Assembly (NCBI RefSeq): GCF_000421185.1
Contig: NZ_ATWJ01000012.1
Coordinates: 186,001 to 250,000, forward strand
Direction: 5' to 3'
Source of the DNA: Ornithinimicrobium pekingense DSM 21552
GTDB taxonomy: Bacteria; Actinomycetota; Actinomycetes; Actinomycetales; Dermatophilaceae
DNA length: 64,000 bases
Both the position numbers and the translations under genes were made by a program. Within the stretch, counting starts at the first letter, position 1; each line of letters starts with the position of its first letter. Of this stretch, positions 1 through 64,000 are shown piece after piece. A model generated the notes under the pieces. It saw nothing but the letters and a program-made list of their open reading frames with translations, did no database searches and was not told the DNA's origin.

Positions 1-670
1 CCGGGCCGTGCCGCTCGACCGCCTCGGCCAGCACCGGCCCGAGGACGTCACGCATCCAGCCCAGCCGGGTGATGACCTCCTCGGAGTAGGCGCCGTAGCG
101 CAGCACCTTGCCCAGGCCCTCGTTGAGCGAGCAGTGCGAGACCGTGCCGTGCACCGGGTCGCGCAGCTCGAAGACCCACATCGAGGGGGAGATGACCCCG
201 GCCATCGGGCCGACCGCGCCGCGGCTGTGGCAGGGGGCCAGGGAGATGTCCGGGCCGGAGAGCCTCTCGACCGCCTCCTCCTCGGTGGCGGCCAGGCCCT
301 CGAAGAGCATGGCGCCGATGAGCGCCCCGCGCATCGGGCCGGAGGCCCGGTCCCAGGTCAGCGGCGGGCCGCTGTGCAGGAACTCCCCCCGCTGCAGGCC
401 GAGCGCCTCGCTGGCCGGGGCGACGCGGACGAGCTCGGCCTCCGCGGAGGTGATGCGCTCCAGGGCGAGGGCGTTGGCCTCGGTGAGCCGCGGGTCGGCC
501 AGGACCGTCGCGAGCGCCTCCCCGGTGCCGTCCATCGGGGGGCGCCACTCGACGTCGGCGACGGGCACGGCCTGGTCGCGCAGGGCGTCGGCGAACAGCT
601 CGGCGCCCGCGGCGACGACGGCGGGGTCGCGGGTCAGCAGTCCGTGCAGCGGCTGCTCGGTGGTGCTCAT
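1..670 (-). CDS. allG: Oxamate carbamoyltransferase subunit AllG (DUF1116), partial
   Basis: The gene runs off the left edge, so only the first 223 codons are present. The translation opens MSTTEQPLHG and contains HSGPPLTWDRASGPMRGA and CHSRGAVGPMAGVIS, typical of DUF1116 (E. coli YlbE, renamed AllG). In E. coli, AllF, AllG and AllH together form oxamate carbamoyltransferase, which splits oxalurate with phosphate into oxamate and carbamoyl phosphate. The ATG (668-670) overlaps the TGA of the preceding allF gene as ATGA, so translation is probably coupled. No frameshift or odd composition is seen in the visible part. Family assignment is strong; the enzymatic role is by analogy with E. coli and by the presence of both partner genes. 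Confidence 0.85.
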   Translation of the reverse strand, partial: MSTTEQPLHGLLTRDPAVVAAGAELFADALRDQAVPVADVEWRPPMDGTGEALATVLADPRLTEANALALERITSAEAELVRVAPASEALGLQRGEFLHSGPPLTWDRASGPMRGALIGAMLFEGLAATEEEAVERLSGPDISLAPCHSRGAVGPMAGVISPSMWVFELRDPVHGTVSHCSLNEGLGKVLRYGAYSEEVITRLGWMRDVLGPVLAEAVERHGP

Positions 671-2196
671 CGGGCGGTCCTCTCGGTCGCGGGGGTGGTG
701 GCGGGAGCCGCGCCCAGGAGCGAGAGCGCGGCGCGGACCGCCTGGGCGTTGGAGGTGAAGACGCTCGCGCCGGCCGCGGCCAGCGCCTCGGCGCAGGAGA
801 CCAGGCCCTGGGGGTCGGACTCCGTCCCCACGAGGGTGACGACGACGGGCAGGTCGCGGCCCTGGCCGGTAGCGGTGGCGCGGGCCTGCCGGACCGCGTC
901 GGCGAGCTCGCCGGCGGGGTCGGGGTGGGCGCCGTGGCCGAGGACGAGGTCGAGCAGCAGGACGCCGCAGGTGGGGTCGGCGCCCTCGGTTCGGATCCGC
1001 TCCAGGCGCAGGGACGGGTCGATCATCGGGTGCGCCCGGCCCTGGGTCAGCTCGTCGTCGCCGAAGTCGAGCACGGCGTGCCCCTGCGCCCGCTCCGATC
1101 CGGAGACCCGCGGGCTGCCGGCGAGCGGGATGTTGGAGACGACCGGGCCCAGCACCTCCTCGGCGATGACCATGGCCTCGTCGGCGAGGGTGCCGCCGCA
1201 GAACAGGCCGCGCAGGGACGCCCCGGCCGGTGCCTGCCCGCTGCTTCCCTCGGCGGGCCAGGTCGGCCAGGCGGGCACGTCGGCACCGACGGCGGCGAGG
1301 GTCTGCTCGACCGCGGCGGTCAGGTCGGGCAGCCCCCGGCCGAGCGTGGCCCAGGACACCGGGACCCCCAGCTCGGCGGCGAGCCGCTCCAGGTCGGCGA
1401 CGACCTCCTCGGCCGCGGGCTTGGAGACGATCACGACGTGCTCGGTCGCCTCGTCGGCGGCGAGCGCGCGCAGCGCCTGCCGGGCCGAGCGTCCGCCCAC
1501 CTCGGCGGACAGGTCGCGCCCGCCCAGCCCGAGGCAGTGGCTGACGCCCTCGCCGGCCAGGTCGAGCAGGCACATGACCTGCTGGGCCCCGGTGCCGGAG
1601 GCCGCGACCACGCCGATGCGGCCGGGGCGCACGACGTTGGCGAAGCCGAGCGCGGCCCCGCCCACCACCGCGGTGCCGCAGTCGGGACCCATCACCAGCA
1701 CGTCGCGCGCGGCGGCGGCGTCCTTGAGCGCGATCTCGTCGGCGACCGGCACGTTGTCGCTGAAGAGCATGACCGACAGCCCCGCGTTGACGGCGTCGAG
1801 GGCATCGAGCACGGCGTGCTGGCCGGGGGTGCTGACCAGCGCCAGGCCTGCCCCCGTGCGCCGGGCCGCGGAGCCGACGGTGCGGGGGGCCACCTCGGTG
1901 GTCGCCCCGCCGGCGCGCGAGCGCTCGTGCAGCTCCTGCAGGACGGCGGTGAGCATCTCGCGCCCGGCGGCCAGCGCGTCGTCGTCCTGCGCGCGCAGGG
2001 CGACGACGAGGTCGTTGGGGCCGGCCCCGTCGGGGACGTCGAAACCGGTCTCGCGCATGAGACCGAGGTTGAGCTCGGTGCCCATGCCGATGAGCGCGTC
2101 CGCGACGCCGGGCGTCGTGCGCACGCGCTGCGACACCTGCATCAGGGTGACGGAGTCGTGGTAGACGCCGCGGCGGATCTCGACCGAGTCAGTCAC
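667..2196 (-). CDS. allF: Oxamate carbamoyltransferase subunit AllF (FdrA family)
   Basis: 509 residues, with the succinyl-CoA-synthetase-like fold of the FdrA family. VLVMGPDCGTAVVGG and GVVAASGTGAQQVMCLL are the conserved nucleotide/phosphate-binding segments, and the N-terminus VRRG-like start with HDSVTLMQVSQRV is typical of FdrA. The start is GTG (2194-2196), which overlaps the TGA of allH as GTGA. The stop overlaps the allG start. FdrA was long called an acyl-CoA synthetase; the E. coli work renaming fdrA/ylbE/ylbF to allFGH makes it a subunit of oxamate carbamoyltransferase. The three subunits lie here in the order allH-allF-allG, transcribed away from pucR. Transcription is probably under PucR control, which is inferred from position only. 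Confidence 0.88.
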   Translation of the reverse strand: MTDSVEIRRGVYHDSVTLMQVSQRVRTTPGVADALIGMGTELNLGLMRETGFDVPDGAGPNDLVVALRAQDDDALAAGREMLTAVLQELHERSRAGGATTEVAPRTVGSAARRTGAGLALVSTPGQHAVLDALDAVNAGLSVMLFSDNVPVADEIALKDAAAARDVLVMGPDCGTAVVGGAALGFANVVRPGRIGVVAASGTGAQQVMCLLDLAGEGVSHCLGLGGRDLSAEVGGRSARQALRALAADEATEHVVIVSKPAAEEVVADLERLAAELGVPVSWATLGRGLPDLTAAVEQTLAAVGADVPAWPTWPAEGSSGQAPAGASLRGLFCGGTLADEAMVIAEEVLGPVVSNIPLAGSPRVSGSERAQGHAVLDFGDDELTQGRAHPMIDPSLRLERIRTEGADPTCGVLLLDLVLGHGAHPDPAGELADAVRQARATATGQGRDLPVVVTLVGTESDPQGLVSCAEALAAAGASVFTSNAQAVRAALSLLGAAPATTPATERTAR

Positions 2197-3059
2197 GAGG
2201 GTCCTTCCTTCGGGGTGGGTATGGCGTGGTGCAGGACGGCGTCCAGGCCCAGCAGGAGGGCCGCGCCGGAGGTGTGGCCGACGGCGACGACGTCCTCGGC
2301 GTGCCGACGCAGCCGCGGATCGTCGGCGAGGCCGTCGTGCCAGGCACGTAGGAGGTCGACCACCGGCGGCACGGCATACCCGAGGGCGGCGTGGCGCAGG
2401 AGGGTGGCCGACAGCGCGGTGGTGCGGTGCAGCAGCGGGGCCAGCCTCTCCTCGAGGCGGGCGCGGGCGGGCTCGTCGCCGGTGGCGCGCAGACCGAGCA
2501 GGGCGCCGCAGAGCACGTCGTCGCCGGCGGGGGTCAGACCGGGCCCCAGGCCGACGAGCGCCGCGGGCCCGGTGGGCGTCAGCAGCCGCGGGAGCGCCTC
2601 GAGCAGCGCTGGGGGCAGGTCGTCGGCCAGGCCCGGCAGGGAACGGACCAGCTGCGACAACCGCGTGCGCCGCGCCGAGCCGGCGGCCGGTGACGGGACG
2701 CTCACCGGCGTGGGCGCCGGGCGCCAGGTCCGGCGCACGGCGAGCGAGCCGCCCGGGGCAACGACCCGCCCCTGCCCGACGATGACCTCCGTGCCGGCCC
2801 GCAGCCGCAGGCCGTGCAGGTCGTGGGCCGAGCCCAGCCGCAGGCCGCCGGGCAGCACCAGGGCACCGGGCGCGAGCAGGGGCAGGACCTCGTGCTCCCC
2901 CTCGTCCGTGGGCAGCAGGTAGGCGGCCAGGTCGAAGGCGGCCGCCACGCGCGCCGGCCGCGGGGGGCCGTGCAGCCAGGCGGGGCCCAGCGTCGACGCC
3001 GCGGCGGGCCGCGCGTCGAGGACGCGGGGCCGGCGCACGGGGGCGTCGCTGGTCAGCAT
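2193..3059 (-). CDS. allH: Oxamate carbamoyltransferase subunit AllH (DUF2877)
   Basis: 288 residues from an ATG at 3057-3059 (MLTSDAPVRRPRVLDARPAA). The frame stays open another 33 codons upstream, but those would cover the short divergent promoter region, so I prefer this start. The C-terminal half carries GLGPGLTPAGDDVLCGALLG, the signature of DUF2877 (E. coli YlbF, now AllH). It is the first gene of the minus-strand operon and overlaps allF by GTGA. With AllF and AllG it should form oxamate carbamoyltransferase; the specific part played by this subunit is unknown to me. Confidence 0.82.
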   Translation of the reverse strand: MLTSDAPVRRPRVLDARPAAASTLGPAWLHGPPRPARVAAAFDLAAYLLPTDEGEHEVLPLLAPGALVLPGGLRLGSAHDLHGLRLRAGTEVIVGQGRVVAPGGSLAVRRTWRPAPTPVSVPSPAAGSARRTRLSQLVRSLPGLADDLPPALLEALPRLLTPTGPAALVGLGPGLTPAGDDVLCGALLGLRATGDEPARARLEERLAPLLHRTTALSATLLRHAALGYAVPPVVDLLRAWHDGLADDPRLRRHAEDVVAVGHTSGAALLLGLDAVLHHAIPTPKEGPS

Positions 3060-3121
3060 TGCGTCACGATATGCGCGGGCCCCGTGTTGCGTTGCCGGTG
3101 CTTTGTGACAACGATCTGGCC
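3060..3121. promoter_or_regulatory. Divergent allHFG / pucR control region
   Basis: This 62-base gap separates the divergent starts of allH and pucR and is visibly less GC-rich than its surroundings. It holds GCGTCACGA at 3061-3069; the same 9-mer recurs at 4891-4899 upstream of the permease gene. A second half-related element, TTTGTGACAACGAT, sits near 3102-3115. Both could be sites for PucR or another regulator. No convincing -35/-10 pair was found. The assignment rests on position and a short shared word only. Confidence 0.35.
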
Positions 3122-4780
3122 ATGCATCGTCAACTGTCGCCCGTGCCCGCCCCTGCACCGGCGGGGATGACCATGACCGAGGTGCTCGAGCTGCCGGTCA
3201 TGCGGGGCGCCACCGTCATCGCCGGACGCGACGGCCTGGACGCGTGGGTCAGCAGCGTCAACGTCATGGAGGTCCCCGACGTGCTGCCGTGGGTGCGCCC
3301 CCACGAGATGCTGCTCACGACCGGCTACCCGTTGCGCTCGCACGACGCCGACGACCTGACCTCCTGGATCGGGGGGCTGGCCGACCACGGGGTGTCGGCG
3401 GTCGCGCTCAAGCTCGCCCGCTACGTCGAGGAGCTGCCCGCCGCGGCGCTGGCCGAGGCCGACCGACGCGGGCTGGCGGTCCTCACCCTGCCGGGCGACG
3501 TGAGCTTCGACGACGTCATCAACCAGGTGCTGACGGTCGTCATCAACCGCCGGGCCGACACCCTGGCCCGGGCCGAGCAGGTGCTGCAGGACCTCGTCGG
3601 GGTGGTCATCGCCGGGGGCGACCTGGACCAGGTCTGCCAGGGGGTCGTCCGCCACCTGGCGCGGACGGCGATCGTCACGACCATGGACGGCCGGGTGCTG
3701 GCCTCGGCCGGAGAGCTGCCGGAGCGTCTCGGCGAGCTGCCCGGCTTCGACCCGACCGGACGCTTCGTCGTGGAGACCGAGCTGCCCGGGGTGTCCGCCG
3801 AGTTCGACGGGCAGCACCGCCTGGTCGCCCGCGTCCCGGGCGGACGGGCCGACCTCGGCCGCCTGGTGCTCATGCGCGAGGACGGCGCCTTCACCGCCGA
3901 GGACAACCACGTCGTCGGGCAGGCGACCACGGCCGCCGCCCTGGCCATCACCAAGCACCAGGCGATCGCCGCCGTCGAGGGCAAGTACCGCGGCGACTTC
4001 CTGCGCGACGCCCTGCTGGGGCGGGCCGGTGACGCCGACCGGGTCGCCGCCCACGCCGCCGACCTGGGCTGGGACCTGCGACGCCCGCTCGCGGTGGTCG
4101 TCGCCGAGGCCGAGGAGGCGCCGGCCGAGGACGCCGTCGCCCGGACGCTGCCCGAGCGGTTCCGTGCCGCGTGGGAGCGGGTCGTCGGCACCGACGACCA
4201 CGCCGCGGCGGTGGCCGGGTTCAGCCAGGAGGTCGTCGTGCTCCTGGGCGTGCCCGCCGAGCTGGAGCCCGCGGGCGTCACCGAGCGGGTGGTGCAGATG
4301 GCCGCGCAGGTGCACGGCCGCGGCGGTGGCGGCCGTCGCACCTTCGCCACCGGCATCTCCCGCACCATCACCGACCTCGCCGACCTGCCGCGCGCCTACG
4401 CCGAGGCGCGCAAGGCGGTCCAGGTCGGACGGCGGCTGCACGGCGAGCGCGCGATCACCCACTTCGACGCGCTCGGCGTCTTCCGCCTGCTCTCCCAGGT
4501 CGAGGACCGCGCCGAGCTGGCCAGCTTCGTCGCCGAGACGCTCGGGCCGCTGGCCGCCGACACCTCCGAGGAGGCCGAGGACCTGCGCACGACGCTGACC
4601 GTGCTGCTGGACAACAACCTCAACGTCGCCTCGACGGCCCGGTCGCTGCACTTCCACTACAACTCGCTGCGCTACCGCATCGGCAAGCTGGAGCGGATCC
4701 TCGGCCCGTTCACCACCGACCCCCGCCTGCGGTTCGCGATCATGCTGGCCCTGCAGGCCCGCCAGCTCGACCACCCCTAG
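3122..4780 (+). CDS. pucR: PucR-family transcriptional regulator
   Basis: 552 residues if it starts at ATG 3122; ATG 3167 (MTMTEVLELPVMRGAT) is an equally reasonable start because the PucR N-terminal domain begins there. Neither has a clear ribosome-binding site. Order of domains: PucR ligand-sensing domain (about residues 18-140, with EVPDVLPWVRPHEMLLTTGY), a middle GGDEF-like/regulatory region, and a C-terminal PucR helix-turn-helix (about 485-545, with NNLNVASTARSLHFHYNSLR). PucR controls purine catabolism in Bacillus and many actinobacteria. Here it lies between the oxamate carbamoyltransferase genes and the permease/molybdenum-hydroxylase genes, so it is the obvious regulator of the island. 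Confidence 0.88.
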   Translation: MHRQLSPVPAPAPAGMTMTEVLELPVMRGATVIAGRDGLDAWVSSVNVMEVPDVLPWVRPHEMLLTTGYPLRSHDADDLTSWIGGLADHGVSAVALKLARYVEELPAAALAEADRRGLAVLTLPGDVSFDDVINQVLTVVINRRADTLARAEQVLQDLVGVVIAGGDLDQVCQGVVRHLARTAIVTTMDGRVLASAGELPERLGELPGFDPTGRFVVETELPGVSAEFDGQHRLVARVPGGRADLGRLVLMREDGAFTAEDNHVVGQATTAAALAITKHQAIAAVEGKYRGDFLRDALLGRAGDADRVAAHAADLGWDLRRPLAVVVAEAEEAPAEDAVARTLPERFRAAWERVVGTDDHAAAVAGFSQEVVVLLGVPAELEPAGVTERVVQMAAQVHGRGGGGRRTFATGISRTITDLADLPRAYAEARKAVQVGRRLHGERAITHFDALGVFRLLSQVEDRAELASFVAETLGPLAADTSEEAEDLRTTLTVLLDNNLNVASTARSLHFHYNSLRYRIGKLERILGPFTTDPRLRFAIMLALQARQLDHP

Positions 4781-4800
4781 CCACGACCAGGGCCGGCACG

Positions 4801-4833
4801 CCCTACGCTGGGCAACCTCTGCCCAACGCAGGG
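4801..4833 (+). terminator. Inverted repeat downstream of pucR
   Basis: The arms CCCTACGCTGGGCA (4801-4814) and TGCCCAACGCAGGG (4820-4833) pair at 12 of 14 positions around a 5-base loop. It begins 20 bases after the pucR stop, so it is most likely the pucR terminator. No T-run follows. Because it also lies upstream of the permease, an operator function cannot be excluded. Confidence 0.55.
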
Positions 4834-4962
4834 GCGGCTACCTGTCACAGTCTGCCGGTACCCTCCGCCGTCGCTGGCACCTAGTGTCGTGCGTCACGAG
4901 GCGTGCTCCGGCGAATGACGTGACGGGGCCCGTGACCGCCTCACGACAAAGGAGTGTGTGAA
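4834..4962 (+). promoter_or_regulatory. Upstream region of the permease gene
   Basis: The region contains GCGTCACGA (4891-4899), shared with the allH/pucR gap, and a cluster of GTGAC/GTCAC words (GACGTGACGG near 4918, GTGACCGCCTCACGAC near 4931). The ribosome-binding site AAAGGAG lies about 8 bases before the GTG at 4963. No confident -35/-10 hexamers were identified. Confidence 0.35.
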
Positions 4963-6531
4963 GTGGCGGCATTTGGTTGGAAGCTCCACGGGGACGGGAA
5001 GACGCTGCGGCCCGGCGACGTCGTGGCCCCCGACGAGCGGCTCAGCTGGGGCAGGACGGCGGGCCTGGGCGCCCAGCACGTGGTGGCGATGTTCGGCGCC
5101 ACGTTCGTCTTCCCCCTCATCATGGGGCTGAACCCCCAGCTGGCCATCATGATGAGCGGCATCGCGACGATCGCGTTCCTGCTCATCGTCCAGGGCCGGG
5201 TCCCCTCCTACCTGGGCACCTCGGCCGCCTTCGTCGGCGGCGTCGCCGCCGTCGTCGCCCAGGGCGGCACCCCCCAGCAGGTCACCGGCGCCATCCTCGT
5301 CGCCGGCGTCGTGCTCACCCTCACCGGCATCTTCATCCACTTCATCGGCGCGGCCGCGCTGACCAAGGTGCTGCCTCCGGTGGTCACCGGCGCCGTGGTC
5401 ATGCTCATCGGCTTCAACCTCGCACCCGTGGTCGCCGACATCTACTGGCCCCAGGACCAGTGGATCGCGCTGGCCACGATGACGGTCACCATCCTGCTGG
5501 CCACCATCCTGCCCGGCTTCTGGGGCCGCGTCTCGGTCCTGCTGGGCCTGGTCTTCGGCTATGTCGCCTCCTGGCTGGCGGACGTCCTCACCGGCCCCAT
5601 CACCGCCTTCAACGCCGGCACCGGCGAGGTCGACACCCACAACCGCGTCAACTGGGACGGCGTCGTCTCCGCGCCGTGGTTCGGCCTGCCGCCGGCCACC
5701 GACACCGCCGCGGGCGTGGTCGGCTGGCACCTGCCCGACATCGAGCTGACCTTCGTGCTGCTCATGCTCCCGGCCGTGGTGGCGCTGGTCGCCGAGAACG
5801 TCGGCCACGTCAAGGCCGTCGCCGAGATGACCGGCCACGACCTCGACCCGGTCATGGGCCGCGCCGTGGCCGCCGACGGCATCGGCACCATGCTCGCCAC
5901 CTCCGTGGGTGGCTCCCCGACCACGACCTACGCCGAGAACATCGGCGTCATGGCCTCCACCCGGGTCTACTCCACCGCCGCCTACTACGCGGCGGCCCTG
6001 GTGGCGATCCTCTTCGGCCTCTCCCCCAAGTTCGGCGCGCTCATCTCCGCCGTGCCGGGCGGCGTGCTCGGCGGCATCACCGTGGTCCTCTACGGCATGA
6101 TCGGCCTGCTCGGCGCCAAGATCTGGGTCGAGAACCGGGTCGACTTCTCCAAGCCGCTCAACCTGGTCCCCGTCGCCGCCGGCATCATCATCGCCATCGG
6201 TGACACCTCGCTGTCGATCGGTGACGAGTTCTCGCTGGCCGGCATCGCCTTCGGCACCATCGTGACGATCGCGGCCTACCACCTGGTGCGCGTGCTCATG
6301 CCCGCCTCCATGCGCGACGAGCAGTTCGGCACGGCCACCTTCGCCGACCCGCCCGGCGGCCAGAACCTGGAGAACCTCGGCCTGGCCGACGACTACGGCC
6401 TCTACGGCCACCGCGTCCTGGGCCGCACCTCCGAGGGCCATCTCATCGTGGAGGAGCACGCCCAGCAGACGCGGACCGACGACCCCCACGAGCGGGAGGC
6501 GCGCCCCGGGGGCGACACCGACCGAGCCTGA
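4963..6531 (+). CDS. NCS2/SLC23 nucleobase:cation symporter (UraA-like)
   Basis: 522 residues starting at GTG 4963; AAAGGAG about 8 bases upstream decides this start over GTG 4954. About 14 membrane segments are visible. The substrate-site segments are AENVGHVKAVAEMTG (helix 8, with the conserved Glu) and GGSPTTTYAENIGVMASTRV (helix 10). The second has the TTYxENIG form of uracil permease UraA, not the QNNGVIQ form of xanthine/urate carriers such as XanQ. It probably brings a nucleobase or cyclic ureide into the cell. It lies between pucR and the molybdenum hydroxylase, so its substrate is probably what that enzyme oxidises. The exact substrate cannot be read from the sequence. Confidence 0.9.
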   Translation: MAAFGWKLHGDGKTLRPGDVVAPDERLSWGRTAGLGAQHVVAMFGATFVFPLIMGLNPQLAIMMSGIATIAFLLIVQGRVPSYLGTSAAFVGGVAAVVAQGGTPQQVTGAILVAGVVLTLTGIFIHFIGAAALTKVLPPVVTGAVVMLIGFNLAPVVADIYWPQDQWIALATMTVTILLATILPGFWGRVSVLLGLVFGYVASWLADVLTGPITAFNAGTGEVDTHNRVNWDGVVSAPWFGLPPATDTAAGVVGWHLPDIELTFVLLMLPAVVALVAENVGHVKAVAEMTGHDLDPVMGRAVAADGIGTMLATSVGGSPTTTYAENIGVMASTRVYSTAAYYAAALVAILFGLSPKFGALISAVPGGVLGGITVVLYGMIGLLGAKIWVENRVDFSKPLNLVPVAAGIIIAIGDTSLSIGDEFSLAGIAFGTIVTIAAYHLVRVLMPASMRDEQFGTATFADPPGGQNLENLGLADDYGLYGHRVLGRTSEGHLIVEEHAQQTRTDDPHEREARPGGDTDRA

Positions 6532-6538
6532 CCTCCCG

Positions 6539-6569
6539 CGGGCCGGGTGCCGACCCGGCACCCGGCCCG
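6539..6569 (+). terminator. Strong hairpin after the permease gene
   Basis: A perfect 14-bp stem, CGGGCCGGGTGCCG (6539-6552) with CGGCACCCGGCCCG (6556-6569), closes on a 3-base loop 8 bases after the permease stop. No T-run follows, as is common in high-GC actinobacteria. It probably reduces read-through into the hydroxylase genes, which would then need their own promoter in 6570-6641; I could not identify one. Confidence 0.7.
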
Positions 6570-6641
6570 TGCACGTCATACCCGAGAAGACCCCGACCGG
6601 GCCCCGCGCCCGCACCCCACCCAGGAGCAGGTGATCCGCCG

Positions 6642-7565
6642 ATGAAACCGGCCCCCTTCGTCTACCACGCACCGGCCGACGTCCAGGAGACCCTGGAGCT
6701 GCTGGCCGAGCTGGGACCGGAGGCCAAGGTGCTCGCGGGCGGCCAGTCCCTGGTGCCGGTCCTCAACATGCGCCTGGCCAGCCCCGCCCACCTCGTCGAC
6801 ATCAACCGGGTCGCCGGGCTGGACGAGGTCACGGTCGAGCCCGGCGGGGTGCGCGTCGGCGCCCTCGTGCGGCACGCGCACCTGCTGTCCCACTCCGCCG
6901 CGCGCACCGCCCAGCCGCTGCTGCGCCAGGCGCTGCGGTGGGTGGCCCACCCCGTCATCCGCAACCGCGGCACCACCGTCGGCTCGATCGTCCACGCCGA
7001 CCCCGCCGGCGAGATGCCCGCGGTGCTGGCCCTGACCGACGGCCACGTGCTGCTGCGCTCGGTCCACGGCGACCGCGAGGTCCCGGCCAGCTCCTTCTTC
7101 GTCGGCCCCATGGAGTGCTGCGCGACCGCCGACGAGCTCGCCGTCGAGGCGGTCTTCGGCCGCTTCCCGCCCGGCACCCGGACCGGGTTCAGCGAGATCG
7201 CGCGCCGGCACGGCGACTACGCCCTCGCCGGGGTCGCCCTGGCGCTGCGCCTCGGCGACGACGGGTCCGTGACCAGCGCGCGGGCCAGCTTCGTCTCGCT
7301 CACCGAGGTGCCCGACGTGCTCGACCTGACCGACGCGGTCGCCGGGGCCACCGCCGCCGACCTGCCCGGCCTCGCGGGCCGTGTCGAGGAGGTCGTCGGC
7401 GGCCACGTCGACCCCGTCGACGACATCCACGCCTCCGCCGACTACCGCCGCCACCTGGCCGTGGTCCAGACGCACCGGCTGCTCGACCGGCTCACGGCCG
7501 GCGAGGACGCCGACGGGACCGTGCGCCTGCCCGACGCCCCCACCGACCAGGAGGTCACCGCATGA
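6642..7565 (+). CDS. Molybdenum hydroxylase FAD-binding subunit (CoxM/XdhB family)
   Basis: 307 residues from ATG 6642, with AGGAGCAGG about 7 bases upstream. The FAD-binding PCMH-type domain occupies the first two thirds, with AGGQSLVPVLNMRLASPAHL near residue 34 and RNRGTTVGSIVHADPAGEM near 107; the CO-dehydrogenase flavoprotein C-terminal domain follows. The flavin takes electrons from the iron-sulfur subunit. Its TGA overlaps the next ATG as ATGA. It is the first gene of a tight run of FAD, 2Fe-2S and Mo subunits followed by coxG. The substrate is not deducible from this subunit. Confidence 0.92.
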   Translation: MKPAPFVYHAPADVQETLELLAELGPEAKVLAGGQSLVPVLNMRLASPAHLVDINRVAGLDEVTVEPGGVRVGALVRHAHLLSHSAARTAQPLLRQALRWVAHPVIRNRGTTVGSIVHADPAGEMPAVLALTDGHVLLRSVHGDREVPASSFFVGPMECCATADELAVEAVFGRFPPGTRTGFSEIARRHGDYALAGVALALRLGDDGSVTSARASFVSLTEVPDVLDLTDAVAGATAADLPGLAGRVEEVVGGHVDPVDDIHASADYRRHLAVVQTHRLLDRLTAGEDADGTVRLPDAPTDQEVTA

Positions 7566-8224
7566 GCACGCCGAGCAGCGACAGGCAGATGGACGCGCAG
7601 CACGGCCAGGGGCAGCCGCAGGACCGCCCCCAGCCCCCACGCACCCCCGGTGTCCGTGGGCGGGTCGTCACCACCGTGCCGCGCGCCGCGTTCGACCCCG
7701 CCGGGGGCGCCGCACGCCCCGAGGAGCTGCTCGACGTCTACCTGCGGGTCAACGGCTCCGAGCACCACCTGCGCGTGCCCGGGCGGCGGCTGCTCTCCGA
7801 CGCGCTGCGCCACGACCTGCGCCTCACGGGCACCCACGTCGGCTGCGAGCACGGGGTATGCGGTGCCTGCACCGTGCTGCTCGACGGCCAGCCGGCGCGC
7901 GCCTGCCTGATGTTCGCCGTCACCGCGCAGGGCCACGACATCACCACCGTCGAGGGCCTCGGCGGTGCCGACGGGCAGCTGGGCCCGGTCCAGCAGGCGT
8001 TCGTGGAGTGCCACGGGCTGCAGTGCGGCTTCTGCACCCCGGGCTTCCTGACGACCATCACCGCCTACCTGGACGAGAACCCCGACCCCACCCCGGAGGA
8101 GGCGCGGGAGGCGGTCGCCGGCAACCTGTGCCGCTGCACCGGCTACCAGAACATCGTCAAGGCCGTCTGCCGCGCCGCGGAGCTGCGGCGCGACGGCGAC
8201 GCCCCGCAGGAGGAGCAGCGATGA
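7562..8224 (+). CDS. Molybdenum hydroxylase 2Fe-2S subunit (CoxS/XdhC-type)
   Basis: 220 residues from ATG 7562. The plant-type ferredoxin cluster is bound by GCEHGVCGACTVLLDG and a further Cys in ARAC. The second cluster is bound by QCGFC and LCRCTGYQN. The N-terminal 65 residues (Gln/Pro-rich, then GRVVTTVPRAAF) are an extension beyond the usual length of about 160 residues; their function is unknown. It carries electrons between the molybdopterin and FAD subunits. Overlaps of 4 bases on both sides indicate coupled translation with its partners. Confidence 0.93.
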   Translation: MSTPSSDRQMDAQHGQGQPQDRPQPPRTPGVRGRVVTTVPRAAFDPAGGAARPEELLDVYLRVNGSEHHLRVPGRRLLSDALRHDLRLTGTHVGCEHGVCGACTVLLDGQPARACLMFAVTAQGHDITTVEGLGGADGQLGPVQQAFVECHGLQCGFCTPGFLTTITAYLDENPDPTPEEAREAVAGNLCRCTGYQNIVKAVCRAAELRRDGDAPQEEQR

Positions 8225-10623
8225 GCACCCGTTCCGTCGGCGCGCCCGTGCAGCGCCGCGAGGACCCGCGCCTGGTCCGCGGCGACGGCCGCTACCTCGA
8301 CGACCTCGGCCACGACGCGCTCGCGGCGGCCTTCGTGCGCAGCCCGCACGCGCACGCCCGGATCGTCGACATCGACGTCACCGGCGCGATCGACGTCGAC
8401 GGCGTGGTCGCCGTGTGGACGTGGGAGGACCTGCAGGCGACCGGCACCGCGGCCGACCCGCTGCCGATGCTGCTGCCGCACCCCAGCATCGAGCACCCGG
8501 TCACCACCTACGCTCTCGCCCGCGAGCGCGTGCACCACGTCGGGCAGGCCATCGTCATGGTGGTCGCCCGGGACCGCTACGTCGCCGAGGACGCCGCCCA
8601 GCGGGTGCGCGTCCACTACGACGTCCTGCCCGCCGTCGTCGGCGTCGAGGCGGCGCGGGCGGCCGAGCACCTGGTGCACGAGGAGGCACCCGGCAACGTC
8701 GGGGCATACTTCGAGCAGCACCTGGGCGACGCGCCCGGACGCATCGCCGCCGCCCCGCACGTGCTCGAGCTCGACCTCGACATCGAGCGCAGCGCGTGCA
8801 TGCCGATGGAGGGCAAGGGCATCCTGGCCCGCTGGGACGCCGAGGAGCACCGCCTCAAGGTGCACGCCTCGACCCAGACGTCCACCGGGCTGAGGGCGGC
8901 GCTGGCCGCCAAGCTCGGGCTGTCGCTGTCGGCCGTGGAGGTGGTCGCCCCCGACGTGGGCGGCGGGTTCGGCGTCAAGATCAACCACCCCTGGCCCGAG
9001 GACGTCGCCGTGGCGGCCGCCGCGATGCGGCTGCGCGCCACCGTGAAGTGGGTCGAGGACCGCCGGGAGCACTTCATCTCCTCGGCGCACGAGCGTCAGC
9101 AGCTGCAGCACGTGCGCGTCGGGTTCGACGACGACGGGCGCATCCTCGGCCTCGAGGTGCAGCTGTGGCACGACCACGGCGCCTACCTGCCCTACGGCGT
9201 CATCGTGCCGCTCAACACCGCCACGCACATCCCCGGTCCCTACCGGATGCGCAACTTCTCGGTCACCTTCACCTCGCTCTACACCAACACCGTCATCGTC
9301 ACCCCCTACCGCGGGGCCGGCCGGCCGCAGGCCGCCTACCTCATGGAGCGCACGATGGACGCGGTCGCCCGCACCCTGGGCAAGGACCGGGCGCAGGTGC
9401 GGGCGGTCAACTTCGTCCAGCCCGAGGAGATGCCCTGGGACCTGGGTATGGTGCTGCAGGACGGGCGCATGGGGGTCTACGACTCCGGTGACTTCCCGGC
9501 GAGCCTGGACAAGCTCAAGGCGCTCGTCGGCTGGGACGACTTCGAGGCCTACCGCGCGCAGGCCCGCGCCGAGGGACGCCAGGTCGGGATCGGTATGGCG
9601 TGCTACGTCGAGGGGACCGGTGCCGGCCCCTACGAGGGCGGCCACATCGAGATCGAGACCGGCGGGCGCGTCAACGTCTCCACCGGCCTGACGACCCAGG
9701 GCCAGGGCCACCAGACGGTCTTCGCCCAGATCGTGGCCGACGAGCTCGGCGTCAAGGTCGAGGACGTGCACGTCACGACCGGTGACACCCGGCGGATGGC
9801 CTACTCGGTCGGCACGTGGGGCTCCCGCGGGGCGGTGATGAGCGGCAACGCGCTGCTGCTGACGGCCCGCAAGGTCAAGGAGCGCGCCCTGCAGATCGCC
9901 GCAGACGCGCTGGAGGCCAACCCCGACGACCTGGAGATCGTCGACGGCATCGTGCAGGTCAAGGGCGCGCCCACGACCCAGATCCCGCTGCCGATGGTCG
10001 CGGTGCTGGCCAACCCGCTGCGCTACGCCTTCGACGAGACCGCTCGCGCGGCGACCCAGTTCGGCGGCAAGGTCGACGAGTCCAAGCCCCCGGTGGCCGA
10101 CGCGGAGCACCCGGGCCTGGAGGACAGCGAGTTCTTCTCCCCCGTCCGGACCACCTTCGCCAACGGCATGCACGCCGCCGTCGTGGAGACCGACCCCGAC
10201 ACCGCGGAGATCACCGTGCTGCGCTACTGCGTGGTGCACGACTGCGGCCCGATGCTCAACCCGATGATCGTCGAGGGCCAGGTCCACGGCGGGGTGGCCC
10301 AGGGCATCGGCGGGGCGCTCTACGAGCGACTGGCCTACGACGGCGACGGCCAGCTGCTCAACGCCTCGTTCATGGACTTCCTCATGCCGTTCGCGACCGA
10401 GGTGCCGCACATCGAGACCGACCACCTGGAGACCCCCTCGCCGCTCAACCCGCTGGGCATCAAGGGCGCGGGCGAGGCGGGGACCATTCCCACCAGCGCC
10501 GCCATCGCCGCCGCGGTCGAGGACGCCGAGGGCATCCCGATCACCCGGATGCCGATCTCCCCCACCGACCTGTGGCGGCTGCGCCGCGAGCACGCCGCCG
10601 ACCACCACCCCGAGGAGAAGTAG
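8221..10623 (+). CDS. Molybdenum hydroxylase large subunit (xanthine dehydrogenase family)
   Basis: 800 residues from ATG 8221, which overlaps the previous stop as ATGA. It has the a/b hammerhead domain at the N-terminus (GAPVQRREDPRLVRGDGRY) and two molybdopterin-binding domains. Active-site segments are APDVGGGFGVK, VTPYRGAGRPQAAYLMER, TTQGQGHQTVFAQ and IKGAGEAGTIP; the last contains the catalytic Glu. The PYRGAGR loop, without the AYxCSFR Cys of form I CO dehydrogenase, shows that this is not a true CO dehydrogenase. It should hydroxylate a carbon of a heterocycle or aldehyde using water. The context (hydantoinase, oxamate carbamoyltransferase) suggests a cyclic ureide or purine-like substrate. 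No XdhC-type maturation gene is in the window. Confidence 0.92.
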   Translation: MSTRSVGAPVQRREDPRLVRGDGRYLDDLGHDALAAAFVRSPHAHARIVDIDVTGAIDVDGVVAVWTWEDLQATGTAADPLPMLLPHPSIEHPVTTYALARERVHHVGQAIVMVVARDRYVAEDAAQRVRVHYDVLPAVVGVEAARAAEHLVHEEAPGNVGAYFEQHLGDAPGRIAAAPHVLELDLDIERSACMPMEGKGILARWDAEEHRLKVHASTQTSTGLRAALAAKLGLSLSAVEVVAPDVGGGFGVKINHPWPEDVAVAAAAMRLRATVKWVEDRREHFISSAHERQQLQHVRVGFDDDGRILGLEVQLWHDHGAYLPYGVIVPLNTATHIPGPYRMRNFSVTFTSLYTNTVIVTPYRGAGRPQAAYLMERTMDAVARTLGKDRAQVRAVNFVQPEEMPWDLGMVLQDGRMGVYDSGDFPASLDKLKALVGWDDFEAYRAQARAEGRQVGIGMACYVEGTGAGPYEGGHIEIETGGRVNVSTGLTTQGQGHQTVFAQIVADELGVKVEDVHVTTGDTRRMAYSVGTWGSRGAVMSGNALLLTARKVKERALQIAADALEANPDDLEIVDGIVQVKGAPTTQIPLPMVAVLANPLRYAFDETARAATQFGGKVDESKPPVADAEHPGLEDSEFFSPVRTTFANGMHAAVVETDPDTAEITVLRYCVVHDCGPMLNPMIVEGQVHGGVAQGIGGALYERLAYDGDGQLLNASFMDFLMPFATEVPHIETDHLETPSPLNPLGIKGAGEAGTIPTSAAIAAAVEDAEGIPITRMPISPTDLWRLRREHAADHHPEEK

Positions 10624-11328
10624 ATGCAGATCACCGGCCGCAACCACCTGTCCGTCGACCCGGCCGCCGCCTGGACGGCCTTCCACGACGCCGGGGTGCT
10701 CGAGGACTCCCTGCCCGGCTGCCAGAGCCTGCGGGAGATCGAGCCGGGCAGGTTCGCGATGACCGTGAGCGCCGGGGTCGCCGCGATCAAGGGCACCTAC
10801 GACGGTCAGGCGGTGTTCTCCCAGGAGACCGAGCCGGAGCGCTTCGTGCTCTCGCTGTCCGGCGCCGGCGGACCGGGGACGGTCGACGCCGACGTCGCGG
10901 TGCGGCTCAGCCCGGCCGACGACGGCGGCACGGACCTGGACTGGACCGCCGACGCGACCGTCGGCGGTCCGGTCGGCGGAGTGGGCCAGCGCATGCTGTC
11001 CTCGGTCGCCCGGCGGCTGGCCACGCAGTTCTTCACCAACATCGACGAGCACCTGGCCCGCGGCGGGTCAGCGCCGGCGAGGCAGGCCTCGCTGACGGGC
11101 GTCGAGGACCCGGGTGCCGGAGGCGCCGGAGGACCGGTCGCGGCCGGCGCCGGGGGCGCCGGGCCGGCTCGGGCGGACGGTGCCGGCCAGGGCCTGCTCG
11201 CCGGCCGTTCCGGCGGGATGGCGGTGTCCGGCGCTCCCGGCGCGTCCGGTCAGCTCGTGCCGATGGTCACCGGCGCCGCCATCGCGCTGGTCGGCGTGGC
11301 CCTGGGCGCCCGCCTGCGCCGCCGCTGA
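10624..11328 (+). CDS. CoxG-like SRPBCC protein with C-terminal membrane anchor
   Basis: 234 residues; the ATG follows the stop of the Mo subunit directly. Residues 1-145 form the SRPBCC/CoxG fold (MQITGRNHLSVDPAAAW, LPGCQSL near residue 28). A low-complexity Gly/Ala linker (about 160-205) leads to a single hydrophobic helix, MVTGAAIALVGVALGARLRRR-like, at the C-terminus with Arg on the cytosolic side. In form I CO dehydrogenase, CoxG is a membrane factor that links the enzyme to the quinone pool. Its presence here suggests that this hydroxylase also passes electrons to membrane quinone rather than only to NAD; this is inference. Confidence 0.85.
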   Translation: MQITGRNHLSVDPAAAWTAFHDAGVLEDSLPGCQSLREIEPGRFAMTVSAGVAAIKGTYDGQAVFSQETEPERFVLSLSGAGGPGTVDADVAVRLSPADDGGTDLDWTADATVGGPVGGVGQRMLSSVARRLATQFFTNIDEHLARGGSAPARQASLTGVEDPGAGGAGGPVAAGAGGAGPARADGAGQGLLAGRSGGMAVSGAPGASGQLVPMVTGAAIALVGVALGARLRRR

Positions 11329-11388
11329 CCGCCGTGCCCTGCCCGCCGGTCCCGGCGAGCAGGGTCTCCGGTCTGCTTCAATGCTGGG

Positions 11389-12489
11389 ATGATCCCGGCC
11401 ACCATGCAGGCCGTGCTGCTCACCGGCCACGGCGGCCCCGCGCGGCTCGAGCTGCGCGACGACGTGCCGGTGCCCGAGCCCGCTCCCCACGAGGTGCTGC
11501 TGGAGATCAGCGCCTGCGGCATGAACAACACCGACGTGTGGGTGCGTGAGGGCGCCTACGGCCTCGAGGACGACCCGACGGCGGTGTCGACCTGGCGGCG
11601 GGGCCGCTCCACCCTGGAGTTCCCCCGCATCCAGGGCACCGACAGCGTCGGGCGCGTCGTGGCCGTGGGTGCCGGCGTGGACGAGGCCCGCGTCGGCGAG
11701 CGGGTGATGGTGGACTTCTCGATCTACAACCGGGACGACGACAGCCTCGCCGACATCGACTACCTCGGCCACGGGCGGGACGGCGGTTACGCCGAGTACC
11801 AGGTGGTCCCCGCCGACCACGCCCACGTGGTCCACCGGGACATCGACGACGCGGAGCTGGCCACCTTCTGCTGCGCCTACCTCACCGGGGAGCACATGCT
11901 CGACCGGGCCCGGGTCGTCCCGGGCGAGCGGGTGCTGATCACGGGCGCCTCCGGTGGTGTCGGGTCCGGGCTCATCCAGCTGTGCCGGGCCCGGGGTGCC
12001 GTCCCCTACGCGGTCACCAGCGCCGGCAAGGCCGAGGCCGTGCGGGCCGTCGGCGCCGAGGGCGTGGTGGTGCGCGGCGAGGGAGACCTCGTGGCACAGG
12101 TGGCCGAGGCCACCGGCGGCGCCGGCATCGACGTGGTGGCCGACCTCGTCGCCGGGGACCTGTTCAACGACCTGCTCCGCATCCTGCGGCCCGAGGGCCG
12201 CTACACCACCTCGGGCGCCATCGGCGGCCCGGTGGTGCAGCTCGACCTGCGCACCGTCTACCTCAAGCACCTCGAGCTGCACGGCTCCTCCCAGGGGACG
12301 CGGGCCGCGTTCCGGCGCGTGGTCGGTTACATCGAGTCCGGGGCCGTGCGCCCCCTCCTCGCCGGCACCTACCGCCTCAGCCGGTTCCACGACGCCCAGC
12401 GGGCGTTCATGGCCAAGGGCTTCGTCGGCAACCTCGTCGTCGTGCCCGACGCGCGGTGGGAGGAGGTCGGGGCGCCCCATGCCGCCTGA
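11389..12489 (+). CDS. Zinc-type alcohol dehydrogenase family (MDR) oxidoreductase
   Basis: 366 residues from ATG 11389; ATG 11404 (MQAVLLTGHG) is an alternative start nearer to the family consensus. The GroES-like domain contains ACGMNNTDVWVREGAYG and the Rossmann domain contains LITGASGGVGSGLIQLCRARG. The quinone-reductase-like PKS_ER region has FRRVVGYIESGAVRPLLAG. The catalytic-zinc pattern is poorly conserved, so it may act as an NADPH-dependent reductase. It is separated from coxG by 60 bases and overlaps the next gene by 11 bases, so it is probably part of the same transcript. Substrate unknown. Confidence 0.82.
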   Translation: MIPATMQAVLLTGHGGPARLELRDDVPVPEPAPHEVLLEISACGMNNTDVWVREGAYGLEDDPTAVSTWRRGRSTLEFPRIQGTDSVGRVVAVGAGVDEARVGERVMVDFSIYNRDDDSLADIDYLGHGRDGGYAEYQVVPADHAHVVHRDIDDAELATFCCAYLTGEHMLDRARVVPGERVLITGASGGVGSGLIQLCRARGAVPYAVTSAGKAEAVRAVGAEGVVVRGEGDLVAQVAEATGGAGIDVVADLVAGDLFNDLLRILRPEGRYTTSGAIGGPVVQLDLRTVYLKHLELHGSSQGTRAAFRRVVGYIESGAVRPLLAGTYRLSRFHDAQRAFMAKGFVGNLVVVPDARWEEVGAPHAA

Positions 12490-13525
12490 GCACCGCCGCC
12501 GCATCCGGCTCGTCGACACCCACTACGGCGGTGACGTCAGCCGCGTCGTCCTGGGCGGCATACCCCGGGTGCCGGGTGACAGCGTGCTCGCCAAGCGGGC
12601 GTGGCTGGGCGGGGACGGGGACGCCCTGCGCCGGCTGCTGCTCTCCCCGCCCTACGGGGAGCCGGCGATGTGCGCCAACGTCGTGGTCGACCCCGACCTG
12701 GACGGCGCGGACGCCGGCTACGTGATCATGGAGGCGATGGGGTACCCGTTCTTCTCGGGCTCCAACTCCATCTGCGTCGCCACCGCGCTGCTCGAGAGCG
12801 GCTACCTGGCGATGGGACCGCCCGGGCGTCAGGTGGTGCACCTGCAGCCCCCGGCTGGCCTCGTCCGCGCCGAGGTGGAGCACGACGGCCGGCACGTGCA
12901 CGCGGTCACCGTCACCTGCGACACCGCGTGGGTGCTCGACCGAGGTCGCACCGCCGAGCTGCCGGGCTTCGGGACGGTCACCTACGACCTGGTCTGGTCC
13001 GGCTGCTTCTACGCCGTCGTGGACGCCGAGGCCCACGGCTTCGCCCTGAGCGAGCCGGAGCGACCGGTGCTGGCCGATCTCGGGATGTCGCTGTGCCTCG
13101 TGGCCTCCCCGGACCTGGAGCTGGTGCACCCCACCTTCGGCGACACCGGCCCGCTCGCGTTCGTGAGCCTCGCCGGCCCCCTGACCGAGGGCGGCGACGG
13201 CATCGAGGTCGCCACCGCCACCTACGTCCACCCCGGGGTGGTCTGCCGCTGCCCCACGGGGACCGGCACCGCGGCCCAGCTGGCGCTCCTTGCGGACGAC
13301 GGTGTGCTGGGCGTCGGCGACCGGCTGACCAGCATCTCCCCCACCGGCTCCACGATGGTGGGCGAGATCGTCGGGCGTCCCGGCCTGCACGGCCGGGTCG
13401 GCACGACATCCACCATCACCGGCCGGGCGTTCACGCTCGGCGTGACCGAGCTGGTGGTGAACCTCGACGACGACCTGGGGACCGAGGGCATCTGGGAGCT
13501 GCTGGCCGGCACCGCCGGCCCCTGA
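12479..13525 (+). CDS. Proline racemase-fold protein lacking both catalytic cysteines
   Basis: 348 residues from ATG 12479, inside the end of the dehydrogenase gene. The N-terminus RLVDTHYGGDVSRVVLGG matches the family opening. The first active-site motif, normally MCGHxxI, reads FSGSNSI: Cys is Ser and His is Ser. The second, normally DRSPCGTG, reads CRCPTGTG: Cys is Thr. Known members are Cys/Cys (racemases, epimerases) or Ser-or-Thr/Cys (trans-3-hydroxyproline dehydratases); the Ser/Thr pair here fits neither. Two-base racemisation is therefore unlikely. Its position before hyuA suggests a step on a hydantoin-derived compound, but the reaction is unknown. The 160-base gap after it holds no clear promoter or terminator. 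Confidence 0.82.
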   Translation: MPPEHRRRIRLVDTHYGGDVSRVVLGGIPRVPGDSVLAKRAWLGGDGDALRRLLLSPPYGEPAMCANVVVDPDLDGADAGYVIMEAMGYPFFSGSNSICVATALLESGYLAMGPPGRQVVHLQPPAGLVRAEVEHDGRHVHAVTVTCDTAWVLDRGRTAELPGFGTVTYDLVWSGCFYAVVDAEAHGFALSEPERPVLADLGMSLCLVASPDLELVHPTFGDTGPLAFVSLAGPLTEGGDGIEVATATYVHPGVVCRCPTGTGTAAQLALLADDGVLGVGDRLTSISPTGSTMVGEIVGRPGLHGRVGTTSTITGRAFTLGVTELVVNLDDDLGTEGIWELLAGTAGP

Positions 13526-13685
13526 GTCCCGTCGAGGACTCCCCCAACTTGTGCCGAACGGCCGGCTCGTCGTCGTCAGATGTTGCCGGGGATGACGGCG
13601 CCCGCACGAGGTTGACTTCGACCCACATGCACACGCGCCAGGCACGGCCCTCCTGCCGCCACCACCACCCGAAGGGAAAGTGCGG
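13526..13685 (+). promoter_or_regulatory. Gap before hyuA, possible promoter
   Basis: This 160-base gap splits the two halves of the catabolic operon. TTGACT at 13612-13617 could be a -35 box but no good -10 follows at the right spacing. GAAGGG (13671-13676) is a ribosome-binding site for the ATG at 13686. Nothing else is recognisable. Confidence 0.3.
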
Positions 13686-15917
13686 ATGAGCACCACGACG
13701 AACCGCCGGATCAGGATCGGCATCGACACGGGCGGCACGTTCACCGACGTGGTCGCGTTCGACGAGGACGCCGGCACGATCACGACGACGAAGACGCCGT
13801 CGACCCCCGGCAACCCCGCCGACGGCTTCATCAACGGGGTCGACAAGGTGCTCGACCTGCTGGGGGCCACCGGCGCCGACGTCACCGCGGTCTCGCACGG
13901 CACGACGGTGGCCACCAACCAGCTGCTCGAGGCCAAGCTGGACCCGCTGGGCTTCGTCACCACCGAGGGCTACGAGTTCGTCCTGGAGATCGCGCGGCAG
14001 GCGGTGCCGGACGGCTACGGCAACTCCTACTTCTGGGTCAAGCCCGAGCGCATCGTGCCGGCCGACCTGGTGAAGACCGTGGGCGGCCGCATGGACTTCG
14101 AGGGCAACGAGGTCCGGCCCTTCGACGAGGACGGCGCGCGTGCTGTGGCCCGGTGGTTCCGTGACCAGGGGATCAACACCCTCGGGGTGAACTTCCTGCA
14201 CGCCTACGCCAACCCCGCCCACGAGGAGCGGATGCGCCAGGTCCTGGCCGAGGAGCACCCGGACTGCGTCGTGTCCCTCTCCAGCGAGGTGCTGCGGGAG
14301 TACCGCGAGTACGAGCGCTCGATGACCACCCTCGTCGACGCCGCGGTCAAGCCCAAGGTCAGCGCCTACGTCGCCAACATCTCCGAGCGGCTGCGTGCCT
14401 ACACCGGGACGGGGGCGGAGGGCTCCGGGGGGTCCACGGGGGGCGGAGCCCCCCGTGCGATGCCGTTCTACATCATGAAGTCCAACGGTGGTGTCCTGTC
14501 CGCCGAGGAGGTCGTGCACCAGCCGATCACCACCGTGCTCTCCGGCCCGGCCGCCGGCGCCCTCGGCGCGGCCCTCGTCTCCGGCCTGGCCGGGTTCGAC
14601 AAGGTGCTCACCTGCGACGGCGGCGGCACCTCGACCGACGTCTCGGTGGTCCTGGGCGGCGAGCCCACGCTGACCACCGAGGGGTCGGTCGGTGCCTACC
14701 CGTCGAAGATCCCGATGATCGACGTGGTCACCGTGGGCGCCGGCGGCGGCTCGATCGCCTGGATCTCCCCCGACGGCTCGCTCAAGGTCGGTCCGCACTC
14801 GGCCGGCGCCGACCCCGGCCCGCTGTGCTACGGCAGGGGCGGCGCCGACGGCGCCCCGACCATCACCGACGCGCACCTGCTGCTCGGGCGCATCCCCCCG
14901 CACCTGCTGGGCGGGGAGATCCCGCTCGACGTCGACGCGGCGCGCGCGGGCCTGGAGCAGATCGCCGGCCGGCTCGGGCTCGACGTCGAGCGCGCGGCGA
15001 CGGGCATCCTGGAGATCAGCGCCTGGAACCAGGCCAACGCCCTGCGTCAGATCTCGGTGAAGCGTGGCCTGGACGTGCGCGACTTCATGCTCGCCACCTT
15101 CGGCGGCTCCGGCTCGCTGCTGGCCTGCCGGCTCGTGGACATCCTCGGTCTGGCCGGCGTCATCGTGCCGCTCAACCCGGGCAACGTGTCGGCCTTCGGC
15201 CTGCTGACGGTGGACGTCAAGAACGACTACGTCCAGACCATGGTGTCCAAGCACGACCACCTCGACCTGGCGCAGCTGGGATCGGTCTACGGCGCCCTCG
15301 CCGAGCGTGCCACCCACGCCCTGGACCTGGAGGGCTTCGAGCGCGCCGACCACCAGTTCCAGCGGACCGCCGACCTGCGCTACGTCGGCCAGGCCTTCGA
15401 GGTGCGCGTGCCGGTCCCGGCCGGGGAGCTCGACCAGGCCGCCGTGGACCGGGTGGCCGAGGCCTTCCACGACGAGCACCGCGCTCTCTACGGCTACGAC
15501 TTCCGCGGGGACGAGCGTCAGCAGGTCGAGTGGGTCAACCTGCGCGTCACCGGCGTGGGCCCCATCACCCGCCCGACGCTGCCGGAGATCGGCACCGGTG
15601 AGGGCGACGCGCAGCGGGCCCGCACCAGCACCCGTCGGGTCTGCTTCGACGCCGCCGACGGCTACGTGGACACCCCGGTCTACTGGCGTCCCGACCTGGC
15701 CGACGGCGACCTGGTCCAGGGCCCGGCGATCATCGAGGAGTTCGGCTCCACCGTCCCGGTCCACCCGGGCTTCGAGGTCCGGGTCGACGCCTGGGGCAAC
15801 CTCGTCATCACCAAGCCCGGCAGCGACGACGCTGCCCACCGCGAGACCGCGCAGCCAGCCCTGGTGAGCGCCTCGGCATACCTCACCGCCGTGCAGAGCC
15901 AGGAGGAGCAGGCATGA
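13686..15917 (+). CDS. hyuA: Hydantoinase/oxoprolinase subunit A (HyuA)
   Basis: 743 residues from ATG 13686, about 9 bases after GAAGGG; GTG 13680 is an alternative. It has the ASKHA-fold ATPase of the family: IRIGIDTGGTFTDVVAFDED at the N-terminus, AVSHGTTVATNQLLE near residue 62, SGPAAGALGAALVSGLAG and LTCDGGGTSTDVSVVLGG near 290-325, and VGAGGGSIAWIS near 352. The family hydrolyses hydantoin, N-methylhydantoin, 5-oxoproline or caprolactam-type rings with ATP, always together with HyuB. A Gly/Ser-rich insert (GSGGSTGGGAP) at about residue 247 lengthens the protein. Its stop overlaps hyuB as ATGA. Substrate within the family is not readable; context favours a cyclic ureide. Confidence 0.9.
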   Translation: MSTTTNRRIRIGIDTGGTFTDVVAFDEDAGTITTTKTPSTPGNPADGFINGVDKVLDLLGATGADVTAVSHGTTVATNQLLEAKLDPLGFVTTEGYEFVLEIARQAVPDGYGNSYFWVKPERIVPADLVKTVGGRMDFEGNEVRPFDEDGARAVARWFRDQGINTLGVNFLHAYANPAHEERMRQVLAEEHPDCVVSLSSEVLREYREYERSMTTLVDAAVKPKVSAYVANISERLRAYTGTGAEGSGGSTGGGAPRAMPFYIMKSNGGVLSAEEVVHQPITTVLSGPAAGALGAALVSGLAGFDKVLTCDGGGTSTDVSVVLGGEPTLTTEGSVGAYPSKIPMIDVVTVGAGGGSIAWISPDGSLKVGPHSAGADPGPLCYGRGGADGAPTITDAHLLLGRIPPHLLGGEIPLDVDAARAGLEQIAGRLGLDVERAATGILEISAWNQANALRQISVKRGLDVRDFMLATFGGSGSLLACRLVDILGLAGVIVPLNPGNVSAFGLLTVDVKNDYVQTMVSKHDHLDLAQLGSVYGALAERATHALDLEGFERADHQFQRTADLRYVGQAFEVRVPVPAGELDQAAVDRVAEAFHDEHRALYGYDFRGDERQQVEWVNLRVTGVGPITRPTLPEIGTGEGDAQRARTSTRRVCFDAADGYVDTPVYWRPDLADGDLVQGPAIIEEFGSTVPVHPGFEVRVDAWGNLVITKPGSDDAAHRETAQPALVSASAYLTAVQSQEEQA

Positions 15918-17803
15918 GCACCACCAGCACCCCGACCACCGCCGCCGCAGCCGTGGACCCCATCGTCGTCGAGATCGTCCAGGGCACCCTGGCCTCGGTC
16001 GAGATGGAGGTCGAGACGGCGATCGCCCGCACGTCCCGCAGCCCGATGATCCGCGACGCGCACGACTTCCGCGCCGGCATCCACGACCGGCAGCTGCGCA
16101 AGCTCACCGGCCGCTCCTACAGCGCGCTGGTGCACCCGGTGGTCCGCGACTTCCCGCTGGAGACCATGCGGCCCGGGGACGTCTTCTTCCACAACGACGT
16201 CTACGAGTCCGAGGGCGGCATCGGCCACCTGCCCGACCTGTGCGTCACCGTCCCCGTCTTCCACGAGGGCGAGGTCGTGTGCTTCGTGCAGGCGTTCGGC
16301 CACCACGACGACATCGGCGGCGCGACCCCGGGCTCGATGCCGTCGGCGGCGACCAGCGTCTACGAGGAGGGCCTCATGGTCCCCCCGATCAAGCTGTGGG
16401 ACCAGGGTGTGCCCAACCAGGCCGCCCTGCGGATCATGACCCGCAACTCGCGGATGCCCGAGTCGCTGGCGGCCGACCTCGACGCCGAGTGCTCCGCCTG
16501 CCTCATGGGTGCGGCCCGGCTGACCGAGCTGTTCGAGCGCTACGGCCGCGAGACGGTCGAGGCCGCCTTCCAGGCCATCCTCGACAAGACGACCGAGACC
16601 TACCGGCGCGAGATCCTCTCCAAGATCCCCGACGGGGAGTACGTCTGGGAGGACTACGCCGAGCACGACGGCGTCGACGAGCCACGGCTGCACACCCAGC
16701 GGATCACGCTGACCAAGACCAGCACCGGTGGCCCCGACGACGGCCCGAAGATCGTCATCGACTTCACCGGCACCGCCCCCCAGGCCAAGGGCCCGATCAA
16801 CCACTGCGGCGACTACGCCGACGGCAACTTCCTCAAGAAGTGGCTGGCCCCGATCCTGCGCAACCTCGCCGACACACCGGAGCGCATGGGCGAGCTGGAC
16901 GTCAACGAGGGCGTCGTCCCGCTCATCGAGATGAGGTTCCCGGAGAAGGGCACGCTGCTCACGCCGATCTTCCCGGCGCCGACCAACGCCCGCACGTTCG
17001 TCATCCTGCGCCTGCTCGGCGTGCTCGCCGGCGTCCTCGCCAAGGCGGTCGACGGCCAGATGCCGGCCGACCAGGAGACGATCCGCTACACCGGCGTCTA
17101 CGGCAAGGACCGCGACGGCAAGGACTACCTCATGCGCGAGGTGCTCGGCGGCGGTGCCGGCGGGCGCTACTACGCCGACGGCGAGGACACCATCCACGTC
17201 GTGCCGGACTCCCGCAACCTGCCCACCGAGTTCACCGAGTCCCGCTTCCCCTTCCTCGTCGAGCGCCTCGGCCTGGCCGTGGACTCCGGCGGACCCGGGC
17301 GCTACCGCGGCGGCCTGGGCTACGAGAAACACATCCGGATGCTCAAGGACGCCAACTTCATGTCCATCGCCGACCGTTCGATCCTGGCCTGCTGGGGCGT
17401 CAAGGGCGGCAAGGCGGGGCGCCCCTTCGAGGTCTGCATCGACCCCGGCGGCCCCGACGAGAGGTATGTCGACGCCCTCGCCGACGCCGAGCCCGTCAAG
17501 GCCGGTCAGGTCATCCGGATCCGCACCACCGGTGGCGGTGGCTGGGGTGACCCGCTGGAGCGCCCGGTGGAGGAGGTGGAGCGCGACCTGCGCTGGGGCA
17601 AGGTCTCCTTCGAGGGGGCCCGCCGCGACTACGGCGTGGTGGCCTTCGGCACCAAGGACGAGCCGCTCGTCGACGTCGCGGCGACCGAGGAGCTGCGGGC
17701 CTCGCTGCGCGACGCGCGCGGGGAGGAGCCGTTCTTCGACCGCGGTCCCGGATACGCCCAGCTGTCGGGCGGCGCCACCTCGGCCGACGTCGACTGGCTC
17801 TAG
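15914..17803 (+). CDS. hyuB: Hydantoinase/oxoprolinase subunit B (HyuB)
   Basis: 629 residues from ATG 15914. The translation has the HyuB landmarks: DPIVVEIVQGTLASVEMEVE at the N-terminus, GDVFFHNDVYESEGGIGHLPD near residue 88, DFTGTAPQAKGPIN near 285 and RTTGGGGWGDPLERP near 538, which is the usual C-terminal GGGG motif. HyuB carries the amidohydrolase step while HyuA supplies ATP-dependent activation. It overlaps hyuA by 4 bases and the next gene begins 10 bases downstream. With carbamate kinase two genes on, the pair probably feeds carbamoyl compounds into ATP recovery. Confidence 0.9.
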   Translation: MSTTSTPTTAAAAVDPIVVEIVQGTLASVEMEVETAIARTSRSPMIRDAHDFRAGIHDRQLRKLTGRSYSALVHPVVRDFPLETMRPGDVFFHNDVYESEGGIGHLPDLCVTVPVFHEGEVVCFVQAFGHHDDIGGATPGSMPSAATSVYEEGLMVPPIKLWDQGVPNQAALRIMTRNSRMPESLAADLDAECSACLMGAARLTELFERYGRETVEAAFQAILDKTTETYRREILSKIPDGEYVWEDYAEHDGVDEPRLHTQRITLTKTSTGGPDDGPKIVIDFTGTAPQAKGPINHCGDYADGNFLKKWLAPILRNLADTPERMGELDVNEGVVPLIEMRFPEKGTLLTPIFPAPTNARTFVILRLLGVLAGVLAKAVDGQMPADQETIRYTGVYGKDRDGKDYLMREVLGGGAGGRYYADGEDTIHVVPDSRNLPTEFTESRFPFLVERLGLAVDSGGPGRYRGGLGYEKHIRMLKDANFMSIADRSILACWGVKGGKAGRPFEVCIDPGGPDERYVDALADAEPVKAGQVIRIRTTGGGGWGDPLERPVEEVERDLRWGKVSFEGARRDYGVVAFGTKDEPLVDVAATEELRASLRDARGEEPFFDRGPGYAQLSGGATSADVDWL

Positions 17804-17813
17804 GCCGACCTCC

Positions 17814-18707
17814 GTGGGAGCAGGCACCGTCACCGTCCTCGGCGCGACCGGCAAGACCGGTCGCGCCGTGGTGGCGGCTGCCCTGCGGCGCGGGCTGACC
17901 GTCCGGGCGACCTCCCGCGACCCCGGCCACGGGGCTCCGGCCGTGGTGACCTCGGGTGGCCCTGACGGCACGAGGTCACCACAGGCGACCGGTGACCCGC
18001 GGCTGAGCTGGCACCGGGCCGACGTCGTCACCGGCGAGGGCCTGGCCGACGCGCTGACGGGCGCGGACGCGGCATACCTGATCGTGCCCAACGTGCATCC
18101 CGCCGAGGTGGAGGCGGTGGAGCTGGCGACCCGCGCGGCCACGGAAGCCGGCGTCGAGCGCCTCGTCTACCACTCGGTCGCCGACCCCGACGACGCGCGT
18201 ATGGCCCACCACCTGCGCAAGGGCGCGGCCGAGCGCGCGGTGCGCCGGCTGCGCCCCGACGCCGTGGTGCTGCGTCCCTGCGCCTACCTGCAGAACCTGC
18301 TGCCGTCCGCGGTCGCCGGCCACCTCGAGGTGCCCTACCGGCTGAGCGCGCCCTTCAGCCTCGTCGACCTCGACGACGTCGCCGAGGTCGCTGCCGCCGC
18401 GCTCGACGGCCGGCTCGAGCCCGGGAGCACGCACGACCTGGGCGGGCCGGAGGTGCTGTCCGTCCTGCAGCTGGCCGAGGTGGCCGTCACGGTCCTCGGC
18501 CGGCCGGTGAGCGCCTCGGCCGTCACACCGGAGCAGTGGCGCTCCGGGCCCGGGGCCGGCGTGGACGGGTCCGCGCTGGAGGACCTGCTGGCGATGTTCG
18601 CCGCCTACGACCAGAGCGGGTTCACCGTGGACCCCGCTCCCCTGGCCCGCCTGCTCGGGCGTCCGCCCACGACGTGGGCCCAGCTGCTGACGAAGGAGTC
18701 TTCATGA
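17814..18707 (+). CDS. NmrA-like NAD(P)-binding protein
   Basis: 297 residues from GTG 17814. The N-terminal glycine motif TVLGATGKTGRAVVAAALRR binds NAD(P), and LVYHSVADPDDARMAHH and VVLRPCAYLQNLLP are typical of the NmrA/HSCARG subgroup of atypical short-chain dehydrogenases. The catalytic YxxxK is not conserved, so it could be a redox sensor or an isomerase-like enzyme rather than a reductase. It sits between hyuB and carbamate kinase and overlaps the latter as ATGA. Its role in the pathway is unknown. Confidence 0.78.
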   Translation: MGAGTVTVLGATGKTGRAVVAAALRRGLTVRATSRDPGHGAPAVVTSGGPDGTRSPQATGDPRLSWHRADVVTGEGLADALTGADAAYLIVPNVHPAEVEAVELATRAATEAGVERLVYHSVADPDDARMAHHLRKGAAERAVRRLRPDAVVLRPCAYLQNLLPSAVAGHLEVPYRLSAPFSLVDLDDVAEVAAAALDGRLEPGSTHDLGGPEVLSVLQLAEVAVTVLGRPVSASAVTPEQWRSGPGAGVDGSALEDLLAMFAAYDQSGFTVDPAPLARLLGRPPTTWAQLLTKESS

Positions 18708-19636
18708 GGATCGTCCTGGCCCTGGGTGGCAACGCGATGACCGCCTCGGACGGGCGGTCCACGCCCGACGACCAGCGGGCCGCGATCGCGGTGGCCGCCG
18801 AGCACATCGCCCGGCTCGTCGCCGCGGGCCACGAGGTGGTCGTGACCCACGGCAACGGCCCGCAGGTCGGCAACATCCTGCTCAAGAACGAGCTGTCGGC
18901 GCACCGGCTGACCCCCGTCAGCCTGGACTGGTGCGGCGCCCAGACCCAGGGCACCATCGGCTTCACGCTCATGAACGCCCTGGAGCGCGCGCTCGCGGCC
19001 CAGGACGCCGCCCGACCGGTCGCGACGCTGGTCTCCCGCACCGTGGTCGACGCCGACGACCCCGCCTTCACCAGCCCCACCAAGGCCATCGGCCCCTACG
19101 GCAGCGCCGACCACGCCGCGGCGATGACGGCCGCGGGCCAGGCGTGGCGGGACGAGGGCCCCAAGGGGTGGCGGAGGGTGGTCGCCTCCCCCGAGCCGCT
19201 GCAGATCGTCGACGCCCCGGCCGTGGCCGCCCTGCTGGCCCAGGGTTTCCTCGTCGTCTCCTCCGGCGGCGGCGGCATCCCGGTGGTGCCCGACCCGCGC
19301 GGGGGCTACCAGGGCGTCGAGGCCGTCATCGACAAGGACCTCACCGCCACGCTGCTCAGCCGGCAGGTCGAGGCCGACCTGCTCGTCATCGCGACCGACG
19401 TCGAGCACGCCGTGCTCGGCTGGGGGACGCCGCAGGCACGGCCGCTGGGGCAGGTCCGCGCCGCCGAGCTGCGCGCGCACATCGAGGCGGGTGAGTTCGG
19501 CGTCGGCTCGATGCTGCCCAAGGTCGAGGCCGTGACCCGCTTCGTCGAGTCCGGCGGGCCGCGCGCGGTGGTCACCGACCTTGCCTCGATCACCGAGGCC
19601 GCCGACGGTGGCACCGGGACCGTCGTCGTCCCCTGA
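18704..19636 (+). CDS. arcC: Carbamate kinase
   Basis: 310 residues, full length for the family. MRIVLALGGNAM at the N-terminus, THGNGPQVGNILLKNE near residue 47, TKAIGPYGS near 126, SSGGGGIPVV near 186 and DKDLTATLLSRQVEADLLVI near 206 identify it. It makes ATP, CO2 and ammonia from carbamoyl phosphate and ADP. No arginine deiminase genes are nearby; the carbamoyl phosphate is most simply supplied by the oxamate carbamoyltransferase encoded at the left end. It is the last gene of the plus-strand catabolic run. The E. coli counterpart in allantoin catabolism is AllK/YbcF. Confidence 0.95.
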   Translation: MRIVLALGGNAMTASDGRSTPDDQRAAIAVAAEHIARLVAAGHEVVVTHGNGPQVGNILLKNELSAHRLTPVSLDWCGAQTQGTIGFTLMNALERALAAQDAARPVATLVSRTVVDADDPAFTSPTKAIGPYGSADHAAAMTAAGQAWRDEGPKGWRRVVASPEPLQIVDAPAVAALLAQGFLVVSSGGGGIPVVPDPRGGYQGVEAVIDKDLTATLLSRQVEADLLVIATDVEHAVLGWGTPQARPLGQVRAAELRAHIEAGEFGVGSMLPKVEAVTRFVESGGPRAVVTDLASITEAADGGTGTVVVP

Positions 19637-19644
19637 GGGCGTGC

Positions 19645-19735
19645 CTGCGGCGTCCCCGGTCGCGGGTATGCCGGGCGGGTGGCGTCCCCGGTCACCGGTA
19701 TGCCGTGCGGGCGCCGTCCCCGGTCGCGGGGCGGG
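19645..19735. repeat. Imperfect tandem repeat after carbamate kinase
   Basis: About two and a half copies of a roughly 32-base unit containing CGTCCCCGGTC follow one another between the arcC stop and the leuA promoter. Two of the copies contain GGTATGCC, the word that is over-represented across the window. No coding potential is evident. Confidence 0.6.
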
Positions 19736-19753
19736 CGTGTGACGAGGCCCACC

Positions 19754-19784
19754 TTGACGCCACGTCATACCCCTGGGCTAGAGT
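19754..19784 (+). promoter_or_regulatory. leuA promoter
   Basis: TTGACG (19754-19759) and TAGAGT (19779-19784) are separated by 19 bases and resemble a housekeeping sigma promoter. The predicted start of transcription is about 19791, one or two bases before the ATG of the leader peptide, so the leader peptide would be read from a practically leaderless message. Confidence 0.65.
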
Positions 19785-19792
19785 GCCGTGCA

Positions 19793-19818
19793 ATGACCTC
19801 GATGCTCCTTCTTCCGCG

Positions 19819-19837
<19 letters not shown>
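19793..19837 (+). CDS. leuA leader peptide (Leu-rich attenuator peptide)
   Basis: A 14-codon frame, MTSMLLLPRRSETS, with three consecutive Leu codons (CTC CTT CTT) and a TAG at 19835-19837. It lies 72 bases upstream of leuA and ends inside the first arm of the downstream hairpin. Ribosome stalling at the Leu codons when Leu-tRNA is short would change which hairpin forms. Leucine leader peptides of this kind have been predicted upstream of leuA in actinobacteria. Confidence 0.8.
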
Positions 19838-21706
<1,869 letters not shown>

Positions 21707-21720
21707 CGAACCGGGCCGGC

Positions 21721-21800
21721 TCCCGGCCACCCGGGCGCCGTCCCGGCCACCCGGGCGCCGTCCCGGCCACCCGGGCGCCGTCCCGGCCACCCGGGCGCCG
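21721..21800. repeat. Four exact 20-bp tandem repeats
   Basis: The 20-mer TCCCGGCCACCCGGGCGCCG is repeated four times without a mismatch from 21721 to 21800, starting 14 bases after the leuA stop. Each unit contains the palindrome CCCGGG-like core CACCCGGGCG. No frame through it looks coding. The copies are identical, so the array is probably young or unstable. Confidence 0.95.
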
Positions 21801-21859
21801 AGTGGCCCACTTCCGGCGGCCGAGAAGGCCTTTGCACCGACCGAAGTGGGTCGCTCGGC
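21797..21859. terminator. Large imperfect inverted repeat downstream of leuA
   Basis: The arm GCCGAGTGGCCCACTTCCGG (21797-21816) pairs with CCGAAGTGGGTCGCTCGGC (21841-21859) at all but about three positions. A small inner stem GGCC/GGCC closes the centre. It is placed between leuA and the terC promoter and most likely ends leuA transcription. Confidence 0.6.
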
Positions 21860-21884
21860 GGGAACCGGACCCGGGACGGTGAAG

Positions 21885-21914
21885 TTGACACGTCACGCGC
21901 CGCCTCCCTATCCT
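21885..21914 (+). promoter_or_regulatory. terC promoter
   Basis: A consensus -35 box TTGACA (21885-21890) is followed after 18 bases by TATCCT (21909-21914). The predicted transcription start is about 21921, just before the riboswitch-like leader. Confidence 0.65.
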
Positions 21915-21917
21915 GCA

Positions 21918-22041
21918 GACCCCGAGGGGAGTACTTCTCGAAGTCGCGTCGGTCAGTGCGCGGGACCCATGTCCCGCTCGGCGCGCGCCCTGGCAGCAGG
22001 GTGAAGGAGACCTCGATCCGCACGTGATCGAGAGGTCCCTT
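21918..22041 (+). promoter_or_regulatory. Probable yybP-ykoY manganese riboswitch upstream of terC
   Basis: The leader begins with CCCCGAGGGGAGTACTTCTC (21920-21939) and ends with GGTGAAGGAGACCTCG (near 22000-22014). GGGGAGTA near the 5' end and GAGACC near the 3' end are landmarks of the yybP-ykoY class, which senses Mn2+ and very often precedes terC/alx genes. CTCGATC (22012-22018) pairs with GATCGAG (22026-22032), and AAGGAGACC can extend this with GGTCCCTT (22034-22041). The extended stem would cover GAGAGG, the ribosome-binding site for the ATG at 22047, so control is probably translational. A covariance-model score was not available. Confidence 0.7.
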
Positions 22042-22046
22042 CGTCC

Positions 22047-23156
22047 ATGACACCTGTGCCCCTGGCTGCCACCCGCGCCGCCGAGCCGACCGCCTCCGTC
22101 GCCGACCCGACGCTGTGGCTGCTGACCATCGGCGCGGTCGTCGCGCTCCTGGTGGTCGACATGATCCTCACGCGCCGCCCGCACGAGGTGGGGATGCGCG
22201 AGGCGCTCGGCTGGTCGGCCTTCTACCTCGCCCTCCCCCTCGCCTTCGGCGTGTGGATCTGGAACGCCTTCGGCTCCCAGACCGGGCTGGAGTACTACAC
22301 CGGCTACCTCGTCGAGAAGTCGCTGTCGGTCGACAACCTGTTCGTCTTCATCATCATCCTCAGCGCCTTCGCCGTGCCCCGGCACCTGCAGCAGCGGGTG
22401 CTGCTGATCGGCATCGTCGGCGCGCTGGTGCTGCGCGGCATCTTCATCGCTCTCGGCGCCGCGCTCATCGCCAACTTCGCCGTCACCTTCCTGGTCTTCG
22501 GCCTCATCCTGCTGGCGACCGCCTGGAAGGTGCTGCGCGACGCCCGCTCCGACTCCCACGGGGTCGACGTCGCCACGCTGCCCGTCGTGCGGCTGACCCG
22601 CCGGTTCATGCCGGTGACCGACGACTACCGCGGCAGCCGGCTGACGGTGCTCGAGGGCGGTCGACGGGCCCTGACCCCGCTGGCCCTGGTGGCGCTGGCG
22701 ATCCTGGGCACCGACATCGTCTTCGCGGTCGACTCCGTCCCGGCCGTCTACGGCATCACCGGCGACCCCTACCTCGTCTTCGTGACCAACGCCTTCGCCC
22801 TGCTCGGCCTCCGGGCCCTGTACTTCGTGCTCGAGGGCGCCCTGGGCAAGCTGCGCCACCTCGGCTACGGGCTGTCCCTCATCCTGGCGTTCATCGGCGT
22901 CAAGCTGGTCCTGCACTGGGCCCACGGCATCTGGCCGGGCGTGCCCACCGTGCCCACCGTGGCCTCGCTCGTCGTCATCGTCGGCATCCTGGCCGCCACC
23001 GTGCTGACCAGCGTGCTCGCCGACCGGCGGGCCACACGCCGACGGTCGGTCGAGGCCGGGACGGAGCCGACCCAGGAGGAGGCGACGGCGCAGGAGGCCG
23101 TCGCCGAGGAGCTCAGCCCCGACCGTCGCCCAGCAGGGTCCGACCGTCCTCGGTGA
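22047..23156 (+). CDS. TerC-family membrane protein (Alx-like, probable Mn2+ exporter)
   Basis: 369 residues with about nine membrane helices. EKSLSVDNLFVFIIILSAFA near residue 90 and LGTDIVFAVDSVPAVYGITG near 225 are the two acidic family motifs; their Asp/Glu residues are thought to bind the cation. Members such as Alx and MntX/MeeF-type TerC proteins export or handle manganese, some serving metalation of secreted enzymes. The leader upstream looks like a Mn2+ riboswitch, which supports a manganese role. The last 45 residues are a charged cytosolic tail. Its 3' end overlaps the convergent VOC gene by 44 bases. Confidence 0.9.
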   Translation: MTPVPLAATRAAEPTASVADPTLWLLTIGAVVALLVVDMILTRRPHEVGMREALGWSAFYLALPLAFGVWIWNAFGSQTGLEYYTGYLVEKSLSVDNLFVFIIILSAFAVPRHLQQRVLLIGIVGALVLRGIFIALGAALIANFAVTFLVFGLILLATAWKVLRDARSDSHGVDVATLPVVRLTRRFMPVTDDYRGSRLTVLEGGRRALTPLALVALAILGTDIVFAVDSVPAVYGITGDPYLVFVTNAFALLGLRALYFVLEGALGKLRHLGYGLSLILAFIGVKLVLHWAHGIWPGVPTVPTVASLVVIVGILAATVLTSVLADRRATRRRSVEAGTEPTQEEATAQEAVAEELSPDRRPAGSDRPR

Positions 23157-23571
23157 CGCTCCAGTAGGGGTTGTAGGCGATCTCCCAGACGTGGCCGTCG
23201 GGATCCTCGAAGACTCCGGAGTAGCCGCCCCAGTAGCGGGTCGCCGGCCGGCGCAGCACCGTCGCGCCGGCGTCCACCGCGCTGAGGAACTGCTCGTCGA
23301 CGTCGGCGGCGCTGGGGACGTTGAGACCCAGGACCTTGCCGCCCCACCCGTCGCCGCTGCCGGGCGTCTCCTCGGTGTCGTCCTCGATGTCGATGCCGGA
23401 GTCGACGGCCAGGGCCATCCGGTCCCACAGCGCCAGCACCATCCCGCCCGCCTGGAAGAACTCGATGTTCTCCGGCGAGGGGCCCGGCTCCCAGCCGAGC
23501 GCGACGTAGAAGCTGCGGGCACGGTCCATGTCGGCCACGCCGAGGGTCACCAGGGAGACGCGCTGATCCAT
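23113..23571 (-). CDS. VOC family (glyoxalase-like) protein
   Basis: 152 residues with the paired beta-alpha-beta-beta-beta modules of the vicinal oxygen chelate superfamily: VSLVTLGVADMDRARSFYVA at the N-terminus, FFQAGGMVLALWDR near residue 38, and GGYSGVFEDPDGHVWEIAYN near 115. The final segment contains the usual metal-site Glu. Single-domain proteins like this range from dioxygenase-like enzymes to antibiotic-binding proteins, so the function is open. Its 3' end overlaps terC on the opposite strand by 44 bases. Confidence 0.82.
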   Translation of the reverse strand: MDQRVSLVTLGVADMDRARSFYVALGWEPGPSPENIEFFQAGGMVLALWDRMALAVDSGIDIEDDTEETPGSGDGWGGKVLGLNVPSAADVDEQFLSAVDAGATVLRRPATRYWGGYSGVFEDPDGHVWEIAYNPYWSVTEDGRTLLGDGRG

Positions 23572-23593
23572 GCCGTCAACCTAGCAGCGGAGG

Positions 23594-25093
23594 TCAGCGG
23601 CCCAGCAGGCGCGCCACGGCCACGGGTATGGCGCGCGCCACGGCGAGGGCGCGGACCGGCCCACCGGGGTTGGCCACGTCGGCGGCGACGCCGTGCACCA
23701 GCGCGGCGAGCGACCCCGCGTCGCGGGGCGGCAGACCGGCCGCCAGCAGCACGCCGGCCAGACCGGCCAGCACGTCCCCCGCACCGGCGGTCGCGAGCCA
23801 CGCCGGGGCGTCGGTCTGGGACCGGACCGGGACGGTCGGGTCGGGGTCGGCGACCAGCGTCGTCGACCCCTTGAGCAGGACGGTGCACCCGCTGACGGCG
23901 GCCGCACGCCGGACGTGCTCCACCGGCGCGGCCTCCACCTGATCGCGCGTCACCTCCTCGCCGGTCACGGCGGTCAGCAGCCGCGCCAGCTCGCCGGCGT
24001 GCGGGGTGAGCAGCGTCGGCGCCTGACGCCGGTTCCCCGCGGCGACCCACGACGCGAGCAGCTCCAGGGCACCGGCGTCCACGACGAGCGGCACGTCGCC
24101 GCCGAGCAGCTCGCGCACGTGGTCGGCCTGGTGGTCGGCGCAGTCGGGGTGGTCGCAGCCGTGCGGCTCCACGCCGGGCCCGACCACGGCGGCCTGCATC
24201 CGGCCGGGGCCGGGCACCACCTCCGGGCAGGCGGCGAGCACGAGGTCGGTCGGGCGGCCCGGTCCGACGTAGCGCACCATCCCGGCGCCCGACTCCACCG
24301 CGGACGTCACGCACAGCACGGCCGCGCCCGGGTAGGCCTCGCTGCCGGCGACGACGCCCACGACCCCGCGGGAGTACTTGTGGTCGCCCATCCCCGGCAC
24401 CGGCCACAGGCTGCGCACGTCGTCGTGCTCCAGCCGTTCGACCACCGGGGGCACGTCCGTCTCGACACCGATGTCCACGACCGTCAGGCGGCCCACGGCG
24501 GCCTCGGTGCCGGGCAGCAGGTGGACGGGCTTGCACATCCCGAAGGTCACGGTCTCGTCGGCGACCACCGCGGGGGCACGCCCGAGCGGCTCCTCCCCCG
24601 CCGGGTCGGCGCCGCTGGGCAGGTCCACCGCCAGCAGGTATGCCGTGTCCGGCACCGCGTCGACGACGGCCGTCATCGCGCCGCGCAGACCGGCTCGGCC
24701 ACCGATGCCGAGCAGGCCGTCGACCACCAGGTCCGCGGCGGCCAGCACCTCGAGCACGCGACCGGGCAGGGTCTCGGCGTCGGGCTCGACCTCGACGACC
24801 TCGACGCCGGCGGCCCGTGCCGCCGCCCGGCCCTCGGGGTGCAGCCTCGGCGCGACCCCCACGGCAGTGACGTCGGGCCCGTCGAGGAAGGACGCCGCCC
24901 ACAGGGCGTCGCCCCCGTTGTCCCCGGGGCCGGCCAGCACGACCACCGTCCTGGCGCCCAGCTGCTCGGCACGCACGGCGACCACCTCGGCCAGCCCGCG
25001 GGCGGCACGCTGCATGAGCTCGCCCTCCGGCAGGTCGGCACGCACCCGGTCCTCGGCGGCGCGGACGTCGGCGACGGCATACCCGACGATCAC
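23594..25093 (-). CDS. nnr: Bifunctional NAD(P)H-hydrate repair enzyme
   Basis: 499 residues. The N-terminal YjeF_N epimerase domain has [20 protein letters not shown] near residue 50, and the C-terminal ADP-dependent NAD(P)H-hydrate dehydratase domain has [20 protein letters not shown] and [21 protein letters not shown]. The two domains interconvert and dehydrate damaged NADHX/NADPHX. The start is GTG at 25091-25093, overlapping the stop of acpS as GTGA. It follows acpS as in many actinobacteria, with glmS further upstream on the same strand. Confidence 0.93.
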
Positions 25094-25452
25094 GCCAGGC
25101 CCCCGCCCTCGGCGACGACGACCGCGGAGGCGATCCCGGCGTCGTGCGACAACGAGACGTGCAGGTGGGCCACCCCGAGCTCGTCGGCGCGGGCCCGCAC
25201 GGTGCCCTGGGTGCGCAGGTGGGGGCGGCCGGTGCTGTCACGGACCACCCACGCGTCGGTCCAGCGCAGCCCGACGGGGGCACCCAGGGCCTTGGCCAGC
25301 GCCTCCTTCGCGGCGAACCGGGCGGCCATCGACTCCGGCCGCAGCCCCAGCTCGTCGTCGGTGAAGAGACGCTCGCCCAGGCGCGGGTTGGCCTCCATCC
25401 GCGCCGCGAAGCGCGCGATGTCGACCACGTCGATGCCGACCCCGATGATCAT
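25090..25452 (-). CDS. acpS: Holo-[acyl-carrier-protein] synthase
   Basis: 120 residues from ATG 25450-25452. [15 protein letters not shown] carries the first Mg2+-binding Asp, and [14 protein letters not shown] carries the conserved Glu and Lys. [16 protein letters not shown] is the C-terminal motif. It transfers the phosphopantetheine arm of CoA to acyl carrier protein. It sits between glmS and nnr, the usual actinobacterial order, and is coupled to nnr by a GTGA overlap. Confidence 0.95.
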
Positions 25453-25532
25453 CGTGGGCACCTCGTCCCTCGGGGCGCGGCATCGAGCCCGAGGCGGAGC
25501 CCCTGGACGAGGTTCACGGTCACGGTCGCCGG

Positions 25533-27392
25533 TTACTCGACCGTGACGGACTTGGCCAGGTTGCGCGGCTGGTCGACGTCCAGGCCCTTGGCGGTCGACA
25601 GGTGCAGGGCGAAGACCTGCAGCGGCACGACCGTCAGCAGCGGTGCCAGCAGCGGGGAGGTGTGCGGGACGCGGATGACCTCGTCGGCGAAGGGCACGAC
25701 GTCCTCGTCCCCCTCCTCGGCGATCACGAGGGTGCGGGCGCCGCGCGCGCGGATCTCCTGGATGTTGGAGACCACCTTGTCGTGCAGCCCGTGCTCGCTG
25801 CCCGGGGACGGGACGATCACGAAGACCGGCTGGCCGGGCTCGATGAGGGCGATCGGGCCGTGCTTGAGCTCGCCGGCGGCGAAGCCCTCGGCGTGGATGT
25901 AGGCCAGCTCCTTGAGCTTGAGCGCGCCCTCCATCGCGACCGGGTAGCCCACGTGGCGGCCCAGGAAGAGCACCGAGCGGGAGTCGGCCATGTAGTAGGC
26001 GATCTCCTTGACGCGGTCCATGCCGGCCAGGACGGTCTCGATCTGGGCGGGGATCCCCTGCAGCTCGGCCATCACCTCGGCGGCGTCCCTGCCGTAGGAG
26101 GTGCCGCGCAGGGAGGCGAGGTAGAGGCCGAGGATGTAGCTGGCCGTGATCTGCGCCAGGAAGGCCTTGGTCGAGGCGACCGCGATCTCCGGGCCGGCGT
26201 GGGTGTAGAGCACCGCGTCGGACTCGCGCGGGATCGTCGAGCCGTGGGTGTTGCAGATCGAGACCGTGCGCGCACCCAGCTCCTTGGCGTGGCGGACCGC
26301 CATGAGCGTGTCCATGGTCTCGCCCGACTGGGAGATCGAGACCACGAGCGTGCGCTCGTCGATCACCGGGTCGCGGTAGCGGAACTCGTGAGCGAGCTCC
26401 ACCTCCACGGGGATGCGGGTCCAGTGCTCGATGGCGTACTTGGCGACCATGCCGGCGTAGGCGGCGGTGCCGCAGGCGACGATGACGATCTTGGTGACCG
26501 CCCGCAGCTCCTCCACGTCGATGTGCAGCTCGTCGAGGGTCAGGTTGCCCTCGGCGTCCGTGCGCCCCAGGAGGGTGTCGGCGACCGCGTGCGGCTGGTC
26601 GTTGATCTCCTTCTCCATGAAGGTGTCGTAGCCGCTCTTCTCGGCCGCGGCGGCGTCCCAGGTGACCTCGTAGGCCTTGCCGTCCGAGGGGGTGCCGTCG
26701 AAGTTGACGACCTCGTAGGTGTCGGGGGTGATCGTGACGATCTGGTCCTGCCCCAGCTCGAGGGCGTGCCGGGTGTGGCCGATGAAGGCGGCGACGTCGG
26801 AGCCGAGGAAGTTCTCCCCCTCGCCCAGGCCGACGACCAGCGGGGAGTTGCGGCGGGCGCCGACGACGACGTCGGGCTGGTCGGAGTGGACCGCGAGCAG
26901 GGTGAACGCCCCGTGCAGGTCGGCGACGGTCTCGCGCATCGCCGTCGTCAGGTCGCCGCTGCGCTCGAAGGCGGCGCTGAGCAGGTGGGCGACGACCTCG
27001 GTGTCGGTCTCGGAGGTGAACTGCACGCCCTCGGACTCCAGGCGGCCCTTGAGCGAGTGGAAGTTCTCGATGATGCCGTTGTGCACGAGGGCGAGCTTGC
27101 CGTCGCGGCCGCCGCGGTGCGGGTGGGCGTTCTGGTCGGTCGGGCCGCCGTGGGTGGCCCACCGGGTGTGCCCGATGGCGGTCGCGGTCTCCGGCAGGTC
27201 CGCCTCCTCGATCGCGGCCCTCAGGTTGGCCAGCTTGCCCGCGCGCTTGCGCGTCTCGACTCCGTCCGGCGCGACGAGGGCCACCCCGGCCGAGTCGTAG
27301 CCGCGGTACTCCAGGCGCCCGAGGCCCTCCATGACGACGTCCAGGGCCTTCTCGCTGGCCCGGGGGCCGACATATCCGACGATTCCACACAT
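25533..27392 (-). CDS. glmS: Glutamine-fructose-6-phosphate aminotransferase (isomerizing)
   Basis: 619 residues, usual length. After removal of Met the N-terminal Cys ([11 protein letters not shown]) is the glutaminase nucleophile; [13 protein letters not shown] and [19 protein letters not shown] complete the glutamine site. Two SIS domains follow, with [20 protein letters not shown] and the C-terminal [11 protein letters not shown] characteristic of the sugar-phosphate site. It makes glucosamine-6-phosphate for peptidoglycan and for mycothiol. No glmS ribozyme was seen in the 42 bases before it. Confidence 0.97.
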
Positions 27393-27434
27393 GGGGACAA
27401 GGGTACGGCCTGCGTCGAGCCGCGGCGGAACCCC

Positions 27435-28421
27435 TCAGAGGCGGCGCAGCCGCACCCGGTCGACGCTGTGGTCGGGGCCCTTGAGCAGGACGAGGGTGGC
27501 GCGGCTGCGGGTCGGCAGGATGTTGTCGACGAGGTTGGGGGCGTTGATCGACTCCCAGATGTGCGCGGCGGTGCTCACCGCCTCCTCGTCGCTGAGCGAG
27601 GCGTAGCGGTGGAAGTGCGACTCGGGGTCGGCGAACGCCGTCTCGCGCAGCCGCAGGAAGCGCTCGACGTACCAGCGCTTCACGTCGCCGACGTGGGCGT
27701 CGACGTAGACCGAGAAGTCGAAGAAGTCGCTCACCGCCAGGCCCGGACCGCGCCCGTTGGGGTGCGGCCGGGGCGGCTGCAGCACGTTGAGCCCCTCGAT
27801 GATCAGCACGTCGGGCTGCCGGACCGCGATCTGCTCCCCGGGCACGATGTCGTAGACCAGGTGGCTGTAGACCGGCGCCGTCACCTCCGCGCGCCCGGCC
27901 TTGACCTCGGAGACGAAGCGCAGCAGCGCCCGCCGGTCGTAGGACTCCGGGAAGCCCTTGCGCTCCATCAGGCCGCGCTCGCGCAGCACCGCGTTGGGGT
28001 AGAGGAAGCCGTCGGTGGTGACCAGGGAGACCTCGGGCCGGGTGTCCCAGCGCCGGATGAGCTCGGCCAGGATGCGGGCCGTGGTCGACTTGCCGGCGGC
28101 CACGGACCCGGCGACCCCGATGACGAAGGGGGTGCGGTCGGGCCGGCGCTCGAGCAGGAAGTCGCTGGTCACCTGGTGCAGCCGCGCCGTCGCCTCCTCG
28201 TAGAAGGAGAGCAGCCGGCTGATCGGCAGGTAGACCTGCTCGACCTCGGCCATGTCCAGCGGCTCACCCAGGCCCCGGAGCCGCTCGATGTCGTCGGCGT
28301 CGAGGTGCATCGGGTGCTCCTCGCGCAGCCGTGCCCAGTCCGCACGGTCGAGCTCGACGTACGGGGAGGGGATGACGGCACCGTTGGCGTGCGAACCCAT
28401 GGGCTGCATTGTGGCAGGCAA
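27435..28421 (-). CDS. coaA: Pantothenate kinase, type I
   Basis: 328 residues from ATG 28419-28421; ATG codons a few residues later ([10 protein letters not shown]) are alternatives. The P-loop [19 protein letters not shown] near residue 103 and the motifs [24 protein letters not shown] and [13 protein letters not shown] place it in the PanK I family, which starts CoA synthesis. It follows glmS in the opposite reading order but on the same strand with a 42-base gap. coaA lies near phoH in M. tuberculosis too, so this is conserved context. Confidence 0.96.
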
Positions 28422-28454
28422 CAGCGCCGTCCCGACCGCGGGGAGGGTGGCGCG

Positions 28455-29270
28455 TCACATCCGGGCGTAGCGGGCCCGGGCGAAGGAGTAGACGCCGTAG
28501 AGCACCAGGCCCACCGCGACGACGAGCAGCAGCGCGGTGCCGAGGGGCTGGTCCGAGAGCGCCTTGAGGGCGGCGTCCATCCCGCCGGCCTCCTCGGGGT
28601 CGGCCTGCCAGGCCGCGACGACGAAGAGCAGCCCGACGACCGCGAGTGCGACCCCCTTGGCCGCGTAGCCGATCCGGCCGGCCCAGGTCACGGCCCGGCC
28701 GCTGGTGCCGCCACCGGTGGTGCGCAGGTCCTCGAGGAACTTCTCGGAGACGCCCTTGTAGACGTGGTAGCCGCCCACCGCGAGCACCCCGACGCCGACG
28801 GCCGCCACGAGGACGCGGCCGAACGGCATACCCATGACCATGGCGGTGAGGTCGTCGGTGCGCTGCTCGCCGTCGGAGCCGCCGCCCCGCGCGAACGAGA
28901 ACGCCGTGACGCCCAGCACCGCGTAGACGACCGCCTTCGCGCCGTCCTTGACCCGGTCGGTCAGCTCGTCGGCGCCTGCGACGGCGTCGACCAGCTGCCA
29001 CAGCGCGAGGGCGACGAAGCCGACGACGCAGACCCACAGCAGCACGGCGCCGCCGGGGGCGGACCGCAGCGAGCCGAGGGCGCCGCTCTGGTCGGCGTCA
29101 CCGCCTCCGCCGAGCGCGACCTGCGCGGCGATCCAGCCGATGACGACGTGGATGAGCCCGCTGGCGGCATACCCGGCCCGCGCCAGCCACTCCACCCAAC
29201 GGTGCCGGCCCACCTCGCGGGCGGTCTCGGCCGCCTCCATGCCCATCGCGCCTGCGTTCACACCGCTCAC
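28455..29270 (-). CDS. DUF1206 membrane protein
   Basis: 271 residues with six membrane helices arranged as three pairs. Each pair begins with a similar RxGYAAxGL segment (RAGYAASGLIHVVIG, RIGYAAKGVALAVVG), the sign of the threefold DUF1206 repeat. The start is GTG at 29268-29270. The function of the family is unknown. It is followed by coaA and preceded by a strong terminator; no functional link is evident. Confidence 0.85.
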   Translation of the reverse strand: MSGVNAGAMGMEAAETAREVGRHRWVEWLARAGYAASGLIHVVIGWIAAQVALGGGGDADQSGALGSLRSAPGGAVLLWVCVVGFVALALWQLVDAVAGADELTDRVKDGAKAVVYAVLGVTAFSFARGGGSDGEQRTDDLTAMVMGMPFGRVLVAAVGVGVLAVGGYHVYKGVSEKFLEDLRTTGGGTSGRAVTWAGRIGYAAKGVALAVVGLLFVVAAWQADPEEAGGMDAALKALSDQPLGTALLLVVAVGLVLYGVYSFARARYARM

Positions 29271-29317
29271 CCTAGGGCGTGCGGGGCCGGCATGCCGTGC
29301 TCGTCACCTCCAGGACG

Positions 29318-29358
29318 CCGCGAGCACGGCCCGTCGTCGTGACGGACCGTGCTCGCGG
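29318..29358 (-). terminator. Terminator after the transglycosylase gene
   Basis: CCGCGAGCACGG (29318-29329) and CCGTGCTCGCGG (29347-29358) form a perfect 12-bp stem, extended inward by CCGTC/GACGG. It begins 20 bases after the stop of the transglycosylase gene read on the minus strand. Confidence 0.75.
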
Positions 29359-29378
29359 TGAGGTATGGCCGGAGCGGC

Positions 29379-30323
29379 TCAGTACCAGTTGACCGCCTCG
29401 GAGTGCGCCCAGGCGTTGCAGGGGCTGCCGTAGCGCTCGGAGATGTAGCCCAGGCCCCAGGCGATCTGGGTGGCCGGGTTGGTCTGCCAGTCGGCGCCCG
29501 CGCTGGCCATCTTGCCGGCCGGCAGGGACTGGGGGATGCCGTAGGCACCGGAGGAGGGGTTGGTCGCCGTGTGGCTCCACCCGGACTCGCGCTGCCACAG
29601 GGAGTCGAGGCAGCCCCACTGGTCGTCGCCCCAGCCGTAGCTGGACAGCATCGAGCGGGCGATGGACCGCGCGTCGCCCGAGCTCACCGGAGCGGGGGCG
29701 GGCGCCGGCGCGGGGGCCTGCTGCTGGGCCGGGGCGGGCTCCGGGGCGGGGGCACGCTCGGCGCTGCGGGAGGCGGCCTCGGCCTGCTGGCGCGCGGCGG
29801 CCTCGCGCTCGGCGGCGGCCTGCTCGGCGGCGGCCTGCTCGGCAGCGGCCTGCTCGGCAGCGGCCTGCTCGGCGGCAGCCTGCTCCGCCGCGGCCTGCTC
29901 CGCCGCGGCCTGCTCGGCGGCGGCCTGCTTCGCGGCCTCGCGCTCGGCGCGCTTCTGCGCCGAGATGGCCTCGGAGGCCTCGCGGACCGCGTCCACGCCG
30001 GTGGAGGTCAGGTCGGTGCTCACGGTCAGCGCGGCGGCACCCTGCTCGGCACGCAGGGCGCGGGCCTCGGCGTAGGCGCGACCGGCCTCGGCGCCCGTCT
30101 CGGGGCTGACGGAGGCGACCGGGTCGGCGGCCAGCTGCGGGTCGGTCTGGCCGACCGCGGCACGGGCGGACTCGGCGGGGGCGCCGCCCGTGGAGGACGC
30201 CGCGAAGGCGGCGAGGGCCACGGAGCCGGCCGCGATCGTCGCGGTCACGACGCCGGCCGGGCCGCCGAGGCGGCGGATGCGGTGGCGCCCGTGGGCGCTC
30301 TCCTGCTCAGGGGTCAGGGACAT
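29379..30323 (-). CDS. Secreted lytic transglycosylase-like protein with AAAEQ coiled-coil repeats
   Basis: 314 residues from ATG 30321-30323. A short charged N-terminus and the hydrophobic stretch VVTATIAAGSVALAAFAA form a signal or anchor segment. A coiled coil made of about eight AAAEQ pentapeptides spans residues 131-171, followed by a Pro/Ala/Gln linker. The C-terminal 80 residues are SLT/aggregation-promoting-factor-like, with WGCLDSLWQRESGW (catalytic Glu), SSGAYGIPQSLPAGKM and ATQIAWGLGYI. It probably cleaves or binds peptidoglycan outside the membrane. Its long upstream region carries periodic GTnAC words, suggesting MtrA control as for other actinobacterial wall hydrolases. Confidence 0.85.
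   Translation of the reverse strand: MSLTPEQESAHGRHRIRRLGGPAGVVTATIAAGSVALAAFAASSTGGAPAESARAAVGQTDPQLAADPVASVSPETGAEAGRAYAEARALRAEQGAAALTVSTDLTSTGVDAVREASEAISAQKRAEREAAKQAAAEQAAAEQAAAEQAAAEQAAAEQAAAEQAAAEQAAAEREAAARQQAEAASRSAERAPAPEPAPAQQQAPAPAPAPAPVSSGDARSIARSMLSSYGWGDDQWGCLDSLWQRESGWSHTATNPSSGAYGIPQSLPAGKMASAGADWQTNPATQIAWGLGYISERYGSPCNAWAHSEAVNWY
29811..29930 (-). repeat. 15-bp coding repeats (AAAEQ)
   Basis: Eight adjacent 15-base units related to GGCGGCGGCCTGCTC encode the AAAEQ pentapeptides of the transglycosylase. Copies differ only at synonymous positions, so the protein repeat is under selection. Array length may vary between strains. Confidence 0.9.
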
Positions 30324-30418
30324 GCGAGGGCTACCTATCGGTCGAGGAACGGTCCCACCACCTCCGGGTGTGAGGCACAGGGGGCACCTCGGCACGGGAT
30401 CCCGGCGGGACAGGCGGC

Positions 30419-30550
30419 GTTACCATTTCGTGATCTAACCCGTCCACGGTGCCCAACCGCGGGGCCGCGCGTCAAACTGGCGACCTGCTTCTGTGGCTAA
30501 GGTCACAACTCACCGACCACTCTTGTGATCAACAGTTACCTACAGTCACA
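30419..30550. promoter_or_regulatory. Periodic GTnAC boxes, possible MtrA sites
   Basis: Within the 294-base region upstream of the transglycosylase gene, GTTACC (30419-30424) and GTGATC (30430-30435) are 11 bases apart. GTGATC (30525-30530), GTTACC (30535-30540) and GTCACA (30545-30550) follow at exact 10-base steps, and another GTCACA lies at 30502-30507. Tandem GTCAC/GTAAC words at about one helical turn are typical of the response regulator MtrA, which controls cell-wall hydrolases in mycobacteria and Streptomyces. No other gene or RNA motif is visible in 30324-30617. Confidence 0.5.
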
Positions 30551-30617
30551 CCAGCCCCACGGGGTCTGGGCCTCGCACACCTACCTCGCGGTAGACCGGC
30601 CGGTCACCTCGCGCTCC

Positions 30618-31988
30618 TCAGACCAGGCCGCCGGGCCCCTCCAGGAGCTCGGTCACCAGCGCCGCGATCGGGCTGCGCTCGCTGCGGGTGAGGGTGACGT
30701 GGGCGAAGAGCGGGTGCCCCTTGAGCGCCTCGATGACGGCGGCCACCCCGTCGTGCCGGCCCACGCGCAGGTTGTCGCGCTGGGCGACGTCGTGGGTGAG
30801 CACCACCCGGGAGCTCTGGCCGATCCGCGAGAGCACGGTGAGCAGCACGTTGCGCTCCAGCGACTGGGCCTCGTCGACGATGACGAAGGCGTCGTGCAGC
30901 GACCGGCCGCGGATGTGCGTCAGCGGCAGCACCTCGAGCATGTCGCGGTCGAGGACCTCCTCCACGACCTCCGTGGAGACCACCGCGCTCAACGTGTCGA
31001 AGACCGCCTGCGCCCAGGGCCCCATCTTGTCGTTCTCCGACCCGGGCAGGTAGCCGAGCTCCTGGCCGCCCACGGCATACAGGGGGCGGAAGACGATGAC
31101 CTTGCGGTGCTGGCGACGCTCCATGACGGCCTCCAGGCCGGCGCACAGCGCGAGCGCGCTCTTGCCGGTGCCCGCGCGGCCGCCGAGGCTGAGGATCCCC
31201 ACGTCGGGGTCGAGCAGCAGGTCGAGCGCGATCCGCTGCTCCGCCGAGCGCCCGTGCAGCCCGAAGGCGTCCCGGTCGCCGCGCACCAGGCGCACGCGCC
31301 CGTCCGGCGCCACCCTGCCCAGGGCACTGCCCGAGGGGCCCAGGACCGTCAGGCCGGTGTGCACCGGCAGGTCGGCCGCGGCCTCGTGCTCGAGGTGGCC
31401 GTGCTCGTAGAGCGCCTGCATCTGGGCGTCGTCCACGTCGAGCTCGGCCATGCCGGTCCAGCCGCTGTCGCGAGCCAGCTCGGCGCGGTACTCCTGGGCG
31501 TCCAGCCCGACCGCCGAGGCCTTGACGCGCATCGGCAGGTCCTTGCTGACGACCGTGACGTCTTTGCCCTCCGCGGCCAGGTTGGCGGCGACCGCCAGGA
31601 TGCGGCTGTCGTTGTCGCCCAGCCGGAACCCGGCCGGCAGCGAGCCGGGGTCGGTGTGGTTGAGCTCGACGTGCACGCTGCCGCCGCGCCCGCCCACCGG
31701 GACGGGCTCGCTGAGCGTGCCGTGCTGCACCCGCAGGTCGTCGAGCATCCGCAGCGCCTGCCGGGCGAAGTAACCCAGCTCGGGGTGGTGCCGCTTGCCC
31801 TCCAGCTCGGTGATGACCACCACCGGCAGGACGACCTCGTGCTCGGCGAAGCGCAGCAGCGCGTGCGGGTCGGACAGCAGCACGCTGGTGTCGAGCACGT
31901 AGGTCTTCACGCCCGTGCCGGGGACCACGTCCACGGGCAGCTGCGCGTCGTCGAGGGTGGGGACGGAGGAGCGGTGGGTGATGGTCAT
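30618..31988 (-). CDS. PIN-PhoH fusion ATPase (PhoH2 type)
   Basis: 456 residues. An N-terminal PIN ribonuclease domain (about residues 28-155; [45 protein letters not shown]) is fused to a PhoH ATPase with Walker [21 protein letters not shown] and Walker [16 protein letters not shown]. tuberculosis PhoH2 (Rv1095), with the same architecture, is an ATP-dependent RNA helicase and RNase. The acidic PIN residues appear intact, so nuclease activity is expected. The ATG is at 31986-31988. Rv1095 also lies close to coaA, so this is conserved gene order. Confidence 0.92.
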
Positions 31989-32428
31989 GGCGACTCCCTG
32001 CAGACGCGCGCCGGTGCTAGGCGTCTCGTCGGTGGCTGGACCGGGACCGGACCCGCGCCACCTGGGCGCAGTGCCGGTGCCGGCCCTCCGCCTCGAGCAT
32101 CAGCTCCATGTGGTGGGCCTCCCGCGGACCCGGACGGGGCGCCCAGGACCTGCTCCGACGGTATGCCGTCACCACACAGGCGACGCACGTCACCCGCGGC
32201 GTGTCGGGGGCCTGCCGGTGAACATCGGCCGACCGGCACGTGTCCGCGTGACGGCAGTGACGCATGTGAAAAGAGAGACGAGCGGCAGTGCGCCGCCAGA
32301 GGGTGTGGTCGCCCTTCCAGGGCCGACATCGTCCAGCTGGGCCATGTCCGGCGCGGCAAGGCGATGTCGACCTCGGCAAGGCGATGCCCGGCGCACAAGG
32401 GCGCTGACCTGCGCCGGCGTGCCCCGTC
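31989..32428. other. 440-base gap between the ABC operon and phoH
   Basis: Several frames are open here but all give Arg/Pro/Gly-rich translations typical of antisense GC-rich DNA. A 13-base direct repeat CGGCAAGGCGATG occurs at 32354-32366 and 32374-32386. One copy of GGTATGCCGT is at 32160-32169. GTGAAAAGAGAGACGAG (about 32268-32284) is an unusually A-rich spot that could be a promoter edge or ribosome-binding site. The phoH promoter must lie here but I cannot place it. Confidence 0.4.
32017..32109 (-). CDS. Possible 30-residue small protein upstream of phoH
   Basis: A short frame from ATG 32107-32109, [20 protein letters not shown]..., ends 28 bases before the phoH start. Its composition is less biased than the other open frames in the gap. 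In M. tuberculosis phoH2 is preceded by a small antitoxin-like gene (phoAT), so a small upstream frame is worth recording. No ribosome-binding site is clear and no family is recognised; it may be chance. Confidence 0.2.
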
Positions 32429-33199
32429 TCAGAGCACCTTGGAGAGGAAGGCCTGCGTGCGCTCGTGCTGGGGGTTGGCGAGGACCTCGGTCGGGTCACC
32501 CTCCTCGACGATGACGCCGCCGTCCATGAAGACCAGCTTGTCGCCGACCTCCCGGGCGAAGCCCATCTCGTGGGTGACGACCATCATCGTCATCCCGTCC
32601 CGGGCCAGCGCGCGCATGACGTCGAGGACGTCGCCGACGAGCTCGGGGTCCAGCGCCGAGGTGGGCTCGTCGAAGAGCATCATGTCCGGGTCCATCGACA
32701 GCGCCCGCGCGATCGCGACCCGCTGCTGCTGGCCGCCGGACAGGTGCGCCGGGTAGGCGTCCACCTTCTCGGCCAGCCCGACCTTCTCCAGGTTCGCCCG
32801 CGCGATCTTCTCGGCCTCGGCCCGGCCCCGCCGCTTGACACGCTGCTGGGCGATCGTGAGGTTGCGCAGCACGGTCATGTGCGGGAAGAGGTTGAACTGC
32901 TGGAACACCATGCCGATGCGCGAGCGCACCCTGTCCAGCTCGGTGTCGGGGTCCGTGATGTCGATGCCCTCGACGAGGATCTGCCCGGACGTCGGCTCCT
33001 CCAGCCGGTTGACGCAGCGCAGCAGGGTGGACTTGCCCGAGCCGGAGGGGCCCACGACGCAGACGACCGTCCCGTGGTCGACCGTGAAGTCGATGCCGGT
33101 GAGGACCTCGTTGTCGCCGAAGCTCTTGTGCAGGTCGCGCACCTCGATGGCGGGAGCCCGCTCGTCGATCGTCTGCGTGGGGTGCAGCTGCTCGCCCAT
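32429..33199 (-). CDS. Polar amino-acid ABC transporter ATPase
   Basis: 256 residues from ATG 33197-33199. Walker [21 protein letters not shown], signature [16 protein letters not shown] and Walker [13 protein letters not shown] are all intact. The sequence is of the GlnQ/HisP type that powers uptake of polar amino acids. It is the third gene of a binding protein-permease-ATPase operon and overlaps the permease stop by one base (TGATG). Confidence 0.95.
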
Positions 33200-33993
33200 C
33201 AGCGGCTCCTCTTCTGCTTGCGCTCCATCCACGCCACCAGCTGCGTGAGCGGCAGGGTGATGGCCAGGTAGAGCAGCGCCGCGAACACCAGGCTGGTCGC
33301 CGTGCCCGCCGACGGCCCGGTGCTCATGAAGTTGCGCGCCGCCACGGTGAGCTCCTGCTGGCTGGCCGCCATGCCGAGCACGAACAGCAGCGAGGTGTCC
33401 TTGAGCAGGATCACCAGCTCGTTGGTCAGCGGCGGGATGACGATCCGCAGGGCCTGGGGCATGACGATCGAGGCCATGGTCCACGAGCCGTTCATGCCCA
33501 GCGAGCGCGCCGCCTCGGCCTGCCCCTTGGGCACCGCCTCGATGCCGGCCCGGATGGTCTCGGCCATGTAGGCCCCGGCCACCATCATCAGCGCGACCAG
33601 CCCGGCGCCGACGACCCCGCCGGGGGGCCGCCAGCCGAAGGCGATCGGCACGCCGAAGCCCATGAACAGGATGACGACCAGCGCCGGCAGCCCGCGGAAC
33701 AGCTCGATGTATGCCGTGGCCAGCCAGCGGAACGGCGGGATCGGGGCGAGCTTCATCAGCACCAGCACCATGGCCAGCACGAAGCCGCCGACGAAGGCCA
33801 CGATCGTGTACAGGATCGTGTTCTTGGCGGCGACCAGGATCATGCTGCGCCAGGTGCCGGTGAAGCCCTCGGCGAGGAAGAAGTTCTCGCTGATCGCCTC
33901 CCAGTCCGCGAGGAGGACGAAGACGACGACGATCGCCAGGAACACCGCATACAGGGAGAGCGTGAGGGCGCGCTCGCGGGCTCTGCGGGTCAT
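33199..33993 (-). CDS. Polar amino-acid ABC transporter permease
   Basis: 264 residues with about five or six membrane helices. The HisM/GlnP-type domain contains [20 protein letters not shown] and the ATPase-contacting EAA loop [20 protein letters not shown] near residue 175. Only one permease gene is present, so it should form a homodimer. It lies between the binding-protein gene (34 bases upstream) and the ATPase gene (1-base overlap). Confidence 0.95.
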
Positions 33994-34027
33994 GTCGACG
34001 CCTCCGTCCTCGTGCCTGACCAGGCGC

Positions 34028-34879
34028 TCAGGCGTCGGTGGTCTGGGCGGCGTCGTCCACGGCGTCCTCGGAGAAGTACTGGTCGTACAGCTCGTCGTAC
34101 TCGCCGCTGTCGCGCAGCTCGGTCAGCTGCTCGTTGACCGCCTCGACCAGCGCGGTGTTGTCCTTCTTCATCGCCAGGCCGTAGGTCTCCTCCGTGGAGA
34201 ACTCCTCGACGATCTCGAAGTCGCCGCCGGCGGTGTGGACCAGGTTGACCGGCAGGTCCTGCAGCAGCGCGTCGACCTGGCCGGCCTGGATGGCCTGGAA
34301 CATCTCGGCGTCGCTGGGGAAGCTGATGACCTCCGCGCCGGAGGCGTTCTCGTTGGTGTAGGCCTCACCGGTCGTGCCCTGCTGCACCCCGACGCGCATG
34401 CCCTCGAGGTCCTCGATGGAGGCGATGTCGGAGTCGGTCGGCACGAGCAGCGACTGCTTGGAGTCGTAATAACCGTCGCTGAAGGCGAGGTTCTCCTGCC
34501 GCTCCTCGGTGATGGTCATGGCGGAGGCGGCGATGTCGCACTCCCCCGCGTTGAGGGCGAGCCCGGACTGCAGGCCGTCGAAGGAGGAGTCCTTGACGGC
34601 CAGCTCCAGCCCGAGCCCGTCGGCGACCGCCTGGACGATGTCGATGTCGAAGCCGGTGAAGCCCGACGGGGAGGACTCGTCGAAGTCCTCGAACGGCGGG
34701 TAGGGCACGTCGGAGCAGACGGTCAGGGTGCCGTCCGAGACGAGGTCGAGGTCCGAGCCGGCCGCGGTGCCGTCGCCGCCGTCACCCGCGCCCGTGTCGC
34801 CGTCGTCGGAGCCGCAGGCGGAGAGGGCGAGGACCAGGCCGGCCGCCGCGGCGGCCGCAGAGATGGATCGAATGTTCAT
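34028..34879 (-). CDS. Extracellular amino-acid-binding lipoprotein
   Basis: 283 residues from ATG 34877-34879. A lipoprotein signal peptide ends in LVLALSACGS (lipobox LSAC, lipidated Cys near residue 22), followed by a Gly/Asp-rich linker. The SBP_bac_3 domain shows SDVPYPPFEDFDESSPSGFT, GFDIDIVQAVADGL and VGVQQGTTGEAY, characteristic of polar amino-acid binding; the precise ligand cannot be told. A -10-like TATACA (about 34886-34891 on the minus strand) lies only a few bases before the start, so the leader is very short. This is the first gene of the ABC operon. Confidence 0.94.
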   Translation of the reverse strand: MNIRSISAAAAAAGLVLALSACGSDDGDTGAGDGGDGTAAGSDLDLVSDGTLTVCSDVPYPPFEDFDESSPSGFTGFDIDIVQAVADGLGLELAVKDSSFDGLQSGLALNAGECDIAASAMTITEERQENLAFSDGYYDSKQSLLVPTDSDIASIEDLEGMRVGVQQGTTGEAYTNENASGAEVISFPSDAEMFQAIQAGQVDALLQDLPVNLVHTAGGDFEIVEEFSTEETYGLAMKKDNTALVEAVNEQLTELRDSGEYDELYDQYFSEDAVDDAAQTTDA

Positions 34880-34958
34880 TCTCGCACTGTATAACCGCGC
34901 AGGCGGCTGCGGTGACACCCGCGCGGGCGGGGTATGCCGTACCGGGACCGGTGCGCCG

Positions 34959-35723
34959 TCAGGTGCCGAAGCGACGCTCGCGCTCGGCGTAGGAGCGCAG
35001 CGCCCGCAGGAAGTCGACCTTGCGGAAGTCGGGCCAGTAGGCCTCGCAGAAGTAGTACTCGCTGTGCGCGCTCTGCCACAGCAGGAAACCCCCGAGGCGC
35101 TGCTCGCCGGAGGTGCGGATCACCAGGTCGGGGTCGGGCTGGCCCTTGGTGTAGAGGTGCTCGGCGATGTCCTCGGTGCTCACCGAGCGGGCGAGCTCCT
35201 CCAGGGTCGCTCCCCGGTCCGCCGCGTGCCGCAGCAGGGAGCGGACCGCGTCGGCGATCTCCCGACGGCCGCCGTAGCCGATCGCCACGTTGACGACCAT
35301 CCCGTCGACCTCGGCGGTGCGTGCGGCGGCGGCCTGCAGGGTCCCCGCGGTGGCCTCCGGCAGCAGGTCGAGGGCGCCAACGACGTGCATCCGCCAGCAC
35401 TGCCGGGCCGCGAGGTCCTCGACGACCTTCTCGATGATGTCCAGCAGCGGCTCGAGCTCGGCCGCCGGCCGGTTCAGGTTGTCGGTCGACAGCAGCCAGA
35501 GGGTGACCACCTCGACCCCCGCCTCCTGGCACCAGCCGAGGAACGGCGCGATGTTCTCCGCGCCGGCCCGGTGGCCCTCGGCCGACCCCGCCCCCCGCTC
35601 GCGGGCCCACCGCCGGTTGCCGTCGAGCATCACCCCGATGTGCCGCGGCAGCTGGTCGGAGGGGAGCTGGCGACGCAGGGACGAGGTGTACGCCCTGTAG
35701 ACCAGGTCCCTCGGTGTCTGCAT
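34959..35723 (-). CDS. cis-prenyl transferase (short-chain Z-isoprenyl diphosphate synthase-like)
   Basis: 254 residues from ATG 35721-35723. RHIGVMLDGNRRWARERG carries the catalytic Asp and RTSGEQRLGGFLLWQ is the C-terminal family motif; SAHSEYYFCEAYWPDF follows. The family makes undecaprenyl/decaprenyl or shorter Z-prenyl diphosphates. In M. tuberculosis the homologue beside hemolysin III (Rv1086) is a Z,E-farnesyl diphosphate synthase, whereas the long-chain enzyme is encoded elsewhere. Because the context is the same here, I lean to the short-chain type; it may still be the only UppS. Confidence 0.9.
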   Translation of the reverse strand: MQTPRDLVYRAYTSSLRRQLPSDQLPRHIGVMLDGNRRWARERGAGSAEGHRAGAENIAPFLGWCQEAGVEVVTLWLLSTDNLNRPAAELEPLLDIIEKVVEDLAARQCWRMHVVGALDLLPEATAGTLQAAAARTAEVDGMVVNVAIGYGGRREIADAVRSLLRHAADRGATLEELARSVSTEDIAEHLYTKGQPDPDLVIRTSGEQRLGGFLLWQSAHSEYYFCEAYWPDFRKVDFLRALRSYAERERRFGT

Positions 35724-35803
35724 GAGGAGCAACCTACCGGGCAGCGCTGAGAACTCCCCGGCACGGCCGCCCCAGACCCCCAGCGACGACGCGGTATGCC
35801 GTG

Positions 35804-36526
35804 TCAGGCGGGCCCGCCCGCGCGAGCCCCCAGCACGGTGAGCAGCGCGGCGGCCCAGTGCGAGCCGAAGGCGGCCACCGTGAAGGCGTGGAACACCTCG
35901 TGGAAGCCGAACCAGCGCGGTGAGGGGTTCGGGCGCTTCAGGCCGTAGACGACCGCCCCTGCGGTGTAGAGCAGCCCGCCGGCGGCGATCAGGAAGACGA
36001 CGAGCGGACCGCCCGCCTTCCAGAACGGCACCAGGAAGAAGACCGCGACCCAGCCCAGCGCCACGTACACGACGGTGTAGAGCCACCGGGGCGCCGCGAG
36101 CCAGAACACCCGGAAGAAGACGCCGGCGACGGCTCCGACCCAGACGACCCACAGCAGGGTGCGCATCTGCCCGGGCGGGAGCAGCATCACCGCGAAAGGT
36201 GTGTGCGTCCCGGCGATGATGAGGAAGATGTTGGCGTGGTCCCAGCGCTTGAGCATGGCGCTGACCCGGGGGGACCAGCGGCCGCGGTGGTAGAGCGCCG
36301 AGGTCCCGAAGAGCAGGACGGCGGTGACCCCGAACACCAGCGCGGCGACCCGTTCCGGGGTGCCCGGCGCCAGGAGGGCGAGGACCACGGCGGCCGCGAT
36401 GGCGACCGGGACCATGCCCAGGTGGAGCCACCCGCGCAGGTGCGGCTTGACCTGGTCGACGACGGTGTCGACGAGGTCGCCGGCCGACTCGGCGGCGTCA
36501 TGTGCGGCGTCACGCATCCTGCTCAT
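35804..36526 (-). CDS. Hemolysin III / PAQR-family membrane protein
   Basis: 240 residues with seven membrane helices. The conserved family residues appear in LFGTSALYHRGRWSP, HANIFLIIAGTHTPFAV and WFGFHEVFHAFTVAAF, where the His residues probably bind zinc. Bacterial members are related to adiponectin receptors; their substrate is uncertain and cytolytic activity should not be assumed. The ATG is at 36524-36526 with no ribosome-binding site. A cluster of palindromes lies directly upstream, so this gene is probably tightly regulated. Confidence 0.9.
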   Translation of the reverse strand: MSRMRDAAHDAAESAGDLVDTVVDQVKPHLRGWLHLGMVPVAIAAAVVLALLAPGTPERVAALVFGVTAVLLFGTSALYHRGRWSPRVSAMLKRWDHANIFLIIAGTHTPFAVMLLPPGQMRTLLWVVWVGAVAGVFFRVFWLAAPRWLYTVVYVALGWVAVFFLVPFWKAGGPLVVFLIAAGGLLYTAGAVVYGLKRPNPSPRWFGFHEVFHAFTVAAFGSHWAAALLTVLGARAGGPA

Positions 36527-36534
36527 GGAGGGAA

Positions 36535-36573
36535 GCGTAACTTACGCAACCGTAGGTTACGGAACCGTAGGTT
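36535..36573 (-). promoter_or_regulatory. Operator cluster: three palindromes upstream of hemolysin III
   Basis: GCGTAACTTACGC (36535-36547) is a perfect palindrome around a central C. CTTACGCAACCGTAGG (36541-36556) and GTTACGGAACCGTAGG (36556-36571) are near-perfect 16-base inverted repeats 15 bases apart. AACCGTAGGTT occurs twice as a perfect palindrome (36548-36558 and 36563-36573). The sites begin 8 bases before the hemolysin III ATG and should overlap its promoter. The pattern suits a TetR-family repressor, but no such gene is in the window. Confidence 0.7.
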
Positions 36574-36585
36574 GCCCTCGGCTGC

Positions 36586-36861
36586 TCAGCCGACGGGGTC
36601 GGGGCCCTCCTGCTCGCGCTCGTCCTGCCCGTCCCGCTCCGGACGGACGCCGTGCTCGACCTTCTGCGCGGCCCCGGGCTTGCGGTCGCGCGCGGCCGCG
36701 CGCTCGCGCAGCACCGCCTCGACCCGCCGCTCCTCGGCCAGGCGCATCCGGCGCAGTCGGCGGGTCATGTCCCGGCCGAGCAGCCAGACGACGATCATCA
36801 GGCCGAAGAGGACGAGGAACCCGCCCATCCCGGCCGTCACGGCCACGCTCGTGGTGTTCAC
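36586..36861 (-). CDS. Small single-span membrane protein downstream of mca
   Basis: 91 residues from GTG 36859-36861, which overlaps the mca stop as GTGA. One membrane helix (about residues 8-30, [17 protein letters not shown]) is followed by a basic, helical and then acidic cytosolic tail. The short gene after mca is conserved in position in actinobacteria (compare M. tuberculosis Rv1083). Function unknown; the coupling suggests production together with Mca. Confidence 0.75.
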
Positions 36862-37919
36862 TCGCTGTGCCCCTCTTCCTCGCGCATCTCGTCACGGTCG
36901 TCGGCGTCGGCGTCCTGGGGCTGGGTCGAGCGCGCCTCCAGCCCCTCCTCCTGCGGCGGCAGCGCCGGCGGACCGACGTAGGCGACCACCGGGTCGCCGT
37001 CGGCGTCGCGCTCGGGGGCCCGACGGCATACCTCGTCGGGGTCCTCCAGCTCGCGGACGCCGGCGAAGAGGTCGTCCTCGGGCATGGTCGCCGGGACGAT
37101 CGAGCGGGCGAGCTCGAAGTCCTCGGTGGGCCACACCCGCTGCTGCAGCTCCAGCGGCACCGCGAACCACTGCCCGTCGGGGTCGACCTGGGTGGCGTGG
37201 GCCAGCAGCGCCCGGTCGCGGGTGGGGAAGTGCTCCGCGCACGGGACGTGGGTGCCGATCTGCCGGCGGGGGCGGCGGCGCAGGTTGGCGATCCAGTCCG
37301 CGAAGGGCGACTCCAGGCCCGCCTCGAGCATCGCCTCGTGCAGGCGCTCGGTGCGCTCGGCCGACCAGCCGTTGTAGTAGAGCTTCAGCGGCTGCCAGGG
37401 CTCACCCGCGTGCGGGTAGGCCTCGGGGTCGCCGGCCGCGCGCCAGGCCGCCATCGTGACCACGTGCGTCTGGATGTGGTCGGGGTGGGGGTAGCCGCCG
37501 TTCTCGTCGTAGGTGGTGACGACGTGCGGGCGGAACTCCCGGATCACCCGCACCAGCGCCTCGGCGGACACCTCGACCGGCTCGAGCGCGAAGCAGCCCT
37601 CGGGCAGCGGCGGAAGAGGGTCGCCCTCGGGCAGCCCGGAGTCCACGAACCCCAGCCAGGTGTGGCTCACGCCCAGGATCTGCGCCGCCCGCGCCATCTC
37701 CTCGCGGCGCACCCGGGTCAGGTCGCGCAGGATGTGCGCGTCGTCCTTGAGCCGCTCGTTGAGGATGTCCCCGCGCTCGCCGCCGGTGCACGAGACCACG
37801 CGCACCCGGACCCCCTCGGCGACATACCTCGCGCTGGTCGCGGCCCCCTTGGAGGACTCGTCGTCGGGATGGGCGTGCACGGCCATGAGGCGCAGGCCCC
37901 CCGGCATCGGCGTCGTCAT
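36858..37919 (-). CDS. mca: Mycothiol S-conjugate amidase
   Basis: 353 residues. The zinc site is [14 protein letters not shown] near residue 15 and [14 protein letters not shown] near 141. The Lys after DESS marks Mca rather than the biosynthetic deacetylase MshB. Mca cleaves mycothiol conjugates of toxins so that the mercapturic acid can be exported. The last 45 residues are an acidic extension. It lies between greA/DUF4307 and hemolysin III as in M. tuberculosis (Rv1082). It is good evidence for a mycothiol-using actinobacterium. Confidence 0.95.
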
Positions 37920-38055
37920 CGCGGCGCTCCTTCGTGGGACGGCCGGGCTGGTGCCGGCCGTCGTCGGTCGTGACGGACAATGGGAGGTGCGCCGGGTCCG
38001 TGCCGGCGCACGACGATCGACCCCATCTTCTCACCGCTCCCAGGACGGACCGACC

Positions 38056-38565
38056 GTGACCTCAGCGCCACCTCCCGAGCCCACCCCGCACCGCGCCTCC
38101 GACGGCGCCCGCGAGGGCCGGGGTATGGAGCGCGCCGTCGACTGGGACGCGGAGGAGGAGGCCGCCGAGGCGCGCGGCGGACCGCGCCGGCTGGACGACC
38201 GGGCCCGCCGCCGGTGGTGGCTCGTCGGCTCCGCGGCGGTGGCCGTCATGACCGCCCTCGCCGTGTGGTTCGGGATCGAGGCCACGAGCGGGCGGGTGCA
38301 CTGGGTCAACACCGGTCACCAGGTCGTGTCGGGCACCCAGGTGGACGTGCGCTTCGACCTGCGCCGCGACCCGGCGCGGGAGGTGGTCTGCCGCCTGGAG
38401 GCGCAGGAGGCCTCCCACGCGGTCGTGGGCCGTGCGGACGTGACCGTCGGCCCGGCGCAGAGCTCGCCGAGCCGGCACGTGGAGAGCGTGCGCACCGCCG
38501 CACCGGCGATCACCGGCTACGTCGAGGAGTGCTGGTACGCCGACGAGGAGCCGCGCGGGCGCTGA
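38056..38565 (+). CDS. DUF4307 membrane-anchored protein
   Basis: 169 residues from GTG 38056 (VTSAPPPEPTPHR); ATG 38125 (MERAVDWDAE) is an alternative. One membrane helix (about residues 58-78, WWLVGSAAVAVMTALAVWFG) is followed by an extracytoplasmic domain with the DUF4307 pattern VRFDLRRDPAREVVCRLEAQ. The gene is divergent from mca across a 136-base gap and is conserved beside greA and mca in actinobacteria (compare Rv1081c). Function unknown. Confidence 0.85.
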   Translation: MTSAPPPEPTPHRASDGAREGRGMERAVDWDAEEEAAEARGGPRRLDDRARRRWWLVGSAAVAVMTALAVWFGIEATSGRVHWVNTGHQVVSGTQVDVRFDLRRDPAREVVCRLEAQEASHAVVGRADVTVGPAQSSPSRHVESVRTAAPAITGYVEECWYADEEPRGR

Positions 38566-38682
38566 GCCCTGCCGGGCGGTCGCCCGGCCCCCGGCCGACA
38601 GACCGCTCGCGGGACCGCCGACACGCGCGGGACGCCGCCGGCAGGTGCCGGCGACGCCCCGCGGGCGACGGTCAGGTGCGGC

Positions 38683-39180
38683 TCAGGACGCCCTGTAGGG
38701 CTTGGCGTCGACGATCTTGACCTCGACGTCCTTGCCGTTGGGGGCGGTGTAGGTCACGGTCTTGCCGGGGGTCGCCCCCATCAGCGCGGCGCCCATCGGC
38801 GACTTCTCGCTGTAGACGGTCATGTCGTCCTCGTCGCCGATGATCTCGCGCGAGCCCAGCAGGAAGGTCTCGGTGTCGCCGAACATCTCCACGGTCACGA
38901 CCATGCCCGGCTCGACGACGCCGTCGTCGGCGGGGGCGGTGCCCACGACCGCGTTCTGCAGCAGGTGCTGGAGCTGGCGGATGCGCAGCTCCATCTTGCC
39001 CTGCTCCTCCTTGGCGGCGTGGTAGCCGCCGTTCTCCTTGAGGTCACCCTCCTCGCGGGCGGCCTCGATCCGTCGCGAGATCTCCGAGCGGCCCTCGCCG
39101 GTGAGGTGGGCCAGCTCGGCGCTCAGGCGGTCGTACGCCTCCTGAGTCAGATAGCTCTGGTCCTTGGCGATCTCGGTCAC
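38683..39180 (-). CDS. greA: Transcription elongation factor GreA
   Basis: 165 residues from GTG 39178-39180, preceded by GAGGAG. The coiled-coil tip contains EAAREEGDLKENGGYHAAKE, including the acidic residues that stimulate RNA cleavage in backtracked RNA polymerase. The C-terminal FKBP-like domain ends in KSPMGAALMGATPGKTVTY. A predicted promoter and a strong hairpin lie in its leader. Confidence 0.96.
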   Translation of the reverse strand: MTEIAKDQSYLTQEAYDRLSAELAHLTGEGRSEISRRIEAAREEGDLKENGGYHAAKEEQGKMELRIRQLQHLLQNAVVGTAPADDGVVEPGMVVTVEMFGDTETFLLGSREIIGDEDDMTVYSEKSPMGAALMGATPGKTVTYTAPNGKDVEVKIVDAKPYRAS

Positions 39181-39243
39181 GTTCGTTACTCCTCGTCATC
39201 GTGCGTGCGGCGGGTCAGCCCCTGCTGAGGCCACCAAACGCAA

Positions 39244-39268
39244 GGTCCGGGCACCTTTTGCCCGGACC
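39244..39268 (-). terminator. Hairpin in the greA leader / ilvA terminator
   Basis: GGTCCGGGCA (39244-39253) and TGCCCGGACC (39259-39268) form a perfect 10-bp stem around a 5-base loop; on the minus strand it is followed by TTGCGTTTGG. It lies after ilvA and may end ilvA transcription. The predicted greA promoter is upstream of it, so it would also be the first thing transcribed on the greA message. Confidence 0.75.
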
Positions 39269-39282
39269 GTGGTTGACCTTCC

Positions 39283-39311
39283 ACTGTAGTCCGGATTCCG
39301 CCGCGAGTCGA
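39283..39311 (-). promoter_or_regulatory. Predicted greA promoter
   Basis: On the minus strand, TCGACT (39311-39306) and TACAGT (39288-39283) are separated by 17 bases. The predicted transcription start is near 39276, a few bases before the hairpin at 39268-39244 and about 95 bases before the greA start codon. Confidence 0.5.
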
Positions 39312-39349
39312 GAATCGCCGGTGGGCCCGGGGGGCCGCGTAGGGATCGC

Positions 39350-40570
39350 TCAGACCTGGTCGACCGCGTAGCCCCGGTCGGTCAGGGCCCGCATCACCTC
39401 GGCAGAGTGGTCGTGGCCGCGCGTCTCGAGCGTGAGCGAGATCGCCACCTCGTGGACGGCCAGGTGCGGCACGCGGCGGTGGTGCTGCACCTCCAGGACG
39501 TTGCACTGCATCTCGGCCAGCATGGTCAGCACGCCCGCGAGGTTGCCGGGCTGGTCGGGCACCCGCACCCGCAGCTGCAGGTAGCGGCCGGCGGCGGTCA
39601 GGCCCTGGCGGATGATGCGCAGCAGCAGGAGCGGGTCGATGTTGCCGCCGGAGAGCACCACGACCACCGGCCCCTCGTAGTGGTTGGCGACCTCCAGGCC
39701 CAGCTCCATCAGGTGCGCCGTCCCGGCCGCCCCGGCGGGCTCGACGACGAGCTTGGCCCGCTCGGCCAGGTAGAGGACGGCCCGGGCAATCGCGGTCTCG
39801 CTGACCGTCTCCATCCCGTCGACGTGCTCGGAGACGACCGCGAAGGGCACGTCCCCGGGGCGGCCCACGGCGATGCCGTCGGCCATCGTGCTCATGTGCC
39901 CCAGGGGCACCGGGTGCCCCGCCTCCAGCGAGCCCGGCCAGGCCGCCGCCTGCTCGGCCTGCACGCCGACCACGCGCACGTCGGGGCGGGTGGCCTTGAC
40001 CGCGGTGGCGATGCCCGCGAGCAGCCCCCCGCCGCCGGTCGCCACGACGACCGTGCGCACGTCGGGCACCTGCTCCAGGATCTCCAGCCCGCAGGTGCCC
40101 TGGCCGGCGACGATGTCGGGGTGGTCGAAGGGCGGGATGAACACGGCGCCCTGCTCGGTCTCGTGCCGGCGCGCCTCCTCGATGCACTCGTCCAGCGTGG
40201 TGCCCATCTGGATGACGTGCGCCCCGTAGCCGCGGGTGGCGGCCAGCTTGGGCATCGAGGCGCCGTTGGGCATGTAGACGGTCGCCTCGATGCCGAGCAG
40301 CCGGGCGGCCAGCGCCACGCCCTGGGCGTGGTTGCCGGCGCTGGCGGCGACGACGCCGCGGCGCTTCTCGTCCTCTGTCAGCCGCGACATCCGCGTGTAG
40401 GCGCCGCGCATCTTGAACGACCCGGCGCGCTGGAGGTTCTCGCACTTGAGGTGGACCCTGACCCCCGTGCGGTCGGTCAACGCCTGGCTGAACTCCATCG
40501 GCGTGGGCGTCAGCACGTCGGCGAGGATCTCCCGCGCGGCGAGGACGTCGTCGAGGGTCACCGCAGGCAT
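39350..40570 (-). CDS. ilvA: Threonine ammonia-lyase
   Basis: 406 residues from ATG 40568-40570; GTG 40586-40588 would add six residues. It is a PLP enzyme making 2-oxobutanoate from threonine. ENLQRAGSFKMRGAYTRMSR carries the PLP Lys, VAASAGNHAQGVALAARLL binds the substrate carboxylate, and VATGGGGLLAGIATAVKAT binds phosphate. The C-terminal ACT-like domain (about residues 325-406) suggests allosteric control. Its length and single ACT domain suit the short type that may serve isoleucine synthesis or threonine catabolism. It is the gene immediately upstream of greA on the same strand. Confidence 0.93.
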   Translation of the reverse strand: MPAVTLDDVLAAREILADVLTPTPMEFSQALTDRTGVRVHLKCENLQRAGSFKMRGAYTRMSRLTEDEKRRGVVAASAGNHAQGVALAARLLGIEATVYMPNGASMPKLAATRGYGAHVIQMGTTLDECIEEARRHETEQGAVFIPPFDHPDIVAGQGTCGLEILEQVPDVRTVVVATGGGGLLAGIATAVKATRPDVRVVGVQAEQAAAWPGSLEAGHPVPLGHMSTMADGIAVGRPGDVPFAVVSEHVDGMETVSETAIARAVLYLAERAKLVVEPAGAAGTAHLMELGLEVANHYEGPVVVVLSGGNIDPLLLLRIIRQGLTAAGRYLQLRVRVPDQPGNLAGVLTMLAEMQCNVLEVQHHRRVPHLAVHEVAISLTLETRGHDHSAEVMRALTDRGYAVDQV

Positions 40571-40597
40571 CGTCGTCACGGGCCCCACCCTAGCCAG

Positions 40598-41938
40598 TCA
40601 GAGCTGGGCCGCGACGGCGCGCGCCAGGTCCGGCCGCTCCCCCGCCAGCAGTCCGGCGGCGAAGAGCAGGTATGCCGTGTCGACGCGGGTCCCCGCGTCG
40701 GCCGGCGGGCGCCAGCCGCCCCCGTGGTCGGCCAGCACCGCGGCCAGCACCCGGTCGGCCGCACCGGGGGCGGCATGGCGCAGCACCCCGCCGGAGCCCA
40801 GCAGCAGCCGCACGTCCTTGAGCGGGCGGGGCGCCTCGCCGGGCGCTCCCGGGCGCCCGTGCCGGCGGGCGGCGACGGTGGCGGCCGTCGTGGCCAGCAC
40901 CAGGTCGTGCTCGTGCTCCTGGGCGGTGGTGGGCAGCAGCTCGGGCCGGGCGTGCACCCGCTCCACCCAGGAGCGCAGCTGCGGGTCGTCCGCCACCGGC
41001 AGTGCCTCGGCGGCCGCCGCCTCGAGCACGCCGGGGGCGCCCCACCGCATACCCAGGTCTCCCTCGACGGTGCGGGCGTGCCACAAGGTCGCGACGACGT
41101 GCTTGCGCAGGGAGGCGTCCTCGCCCTGCGGGGTCAGCACCGAGTAGACGTCGGTGGTGGCGCCGCCCACGTCGACGACCATCACGTCACCCCCGCGCAC
41201 GTCGGCCAGGACCTCGACCCCGGCCAGGACCGCGTCCGGCGTCGCCGCCCGCACGAGCTGGGCGAACCTCGGTCCGCGGGACAGCCCCTTGCCCCCGATG
41301 ACGTGCTCGAGGAACACCTCACGGATCGCGCGCCGGGCCGGGCCGGGGTGCACGACGCCGATGCGGGGCAGGACGTTGTCGGTGAGCGTGGCGCGGCGCA
41401 GGGTCCGGGCCAGCTCGGCCGCGACCTCCTCCTGCGCCTCCACGTTGCCCGCGACGACCACGGGGGCGCCCACCCGCGAGCGCGCGAGCCGGCGGGCGTT
41501 GTGCAGCAGGACCTCGGCGTTGCCGCCGTCGGTGCCACCGACGAGGAGCACGACGTCCGGTCGGGCCGCCCGCAGGTCGGCCACCCCGGCGGTCGTCAGC
41601 CTCCCGGTGGCGACGTGCACGACCTTGGCGCCGGCGGAGAGCCCGACCCGGTGACCCGCCTCGGCCGTCACCGCGCGCTCGTAGCCGACGACGGCCAGGC
41701 GCAGCCCGCCGCCGGCGCTGGAGCAGACCAGCACCCGGTCGCGCTCGGCCGGGTCGAGCGGGTCGGGCACGGACCCGCCGGGCCCGAGCGCACGGCATAC
41801 CCCGGCCACCCCCTCGAGCACGTCCCGACCCGGCCCCACGGTGGTGGGGACGGCGGCCCGCGCGAGGAGGCCGCCCCTGTCGTCGACGAGGGCGGCCTTG
41901 GTGAACGTCGACCCGACGTCGACCAGCAGGTAGCTCAC
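40598..41938 (-). CDS. Glutamate mutase accessory protein GlmL/MutL family (orphan)
   Basis: 446 residues from GTG 41936-41938. The ASKHA fold is clear: YLLVDVGSTFTKAALVDDRG at the N-terminus, LVCSSAGGGLRLAVVGYER near residue 68, VLLVGGTDGGNAEVLLHNA near 130 and VVDVGGATTDVYSVLT near 253. In clostridia this protein is encoded between the two subunits of B12-dependent methylaspartate mutase and is thought to help reactivate it. Neither mutase subunit is in the window. It overlaps the small membrane gene upstream by GTGA. Its true partner here is unknown. Confidence 0.82.
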   Translation of the reverse strand: MSYLLVDVGSTFTKAALVDDRGGLLARAAVPTTVGPGRDVLEGVAGVCRALGPGGSVPDPLDPAERDRVLVCSSAGGGLRLAVVGYERAVTAEAGHRVGLSAGAKVVHVATGRLTTAGVADLRAARPDVVLLVGGTDGGNAEVLLHNARRLARSRVGAPVVVAGNVEAQEEVAAELARTLRRATLTDNVLPRIGVVHPGPARRAIREVFLEHVIGGKGLSRGPRFAQLVRAATPDAVLAGVEVLADVRGGDVMVVDVGGATTDVYSVLTPQGEDASLRKHVVATLWHARTVEGDLGMRWGAPGVLEAAAAEALPVADDPQLRSWVERVHARPELLPTTAQEHEHDLVLATTAATVAARRHGRPGAPGEAPRPLKDVRLLLGSGGVLRHAAPGAADRVLAAVLADHGGGWRPPADAGTRVDTAYLLFAAGLLAGERPDLARAVAAQL

Positions 41939-42273
41939 AGCAGCGCGACCACCGACGCCACGAGCAGCCACACCATCCCGGCCAGCACGAGCAGCAGCCC
42001 CCACAACCGCAGCCGCTGCGCGGCGAGCCTGCGGGCCCGGTCGTCCTCGACGCCCAGGCCCTGCCCGGTCGCCACGTCGTGGGTCCCGGGCGGGCCGCCG
42101 AAGCCGGCCCGCACACGGGTCGCCTCGGCGGAGGCGGCACGGCCGCGCACGTAGAGGACGACGCCCACCGCCACCAGCAGCAGCGGCAGCCCCACCCCCA
42201 GGGCCCAGTCGCCGGCCGACCAGGCGTCGGTGGTCGCCGCGGCGCGCGACGGCGTCAGCAGGAGCACGGACAT
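41935..42273 (-). CDS. Small two-span membrane protein coupled to the GlmL-like gene
   Basis: 112 residues from ATG 42271-42273. Two hydrophobic helices, [19 protein letters not shown] near residue 24 and [18 protein letters not shown] near 90, flank a basic cytosolic loop. It is not a family I recognise. The GTGA overlap with the GlmL-like gene implies linked production. It is divergent from msrA across a 73-base gap. Confidence 0.65.
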
Positions 42274-42346
42274 GACGAGCAAGGTGCCACAGTCCGCGGG
42301 CCCGCGCCAGCGGACGCCCCGGCGCGGGCGTGTGACACTGGACGGT

Positions 42347-43042
42347 ATGACGTTCTGGTCCTCCTCGTCCTCGCCCTCGTCCGCGCCGCTCCCGGGCCGG
42401 TCCGAGCCGCTGCCCGGCATCCCCACCACGCACACGGTGCTCGGCTCCTCGATGCAGGGGCCGTGGCCGGAGGGCACCGAGGTCCTCTACGTGGCGATGG
42501 GCTGCTTCTGGGGCGCCGAGCGCATCTTCTGGCAGCTGCCCGGCGTCGTCACGACGGCGGCCGGCTACATGGGCGGCTCGACCCCCAACCCGACCTACCA
42601 GGAGACCTGCACCGGGCGCACCGGGCACGCCGAGGCGGTGCTCGTCGCCTACGACCCGTCGCAGACCTCCCCGGAGCAGCTGCTCAAGGCCTTCTGGGAG
42701 AACCACGACCCGACGACGCCGGACCGTCAGGGCAACGACGTCGGCACGCAGTACCGCTCAGCGGTCTACTGGACCACCCCCGGTCAGGAGGCTGCCGCGC
42801 GGGCCACCAAGGACGCGTTCGAGAAGCTGGTCCTGGCCGACGGCCACGGCCCGATCGTCACCGAGCTGCGGCCGGCCGAGGACGCCGGGCCCTTCTACTA
42901 CGCCGAGGACTACCACCAGCAGTACCTGCACAAGAACCCCGGCGGCTACTGCAACCACGGGCCCAACGGCTACACCTGCCCGGTCGGCCTGGTGCGCCAG
43001 GACGAGGTGCCCGCGCAGGCCGACGTGCTGCCCCCGCAGTGA
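42347..43042 (+). CDS. msrA: Peptide-methionine (S)-S-oxide reductase
   Basis: 231 residues from ATG 42347. [17 protein letters not shown] carries the catalytic Cys; [33 protein letters not shown] and [20 protein letters not shown] complete the family motifs. The C-terminal Cys residues in GYCNHG and GYTCPVG are placed to act as resolving cysteines. About 45 residues precede the MsrA core, which is usual for the long actinobacterial and E. coli type. It repairs oxidised methionine. A strong terminator follows. Confidence 0.95.
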
Positions 43043-43068
43043 CCCGGGCCTGAGGCCCGCTCCGACGA

Positions 43069-43108
43069 CGAGGAGGGCCCGACCACCGTGGTGGTCGGGC
43101 CCTCCTCG
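43069..43108. terminator. Bidirectional terminator between msrA and the lipoprotein gene
   Basis: An 18-bp perfect stem pairs 43070-43087 (GAGGAGGGCCCGACCACC) with 43090-43107; the outer C/G pair extends it by one. It sits between two convergent genes, 27 bases after msrA and 22 bases after the end of the opposing lipoprotein gene, so it can end both. Confidence 0.85.
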
Positions 43109-43130
43109 CGTCTGCTGGAGGAGCCGGTGC

Positions 43131-44009
43131 TCAGGGCTCGGCGGTCTGCCCGCCGATGTCGACGCCGCCCTGCTGGATCTCGTCGTCCGAGGGCGCCTGG
43201 ATGTCCTGCGGCTCGCCCCAGTTGTCGGCGAGGATCTCGGTGACGGCGCCCTGGGACTCGAAGGCGACGCGACGCATGAGGTTGTCGTCGTCGACCCACA
43301 CGTCGTAGGTCAGCTCCTCGCCGACCATCGCCGAGGCCTGCGCGGCGTCGTCACCGGTCTGGCCGGCGGCGTCGAGCGCGGCCTCGGTGTCCACCGTGAC
43401 CTCGTAGCGGCGCATGTCCTGGCCGTCGACGTCCTCCTCGCCCACGAAGAGGACCTGCTGCGCGCCGGCCTCCCAGGCGTCCCAGGTGGAGGTGATGTCG
43501 ACCTCGTCGAGCTGCTGGGACAGGTCGCCGAGCTGCTCCGGCGGCACCTCGAGGAACTTGCCCTCCTCGGTCACCCCGGGCATCGACATGAAGACCCGGC
43601 CGTCGACCATGACCATGCGCACCGCGCCCATGCCGGGCATCGTCATGTCCATGTCCAGCGCGGGCTGCCCGCCGGAGAGGTCGACCGCGCCGTCGAGCTC
43701 GATCGACTGGCCGCCGGTGCTGATGTTCATGGTCATCGTGTAGGAGGACAGCGTCTCCTCCCCGGGCGACTGGAGCATCGCCACGAACTCCTGGATGTCC
43801 ACCTCCTCGCCCTCGGCGGCCGCGGGCGCGGCGGAGGCCTCCTCGGCACCGGCGTCCGTGTCCTGGGTGCCGGCCCCGGCGTCCTCGGTCGAGACGGCAC
43901 CGGGCGTCGGGTCGGGGTCGGGGGTCTCCTCGGCCGTGCACGCGGCCAGCGCGAGGGTGATGGCTCCGGCGCCCAGCAGGCCGGCCCAGCGACTGCGGAT
44001 GGTGCTCAT
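43131..44009 (-). CDS. LppX/LprAFG-like lipoprotein
   Basis: 292 residues from ATG 44007-44009. The signal peptide ends in ITLALAACTA (lipobox LAAC), followed by an acidic low-complexity linker of about 55 residues. The globular part, with SSYTMTMNISTGGQSIELDG, MTMPGMGAVRMVMVDGRVFM and DVWVDDDNLMRRVAFESQ, resembles LppX/LprG-type lipid-binding lipoproteins of actinobacteria. It is anchored to the outside of the membrane and may bind a lipid. Assignment within the superfamily is approximate. It is divergent from oleA, with 167 bases between them. Confidence 0.75.
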   Translation of the reverse strand: MSTIRSRWAGLLGAGAITLALAACTAEETPDPDPTPGAVSTEDAGAGTQDTDAGAEEASAAPAAAEGEEVDIQEFVAMLQSPGEETLSSYTMTMNISTGGQSIELDGAVDLSGGQPALDMDMTMPGMGAVRMVMVDGRVFMSMPGVTEEGKFLEVPPEQLGDLSQQLDEVDITSTWDAWEAGAQQVLFVGEEDVDGQDMRRYEVTVDTEAALDAAGQTGDDAAQASAMVGEELTYDVWVDDDNLMRRVAFESQGAVTEILADNWGEPQDIQAPSDDEIQQGGVDIGGQTAEP

Positions 44010-44176
44010 GACGGTCGTGTCCTCTCCCCACCGTGGGTGGCCGGGCCAGGGGCACGACCGATGCTCGCCCCATCGTGTCACACCTGCGCCCGCGCGGCCG
44101 GGCACGCGGGGGCGCGAAGCGGCGCCGGGAACGGTGCGGGACCTTCGTTTCTCCCCCGGTGCCACCACGTGGTCGA

Positions 44177-45238
44177 ATGGCGTCTTACCGCGAGCAGGAG
44201 CGAGGTACCCCCACGTTGAACGACAACGCCATCTTCCGGCACCACGACACCGCGGTGCTGTCCGTCACGGCGGTCGACGCACCCGTGGTCAAGACCTCCG
44301 AGGAGTTCGACGAGATCATCGGCGACTCCTACCGGCGCAACGGGCTGCGCCCCGGCATGCTGGCCGCGCTGGCCGGCATCCGTGAGCGGCGCTGGTGGGG
44401 CGAGGACCAGCACTTCGTCGACGGTGCCGTGGAGGCGGGGCGGCTGGCGCTGGAGCAGGCGGGGGTCGACCCCGCGCGCGTCGGCCTGCTCGTCAACACC
44501 TCCGTGAGCCGCAGCCACCTCGAGCCCTCGATCGCCGTGGACGTGCACCACCGGCTCGGGCTGGGCTCTTCCTGCCTCAACTTCGACATCACCAACGCCT
44601 GCCTCGGGTTCGTCAACGGTATGCAGCTCGCCGCGACCATGATCGACGCCGGCCAGATCGACTACGCCCTCGTCGTCGACGGTGAGGGGTCGCGCGAGCC
44701 GCAGGAGCGCACGCTCGAGCGCCTGGCCTCCGACGACGCCACCGCCCGCGACATCCTCGACCAGTTCGCCACGCTCACCCTCGGCTCCGGGGCCGCCGCC
44801 ATGGTGCTGGGCCGGGCGAGCGAGCACCCCGAGGGCCACCGTGTCGTCGGCGGTGTCACCCGGGCGGCGACCGAGCACCACGGGTTGTGCGTCGGCGACT
44901 TCTCCGAGATGCGCACCGACACCCAGGGCCTGCTCACCGCCGGTGTCCAGCTCGCCAAGGAGCTGTGGCACGACGCCCGCGACGAGTTCGACTGGGACGA
45001 CATGGACCGCTACGTCGTGCACCAGGTCTCCAGCGTGCACACCGGGAAGACGGCCGAGGCCCTGGGCCTGGACGAGAGCAGGATCCCGCTGACCTTCCCG
45101 TTGCTGGGCAACGTCGGGCCGGCCGCGGTGGCGATCACCCTCGCCAAGGAGGCGGACTCCCTGCGGCCGGGCGACCGGGTGCTGATGATGGGGGTCGGCT
45201 CCGGCCTGAACATGACCTGCCTCGAGCTCACCTGGTGA
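44177..45238 (+). CDS. oleA: OleA, 3-oxoacyl-ACP synthase III-like head-to-head condensing enzyme
   Basis: 353 residues from ATG 44177. TTG 44216 (NDNAIFRHHDTAVLSV...) is a serious alternative: it fits the N-terminus of OleA homologues and has GAGCGAGG upstream, while ATG 44177 has no ribosome-binding site. The thiolase-fold active site is FDITNACLGFVNGMQLA (Cys), VVHQVSSVHTGKTAEAL (His) and FPLLGNVGPAAVAITLA (Asn). OleA joins two fatty acyl-CoAs into a 2-alkyl-3-ketoacid. The next two genes encode OleBC and OleD, which makes the assignment secure. The acyl chain length cannot be read. Confidence 0.92.
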   Translation: MASYREQERGTPTLNDNAIFRHHDTAVLSVTAVDAPVVKTSEEFDEIIGDSYRRNGLRPGMLAALAGIRERRWWGEDQHFVDGAVEAGRLALEQAGVDPARVGLLVNTSVSRSHLEPSIAVDVHHRLGLGSSCLNFDITNACLGFVNGMQLAATMIDAGQIDYALVVDGEGSREPQERTLERLASDDATARDILDQFATLTLGSGAAAMVLGRASEHPEGHRVVGGVTRAATEHHGLCVGDFSEMRTDTQGLLTAGVQLAKELWHDARDEFDWDDMDRYVVHQVSSVHTGKTAEALGLDESRIPLTFPLLGNVGPAAVAITLAKEADSLRPGDRVLMMGVGSGLNMTCLELTW

Positions 45239-45239
45239 C

Positions 45240-48038
45240 GTGGCGCACGTGGGCTTCCCGGAGCAGGACGGGCGCACCGACGGGCCGCTGAGACAGCGCG
45301 TGCACGGTCCGGCGGGGCGGGCCGTCTCCGACCCGCCCGGCCTGCCGCGCCGCGACCTGCCCGGGCTCGACCGGGCCTGGTCGAGGGTCGTGGTGGCTCC
45401 GGACGCCGAGGGGATGCCGCGGCACTGGCACCTGCTCGACACCGGTCCGCTGCTGCAGGAGCGCGGGGAGGAGGTGGTCGGCACCCTGCTGTGCGTCCAC
45501 GGCAACCCCACCTGGTCCTACCTGTGGCGTCGCGTGCTCGCCCAGGCCCCGCCCGGCTGGCGGGTGGTGGCCGTCGACCAGCTCGGCATGGGCTGGTCGG
45601 AGCGCACCGCCGAGCCGCGCACCCTGGCCCAGCGGGTCGACGACCTCGACCACCTCACCGACGCGCTCGGCCTGACCGGGGCAGGCCCCCTCGCGGTGCT
45701 CGCGCACGACTGGGGCGGCCCCGTCTCGCTGGGGTGGGCGCTGCGGCACACCTCCGACCTCGCCGGGGTGGTGCTCACCAACACGGCGGTGCACCAGCCC
45801 GCGGAGTTCGCCCCTCCCGCGGTCATCCGGCTCGCCCGAGCGCCCTGGCTCCTGGCGCAGGTATGCCGTCGCACGCCCGCCTTCGTGCGCGCGACGACGG
45901 CGCTGTCCGTCCCGCCGCTGCCGGCCCCGGTGCGCGAGGCCTTCGCCGCGCCGTACCGCACGCCGGGCCGCCGCGCGGCGGTCGCCGACTTCGTGGCGGA
46001 CATCCCCTTCGAGGCCGACCACCCCAGCCGCGCGACCCTCGACGCGGTCGCCGACGGCCTGTCAGCGCTGGCCGACGTGCCGGCCCTGCTGGTCTGGGGC
46101 CCGCGCGACCCCGTCTTCGGTCAGCGCTACCTCGACGACCTCGCGACCCGCCTGCCGCACGCCGACGTGCAGCGCTACGCCGGCGCGTCCCACCTCGTGC
46201 TCGAGGACCGGCCCGAGGGCATCGACGTCGTCTGGCGCTGGCTGCGCGAGAACGTGGCGACCGGGTCCGGGCGGCCCGCCGCCGTAGGGTCCGCCGGCCA
46301 CCCCGAGGAGCCAGCAGAGTCCTCGCGGTCCCTGTCCGACGACGTGCCCCGCGTCGCGGTGCGGGTCGACACCTCCGCCCCTGACTCCCCTGCGGTGGTC
46401 GAGCTGCGGGGCGGACGGCGGTCGGTCACCTTCGGCGAGCTGGACCGCCTGGTCGACGACGTCGCCCGGGGGCTCCTGGCCCGCGGGGTCGTTCCCGGCG
46501 ACCGGGTCGCGGTCCTCGTGCCGCCGGGCATCGAGCTCACGACCCTGGTCTACGCGCTGTGGCGGATCGGTGCCGTCGTCGTCATCGCCGACGCCGGCCT
46601 CGGGCTGGGGCGCCTGGGCAGCTCGCTGCGGTCGGCCGGCCCGCGGCACGTCGTGGGGATCGGGCGGGCGCTGCGGCTGGCCGACGTGACACGGGTGCCG
46701 GGGCAGCGGCTGCGGGTGGAGCCCGGAGGCGACGAGCTGGCCCGCCTCGCCGAGGAGGGACGCGGGGCCTCACCGGCGCTGCCCGACCCGGACGAGGTGG
46801 GCGGCGACGCCGACGGCGCCGTGCTGTTCACCTCCGGGGCGACCGGCCCGCCCAAGGGCGTCGTCTACACCCGTGACCGGCTGGGCGCGCAGGTGGCGCT
46901 CCTGCGCGACACCTTCGGGCTGGGGCGCGGCGAGCGCCTCGTCGCCGCCTTCGCCCCGTTCGCCCTCTACGGGCCCGCCCTCGGGCTGACCGGGGTCGTG
47001 CCGGACATGGACGTCACCGCCCCGCAGACGCTGACCGCGGCCGGGCTGGCCGAGGCCGTCACGGCCGTGGACGCCACGGTCGTCTTCGCCGCGCCCGCGG
47101 CCCTGCGCAACGTCGTGGCCACCGCCGAGGGCCTCGACGAGCGGGGCCGGACCGCACTGGCCGGACCGCGCCTCGTCCTCTCGGCCGGGGCGCCCGTGCC
47201 GGTCGACCTGCTGCGCCGCGTGCGTGAGCTGCTGACCCACGCCTCGACGCACACGCCCTACGGGATGACCGAGGCGCTCCCGGTCGCCACGCTGGACCCG
47301 GTGGAGGAGCTCGGGGCGGGAGGGCCAGGGTCCACCGACGCTGCTCAGGACGGCGTCTGCGTGGGCCGGCCGCTGGAGCGCGTGGAGGTGGGCGTCGCCC
47401 CGCTGGACGCGCACGGCATACCCGCCGAGGAGCTGGTGACCACCCCCGGCGCGGTGGGCGAGATCGTGGTCCGCGGGCCGCACGTCAAGGACCGCTACGA
47501 CCGTCTCTGGACGACCCAGCGCGCCAGCGAGCGGCCCGTCGGGTGGCACCGGACCGGCGACGTGGGGCACCTCGACGAGCACGGGCGGCTCTGGGTCGAG
47601 GGGCGCCTCGCCCATGTCATCAGCACCCCGGACGGTCCGGTCCCCCCGTATGCCGTGGAGGCCCGGGTGCGCGCGCTGCCCGACGTGGCGGACGCCGCCG
47701 TGGTCGGGGTCGGTCCGGAGGGGACTCAGCAGCTCGTCGTGGTGCTCGTGCCGACGGAGCGCGGTGGCGCGGTGGCCCGCCTCACCGGTGCCCCCCGCGG
47801 GCAGGCCCGGCTGGCGCCCGGGGCGACGGCCGACGCGGTGCGCCGGGTGGCCGGGGTCCCCGTCGCAGCCGTGCTGGTCCGCGACTGGCTCCCGGTGGAC
47901 GTGCGCCACGCGAGCAAGGTGGACCGCGGCGCGCTGGCGCGGTGGGCCGACGGGGTGCTCCACGGCCGAACGGTGCGCGGCCGGGTCGCCGCCCTGCTGC
48001 CCGGCCCGGCCCACGCCCCGATGACGAGGAGCCGCTGA
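45240..48038 (+). CDS. oleBC: OleBC fusion: beta-lactone decarboxylase plus beta-lactone synthetase
   Basis: 932 residues from GTG 45240, one base after the oleA stop. Residues about 20-335 form an alpha/beta hydrolase of haloalkane-dehalogenase type: VHGNPTWSYLWRRVL (oxyanion hole) and VLAHDWGGPVSLGWAL (nucleophile Asp). Residues about 370-900 form an AMP-binding synthetase with VLFTSGATGPPKGVVYTRD and THTPYGMTEALPVATLDPVE. OleC makes a beta-lactone from the 3-hydroxyacid with ATP, and OleB decarboxylates it to an olefin. Fusion of the two passes the unstable lactone within one chain and is known in Micrococcus and other actinobacteria. The stop overlaps oleD by one base. Confidence 0.94.
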   Translation: MAHVGFPEQDGRTDGPLRQRVHGPAGRAVSDPPGLPRRDLPGLDRAWSRVVVAPDAEGMPRHWHLLDTGPLLQERGEEVVGTLLCVHGNPTWSYLWRRVLAQAPPGWRVVAVDQLGMGWSERTAEPRTLAQRVDDLDHLTDALGLTGAGPLAVLAHDWGGPVSLGWALRHTSDLAGVVLTNTAVHQPAEFAPPAVIRLARAPWLLAQVCRRTPAFVRATTALSVPPLPAPVREAFAAPYRTPGRRAAVADFVADIPFEADHPSRATLDAVADGLSALADVPALLVWGPRDPVFGQRYLDDLATRLPHADVQRYAGASHLVLEDRPEGIDVVWRWLRENVATGSGRPAAVGSAGHPEEPAESSRSLSDDVPRVAVRVDTSAPDSPAVVELRGGRRSVTFGELDRLVDDVARGLLARGVVPGDRVAVLVPPGIELTTLVYALWRIGAVVVIADAGLGLGRLGSSLRSAGPRHVVGIGRALRLADVTRVPGQRLRVEPGGDELARLAEEGRGASPALPDPDEVGGDADGAVLFTSGATGPPKGVVYTRDRLGAQVALLRDTFGLGRGERLVAAFAPFALYGPALGLTGVVPDMDVTAPQTLTAAGLAEAVTAVDATVVFAAPAALRNVVATAEGLDERGRTALAGPRLVLSAGAPVPVDLLRRVRELLTHASTHTPYGMTEALPVATLDPVEELGAGGPGSTDAAQDGVCVGRPLERVEVGVAPLDAHGIPAEELVTTPGAVGEIVVRGPHVKDRYDRLWTTQRASERPVGWHRTGDVGHLDEHGRLWVEGRLAHVISTPDGPVPPYAVEARVRALPDVADAAVVGVGPEGTQQLVVVLVPTERGGAVARLTGAPRGQARLAPGATADAVRRVAGVPVAAVLVRDWLPVDVRHASKVDRGALARWADGVLHGRTVRGRVAALLPGPAHAPMTRSR

Positions 48039-49027
48039 TGGCCGACCGGGTGCTGGTGACCGGTGCCAGCGGCATGCTCGGTGGCGCCGTCGCCGACCTG
48101 CTCGCCGAGCGCGGCCAGGACGTCACCGTGATGCAGCGCAGGTCCGCCGGGGGGAGGCACCGCGAGGTGCTCGGCGACATCCGCGACCGCGACGCCGTCC
48201 GCCGTGCGGTGGCCGGCCAGGACGCGGTCGTGCACCTGGCGGCGAAGGTCGACGTGGTCGGACCGTGGATGGACTTCGTCCGGGTCAACGCCACCGGCAC
48301 CCGCAACGTCGTCGAGGCGCTGCGCTCCGGCGGCGGCGGACGTCTGGTCCAGGTGTCCTCGCCGTCCGTGGCGCACACCGGGCGGTCCCTGGCCGGCGAG
48401 GGGGCGGGCCCGGCCAGCCCGATGCGTGCCCGCGGCCACTACGCCCGGACCAAGGCGGCCGCCGAGCTCTTCGCGCTGCTCGCCGACTCCCCCGACCTCG
48501 CGGTCACCGCCGTCCGGCCGCACCTGGTGTGGGGGCCCGGCGACACCCAGCTCGTCGGGCGCATCGCCGAGCGGGCCCGGCAGGGCCGGCTGGCGCTCGT
48601 CGGGCCCGGGACCGCGCTCATCGACACCACCTACGTCGACAACGCCGCGGAGGCGGTCGTGGCGGCGCTGGAGCGCATCGAGCACGCGCACGGGGAGGCG
48701 TTCGTGGTGACCAACGGCGAGCCGCGACCGGTCGGCGAGCTCGTGGCCGCGATCTGCCGCGCGGTCGGCGCTCCCGCGCCCCGGCTGCACGTGCCCCGCC
48801 CGCTGGCCTGGACCCTCGGCGCGGTCGTCGAGGGCGCCGTGGCGGTGTCGGAGCGGCTGCCCGGCGTGCCGGCCGTCACCCAGCCGCCGCTCACCCGCTT
48901 CCTGGCCGAGCAGATCGGCACGGCGCACTGGTTCGACCAGCGGCGCACGCGCGAGGTCCTGGCCTGGACCCCGCGGGTCAGCATCGACGAGGGCCTGGCC
49001 CGGCTCGCGGAGGCCTCCAGAGCCTGA
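48038..49027 (+). CDS. oleD: OleD, 2-alkyl-3-oxoalkanoate reductase
   Basis: 329 residues from ATG 48038. The extended short-chain dehydrogenase fold shows LVTGASGMLGGAVADLLAER (NADP site), VQVSSPSVAHTG (catalytic Ser region) and HYARTKAAAELFAL (YxxxK). It reduces the OleA product to the 2-alkyl-3-hydroxyacid used by OleC. It is the last gene of the ole operon, followed by a terminator hairpin at 49091-49141. Confidence 0.92.
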   Translation: MADRVLVTGASGMLGGAVADLLAERGQDVTVMQRRSAGGRHREVLGDIRDRDAVRRAVAGQDAVVHLAAKVDVVGPWMDFVRVNATGTRNVVEALRSGGGGRLVQVSSPSVAHTGRSLAGEGAGPASPMRARGHYARTKAAAELFALLADSPDLAVTAVRPHLVWGPGDTQLVGRIAERARQGRLALVGPGTALIDTTYVDNAAEAVVAALERIEHAHGEAFVVTNGEPRPVGELVAAICRAVGAPAPRLHVPRPLAWTLGAVVEGAVAVSERLPGVPAVTQPPLTRFLAEQIGTAHWFDQRRTREVLAWTPRVSIDEGLARLAEASRA

Positions 49028-49090
49028 GCGGTCCCGCGCCCGGTGCCCAGCCGCTCACCCGCGCCCAGCCCGTCACCGGACCCTGCCGAC

Positions 49091-49141
49091 TGTCCCACTC
49101 TCGTCGCCGGACGGCGCCTCCGGACCGACGAAAGCGGGACA
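49091..49141. terminator. Terminator hairpin between oleD and the RraA-like gene
   Basis: TGTCCCACTCTCGTCG (49091-49106) pairs with CGACGAAAGCGGGACA (49126-49141) at 14 of 16 positions, and CCGGA/TCCGG extends the stem inside. It lies between two convergent genes and can serve both. Confidence 0.75.
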
Positions 49142-49175
49142 CTCGGTACGGCCGGGCCGGGAGTGCGCCCGCAGG

Positions 49176-49814
49176 TCAGCCCGACCCCTGCGCCCTGAGC
49201 TCCGCCTGGGTCCGCGCGTCGTCGGCGACGACCGACTCGGCCTCGGCCAGCACCGCCTCCATGCTCGCGCTCGGGACCACCACGCCGCCGGTGCGGTCGA
49301 CGTAGACCCAGTCGCCGGGCAGGACCGTGGTGCCGAAGACCTCGACGGCGACGCCCGCGGCATACGGCATGACGCTGTCCCCGCCCCAGCGCACCGCCTC
49401 CCCCCGGCACCAGGTCGCGAACCCGAGGTCGGCCAGCTCGGCGAAGTCGCGCAGCAGCCCGTCGGCCAGCACCCCGGCCAGGCCGTGGGTCGCCACCCGC
49501 GTCAGCTTGACCCCGCCTGCGTGCGAGACCTCCGGGTAGCCTCCGCTGCCCAGCACGAGCACCGCACCCGACGGGGCGTCGCGGACGGCCGCGGAGAAGA
49601 CCTCGGCGAAGCCGGTGTCGGGGTCGGGCAGGTCGTCGCGGGTCGGCAGGTACTGCAGGGTCACCGCCGGGCCGAGCAGGACCCTGCCGGGGGCTGGGCT
49701 GCGCAGCGCGGGCAGGTGCGCACGGTGGCGGTGCAGCCGCCCCATCGCGTCCACCAGCGGCGCGCAGCCGACGGCGAGCGCGCGCTCGCGCCAGGGCTGC
49801 GGGTCCTCGGGCAT
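49176..49814 (-). CDS. RraA / HMG-aldolase family protein
   Basis: 212 residues. The family signature GGVKLTRVATHGLAGVLADG followed by LLRDFAELAD holds the Arg and Asp that bind pyruvate-like ligands and metal in 4-hydroxy-4-methyl-2-oxoglutarate aldolases. Members also include RraA, an RNase E regulator without enzymatic activity, and oxaloacetate decarboxylases. The DGxxRD pattern (DGLLRD) suggests aldolase or decarboxylase competence. It stands alone between the ole operon and the thiolase; no pathway link is seen. Confidence 0.8.
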   Translation of the reverse strand: MPEDPQPWRERALAVGCAPLVDAMGRLHRHRAHLPALRSPAPGRVLLGPAVTLQYLPTRDDLPDPDTGFAEVFSAAVRDAPSGAVLVLGSGGYPEVSHAGGVKLTRVATHGLAGVLADGLLRDFAELADLGFATWCRGEAVRWGGDSVMPYAAGVAVEVFGTTVLPGDWVYVDRTGGVVVPSASMEAVLAEAESVVADDARTQAELRAQGSG

Positions 49815-49973
49815 GGGGGCCTCCTGGCGGCGGTCAGGTCACCTGAGTCAACCGGTTCGGCGGGGCCCGGGCAAGACCCCGCAGCGGGTATGCGGTCACC
49901 TGACCTCCGCGTCAAGGCGCCAGGGAGGGGACCTAGACTTCCGGCATACCCGTCGCCGTCAAGGAGGACCCCC

Positions 49974-51197
49974 ATGGCTGAGGCCGTCATCGTCGCCGCC
50001 GCCCGCACCCCGATCGGCCGTGCCTTCAAGGGCTCGCTGACCACCGTCCGCCCCGACGACCTGGCCGCCGGCGTCGTCCGCGCCGCGCTCGAGCAGGTGC
50101 CCGCGCTGGACCCCACCACCATCGACGACCTCTACCTGGGGTGCGCCGAGCCGTCGGCCGAGCACGGCTTCAACATGGCGCGCGTCGTCAGCGTGCTGCT
50201 GGGCCTGGACGGGCTGCCGGGGGCGACCGTCAACCGCTTCTGCGCGTCGTCGGTCCAGACCACGCGGCAGGCGTTCCACGCCATCAGGGCCGGCGAGGGC
50301 GACGTCTTCGTCAGCGCCGGGGTCGAGGCCGTCTCCCGCTACCAGAACTTCGCCGGCGCCGGTGGCGGCGCGGAGGACGTGAAGAACCCGCTGTTCGCCG
50401 AGGCCCGCGCCCGGACCGAGGAGACCGCCCGCACCAACGAGACCTGGACCGACCCGCGCACCCACGGGGCGCTGCCGGACGTCTACATCTCCATGGGGCA
50501 GACCGCGGAGAACGTCGCGACCTCCCTGGGCATCTCCCGCCAGCGCCAGGACGAGTGGGGCGTGACCTCCCAGAACCGCGCGGAGAAGGCCATCGCCGAC
50601 GGGGTCTTCGCCCGCGAGATCGCGCCGGTGACCCTGGCCGACGGCACCGTCGTCTCCACCGACGACGGTCCGCGCGCCGGCGTCACGCTCGAGAAGGTGT
50701 CCCAGCTGCAGCCGGTCTTCCGCGAGGACGGCACGGTGACCGCCGGCAACTGCTGCCCGCTCAACGACGGCGCCGCCGCGCTGGTCGTCATGAGCGACAC
50801 CCGGGCCAAGGAGCTCGGCCTGACCCCGCTGGCCCGCATCGTGTCGACCGGCGTCTCGGCGCTGTCCCCCGAGATCATGGGCCTGGGCCCGATCGAGGCC
50901 TCCCGCCAGGCGCTGGCCCGCGCCGGGATGACGATCGAGGACATGGACCTCTACGAGATCAACGAGGCCTTCGCCGTCCAGGTCCTGGGCTCGGCCGACG
51001 CGCTCGGCATGGACTACGACCGGCTCAACGTGCACGGCGGCGCGATCGCCCTCGGCCACCCCTTCGGCAGCACCGGGGCGCGGATCTCGACCACGCTGAT
51101 CAACGCGCTGCAGACCCGCGACCAGCAGTTCGGTCTGGAGACGATGTGCGTCGGCGGCGGCCAGGGCATGGCCATGGTCATCGAGCGCCTGAGCTGA
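49974..51197 (+). CDS. Acetyl-CoA C-acyltransferase (thiolase)
   Basis: 407 residues from ATG 49974 with AAGGAGG upstream. The nucleophile Cys is in VNRFCASSVQTTRQAFHAIR, the His site is GGAIALGHPFGSTGARISTT, and the second Cys is in ETMCVGGGQGMAMVIERL. It could act in beta-oxidation (FadA type) or in acetoacetyl-CoA chemistry. No FadB partner adjoins. A -10-like TAGACT lies at 49934-49939. Nearness to oleA is notable because fatty acyl-CoA pools feed both, but linkage is inference. Confidence 0.93.
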   Translation: MAEAVIVAAARTPIGRAFKGSLTTVRPDDLAAGVVRAALEQVPALDPTTIDDLYLGCAEPSAEHGFNMARVVSVLLGLDGLPGATVNRFCASSVQTTRQAFHAIRAGEGDVFVSAGVEAVSRYQNFAGAGGGAEDVKNPLFAEARARTEETARTNETWTDPRTHGALPDVYISMGQTAENVATSLGISRQRQDEWGVTSQNRAEKAIADGVFAREIAPVTLADGTVVSTDDGPRAGVTLEKVSQLQPVFREDGTVTAGNCCPLNDGAAALVVMSDTRAKELGLTPLARIVSTGVSALSPEIMGLGPIEASRQALARAGMTIEDMDLYEINEAFAVQVLGSADALGMDYDRLNVHGGAIALGHPFGSTGARISTTLINALQTRDQQFGLETMCVGGGQGMAMVIERLS

Positions 51198-51323
51198 CAC
51201 CCCGTCCCCCGCTCGTCCCGGCGCCGCCTCTGCCCTCGCAGGGGCGGCGCCGGTCTGCTCCCGGGGCCCGGTGCGGATAGCCTTGGACGGTTTCCGTCCT
51301 CCGACCCGCCCAAGGAGCCCTGA

Positions 51324-52289
<966 letters not shown>

Positions 52290-52413
52290 GCAGCCGAGGT
52301 CGCACCGCACCCGAGGTCGTCGACCTCCAGGGTTCACGTGCGCGCTGGGGGTCGGCCCCGACGGGCGTGTCGCCGGTCTGGCGCGTCAGGACGGCACGGT
52401 CATCCCCACGGGC

Positions 52414-52445
52414 GGGGCGTCGACGTCGCGGGGCGTCGACGTCGC
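52414..52445. repeat. Two exact 16-bp tandem repeats
   Basis: GGGGCGTCGACGTCGC occurs twice back to back (52414-52429 and 52430-52445). Each copy contains overlapping palindromes GTCGAC and GACGTC. It lies in the gap after the DUF808 gene. Confidence 0.85.
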
Positions 52446-52463
52446 CTGTCCGGTCGCGGGCCC

Positions 52464-52533
52464 ACCACCCCACGTGCCGGTGGTCGGCACCCCCACGTGC
52501 CCGGTGGTCGGCACCCCACGTGCCCGGTGGTCG
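52464..52533. repeat. Three tandem 23-bp repeats with CACGTG core
   Basis: Three near-identical copies of CACCCCACGTGCCCGGTGG-type units occupy 52464-52486, 52487-52510 and 52511-52533. Each includes the palindrome CACGTG and a CCAC...GGTGG stem. They end 10 bases before the next gene on the minus strand and may act as a terminator-like region for it. Confidence 0.85.
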
Positions 52534-52543
52534 GTGACGGGTC

Positions 52544-52843
52544 TCAGGGCAGGACGCGGCGCAGTGCCGTGAGGCGCCCGGTCAGGTCCTCCTCGTCGAG
52601 GCCGGCGGCCCGCCAGTCGTAGACCATCACCCGCAGCTGGTCCATGAGCACGGCGGGACCGAGGTCGGGGACGGGTGCGGACGGCATACCCTCAGCCTCC
52701 GCGACCGCGTCCGCGAGCGCCTGCACGCAGCCCGCGACCCCCGGGACAGCAGGAAGCGCGCGGTCCAGCGGCAGCTGCTGCCACCGCCGGACCACGCGCT
52801 CCAGCTCGGTCCCGGCCGGGTCTGCGCGGCCGGGACCGACCAT
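52544..52843 (-). CDS. Small conserved-looking hypothetical protein
   Basis: 99 residues from ATG 52841-52843, overlapping the BI-1 stop as TGATG. The sequence is helical and acidic toward the C-terminus (VMVYDWRAAGLDEEDLTGRL) with no membrane segment. I do not recognise the family. Codon use is like the neighbours and the overlap with BI-1 supports it being real. Confidence 0.65.
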   Translation of the reverse strand: MVGPGRADPAGTELERVVRRWQQLPLDRALPAVPGVAGCVQALADAVAEAEGMPSAPVPDLGPAVLMDQLRVMVYDWRAAGLDEEDLTGRLTALRRVLP

Positions 52844-53742
52844 CAGTCGCTGCTCTGCAGGATCGAGAACAGACGGAGGAACTCGATGTAGAGCCAGACC
52901 AGGGTCGCGACCAGGCCGTGACCGAGGAGCCAGCTGTACTTCTCCGGGGCCCCGCCCTTGACGGCGCGGTCGATCGAGTCGAAGTCGACGGCCAGGGAGT
53001 AGGAGGCCAGGCCGACACCGAACAGCGAGACCAGGATGCCCAGCGGGCCGCCGTAGATGCCCCAGCCGTCACCGAAGCCCAGGAACGAGGCGCCGATGTT
53101 GACGAGCAGGAAGACCAGGTAGCCCATCGCCATCATGCCGAAGATGCGGCGCGACTTGTTGGTCACCCGGATGAAGCCGGCCTTCCAGCCGATGAACATG
53201 CCGGCGAAGGTGGCCATCGTGGCGACCACGGCGGTCGTGGCGACGCCGGGGTACATGGCGTTGAAGGTCGCGCTGGCGGCGCCGAGGAACAGACCCTGCA
53301 GCACCGCGTGCGTGACGATCAGGCCGACGTTGACCTTCTTGGAGAAGCCGATGGCAAAGCTCAGGCCCAGCGAGCCGAACATGCCCAGCAGCCAGACCGG
53401 CATCGCGACGGCCGGCTGGGCCCCCACGTAGAACCAGGTGGCCGCCGTGACGGCCAGCACGATGCCGAAGAGCAGGAGCGTCTTGACGACGACGTCGTCG
53501 AGGGTCAGGCGCCCGGTCTGCGCGGGGCCGGCCGGGGCCTGCCCGTACATGTCGCGCAGCTGCTCGTCCGTCAGCGTCTCGCTGGGTCCGGGCTGGTACC
53601 CGGTCGGGATGGTGGGCGCGCCCTGGGGCGGGCCGTAGCCCCCCTGGGTCGAGCCGTAGCCGCCCTGCGTTGAGCCGAAACCGGCGTAGCCGCGCTGGGA
53701 CGCCTCCTTGTCGATGCGGTTGAAGACCGGGTTGACGGCCAT
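52843..53742 (-). CDS. Bax inhibitor-1/YccA family membrane protein
   Basis: 299 residues. A cytosolic N-terminus rich in Gly, Tyr and Gln (GGYGSTQGGYGPPQGAP) spans about 85 residues, then seven membrane helices. YSLAVDFDSIDRAVKGGAP near residue 250 is the typical actinobacterial C-terminal segment, including the Asp pair linked to pH-dependent calcium leak in BI-1 proteins. It precedes the small hypothetical gene with a one-base overlap. Confidence 0.9.
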   Translation of the reverse strand: MAVNPVFNRIDKEASQRGYAGFGSTQGGYGSTQGGYGPPQGAPTIPTGYQPGPSETLTDEQLRDMYGQAPAGPAQTGRLTLDDVVVKTLLLFGIVLAVTAATWFYVGAQPAVAMPVWLLGMFGSLGLSFAIGFSKKVNVGLIVTHAVLQGLFLGAASATFNAMYPGVATTAVVATMATFAGMFIGWKAGFIRVTNKSRRIFGMMAMGYLVFLLVNIGASFLGFGDGWGIYGGPLGILVSLFGVGLASYSLAVDFDSIDRAVKGGAPEKYSWLLGHGLVATLVWLYIEFLRLFSILQSSD

Positions 53743-53763
53743 GGAACCTCCGTGGTTTGTCCG

Positions 53764-53793
53764 GCACGCCGGGGAAAGTCCCCCCGGCGTGTC
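53764..53793 (-). terminator. Terminator of the ATP-grasp operon
   Basis: CACGCCGGGG (53765-53774) pairs with CCCCGGCGTG (53782-53791) in a perfect 10-bp stem. It lies between the end of the ATP-grasp gene and the start of the BI-1 gene on the minus strand. Confidence 0.65.
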
Positions 53794-53854
53794 ACCTACA
53801 GCCTAAAACGTCGTGCTGCAGCAACGCATTCCGTGCGGCGCGGGTTCCCGCCGG

Positions 53855-54895
53855 TCAGAGCGTGGCCAGCGACCGGTTCTCCAGCTGGGGCCCGTAGTGG
53901 CTGCGCATGGCGACCTTGCGCTCCAGCGAGCGGACGATCGCCGGGGCGAAGTCGACGTCGTAGAGCGACTGGCAGCTGCCGAGCCCGCCGGGGCTGAAGA
54001 CGTTGACCTCCATGAGCTTGTCGCCGACGATGTCCAGGCCCACGAGGAACATCCCGTCGGCCACGAGCTTGGGCCGCACGGCCTCGACGAGCGCGCGCAT
54101 CTCGGCGGTCACCTCGACCGGGACCGCCTTGCCGCCGGCCTTCATGTTGGAGCGGACGTCCCCCTCGGGCGTGGTGCGACGGAAGGCCGCGACGGCGCCG
54201 TCGACCTCCAGCGGCTCGCCGTTCATGACGAACATCCGCACGTCACCCTCCTTGGCCTCGGGCAGGTACTCCTGGGCCACGACATACCCGTCCTTGGAGA
54301 GGGTCTCCACGATCTGGTTGAGGTTGGGCCGCTCGCGGGGGTTGAGCAGGAAGACCCCCTCGCCGCCGGAGCCCTGCAGCGGCTTGAGCACCGCCCTACC
54401 GCCCAGCTCCTCGACGAAGTCGCCGATCCGCTTCCCGTCGCGGGAGATGAGCGTGCGCGGGCGCACCGCCTCCGGGAAGTGCTGGAAGTAGGCCTTCGAC
54501 AGGGCCTTGGCCAGGGTGCTGGGGTCGTTGACCACCAGGACGCCGTTGGAGGCCATGAGGTCGCCGAAGGCCACGCTGGCGTTGTTGGCCCAGGCGGCAC
54601 CGCCCTCGTCGGCCGGGTCGGCCCGCAGCATGACGACGTCGAGGTCGTCCAGCGGGATCTGCCGCTCGGTCTCGGGGCGCTGCACGTCCTCGAGGTAGCG
54701 CTCCAGCGACCGGTACTTCTTGTCGGCGCCGGCGCGCGCCCGGGCCGTCAGCGACCCGTCCGGCTCGTAGCCGAAGTCGCCCATCCCCATCATCCAGGCC
54801 TGGTGGCCGGCGCTGGTGGCGCTCATCGCCAGCCGGGTGGTGGTGTAGTAGTGCTGCTCGGTCGCGACGTCGTTGACGACAAATGCGATCTTCAT
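53855..54895 (-). CDS. ATP-grasp ligase (glutathione synthetase/RimK-like)
   Basis: 346 residues from ATG 54893-54895, immediately after the DUF1704 stop. The N-terminus MKIAFVVNDVATEQHYYTTT is an alpha/beta pre-ATP-grasp domain. The ATP-grasp core has RAVLKPLQGSGGEGVFLLNP, VAQEYLPEAKEGDVRMFVMN and DIVGDKLMEVNVFSPGGLGS, with the Mg2+-binding Glu and Asn. The family links a carboxylate to an amine with ATP. Glutathione synthesis is improbable because this is a mycothiol-type genome and no gshA is nearby. The operon with DUF1704 and an N-formylglutamate amidohydrolase suggests ligation of an amino acid to a peptide or metabolite. Confidence 0.85.
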   Translation of the reverse strand: MKIAFVVNDVATEQHYYTTTRLAMSATSAGHQAWMMGMGDFGYEPDGSLTARARAGADKKYRSLERYLEDVQRPETERQIPLDDLDVVMLRADPADEGGAAWANNASVAFGDLMASNGVLVVNDPSTLAKALSKAYFQHFPEAVRPRTLISRDGKRIGDFVEELGGRAVLKPLQGSGGEGVFLLNPRERPNLNQIVETLSKDGYVVAQEYLPEAKEGDVRMFVMNGEPLEVDGAVAAFRRTTPEGDVRSNMKAGGKAVPVEVTAEMRALVEAVRPKLVADGMFLVGLDIVGDKLMEVNVFSPGGLGSCQSLYDVDFAPAIVRSLERKVAMRSHYGPQLENRSLATL

Positions 54896-56062
54896 TCACG
54901 GGCCTTTCGTCAGGGTGGTCAGGTCGTCGGTGGCGGCGGCCCGGGCGAGCCGGTCGACCGCGTGCGGGTCGAGCAGCCAGCGCGGGCGCAGCCGGGCGGG
55001 GCACAGGACGCCCCGGTCGTGCAGGTCCTGCACCAGCGGCAGGTCGCGCAGCGCGAACTTGCCGAGGAAGAGCAGCTCGAGGTCACCGCCGGCGCGCAGG
55101 TGGTGGAGCAGGTCCAGCAGGCCGCGCAGGTAGATGGCGTCCTTGGTCAGTCCGCCGGAGCGGTAGATCCGCATCGTCGTGGAGTATGCGGCACCTGCGG
55201 GCACCCCGGCCTCGACGAGCGCCGTGTGCGCCTCGCGGAAGGAGGCGCCCGCCAGCATCCGGTGCACGGTCAGCACACGCACGGCCAGCTGACGCAGGCG
55301 GAAGGCCGTCAGGCCGTCGCAGCCGACCTCGGCGAGCACCGCCAGGCCCTCCTGCGTCTCGTCGTAGCCGGCCAGCCCCGACCCCAGGGTCCGCACCGGC
55401 TGCCCGGAGCCGTTGACCTGGGTGACCAGGTGGGTGCCGACCTCGTGGTGCAGCAGCGCCTCCCCCCGCTCGGCGGCGATCGCGCTGTCCTCGCTGATGA
55501 GCAGGGTGTCCCCGGCGACCAGGACCCCGCTGACGTCGGGCCGGACCTCGGCGTGGATCCCGATGTCGGGGTCCTGCTCGCGGTAGAGCTCGATCTCGGT
55601 CTCGGCCAGCAGGAGGAAGCCGTCGGCGGAGATCATCTCCACCGGGTCGGTGGGGACGTCCAGGTGCTCCACCAGCTCCTCGGCCCGGGCGCGCAGCGTC
55701 GGCCCGACCGCGCCGTAGAGCTCGACCGACAGCGCGCGGAAGTCCTCGGTCCCGCGAGCCCGCAGCATCTCCAGCTGCAGCCGCAGCTCACGCTCCTTGC
55801 CCCGGAGCAGGTCGGCCAGCGTCGGGTCCTCCACGACGTCCACCGGGGCGTGGTCGAGCTGGGCCTCCAGCACGTCGGGGTCGGCCTCGAGGTCGCGGTA
55901 GGTGAACGGCGGCTCGTCGACGGTGCCGGCGAGGAAGTCGGCGCGGTGGTCGTCGGCGTCCACAGGCGTCACGTCGAGGATGAAGCGCACGCCCGCCGAC
56001 AGCATCGCCAGCGTGTGGTCGACCGCGAGGTCGCGGGCGGGCAGCCGGACGGGCCGGGTCAT
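54896..56062 (-). CDS. DUF1704 QEGLA-motif zinc metallopeptidase
   Basis: 388 residues from ATG 56060-56062. The zinc motif ALLHHEVGTHLVTQVNG (HExxTH) near residue 215 and the downstream YDETQEGLAVLAEVG, whose Glu should be the third ligand, are intact. This is the DUF1704 family, called flavohemoglobin expression-modulating QEGLA motif protein in bacteria. Its eukaryotic members (MATCAP/KIAA0895) are tyrosine carboxypeptidases acting on tubulin. A soluble carboxypeptidase-like activity is therefore likely. It overlaps the amidohydrolase stop as ATGA and abuts the ATP-grasp gene, so the three products are made together. Confidence 0.87.
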   Translation of the reverse strand: MTRPVRLPARDLAVDHTLAMLSAGVRFILDVTPVDADDHRADFLAGTVDEPPFTYRDLEADPDVLEAQLDHAPVDVVEDPTLADLLRGKERELRLQLEMLRARGTEDFRALSVELYGAVGPTLRARAEELVEHLDVPTDPVEMISADGFLLLAETEIELYREQDPDIGIHAEVRPDVSGVLVAGDTLLISEDSAIAAERGEALLHHEVGTHLVTQVNGSGQPVRTLGSGLAGYDETQEGLAVLAEVGCDGLTAFRLRQLAVRVLTVHRMLAGASFREAHTALVEAGVPAGAAYSTTMRIYRSGGLTKDAIYLRGLLDLLHHLRAGGDLELLFLGKFALRDLPLVQDLHDRGVLCPARLRPRWLLDPHAVDRLARAAATDDLTTLTKGP

Positions 56063-56841
56063 GCCCCGCCCACGCGGCGCAGGGCCGCCAGGACCGGGTC
56101 GTGGGTGGCGGCGAGGGCCTCGCGCAGCCGGGCCAGGTGCGCCTCGTCCGGCACGCCGGAGCGCTCGTCCATGAACGTCTTCTTGAACTCCAGCGCCAGG
56201 CACACCCCGCGGCCGGGGTAGCGGCCATGCACCCACCACGCCAGCGCCCGCCCCTCGAACTTGACGTTCTCGCGCACGTCGAGGCGGTGGCCGTCCACGT
56301 GCTGGTCGGACAGCGACGTGCGGAACGCCTCGACGACCGGCGCGAACCGCTCGTCGACCGTGCCGGTGCCCAGGTTGACCTCCGGGTTGTCGGCCGGGTC
56401 GGCGGCCTGGCCGTCGCGGCGGTGGTTGTAGGAGTGGACGTCGTAGACGACGAACGGGCCGCGGGCGGCGACCTCGTCCAGACGCTGCCCCAGCTCGGCG
56501 TAGAAACGGTCGTAGACCTCCAGGCTGCCGTCGACGAGCCGCTCGTCCAGCGGGTTCTCGCGCCACACCTCCAGGCCCCAGCAGTCCTCGGGTCGACGGT
56601 AGACGGCCGTGTCGCGCGGGCGGTTGAGGTCGACCTCGAACCGGGACCGGTGGGCGACCACCCGTGCGGGCGCCGCCGAGCCGATGACGTCGGTGTAGGG
56701 GTCCTCCTCGCGCAGCCGCACGTCCTCGTCGAGCACCATCGCCTCGGCCACCTCCGGCCGCAGGTCGTGACCGGTGTGGATCGCGGCCGCGACCAGCTGC
56801 CCGGACCAGTCTCCGCAGATCGTGTGCGCGTCGTTCGTCAT
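56059..56841 (-). CDS. N-formylglutamate amidohydrolase family protein
   Basis: 260 residues. The family residues appear in IHTGHDLRPEVAEAMVLDED, RFEVDLNRPRDTAVYRRPE and PFVVYDVHSYNHRRDG, followed by CLALEFKKTFMDER near residue 225. In histidine degradation HutG removes formate from formylglutamate, but no hut genes are nearby. In this operon it more likely hydrolyses an N-acyl or amide bond in the product of the ATP-grasp enzyme. It is the first gene of the three-gene operon; 114 bases separate it from the divergent M14 peptidase gene. Confidence 0.85.
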   Translation of the reverse strand: MTNDAHTICGDWSGQLVAAAIHTGHDLRPEVAEAMVLDEDVRLREEDPYTDVIGSAAPARVVAHRSRFEVDLNRPRDTAVYRRPEDCWGLEVWRENPLDERLVDGSLEVYDRFYAELGQRLDEVAARGPFVVYDVHSYNHRRDGQAADPADNPEVNLGTGTVDERFAPVVEAFRTSLSDQHVDGHRLDVRENVKFEGRALAWWVHGRYPGRGVCLALEFKKTFMDERSGVPDEAHLARLREALAATHDPVLAALRRVGGA

Positions 56842-56955
56842 GGGAGGTGTCTACCTGACATCGCGGCGCGAGGCATCTTGGCCACAGGGGCCTTCCGCCC
56901 TGTCGGAGGAGGCGGATAGGGTGCCTGGTCACCAGTTTTTCCGCAGGAGGTGGGT

Positions 56956-59454
56956 ATGTCGTCGCGCGCGTCCGCCGGTGCCGCCGCCGGGCGAGGCCTG
57001 CTGGCCCTCGTCACGGCCGCCGGCGTCGTGCTCGCGCCCACGCTCCTCGCGGCGTCCGCCCCCGCCCCGTCCGCCGCGCTGCCGGCCGCGCCGGCCGCGC
57101 CGGCCCCCGGCGAGCAGGTCGGCTACCCGCGCCAGACCTTCCTGCCCGAGCCGGCCGTCGACCCCGGTGATGCCGCCCTGCGCCGCGGGCTGGCGGCATA
57201 CCACGACGTCGCCCGCCGGCTCAACGCCGTGACGGGCGCCTCCGACCGCGTCTCGGCCGAGGTGATCGGCATGAGCCAGGGTGGTCGCGACATCATCATG
57301 GTCACCCTGACGGCGCCCGAGACCCCGGCACAGGCGCAGGTGCAGGCGTCGCTGCGCGACCGGATCACCGCCCAGCCGGCCCGTGCGGCCGCCGACCGTG
57401 CCCTGGCCCGCGACTACAAGCTGCCGGTGCTGGTCAACGCCAACGTCCACGGCGACGAGTTCGAGGGCACCGACGCGGTGCTGCGTCTCGTCGAGGACTG
57501 GGCGGTGAGCCAGGACCCGGCCGTGCGGCGCACGCTGGAGACCACCCGGGTGCACCTGGTCGTCTCCACGAACCCCGACGGACGGGTCGCGGGCACCCGC
57601 ACCAACGCGGCCGGCTTCGACCTCAACCGCGACCTGGTCACGGCCAGCCAGCCCGAGACCCGGGCGCTCCGCGACGCGGTCGTGCAGGTGCAGCCGGTGA
57701 TGCTCCTGGACCTGCACGGCTACGTCAACGGCACGCTGGTCGAGCCCACGACGGCACCGCACGCCGAGACCACCGAGCACGACCTGCTCCTCCCGCACGC
57801 CTGGGCCAACGCGCTGGGCATCGAGTCGGCCCTGCTGGGGCTGGGCCACGACGAGAACGACGGGGTGCGGCCGCCGCAGATCCCGCTGCGCGACTTCGAG
57901 GAGGGCTGGGACGGCTGGCCCCCGATCTTCACGCCGCAGTACGCCGCGCTGCACGGTGCCGTCGCGCACACGGTCGAGCTGCCCCTCCGCGTCAACAACG
58001 CCGCCTCCACCGAGCCGCCGTCGGAGCTGCGCCGCCGCTCCGCCATCAACACCGACATCGCCGTCGCCGCCGTGACCGCCACGCTGCGGTATGCCGTCGA
58101 GCAGCGCGAGGAGCTGCTCGCCGACCACGTCGAGGTCTTCCGTCGCGGCGTGGCCGGGGCGGCGCAGCGTCCGGTGGACCGGGCGCTGGTGGGCGGGACG
58201 GGGACAGCGGGCGGGTGGACGACCGACTACCCGCGGGCCTACGTCGTCCCCGGTGGGCCCGCGCAGCGCTCGGCCCCGGCCGCCGCCCGCCTGGTGGACC
58301 ACCTCGTCGACAACGGGGTCGAGGTCACCCGCCTGACCCGTCCCGCGAGGATCGACGGCACCACCCACGCGGCCGGGAGCTATGTCGTGGACCTGCACCA
58401 GGCCCGCCGCGGGCTGGCCCACACCCTCCTCGGCCCGGGCAGCGACCTGTCCGACCGGGTCGGTGCCATGTACGACATCTCCGGCTGGAGCCACGGACTG
58501 CTCTGGGGCGCCGACGTGGTCACCGTGCCCGCCGGCGTGTCCCTGCCCGCCGTCGGTGAGCCGGTGGCCGCCGCCGCGCCGACCGGGTCGGTCGCGCCCT
58601 CGGCCGACGGATGGCTGCTGGCCCTGGACGACCCCGCCGACGTGCGGGCGCTGTCCTCGCTGCTGGCCGACGGGGTCGCGGTGGAGTGGCTCGACGACGG
58701 CTCGGTGCTGGTGCCGGCCCCCGCCGGGGCCGCGGCCCGGTCCGTCGCGTCGACCCACGGCGTGCGGCTCGCCCCGGCGCCCGCCGGGGCCGCCGGGGAG
58801 CCGCTGCGCCCGCTGCGGGTGGGCGTGGCCGGCACGCCGCAGGAGCTGTGGGCCCTCTCGGAGATGGGCGTGGTCACCCGGCCGGTGAGCTCGGCCGCCC
58901 TCAACGAGGGGCTCGACCTGTCGACTCTGGACGCGCTCTACGTCTCCGACGGCCTCGCCTGGCGCGACCTCGACGACGAGGCGCGGGCCGAGCTGCGCGC
59001 CTTCGTGGACGCCGGTGGCGGCCTCGTCGGTCGTGGCCCGGGTGGCGCCGGGCTCAACGACGCCCTCGACCTGCTCGACGTCACGGTGGAGCGCGGGCGC
59101 TCCGACGCCAACGGCGTCGTCTCCGTCACCAACGCCGGCGGGCCGCTGACCGACGGCGCGCCGGAGCACGCCTTCGTCTACTCCCCCGCCTGGTTCACCG
59201 ACCTGGGCCCGGACGTCGTCGTCGACCAGCGCCTGGGTGCCGACCCGCTGGTCAGCGGGCACTGGCTCCCGACGGCGGCCGGGTCCGGCGGGCAGCGCGA
59301 CGCGGCCGGCCAGGCGCTCGTGGTGCGCGGCGAGGACGAGGCCACCGGCGCGCGGGCGGTGCTGCTCGGCTCCGAGCCGCTCTTCCGGGCCCACCCCAAG
59401 GGCCAGTACGCCCTCGTCGCCCGCGCCCTGATCTGGACCAGCCTCACTTCCTGA
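56956..59454 (+). CDS. Secreted M14-family zinc carboxypeptidase
   Basis: 832 residues from ATG 56956, 5 bases after AGGAGG. A signal peptide (LLALVTAAGVVLAPTLLAAS, ending near residue 45) precedes the M14 domain. Zinc ligands are in VNANVHGDEFEGTDAVLRLV (HxxE) and VMLLDLHGYVNG (His). ENDGVRPPQIPLRD and EEGWDGWPPIFTPQYAALHG lie toward the active-site Glu region. About 450 further residues carry additional domains, including a GATase-like segment (LRAFVDAGGGLVGRGPGG). It should trim C-terminal residues of extracellular peptides. It is divergent from the ATP-grasp/DUF1704 operon. Confidence 0.88.
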   Translation: MSSRASAGAAAGRGLLALVTAAGVVLAPTLLAASAPAPSAALPAAPAAPAPGEQVGYPRQTFLPEPAVDPGDAALRRGLAAYHDVARRLNAVTGASDRVSAEVIGMSQGGRDIIMVTLTAPETPAQAQVQASLRDRITAQPARAAADRALARDYKLPVLVNANVHGDEFEGTDAVLRLVEDWAVSQDPAVRRTLETTRVHLVVSTNPDGRVAGTRTNAAGFDLNRDLVTASQPETRALRDAVVQVQPVMLLDLHGYVNGTLVEPTTAPHAETTEHDLLLPHAWANALGIESALLGLGHDENDGVRPPQIPLRDFEEGWDGWPPIFTPQYAALHGAVAHTVELPLRVNNAASTEPPSELRRRSAINTDIAVAAVTATLRYAVEQREELLADHVEVFRRGVAGAAQRPVDRALVGGTGTAGGWTTDYPRAYVVPGGPAQRSAPAAARLVDHLVDNGVEVTRLTRPARIDGTTHAAGSYVVDLHQARRGLAHTLLGPGSDLSDRVGAMYDISGWSHGLLWGADVVTVPAGVSLPAVGEPVAAAAPTGSVAPSADGWLLALDDPADVRALSSLLADGVAVEWLDDGSVLVPAPAGAAARSVASTHGVRLAPAPAGAAGEPLRPLRVGVAGTPQELWALSEMGVVTRPVSSAALNEGLDLSTLDALYVSDGLAWRDLDDEARAELRAFVDAGGGLVGRGPGGAGLNDALDLLDVTVERGRSDANGVVSVTNAGGPLTDGAPEHAFVYSPAWFTDLGPDVVVDQRLGADPLVSGHWLPTAAGSGGQRDAAGQALVVRGEDEATGARAVLLGSEPLFRAHPKGQYALVARALIWTSLTS

Positions 59455-59563
59455 CTGGACACCTGGCATGGTGCTCCCGCCCGCACGGGACACCTGGCGT
59501 GGCGGTCCCTCAACACGCCGGGCACGGCGGACCGGGTGCGTCACGCCATACCCCTCTGCCACG

Positions 59564-60973
59564 ATGTGGCTCGTGAACCCCACTTCTGCAGCGCTCGACG
59601 CTGCCACCGCGAAGATGCGGTCGGCCGGAGTCGCCGACGTCGCCGTGGACGTCTTCCGTCAGGCCTGGACCGAGCTCGCGCAGGGGCGCAGCGGGGCCAT
59701 CGGCGAGGACGACATCGAGCCGGTGACCGAGCTGGACAGCCTGGCCGACCTCGACCCCGACGCCGACCCGACCGCCCTGGGCCGCACGGCCGTCGTCAAG
59801 CTCAACGGGGGCCTCGGCACCTCGATGGGGATGGACCGCGCCAAGTCGCTGGTCCCGGTGCGGGAGGGACGCAGCTTCCTGGAGCTGACGATCGAGCAGG
59901 TGCGGCGAGCGCGGGAGCGTTCGGGCGCCCGGCTGCCGCTGGTGCTCATGAACTCCTTCCGCACCCGCGAGGACAGCCTGGCGGTCCTGGCCCGGCACCC
60001 GGACCTGGCGGTCGAGGGGGTCGACCCCGACTTCCTGCAGAGCCAGGAGCCCAAGCTGCTCGCCGAGGACCTCTCGCCCGTGCGGTGGCCGGCGAACCCC
60101 GAGCTGGAGTGGTGCCCGCCCGGCCACGGTGACCTCTACCCCTCGCTGCTGGCCTCCGGGATGCTCGAGCAGCTGCGCGACGCCGGCTTCCGCTACGCGA
60201 TGGTGAGCAACTCCGACAACGTCGGCGCGGCGCCGTCCGCGGCGATCGCGGACTGGTTCGCGCGCAGCGGCGCGCCGCTGGCGATGGAGGTATGCCGTCG
60301 CACCGGCGCCGACCGCAAGGGCGGGCACCTGGCGCTGCGGCGGGAGGACGGCCGACTGATCCTGCGGGAGAAGGCGCAGGCCGCGCCCGCCGACGCCGAC
60401 GCGTTCGGCGACATCGAGCGGCACCGCTACTTCAACACCAACACCCTGTGGCTGGACCTCGACCAGGTGGCGGCGGTGCTCCGGGAGCGCGGCGGCGTCC
60501 TGGGCCTGCCGCTCATCCGCAACGAGAAGACCGTCGACCCGACCGACCCGACGTCACCCTCGGTGGTGCAGATCGAGACCGCGATGGGGTCGGCGATCGA
60601 GGTGTTCGACGGGGCCACCGCGATCGAGGTGCCGCGCAGCCGGTTCCGGCCGGTCAAGACGACCGACGACCTGCTGGTGCTGCGCTCCGACTGCTTCGAG
60701 CTCACCGACGACGCCGAGCTGCGACCGGCCTGCGACCCGCTGCCGCTGGTCACCCTCGGCGACCACTACACGACGCTGGCCGCCTTCGAGAGCCGGTTCC
60801 CGCACGGGGCGCCCTCACTGCGGCAGGCGCGCTCGCTGACCGTCGAGGGTGACTGGACCTTCGGCCGGTCGGTCCGCGTCGTCGGCGAGGCCGTCCTGGG
60901 CAGCACCGCCGGGGCCCGACCCGTGCCCGACCACAGCACCGTCGGCCCGGACGGCGTCCAGGCCGCCGGCTGA
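59564..60973 (+). CDS. UTP-glucose-1-phosphate uridylyltransferase, UGP type
   Basis: 469 residues from ATG 59564; GTG 59573 is an alternative. The eukaryotic-type UDPGP fold is shown by VVKLNGGLGTSMGMDRAKSL near residue 84, VLMNSFRTREDSLAVL, FRYAMVSNSDNVGA and HRYFNTNTLWLDLDQ. It makes UDP-glucose and is unlike the GalU type usual in bacteria, though such UGP proteins occur in Micrococcales and bifidobacteria. The 109-base upstream gap contains a duplicated GACACCTGGC (about 59457 and 59488) but no firm promoter. It is convergent with the ArsA-like gene. Confidence 0.9.
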   Translation: MWLVNPTSAALDAATAKMRSAGVADVAVDVFRQAWTELAQGRSGAIGEDDIEPVTELDSLADLDPDADPTALGRTAVVKLNGGLGTSMGMDRAKSLVPVREGRSFLELTIEQVRRARERSGARLPLVLMNSFRTREDSLAVLARHPDLAVEGVDPDFLQSQEPKLLAEDLSPVRWPANPELEWCPPGHGDLYPSLLASGMLEQLRDAGFRYAMVSNSDNVGAAPSAAIADWFARSGAPLAMEVCRRTGADRKGGHLALRREDGRLILREKAQAAPADADAFGDIERHRYFNTNTLWLDLDQVAAVLRERGGVLGLPLIRNEKTVDPTDPTSPSVVQIETAMGSAIEVFDGATAIEVPRSRFRPVKTTDDLLVLRSDCFELTDDAELRPACDPLPLVTLGDHYTTLAAFESRFPHGAPSLRQARSLTVEGDWTFGRSVRVVGEAVLGSTAGARPVPDHSTVGPDGVQAAG

Positions 60974-61017
60974 GCGACGGGGTGCACCGGCAGGACCCGG
61001 CCGCGGCGGGGTCACGG

Positions 61018-62046
61018 TCAGGTCAGGTGCTCCAGCAGCACGCCGAGGCCGTCCGCCCCGACGACCTCCCCCGGCAGCAGGGGGACCTCGACGAGCGGCA
61101 GGCCGGGCAGGGCCTCTCCGAGCTGCGCGACATACCCGTCCTCGACCTGCCGGCGTGCGGCGAGCAGCTCGCCGGCGTCGGCGGGCGAGCGCTTGTTGAC
61201 CACCAGCGCCGCGACGTCCATCCCCGAGCGGGTCAGCTGCTCGTGCAGCTCGAGGGACTCCAGGACGGGCAGCCGCTCGGCGGCGGTGACGATGACGAAG
61301 CCGGTGCGCGTCCGGTCCTGCAGGACCTCACGCAGATGGCGGAAGCGCTGCTGGCGGCGGTCGAGGACCTGACGGATCTCGTTGTCGCGCCGGGCCCGCC
61401 GGTCCTGGGTGCGCCGCGGCCCCACGGACGTGCTGCCCTCGAGCCGGCGCGAGCCCACGACCTCGGCGGCCGCGCGCTCGTCGCCCTCGAGCCCGCGCAG
61501 CGCGGCGCCGAAGCGGGCCGAGCGGTCCTGGCGGCGCAGCAGCCCCTCGGTCCAGGCCTGCATGAGCTCGGGCAGCGCCACGAGGCGGGTCGTGTGACCG
61601 CTGGGCGCCGTGTCGAAGATGACCAGCTCGTCGGGGTGGCGCTGCTCCACGACCTCGGCCATCCGCTCCAGGACCGCGGCCTCGTGGGTGCCGGGCGCAT
61701 CGCGCGCGAGCTCGAGGTGCTTGTCCACCTCTCCCTGGAGATGCCCGGGCATGAGCCGCTGCATGGTGGCGCGCACCGCTCGCAGGTGCTCGTCGGTCGT
61801 GCGGGCCGGGTCGATCTCGACACCGCGCAGCATGGGCGCGAGCTCGACGGGCCGGTCACCGACCTCGCGCTGCCACAGGTGGCCGAGGTTGTGCGCCGGG
61901 TCGGTGGAGACGACGAGGGTGCGGCGCCCGGCGCGCGCCTGGGTCAGCCCCAGGGCGGAGGCGACGGCGGTCTTGCCGACACCGCCCTTGCCACCGACGA
62001 AGAGGACGTCGCGCTGCTGGGCGAGCTCGGTGAGCGGGTGGGGCAT
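61018..62046 (-). CDS. ArsA/GET3-family ATPase
   Basis: 342 residues. The deviant P-loop VLFVGGKGGVGKTAVASALG near residue 15, STDPAHNLGHLWQ (switch I) and FDTAPSGHTTRLVALPELM (switch II) are intact. There is a single ATPase domain and no arsenite-binding Cys pair, so it is more like GET3-type proteins than a true arsenite pump ATPase. It is the third gene after cstA and the cory-CC-star gene. A shared role, for example insertion or maturation of a membrane component, is inference. Confidence 0.85.
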   Translation of the reverse strand: MPHPLTELAQQRDVLFVGGKGGVGKTAVASALGLTQARAGRRTLVVSTDPAHNLGHLWQREVGDRPVELAPMLRGVEIDPARTTDEHLRAVRATMQRLMPGHLQGEVDKHLELARDAPGTHEAAVLERMAEVVEQRHPDELVIFDTAPSGHTTRLVALPELMQAWTEGLLRRQDRSARFGAALRGLEGDERAAAEVVGSRRLEGSTSVGPRRTQDRRARRDNEIRQVLDRRQQRFRHLREVLQDRTRTGFVIVTAAERLPVLESLELHEQLTRSGMDVAALVVNKRSPADAGELLAARRQVEDGYVAQLGEALPGLPLVEVPLLPGEVVGADGLGVLLEHLT

Positions 62047-62062
62047 CAGGCTCCTCGGGGGA

Positions 62063-62341
62063 TCAGCAGCACGAGAAGTGCTCCAGCGGCGAGCGGTCCA
62101 GGCCCATCCTCCGGTGCCAGTCGTGGAACTGCTCGTAGACCACCGGCAGCAGCTCGACGGTGTAGTAGCTGACCGGGTTGGGCACGCCCAGCGCCTCGGC
62201 CATGACGATGACCATGAAGAGGTCGTCCTCGTCCTGCTGGGCGCGGGCGAAGGTGCGGCGGTAGGGACCGCTGTAGAAGTCGCGCAGCCCCGCAGCCACC
62301 TCGGCGAGGCGGCTGCGGGGCCGGCGGGGGGGGTCCTCCAT
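62063..62341 (-). CDS. cory-CC-star small protein
   Basis: 92 residues ending in SPLEHFSCC, the terminal Cys-Cys that names the cory-CC-star family. The body is soluble and helical (LRDFYSGPYRRTFARAQQDE, FMVIVMAEALGVPNPVSYYT). It replaces in position the small YbdD/YjiX protein that usually accompanies CstA-type peptide/pyruvate transporters. It is followed 16 bases later by the ArsA-like gene. The C-terminal Cys pair could bind metal or be modified. Function not established. Confidence 0.82.
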   Translation of the reverse strand: MEDPPRRPRSRLAEVAAGLRDFYSGPYRRTFARAQQDEDDLFMVIVMAEALGVPNPVSYYTVELLPVVYEQFHDWHRRMGLDRSPLEHFSCC

Positions 62342-62359
62342 ACCTGGAGGGTATGCCGT

Positions 62360-62396
62360 CCCTCCGGCCGGGCGTCTGCGAGGCCCGGTCGGAGGG
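62360..62396 (-). terminator. Terminator or attenuator between cstA and the cory-CC-star gene
   Basis: CCCTCCGGCCGGGC (62360-62373) and GCCCGGTCGGAGGG (62383-62396) pair at 13 of 14 positions. It begins 8 bases after the cstA stop read on the minus strand and would reduce, but perhaps not abolish, transcription into the next two genes. Confidence 0.7.
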
Positions 62397-62403
62397 CGGG
62401 GCG

Positions 62404-64000
62404 TCAGCCGCTCGTCGGCGGCTGGTCGTCCCGGTGGCGCTGGTGGTGGTGACCGGCGTCGGTGTCCTCGTGCGGCGCCGGGCTGTCCAGGCCGATGGCG
62501 ATCTGCGCGGCGCTGAGCTCACGCAGCTCGGCGTCGTCGTCACCGGGGTAGTCCCGGGCGGTCCGCATGGCACCGACCGCCTCGACGATGACCCAGACGG
62601 CCGCGACGATGATGACGACGTCCAGGACGAGAAGCAGCCAGTTCTGGGTGTCCCAGAACGTCCCGAGCTGGATGACCGCGGCGTAGAGGGTCATGAACGC
62701 CACGAACGCCAGCGGGATGAGCGCCGGGAGCGGCGAACGACGGCGGCGCATCAGCATGATCGCCAGGATCGACAGGGTCAGCGCAGCCATCAGCTGGTTG
62801 GTCGTGCCGAACAGCGGCCAGATGAGCATGCCGCCCGAGCCGTCCGCACCGGCGCCGAAGGTCAGCGCGAGGGCGACGCCCACGGCGACGACGGTCGCGA
62901 CGACCTTGCTCAGGGAGACGCCCGCGATCTCACCGATCTCCTGCACGACGAAGCGCTGCAGACGCACGCCGGTGTCCATCGTGGTCGCCGCGAAGAGGAT
63001 CGCGGTGGTCGCCATGATGGTCGCCGACAGCGACTGGGGCAGACCGATGCCGGACTCGATGATGGAGCCACCGCCCTGGACGAAGGCGACCACGCCACCC
63101 TGGCCGAAGGCGTTGTAGGTCTCCTGCCACGCTGCCAGGCTGGCGAAGCCGGCGGTGGTGGCGATGATCGAGCCGAGCGCCAGCAGGCCCTCACCGACGG
63201 CCCCGAAGTAGCCGACGAACCGGGCGTCGCTCTCCTTGTCCAGCTGCTTGGAGCTGGTGCCGGAGCTGACCATGCCGTGGAAGCCGGAGATGGCGCCGCA
63301 GGCGATGGTGACGAACAGCAGCGGGACCAGCGACGGGGTGCCCTCGGGCGGGGAGGAGTTGAACGCCGGGGCGACGATCTCGGGCCGGGCGATGAGCACC
63401 GAGACGTAGAGGATGCCCAGGGCGATGAACAGCTGCAGGCCGTTGATGTAGTCGCGCGGCTGCAGCAGCATCCAGACGGGCAGCATCGAGGCGACGCCGG
63501 CGTAGAGGAAGAGCAGGATGATCCACACCGACCGGTCCGGGAGGCCGAGCATCGTCTCGGGCAGCGCGAGCGGGGTAGCGTCACCGATCAGGATCAGCGT
63601 GTAGAGGGCGACGACGCCCACCACCGAGACGAGCGGCAGGTTCCAGTTGTAGCGGTAGATCGCCTGGCCGACCAGCAGGGCCACCACCAGCGCGCCCCAG
63701 GTCGGGATGACCGCGGTCGGCGTGGAGACCAGCAGGTTGGCGATGACGACCGAGAAGGCCGCGTTGACCATCAGCAGCAGCAGGAAGATGACGACCAGGA
63801 AGAGGTTGCGGCCGCGGGCGCCGATGTAGCGCCCGGACAGTGCGCCGATCGACTGGCCCTTGTTGCGGACCGACGCCCACAGGGCACCCATGTCGTGCAT
63901 GCCGGCGAAGAAGATGGTGCCGATGGTCACCCAGAGGAAGGCGGGGAACCAGCCCCAGATCACCGCGATCGCCGGGCCCACGATGGGCGCGGCGCCGGCG
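62404..64000 (-). CDS. cstA: CstA-family carbon starvation transporter, partial
   Basis: The gene runs off the right edge; about 532 residues of the C-terminal part are present. Segments such as GTIFFAGMHDMGALWASVRN and SSGTSSKQLDKESDARFVGY are typical of CstA, and about a dozen membrane helices are visible. CstA proteins take up peptides or pyruvate during carbon limitation. The tail ends in a His/Asp-rich stretch (HEDTDAGHHHQRHRDDQPP) that could bind metal. Its start and promoter lie outside the window. Confidence 0.94.
   Translation of the reverse strand, partial: AGAAPIVGPAIAVIWGWFPAFLWVTIGTIFFAGMHDMGALWASVRNKGQSIGALSGRYIGARGRNLFLVVIFLLLLMVNAAFSVVIANLLVSTPTAVIPTWGALVVALLVGQAIYRYNWNLPLVSVVGVVALYTLILIGDATPLALPETMLGLPDRSVWIILLFLYAGVASMLPVWMLLQPRDYINGLQLFIALGILYVSVLIARPEIVAPAFNSSPPEGTPSLVPLLFVTIACGAISGFHGMVSSGTSSKQLDKESDARFVGYFGAVGEGLLALGSIIATTAGFASLAAWQETYNAFGQGGVVAFVQGGGSIIESGIGLPQSLSATIMATTAILFAATTMDTGVRLQRFVVQEIGEIAGVSLSKVVATVVAVGVALALTFGAGADGSGGMLIWPLFGTTNQLMAALTLSILAIMLMRRRRSPLPALIPLAFVAFMTLYAAVIQLGTFWDTQNWLLLVLDVVIIVAAVWVIVEAVGAMRTARDYPGDDDAELRELSAAQIAIGLDSPAPHEDTDAGHHHQRHRDDQPPTSG

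Follow-up and report, generated by a model that had tools for sequence, protein, structure and literature searches.

The window analysed here, a stretch of 64,000 nucleotides from Ornithinimicrobium pekingense, holds mca (mycothiol conjugate amidase), a GlmL-family gene and other genes called with a simple custom script. Scattered through the genes and the gaps between them is a short word, GGTATGCCGT. The original prediction had placed 17 copies of this 10-mer at given positions and strands; all are right, and the window has no further exact copies. The core, GGTATGCC, is always followed by G, and the resulting sites are as follows:

2371..2380 (-), motif GGTATGCCGT, inside called gene 2193-3059 (-)
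12556..12564 (-), core GGTATGCCG, next base C, inside called gene 12479-13525 (+)
15874..15882 (-), core GGTATGCCG, next base A, inside called gene 13680-15917 (+)
18070..18078 (-), core GGTATGCCG, next base C, inside called gene 17868-18707 (+)
19665..19673 (+), core GGTATGCCG, next base G, between called genes, in a 32-bp tandem repeat
19697..19706 (+), motif GGTATGCCGT, between called genes, in the same 32-bp tandem repeat as 19665..19673
24637..24646 (+), motif GGTATGCCGT, inside gene 23594-25093 (-), NAD(P)H-hydrate dehydratase/epimerase-like
25074..25083 (-), motif GGTATGCCGT, inside the same gene, 23594-25093 (-)
28823..28832 (-), motif GGTATGCCGT, inside called gene 28455-29246 (-)
29165..29173 (-), core GGTATGCCG, next base C, inside called gene 28455-29246 (-)
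32160..32169 (+), motif GGTATGCCGT, between called genes
34931..34940 (+), motif GGTATGCCGT, between called genes
35793..35802 (+), motif GGTATGCCGT, between called genes
37023..37032 (-), motif GGTATGCCGT, inside mca, 36858-37919 (-), read GTA TGC CGT
40669..40678 (+), motif GGTATGCCGT, inside GlmL-family gene 40598-41938 (-)
41792..41801 (-), motif GGTATGCCGT, inside GlmL-family gene 40598-41938 (-)
45860..45869 (+), motif GGTATGCCGT, inside two-part gene 45240-48038 (+), with haloalkane-dehalogenase-like and olefin beta-lactone-synthetase-like regions
47413..47422 (-), motif GGTATGCCGT, inside two-part gene 45240-48038 (+)
49942..49950 (-), core GGTATGCCG, next base G, between called genes
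52681..52690 (-), motif GGTATGCCGT, inside short, low-scoring called gene 52544-52843 (-)
57194..57202 (-), core GGTATGCCG, next base C, inside called gene 56956-59454 (+)
58088..58097 (+), motif GGTATGCCGT, inside called gene 56956-59454 (+)
60289..60298 (+), motif GGTATGCCGT, inside called gene 59615-60973 (+)
62350..62359 (+), motif GGTATGCCGT, between called genes

The over-representation is as strong as had been claimed. Among window 10-mers with at least six copies, GGTATGCCGT scores highest; an order-3 Markov model predicts 0.10 copies where 17 are seen, and 100 dinucleotide shuffles of the window yield a mean of 0.07 and a maximum of 1. The core, said to occur 24 times against about 2, was recounted at 24 versus 1.6 expected. 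Of the 24 core copies, 17 fall within called genes, and the other 7 are in the remaining 7.5% of the window.

The motif is graded and not confined to one exact 10-mer. In 792 kb from two genomes of the genus, positions 2-6 and 9 (GTATG..G) are strict, with single changes at or near background counts, while position 7 tolerates any base, position 8 takes A, C or G, and positions 1 and 10 are preferences only. A or G is favoured immediately upstream.

The word is neither restricted to the window nor near chance frequency in the genome as a whole (G000), where GGTATGCCGT occurs 467 times and its reversed control 0 times. The predicted lack of strand bias is borne out by 241 forward and 226 reverse copies. 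GGTATGCCG is present in 793 copies on near-equal strands, with 5 copies of its reversed form. Pooling the 79 genomes rich in GGTATGCCG gives 31,080 forward and 31,010 reverse copies. In G010, a relative with a complete genome of one contig that begins with dnaA and dnaN, there is no clear leading-strand bias (64 versus 60 for the 9-mer; 107 versus 84, p 0.11, for the 8-mer), despite a clear one for the genes (221 versus 110). Copies are found in 18 of 18 sampled stretches of this genome, without confinement to one arm or the terminus.

Copies were expected in several reading frames as well as in gaps; in fact, all six coding phases are used. After synonymous shuffling, the main word stays in 14- to 18-fold excess: coding copies of GTATGCCG number 76 versus 5.5 in the own-genome sample and 146 versus 7.9 in that of G010, with 19 and 33 more copies, respectively, between genes. 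The cost in codons can be seen in the G010 sample, where GTATGCCG contains 94 of 250 TAT and 14 of 29 ATA codons, together with 4 of 70 GTA and 21 of 564 GCA codons. A single phase, reading NGG TAT GCC, accounts for 53 of 139 coding copies of GGTATGCCG. Enrichment between genes is 2.4-fold in G010 and 2.2-fold in high-GC stretches of the own genome (p 0.011); in the own genome it disappears (1.0) when the low-GC stretches are counted too. Low-GC stretches totalling 147.7 kb hold 5 copies, compared with 35 in 220 kb, GC being a mere proxy for foreign origin. Separately, one gene of locus L022 is an IS3-family transposase.

Close pairs of the kind that form terminators in Pasteurellaceae uptake signal sequences (USS) are not in excess (14 within 60 bp versus 18 expected). 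Near-inverted partners accompany 21 of 119 intergenic copies and 462 of 3600 random sites, and there is one perfect 21-bp hairpin. Neighbours 151-1000 bp apart tend to lie in opposite orientation, a preference first seen in pooled data: opposite pairs outnumber same-orientation pairs 64 to 18 at three kinds of locus in other genera, and the excess is weaker in the G000, G010 and G034 samples, at 57 to 39 (p 0.049). Among other words, it appears only in G078 (46 versus 15 over the same distance); pooled, these words give 113 versus 87. The preference is therefore given no leading place in the argument.

Site sharing between relatives, which had been proposed as a check, is uneven. Sites are identical in 52 of 125 cases in loci of Ornithinimicrobium (with one MAG), Pedococcus, Terrabacter and Humibacillus, but in only 4 of 54 in equally rich Serinicoccus loci; the corresponding share for aligned 8-mers overall is 16-36%. 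At the mca site, GTATGCCGT is common to 3 of 14 aligned relatives (two Ornithinimicrobium and one MAG), and 2 of these 3 have C for the first G.

Within the order, the main word is a trait of a single family, which we take to be Dermatophilaceae in GTDB usage. Its distribution there is patchy: 79 of 149 family genomes carry 193-2198 copies of GGTATGCCG each, whereas 273 genomes from other families of the order have at most 61. In G022, the word is nearly lost within its genus. Some genera poor in the main word carry a different one, which is new here. CGAAGGGGG is high (1265-1939 copies) in two sister genera only, one of which matches Janibacter limosus, and GGATGCCGG (656-2027 copies) in only three other genera. 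Counted in all 149 genomes, these two words are high in just 7 and 11, where they exceed the reversed word 11- to 120-fold. Genus g66 has both GGTATGCCG and GGATGCCGG in differing proportions, and on the tree, the word changes are nested inside main-word lineages. In 43 of the 149 genomes, none of these three words shows up.

Candidate words from small samples of poor genomes recurred in new stretches of G078, G089, G189, G022, G108 and G173. That of G173, GGTCTACG, is mostly in one coding phase and is not claimed. That of G108, CGATGCGG, favours one or two phases and shows no intergenic enrichment (gaps make up 11.9% of the sequence and hold 8 of 118 copies). A self-overlapping palindrome, CGCCGTAC, is only a possible candidate in G120, being found in the second sample and absent in the first, and the sampled stretches of G133 gave no word.

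Excerpts of a 2025 paper (PMC12616744) name Neisseriaceae and Pasteurellaceae, both proteobacterial and using type IV pili, as the sole families known to have uptake sequences, and according to the text available from a 2023 paper (PMC10526031), mycobacteria have no reported example. The literature searches agree with these and with the earlier statement that no actinobacterial equivalent is described: no such sequence is described among the matches listed, and for four spellings of the word, which 968 papers contain, the titles of the 20 matches listed look unrelated. Like the word described here, the DNA uptake sequence (DUS) of Neisseriaceae is short and non-palindromic, with hundreds to thousands of copies and dialects within one family (PMC3630211, in part), and the scarcity of the word in foreign-looking DNA parallels the absence of DUS from recently acquired genes reported in a portion of PMC2397512. 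However, DUS has a CTG core, which is lacking here; its dialects keep a common inner core, whereas the three words differ more and have none; and inverted pairs, common in known DUS and USS though not required, are not in excess. The hosts, too, differ in being Gram-positive, mostly 65-77% GC in the sampled stretches, and nearly without type IV pilus markers. Seven letters, ATGCCGT, are common to the word and the Neisseria 12-mer DUS, presumably by chance. The USS likewise is a strongly enriched 9-base word with two types in one family (PMC12616744, excerpts), but it has a GCGG core, Gram-negative hosts and type IV pilus machinery, and is frequent in terminator hairpins (PMC1852404, in part), which is not the case here.

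The proposed search for competence and type IV pilus genes succeeded mainly for the former. comEC is present in 145 of 149 family genomes, although this is no proof of competence, because ComEC is also matched in 10 of 14 control genomes. The Tad ATPase is above the model's cut-off in 135 of 149, the figure used here because E <= 0.001 (147 of 149) also catches 13 of 14 controls. PilM of type IV pili is found in just 5 of 149 genomes, full length in one, so that a ComP-type receptor is not expected and the type IV pilus was rejected as the discriminating machine. A parallel in the same phylum is Micrococcus luteus, whose transformation needs a comparable set of Flp/Tad pili, ComEA and ComEC (PMC4322843, PMC8467076, both in part); the own genome has comEA adjoining comEC and two Tad clusters. 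A term search of PMC8467076 turned up no reference to uptake sequences. Sampled genomes, both rich and poor, carry comEA, comEC and the helicase-linked Tad locus, and none of the gene clusters at these places (23 and 20 loci) tracks the word. A search for the classical Flp pilin matched 71 of 149 genomes; among those without it are some rich ones, for example G010. Neither this pilin nor comEC presence, comEA architecture or Tad locus content separates rich from poor genomes.

Judged from sequence, GGTATGCCGT is probably a local dialect of a DNA uptake sequence that is read by the transformation machinery, a reading to which we give a probability of about two in three. The resemblance to uptake sequences had been predicted, with methylation or repair and nucleoid proteins as alternatives. 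Uptake sequences fit better than these because the word is frequent genome-wide, equal on both strands, free of replication-strand bias (one genome) and in all phases, and because it is enriched between genes (two samples), scarce in low-GC DNA, restricted to one family within the order and replaced in some genera.

The main rival is a Chi-like recombination signal read inside the cell by a helicase-nuclease of the RecBCD/AddAB/AdnAB type, which would protect or recombine the cell's own DNA. Chi words are short, species-specific, over-represented and directional, and mark self DNA; the words here are genus-specific, asymmetric and 8-9 bases long, and the opposite orientation of neighbours would suit a directional signal of either kind. 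Chi sites, however, are skewed to the leading strand, which the word in G010 (one genome) is not clearly, and its enrichment between genes also makes a Chi-like role unlikely. The strand polarity along each replichore typical of KOPS and other segregation motifs is likewise missing in G010 (one genome). A chromosome-organising or nucleoid protein whose specificity shifts between genera could account for dispersed sites on both strands with a strict core and graded edges. Yet hundreds to 2000 sites at a cost in codons are unusual for such proteins, and the word is patchy, scarce in foreign-looking DNA and, in G010, not limited to a single arm or the terminus, so this is quite improbable.

HIP1 of cyanobacteria, a very frequent dispersed palindromic octamer, has been proposed to be driven by mutation, repair or methylation. 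A similar process would use all coding phases, as seen here, and near-loss within a genus does occur (G022). The main word is not palindromic, though; its strict positions are discontinuous, it is exchanged for others in some genera, and such a process would be expected to affect resident foreign DNA as well, yet foreign-looking DNA is word-poor. This origin is even less probable than a nucleoid protein site. Codon-context or amino-acid-pair bias may hold for the G173 word and partly for that of G108, with their one or two main phases, and a single phase does contain 53 of the 139 coding copies of GGTATGCCG. It can hardly explain the main word, which uses ATA codons, is in excess between genes and withstands synonymous shuffling; for all three words counted genome-wide, reversed controls and shuffles speak against it.

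If the word is an uptake sequence, the transformation machinery would have a DNA-binding part on the cell surface, presumably ComEA or some constituent of the Tad/Flp-type pilus, that prefers DNA bearing the word. Such DNA would be brought to ComEC, enter single-stranded and recombine. Because tagged alleles would be taken up and recombined more often, copies would build up where the protein code tolerates them and stay rare in recently acquired DNA. The preference of the receptor may drift or be replaced, and the word would therefore change between genera, and sometimes within one.

On balance, the family as a whole would appear to have at least three, and probably at least four, dissimilar dialects, which evolved independently of those in Neisseriaceae and Pasteurellaceae and have a monoderm Tad-pilus machine as their reader, with a dialect replacement half-way in one genus. 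If true, Gram-positive bacteria of high GC would add a third, independent case and show that recognising self DNA by short words is a general solution. With so many genomes, clear dialects and recent switches, one could then test why these words spread, how they coevolve with their receptor and whether they isolate species. Adding the word to DNA may also ease the transformation of these bacteria.

All 17 copies of the 10-mer that had been read by eye in the window are present, with no further exact copy there, and shuffled sequences hold 0.07 on average. The word scores highest among window 10-mers with at least six copies (17 observed against 0.10 expected), and its excess reaches beyond the window: across the 15 contigs (3.85 Mb) of the genome there are 467 copies, 241 on the forward and 226 on the reverse strand, in line with the lack of strand bias originally claimed, and no copy of the word read backwards. 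The shorter form, the 9-mer core GGTATGCCG, occurs 793 times against 5 for its reversed control.

The shape of the word was taken from two genomes of the genus, the organism's own (G000, 432 kb, window included) and a relative's (G010, 360 kb). In these stretches, single substitutions in GTATG or in the G at position 9 reduce counts to near background, position 6 is G 87 times, C once and never A or T, position 7 tolerates all bases, position 8 all except T, and positions 1 and 10 show a preference. Conservation of the flanks is slight past one base on either side (40 copies). This graded profile with so little flank conservation points to a motif read by a protein rather than a fixed repeat.

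Codon usage is not the cause of the excess. When synonymous codons were shuffled, with proteins and codon usage preserved, 5.5 coding copies of GTATGCCG were expected for G000 and 7.9 for G010, against 76 and 146 observed in these samples, besides 19 and 33 intergenic copies, respectively. Several reading frames are indeed used, since all six strand-phase combinations occur, with 53 of 139 coding copies in one combination. In the G010 sample, GTATGCCG contains 94 of 250 TAT codons, 14 of 29 ATA, 4 of 70 GTA and 21 of 564 GCA. One site in the mycothiol conjugate amidase gene mca, GTA TGC CGT, is common to the window and three of 14 aligned relatives, the preceding base differing in two of those. 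At a second site, five of 15 rows have the rare GCA codon and four of those five form the word; the window and the three Janibacter rows are not among these.

In a set of 31 genomes of the genus, the organism's own among them, the 10-mer occurs 57–659 times in 30 and 4 times in the remaining one, G022. By thresholds of our own choosing, 79 of 149 family genomes are rich in the 9-mer (29 genera, 193–2198 copies, a minimum of 5.7-fold over the reversed control), with another 14 intermediate and 56 poor; in 273 genomes of other families (of 297 drawn from the order), it never exceeds 61 copies. A scan with the window's Mca protein, identified by TIGR03446, gave 80 named loci, the nearest from Ornithinimicrobium sp. 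CNJ-824 (80% identity), followed by an Actinomycetales MAG, O. cavernae and two Serinicoccus. An origin of the window in Ornithinimicrobium or a close relative is thus the most probable.

Copies of the word in 15 named genomes
Ornithinimicrobium CNJ-824: 657
Ornithinimicrobium cavernae: 501
Actinomycetales MAG: 269
Serinicoccus, two genomes: 1147 and 1118
Pedococcus bigeumensis: 1431
Humibacillus xanthopallidus: 1025
Terrabacter aerolatus: 489
Flexivirga, two genomes: 603 and 850 (reversed controls 96 and 102)
Humibacillus sp. DSM 29435: 52
Janibacter hoylei: 10
Janibacter limosus: 13
Janibacter massiliensis: 4
Nocardioides sp.: 33

Conservation of copy positions, a check named in the original prediction, proved uneven. 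In pairwise alignments around mca (non-independent comparisons, summed by hand), GTATGCCG is identical in place in 52 of 125 cases among loci of Ornithinimicrobium (window and MAG included), Pedococcus, Terrabacter and H. xanthopallidus, but in 4 of 54 against Serinicoccus and 0 of 49 against Janibacter; between the two Serinicoccus loci, it is 6 of 9. Aligned 8-mers generally are identical in 16–36% of cases, and in 65% between the two Serinicoccus. The flanks of window sites, few in number, are less conserved than the whole alignment in 8 of 11 targets, which agrees with the uptake sequences (DUS) of Neisseriaceae, described in PMC2397512 as occupying permissive parts of the core genome.

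Candidate words were drawn from small samples of genomes poor in the main word and re-run on new stretches of the same genomes; in six of these, the top-ranked word was again the same.

Words in poor genomes (new stretches, observed against expected; then intergenic share of the genome's own word)
G078, GGATGCCG: coding 66 against 14.2, intergenic 30 against 2.0; 41 of 131 copies in 19.5% of sequence
G089, CGAAGGGG: coding 50 against 8.7, intergenic 28 against 1.3; 39 of 102 in 8.3%
G189, CGAAGGGG: coding 38 against 8.5, intergenic 9 against 0.9; 13 of 65 in 15%
G022, GTAGCGGC: coding 25 against 4.0, intergenic 4 against 0.5; 23 of 75 in 9.9%
G108, CGATGCGG: coding 84 against 18.7, intergenic 4 against 1.6; 8 of 118 in 11.9%
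G173, GGTCTACG: coding 18 against 3.7, intergenic 3 against 0.6
G120, GTACGGCG: second sample only; 10 of 76 in 9.9%

CGATGCGG and GGTCTACG are not claimed as dialects, their copies being mostly phase-limited, and samples of G133 gave no clear alternative word. When all 149 genomes were counted, GGATGCCGG reached 656–2027 copies in all seven genomes of the genera g38, g48 and g66 (reversed controls 45–97) and 49–351 elsewhere, the maximum being G031 of g2 (control 72). For CGAAGGGGG the count is 1265–1939 in each of the 11 genomes that make up g59 and g60 (controls 11–30) and at most 80 elsewhere; G100, the sole genome of g70, lacks it. Identical word counts assign Humibacillus sp. DSM 29435 to g38, J. 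limosus to g60 and J. massiliensis to g70. Within g66, GGTATGCCG and GGATGCCGG occur together (492 and 705 copies in G096, 479 and 656 in G130, 107 and 1227 in G153, 79 and 1003 in G167), as would be expected of a replacement in progress.

A midpoint-rooted tree built from five proteins of 20 genomes (3122 columns) makes G078 the sister of two main-word genomes and joins G120 with G077 and G173 with G087 as sisters (support 100 each). G133 likewise groups with G119 as its sister (98), and G089 and G189, the two carriers of CGAAGGGGG in the tree, nest as a pair among main-word genomes (100). This nesting implies several changes or losses of words, gains being the less simple alternative.

The strongest rival to an uptake sequence is a Chi-like recombination signal, and Chi words, too, are species-specific. 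Against it, a bias between replication strands is not clear in G010, whose single contig starts with dnaA and dnaN and was halved into two arms: the 9-mer occurs 64 times on the leading and 60 on the lagging strand and the 8-mer 107 and 84 times (p 0.11), with 221 genes leading versus 110 lagging. The word is also enriched between genes, which speaks against a Chi-like role, 2.4-fold in G010. In the organism's own genome, the enrichment is 1.0 over all stretches and 2.2 (p 0.011) without those below 70% GC (four of 18 dropped; five further low-GC stretches not entered). Only 5 copies lie in the 147.7 kb of the nine stretches low in GC, one of which has an IS3 transposase, versus 35 in 220 kb for the other eleven, even though the word's own GC is below that of the genome. 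Less likely explanations of the word are a nucleoid protein and a mutational origin.

Arrangement was scored in loci L164–L168, L171, L185–L191, L145, L084, L085, L091 and L093 and in samples of G000, G010 and a further relative, G034. Neighbouring GTATGCCG copies 151–1000 bp apart mostly face opposite ways: opposite outnumbers same orientation by 64:18 in other genera, at their comEC, Tad and mca loci, and by 57:39 (p 0.049) in the three samples; pairs less than 150 bp apart are rarer than expected (27 versus 45). The hairpin below is a single case of the type known from Pasteurellaceae uptake sequences (USS). The CGGACGCTACGC repeat, found at several contig ends of the organism's own genome and in 29-bp steps where clustered, may be CRISPR-like or a repeat that broke the assembly.

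L001:1490–1535, perfect 21-bp hairpin, each arm carrying the word (z -7.7), without a T run downstream
Window 19647–19730, 32-bp tandem repeat with two word copies, between called genes
L078:18287–18610 (G034), 62-bp tandem repeat, some units with CGGCATAC or a GGTATG variant
L011:24–82, L022:24–82, L015:10301–10330 and L016:929, 8422 and 9806–9835 (own genome), repeat with CGGACGCTACGC
Window 45240–48038, plus strand, single called gene, one part resembling haloalkane dehalogenase and the other olefin beta-lactone synthetase

With both parts in one gene, the last may encode a fusion of the OleBC type; its matches all lie under the curated cut-offs.

Competence and type IV pilus genes had been named as a check. 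comEC is present in 145 of 149 genomes, the other four being drafts of 58–95% completeness, and is also matched in 10 of 14 control genomes; the pilus marker PilM is found in 5 of 149, at full length in one of the five. The Tad ATPase model scores above cut-off in 135 of 149 genomes and 1 of 14 controls, its weak matches being unspecific. In the organism's own genome, comEA (SLBB and HhH domains) adjoins comEC, and a Tad locus encodes a TadE-like protein (slightly below the Pfam cut-off) and a small DUF4244 protein. A second cluster has a TadA-like ATPase and a classical Flp pilin:

L242:4672–11769, second Tad/Flp cluster, between a DivIVA-like gene and ftsZ

According to PMC4322843, transformation of Micrococcus luteus requires two tad clusters. 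Of the comE and Tad loci compared, none tells rich genomes from poor ones. Genomes scored as “poor” may have other words instead, in which case sequence covariation may be a more suitable test than presence or absence.

A DNA uptake sequence is the best account of the word, with a probability of about two in three, slightly lower than at first because of the unspecific weak Tad matches. Among the open-licence PMC papers listed in searches, no actinobacterial equivalent appeared, as originally supposed. PMC12616744 gives Neisseriaceae and Pasteurellaceae as the sole families in which such sequences are known, and according to PMC10526031 none has been reported from mycobacteria. As an uptake sequence, the word would be favoured by a putative surface receptor, DNA carrying it would be brought into the cell by ComEC, and recombination would disseminate it; a change of receptor would then move the dialect.
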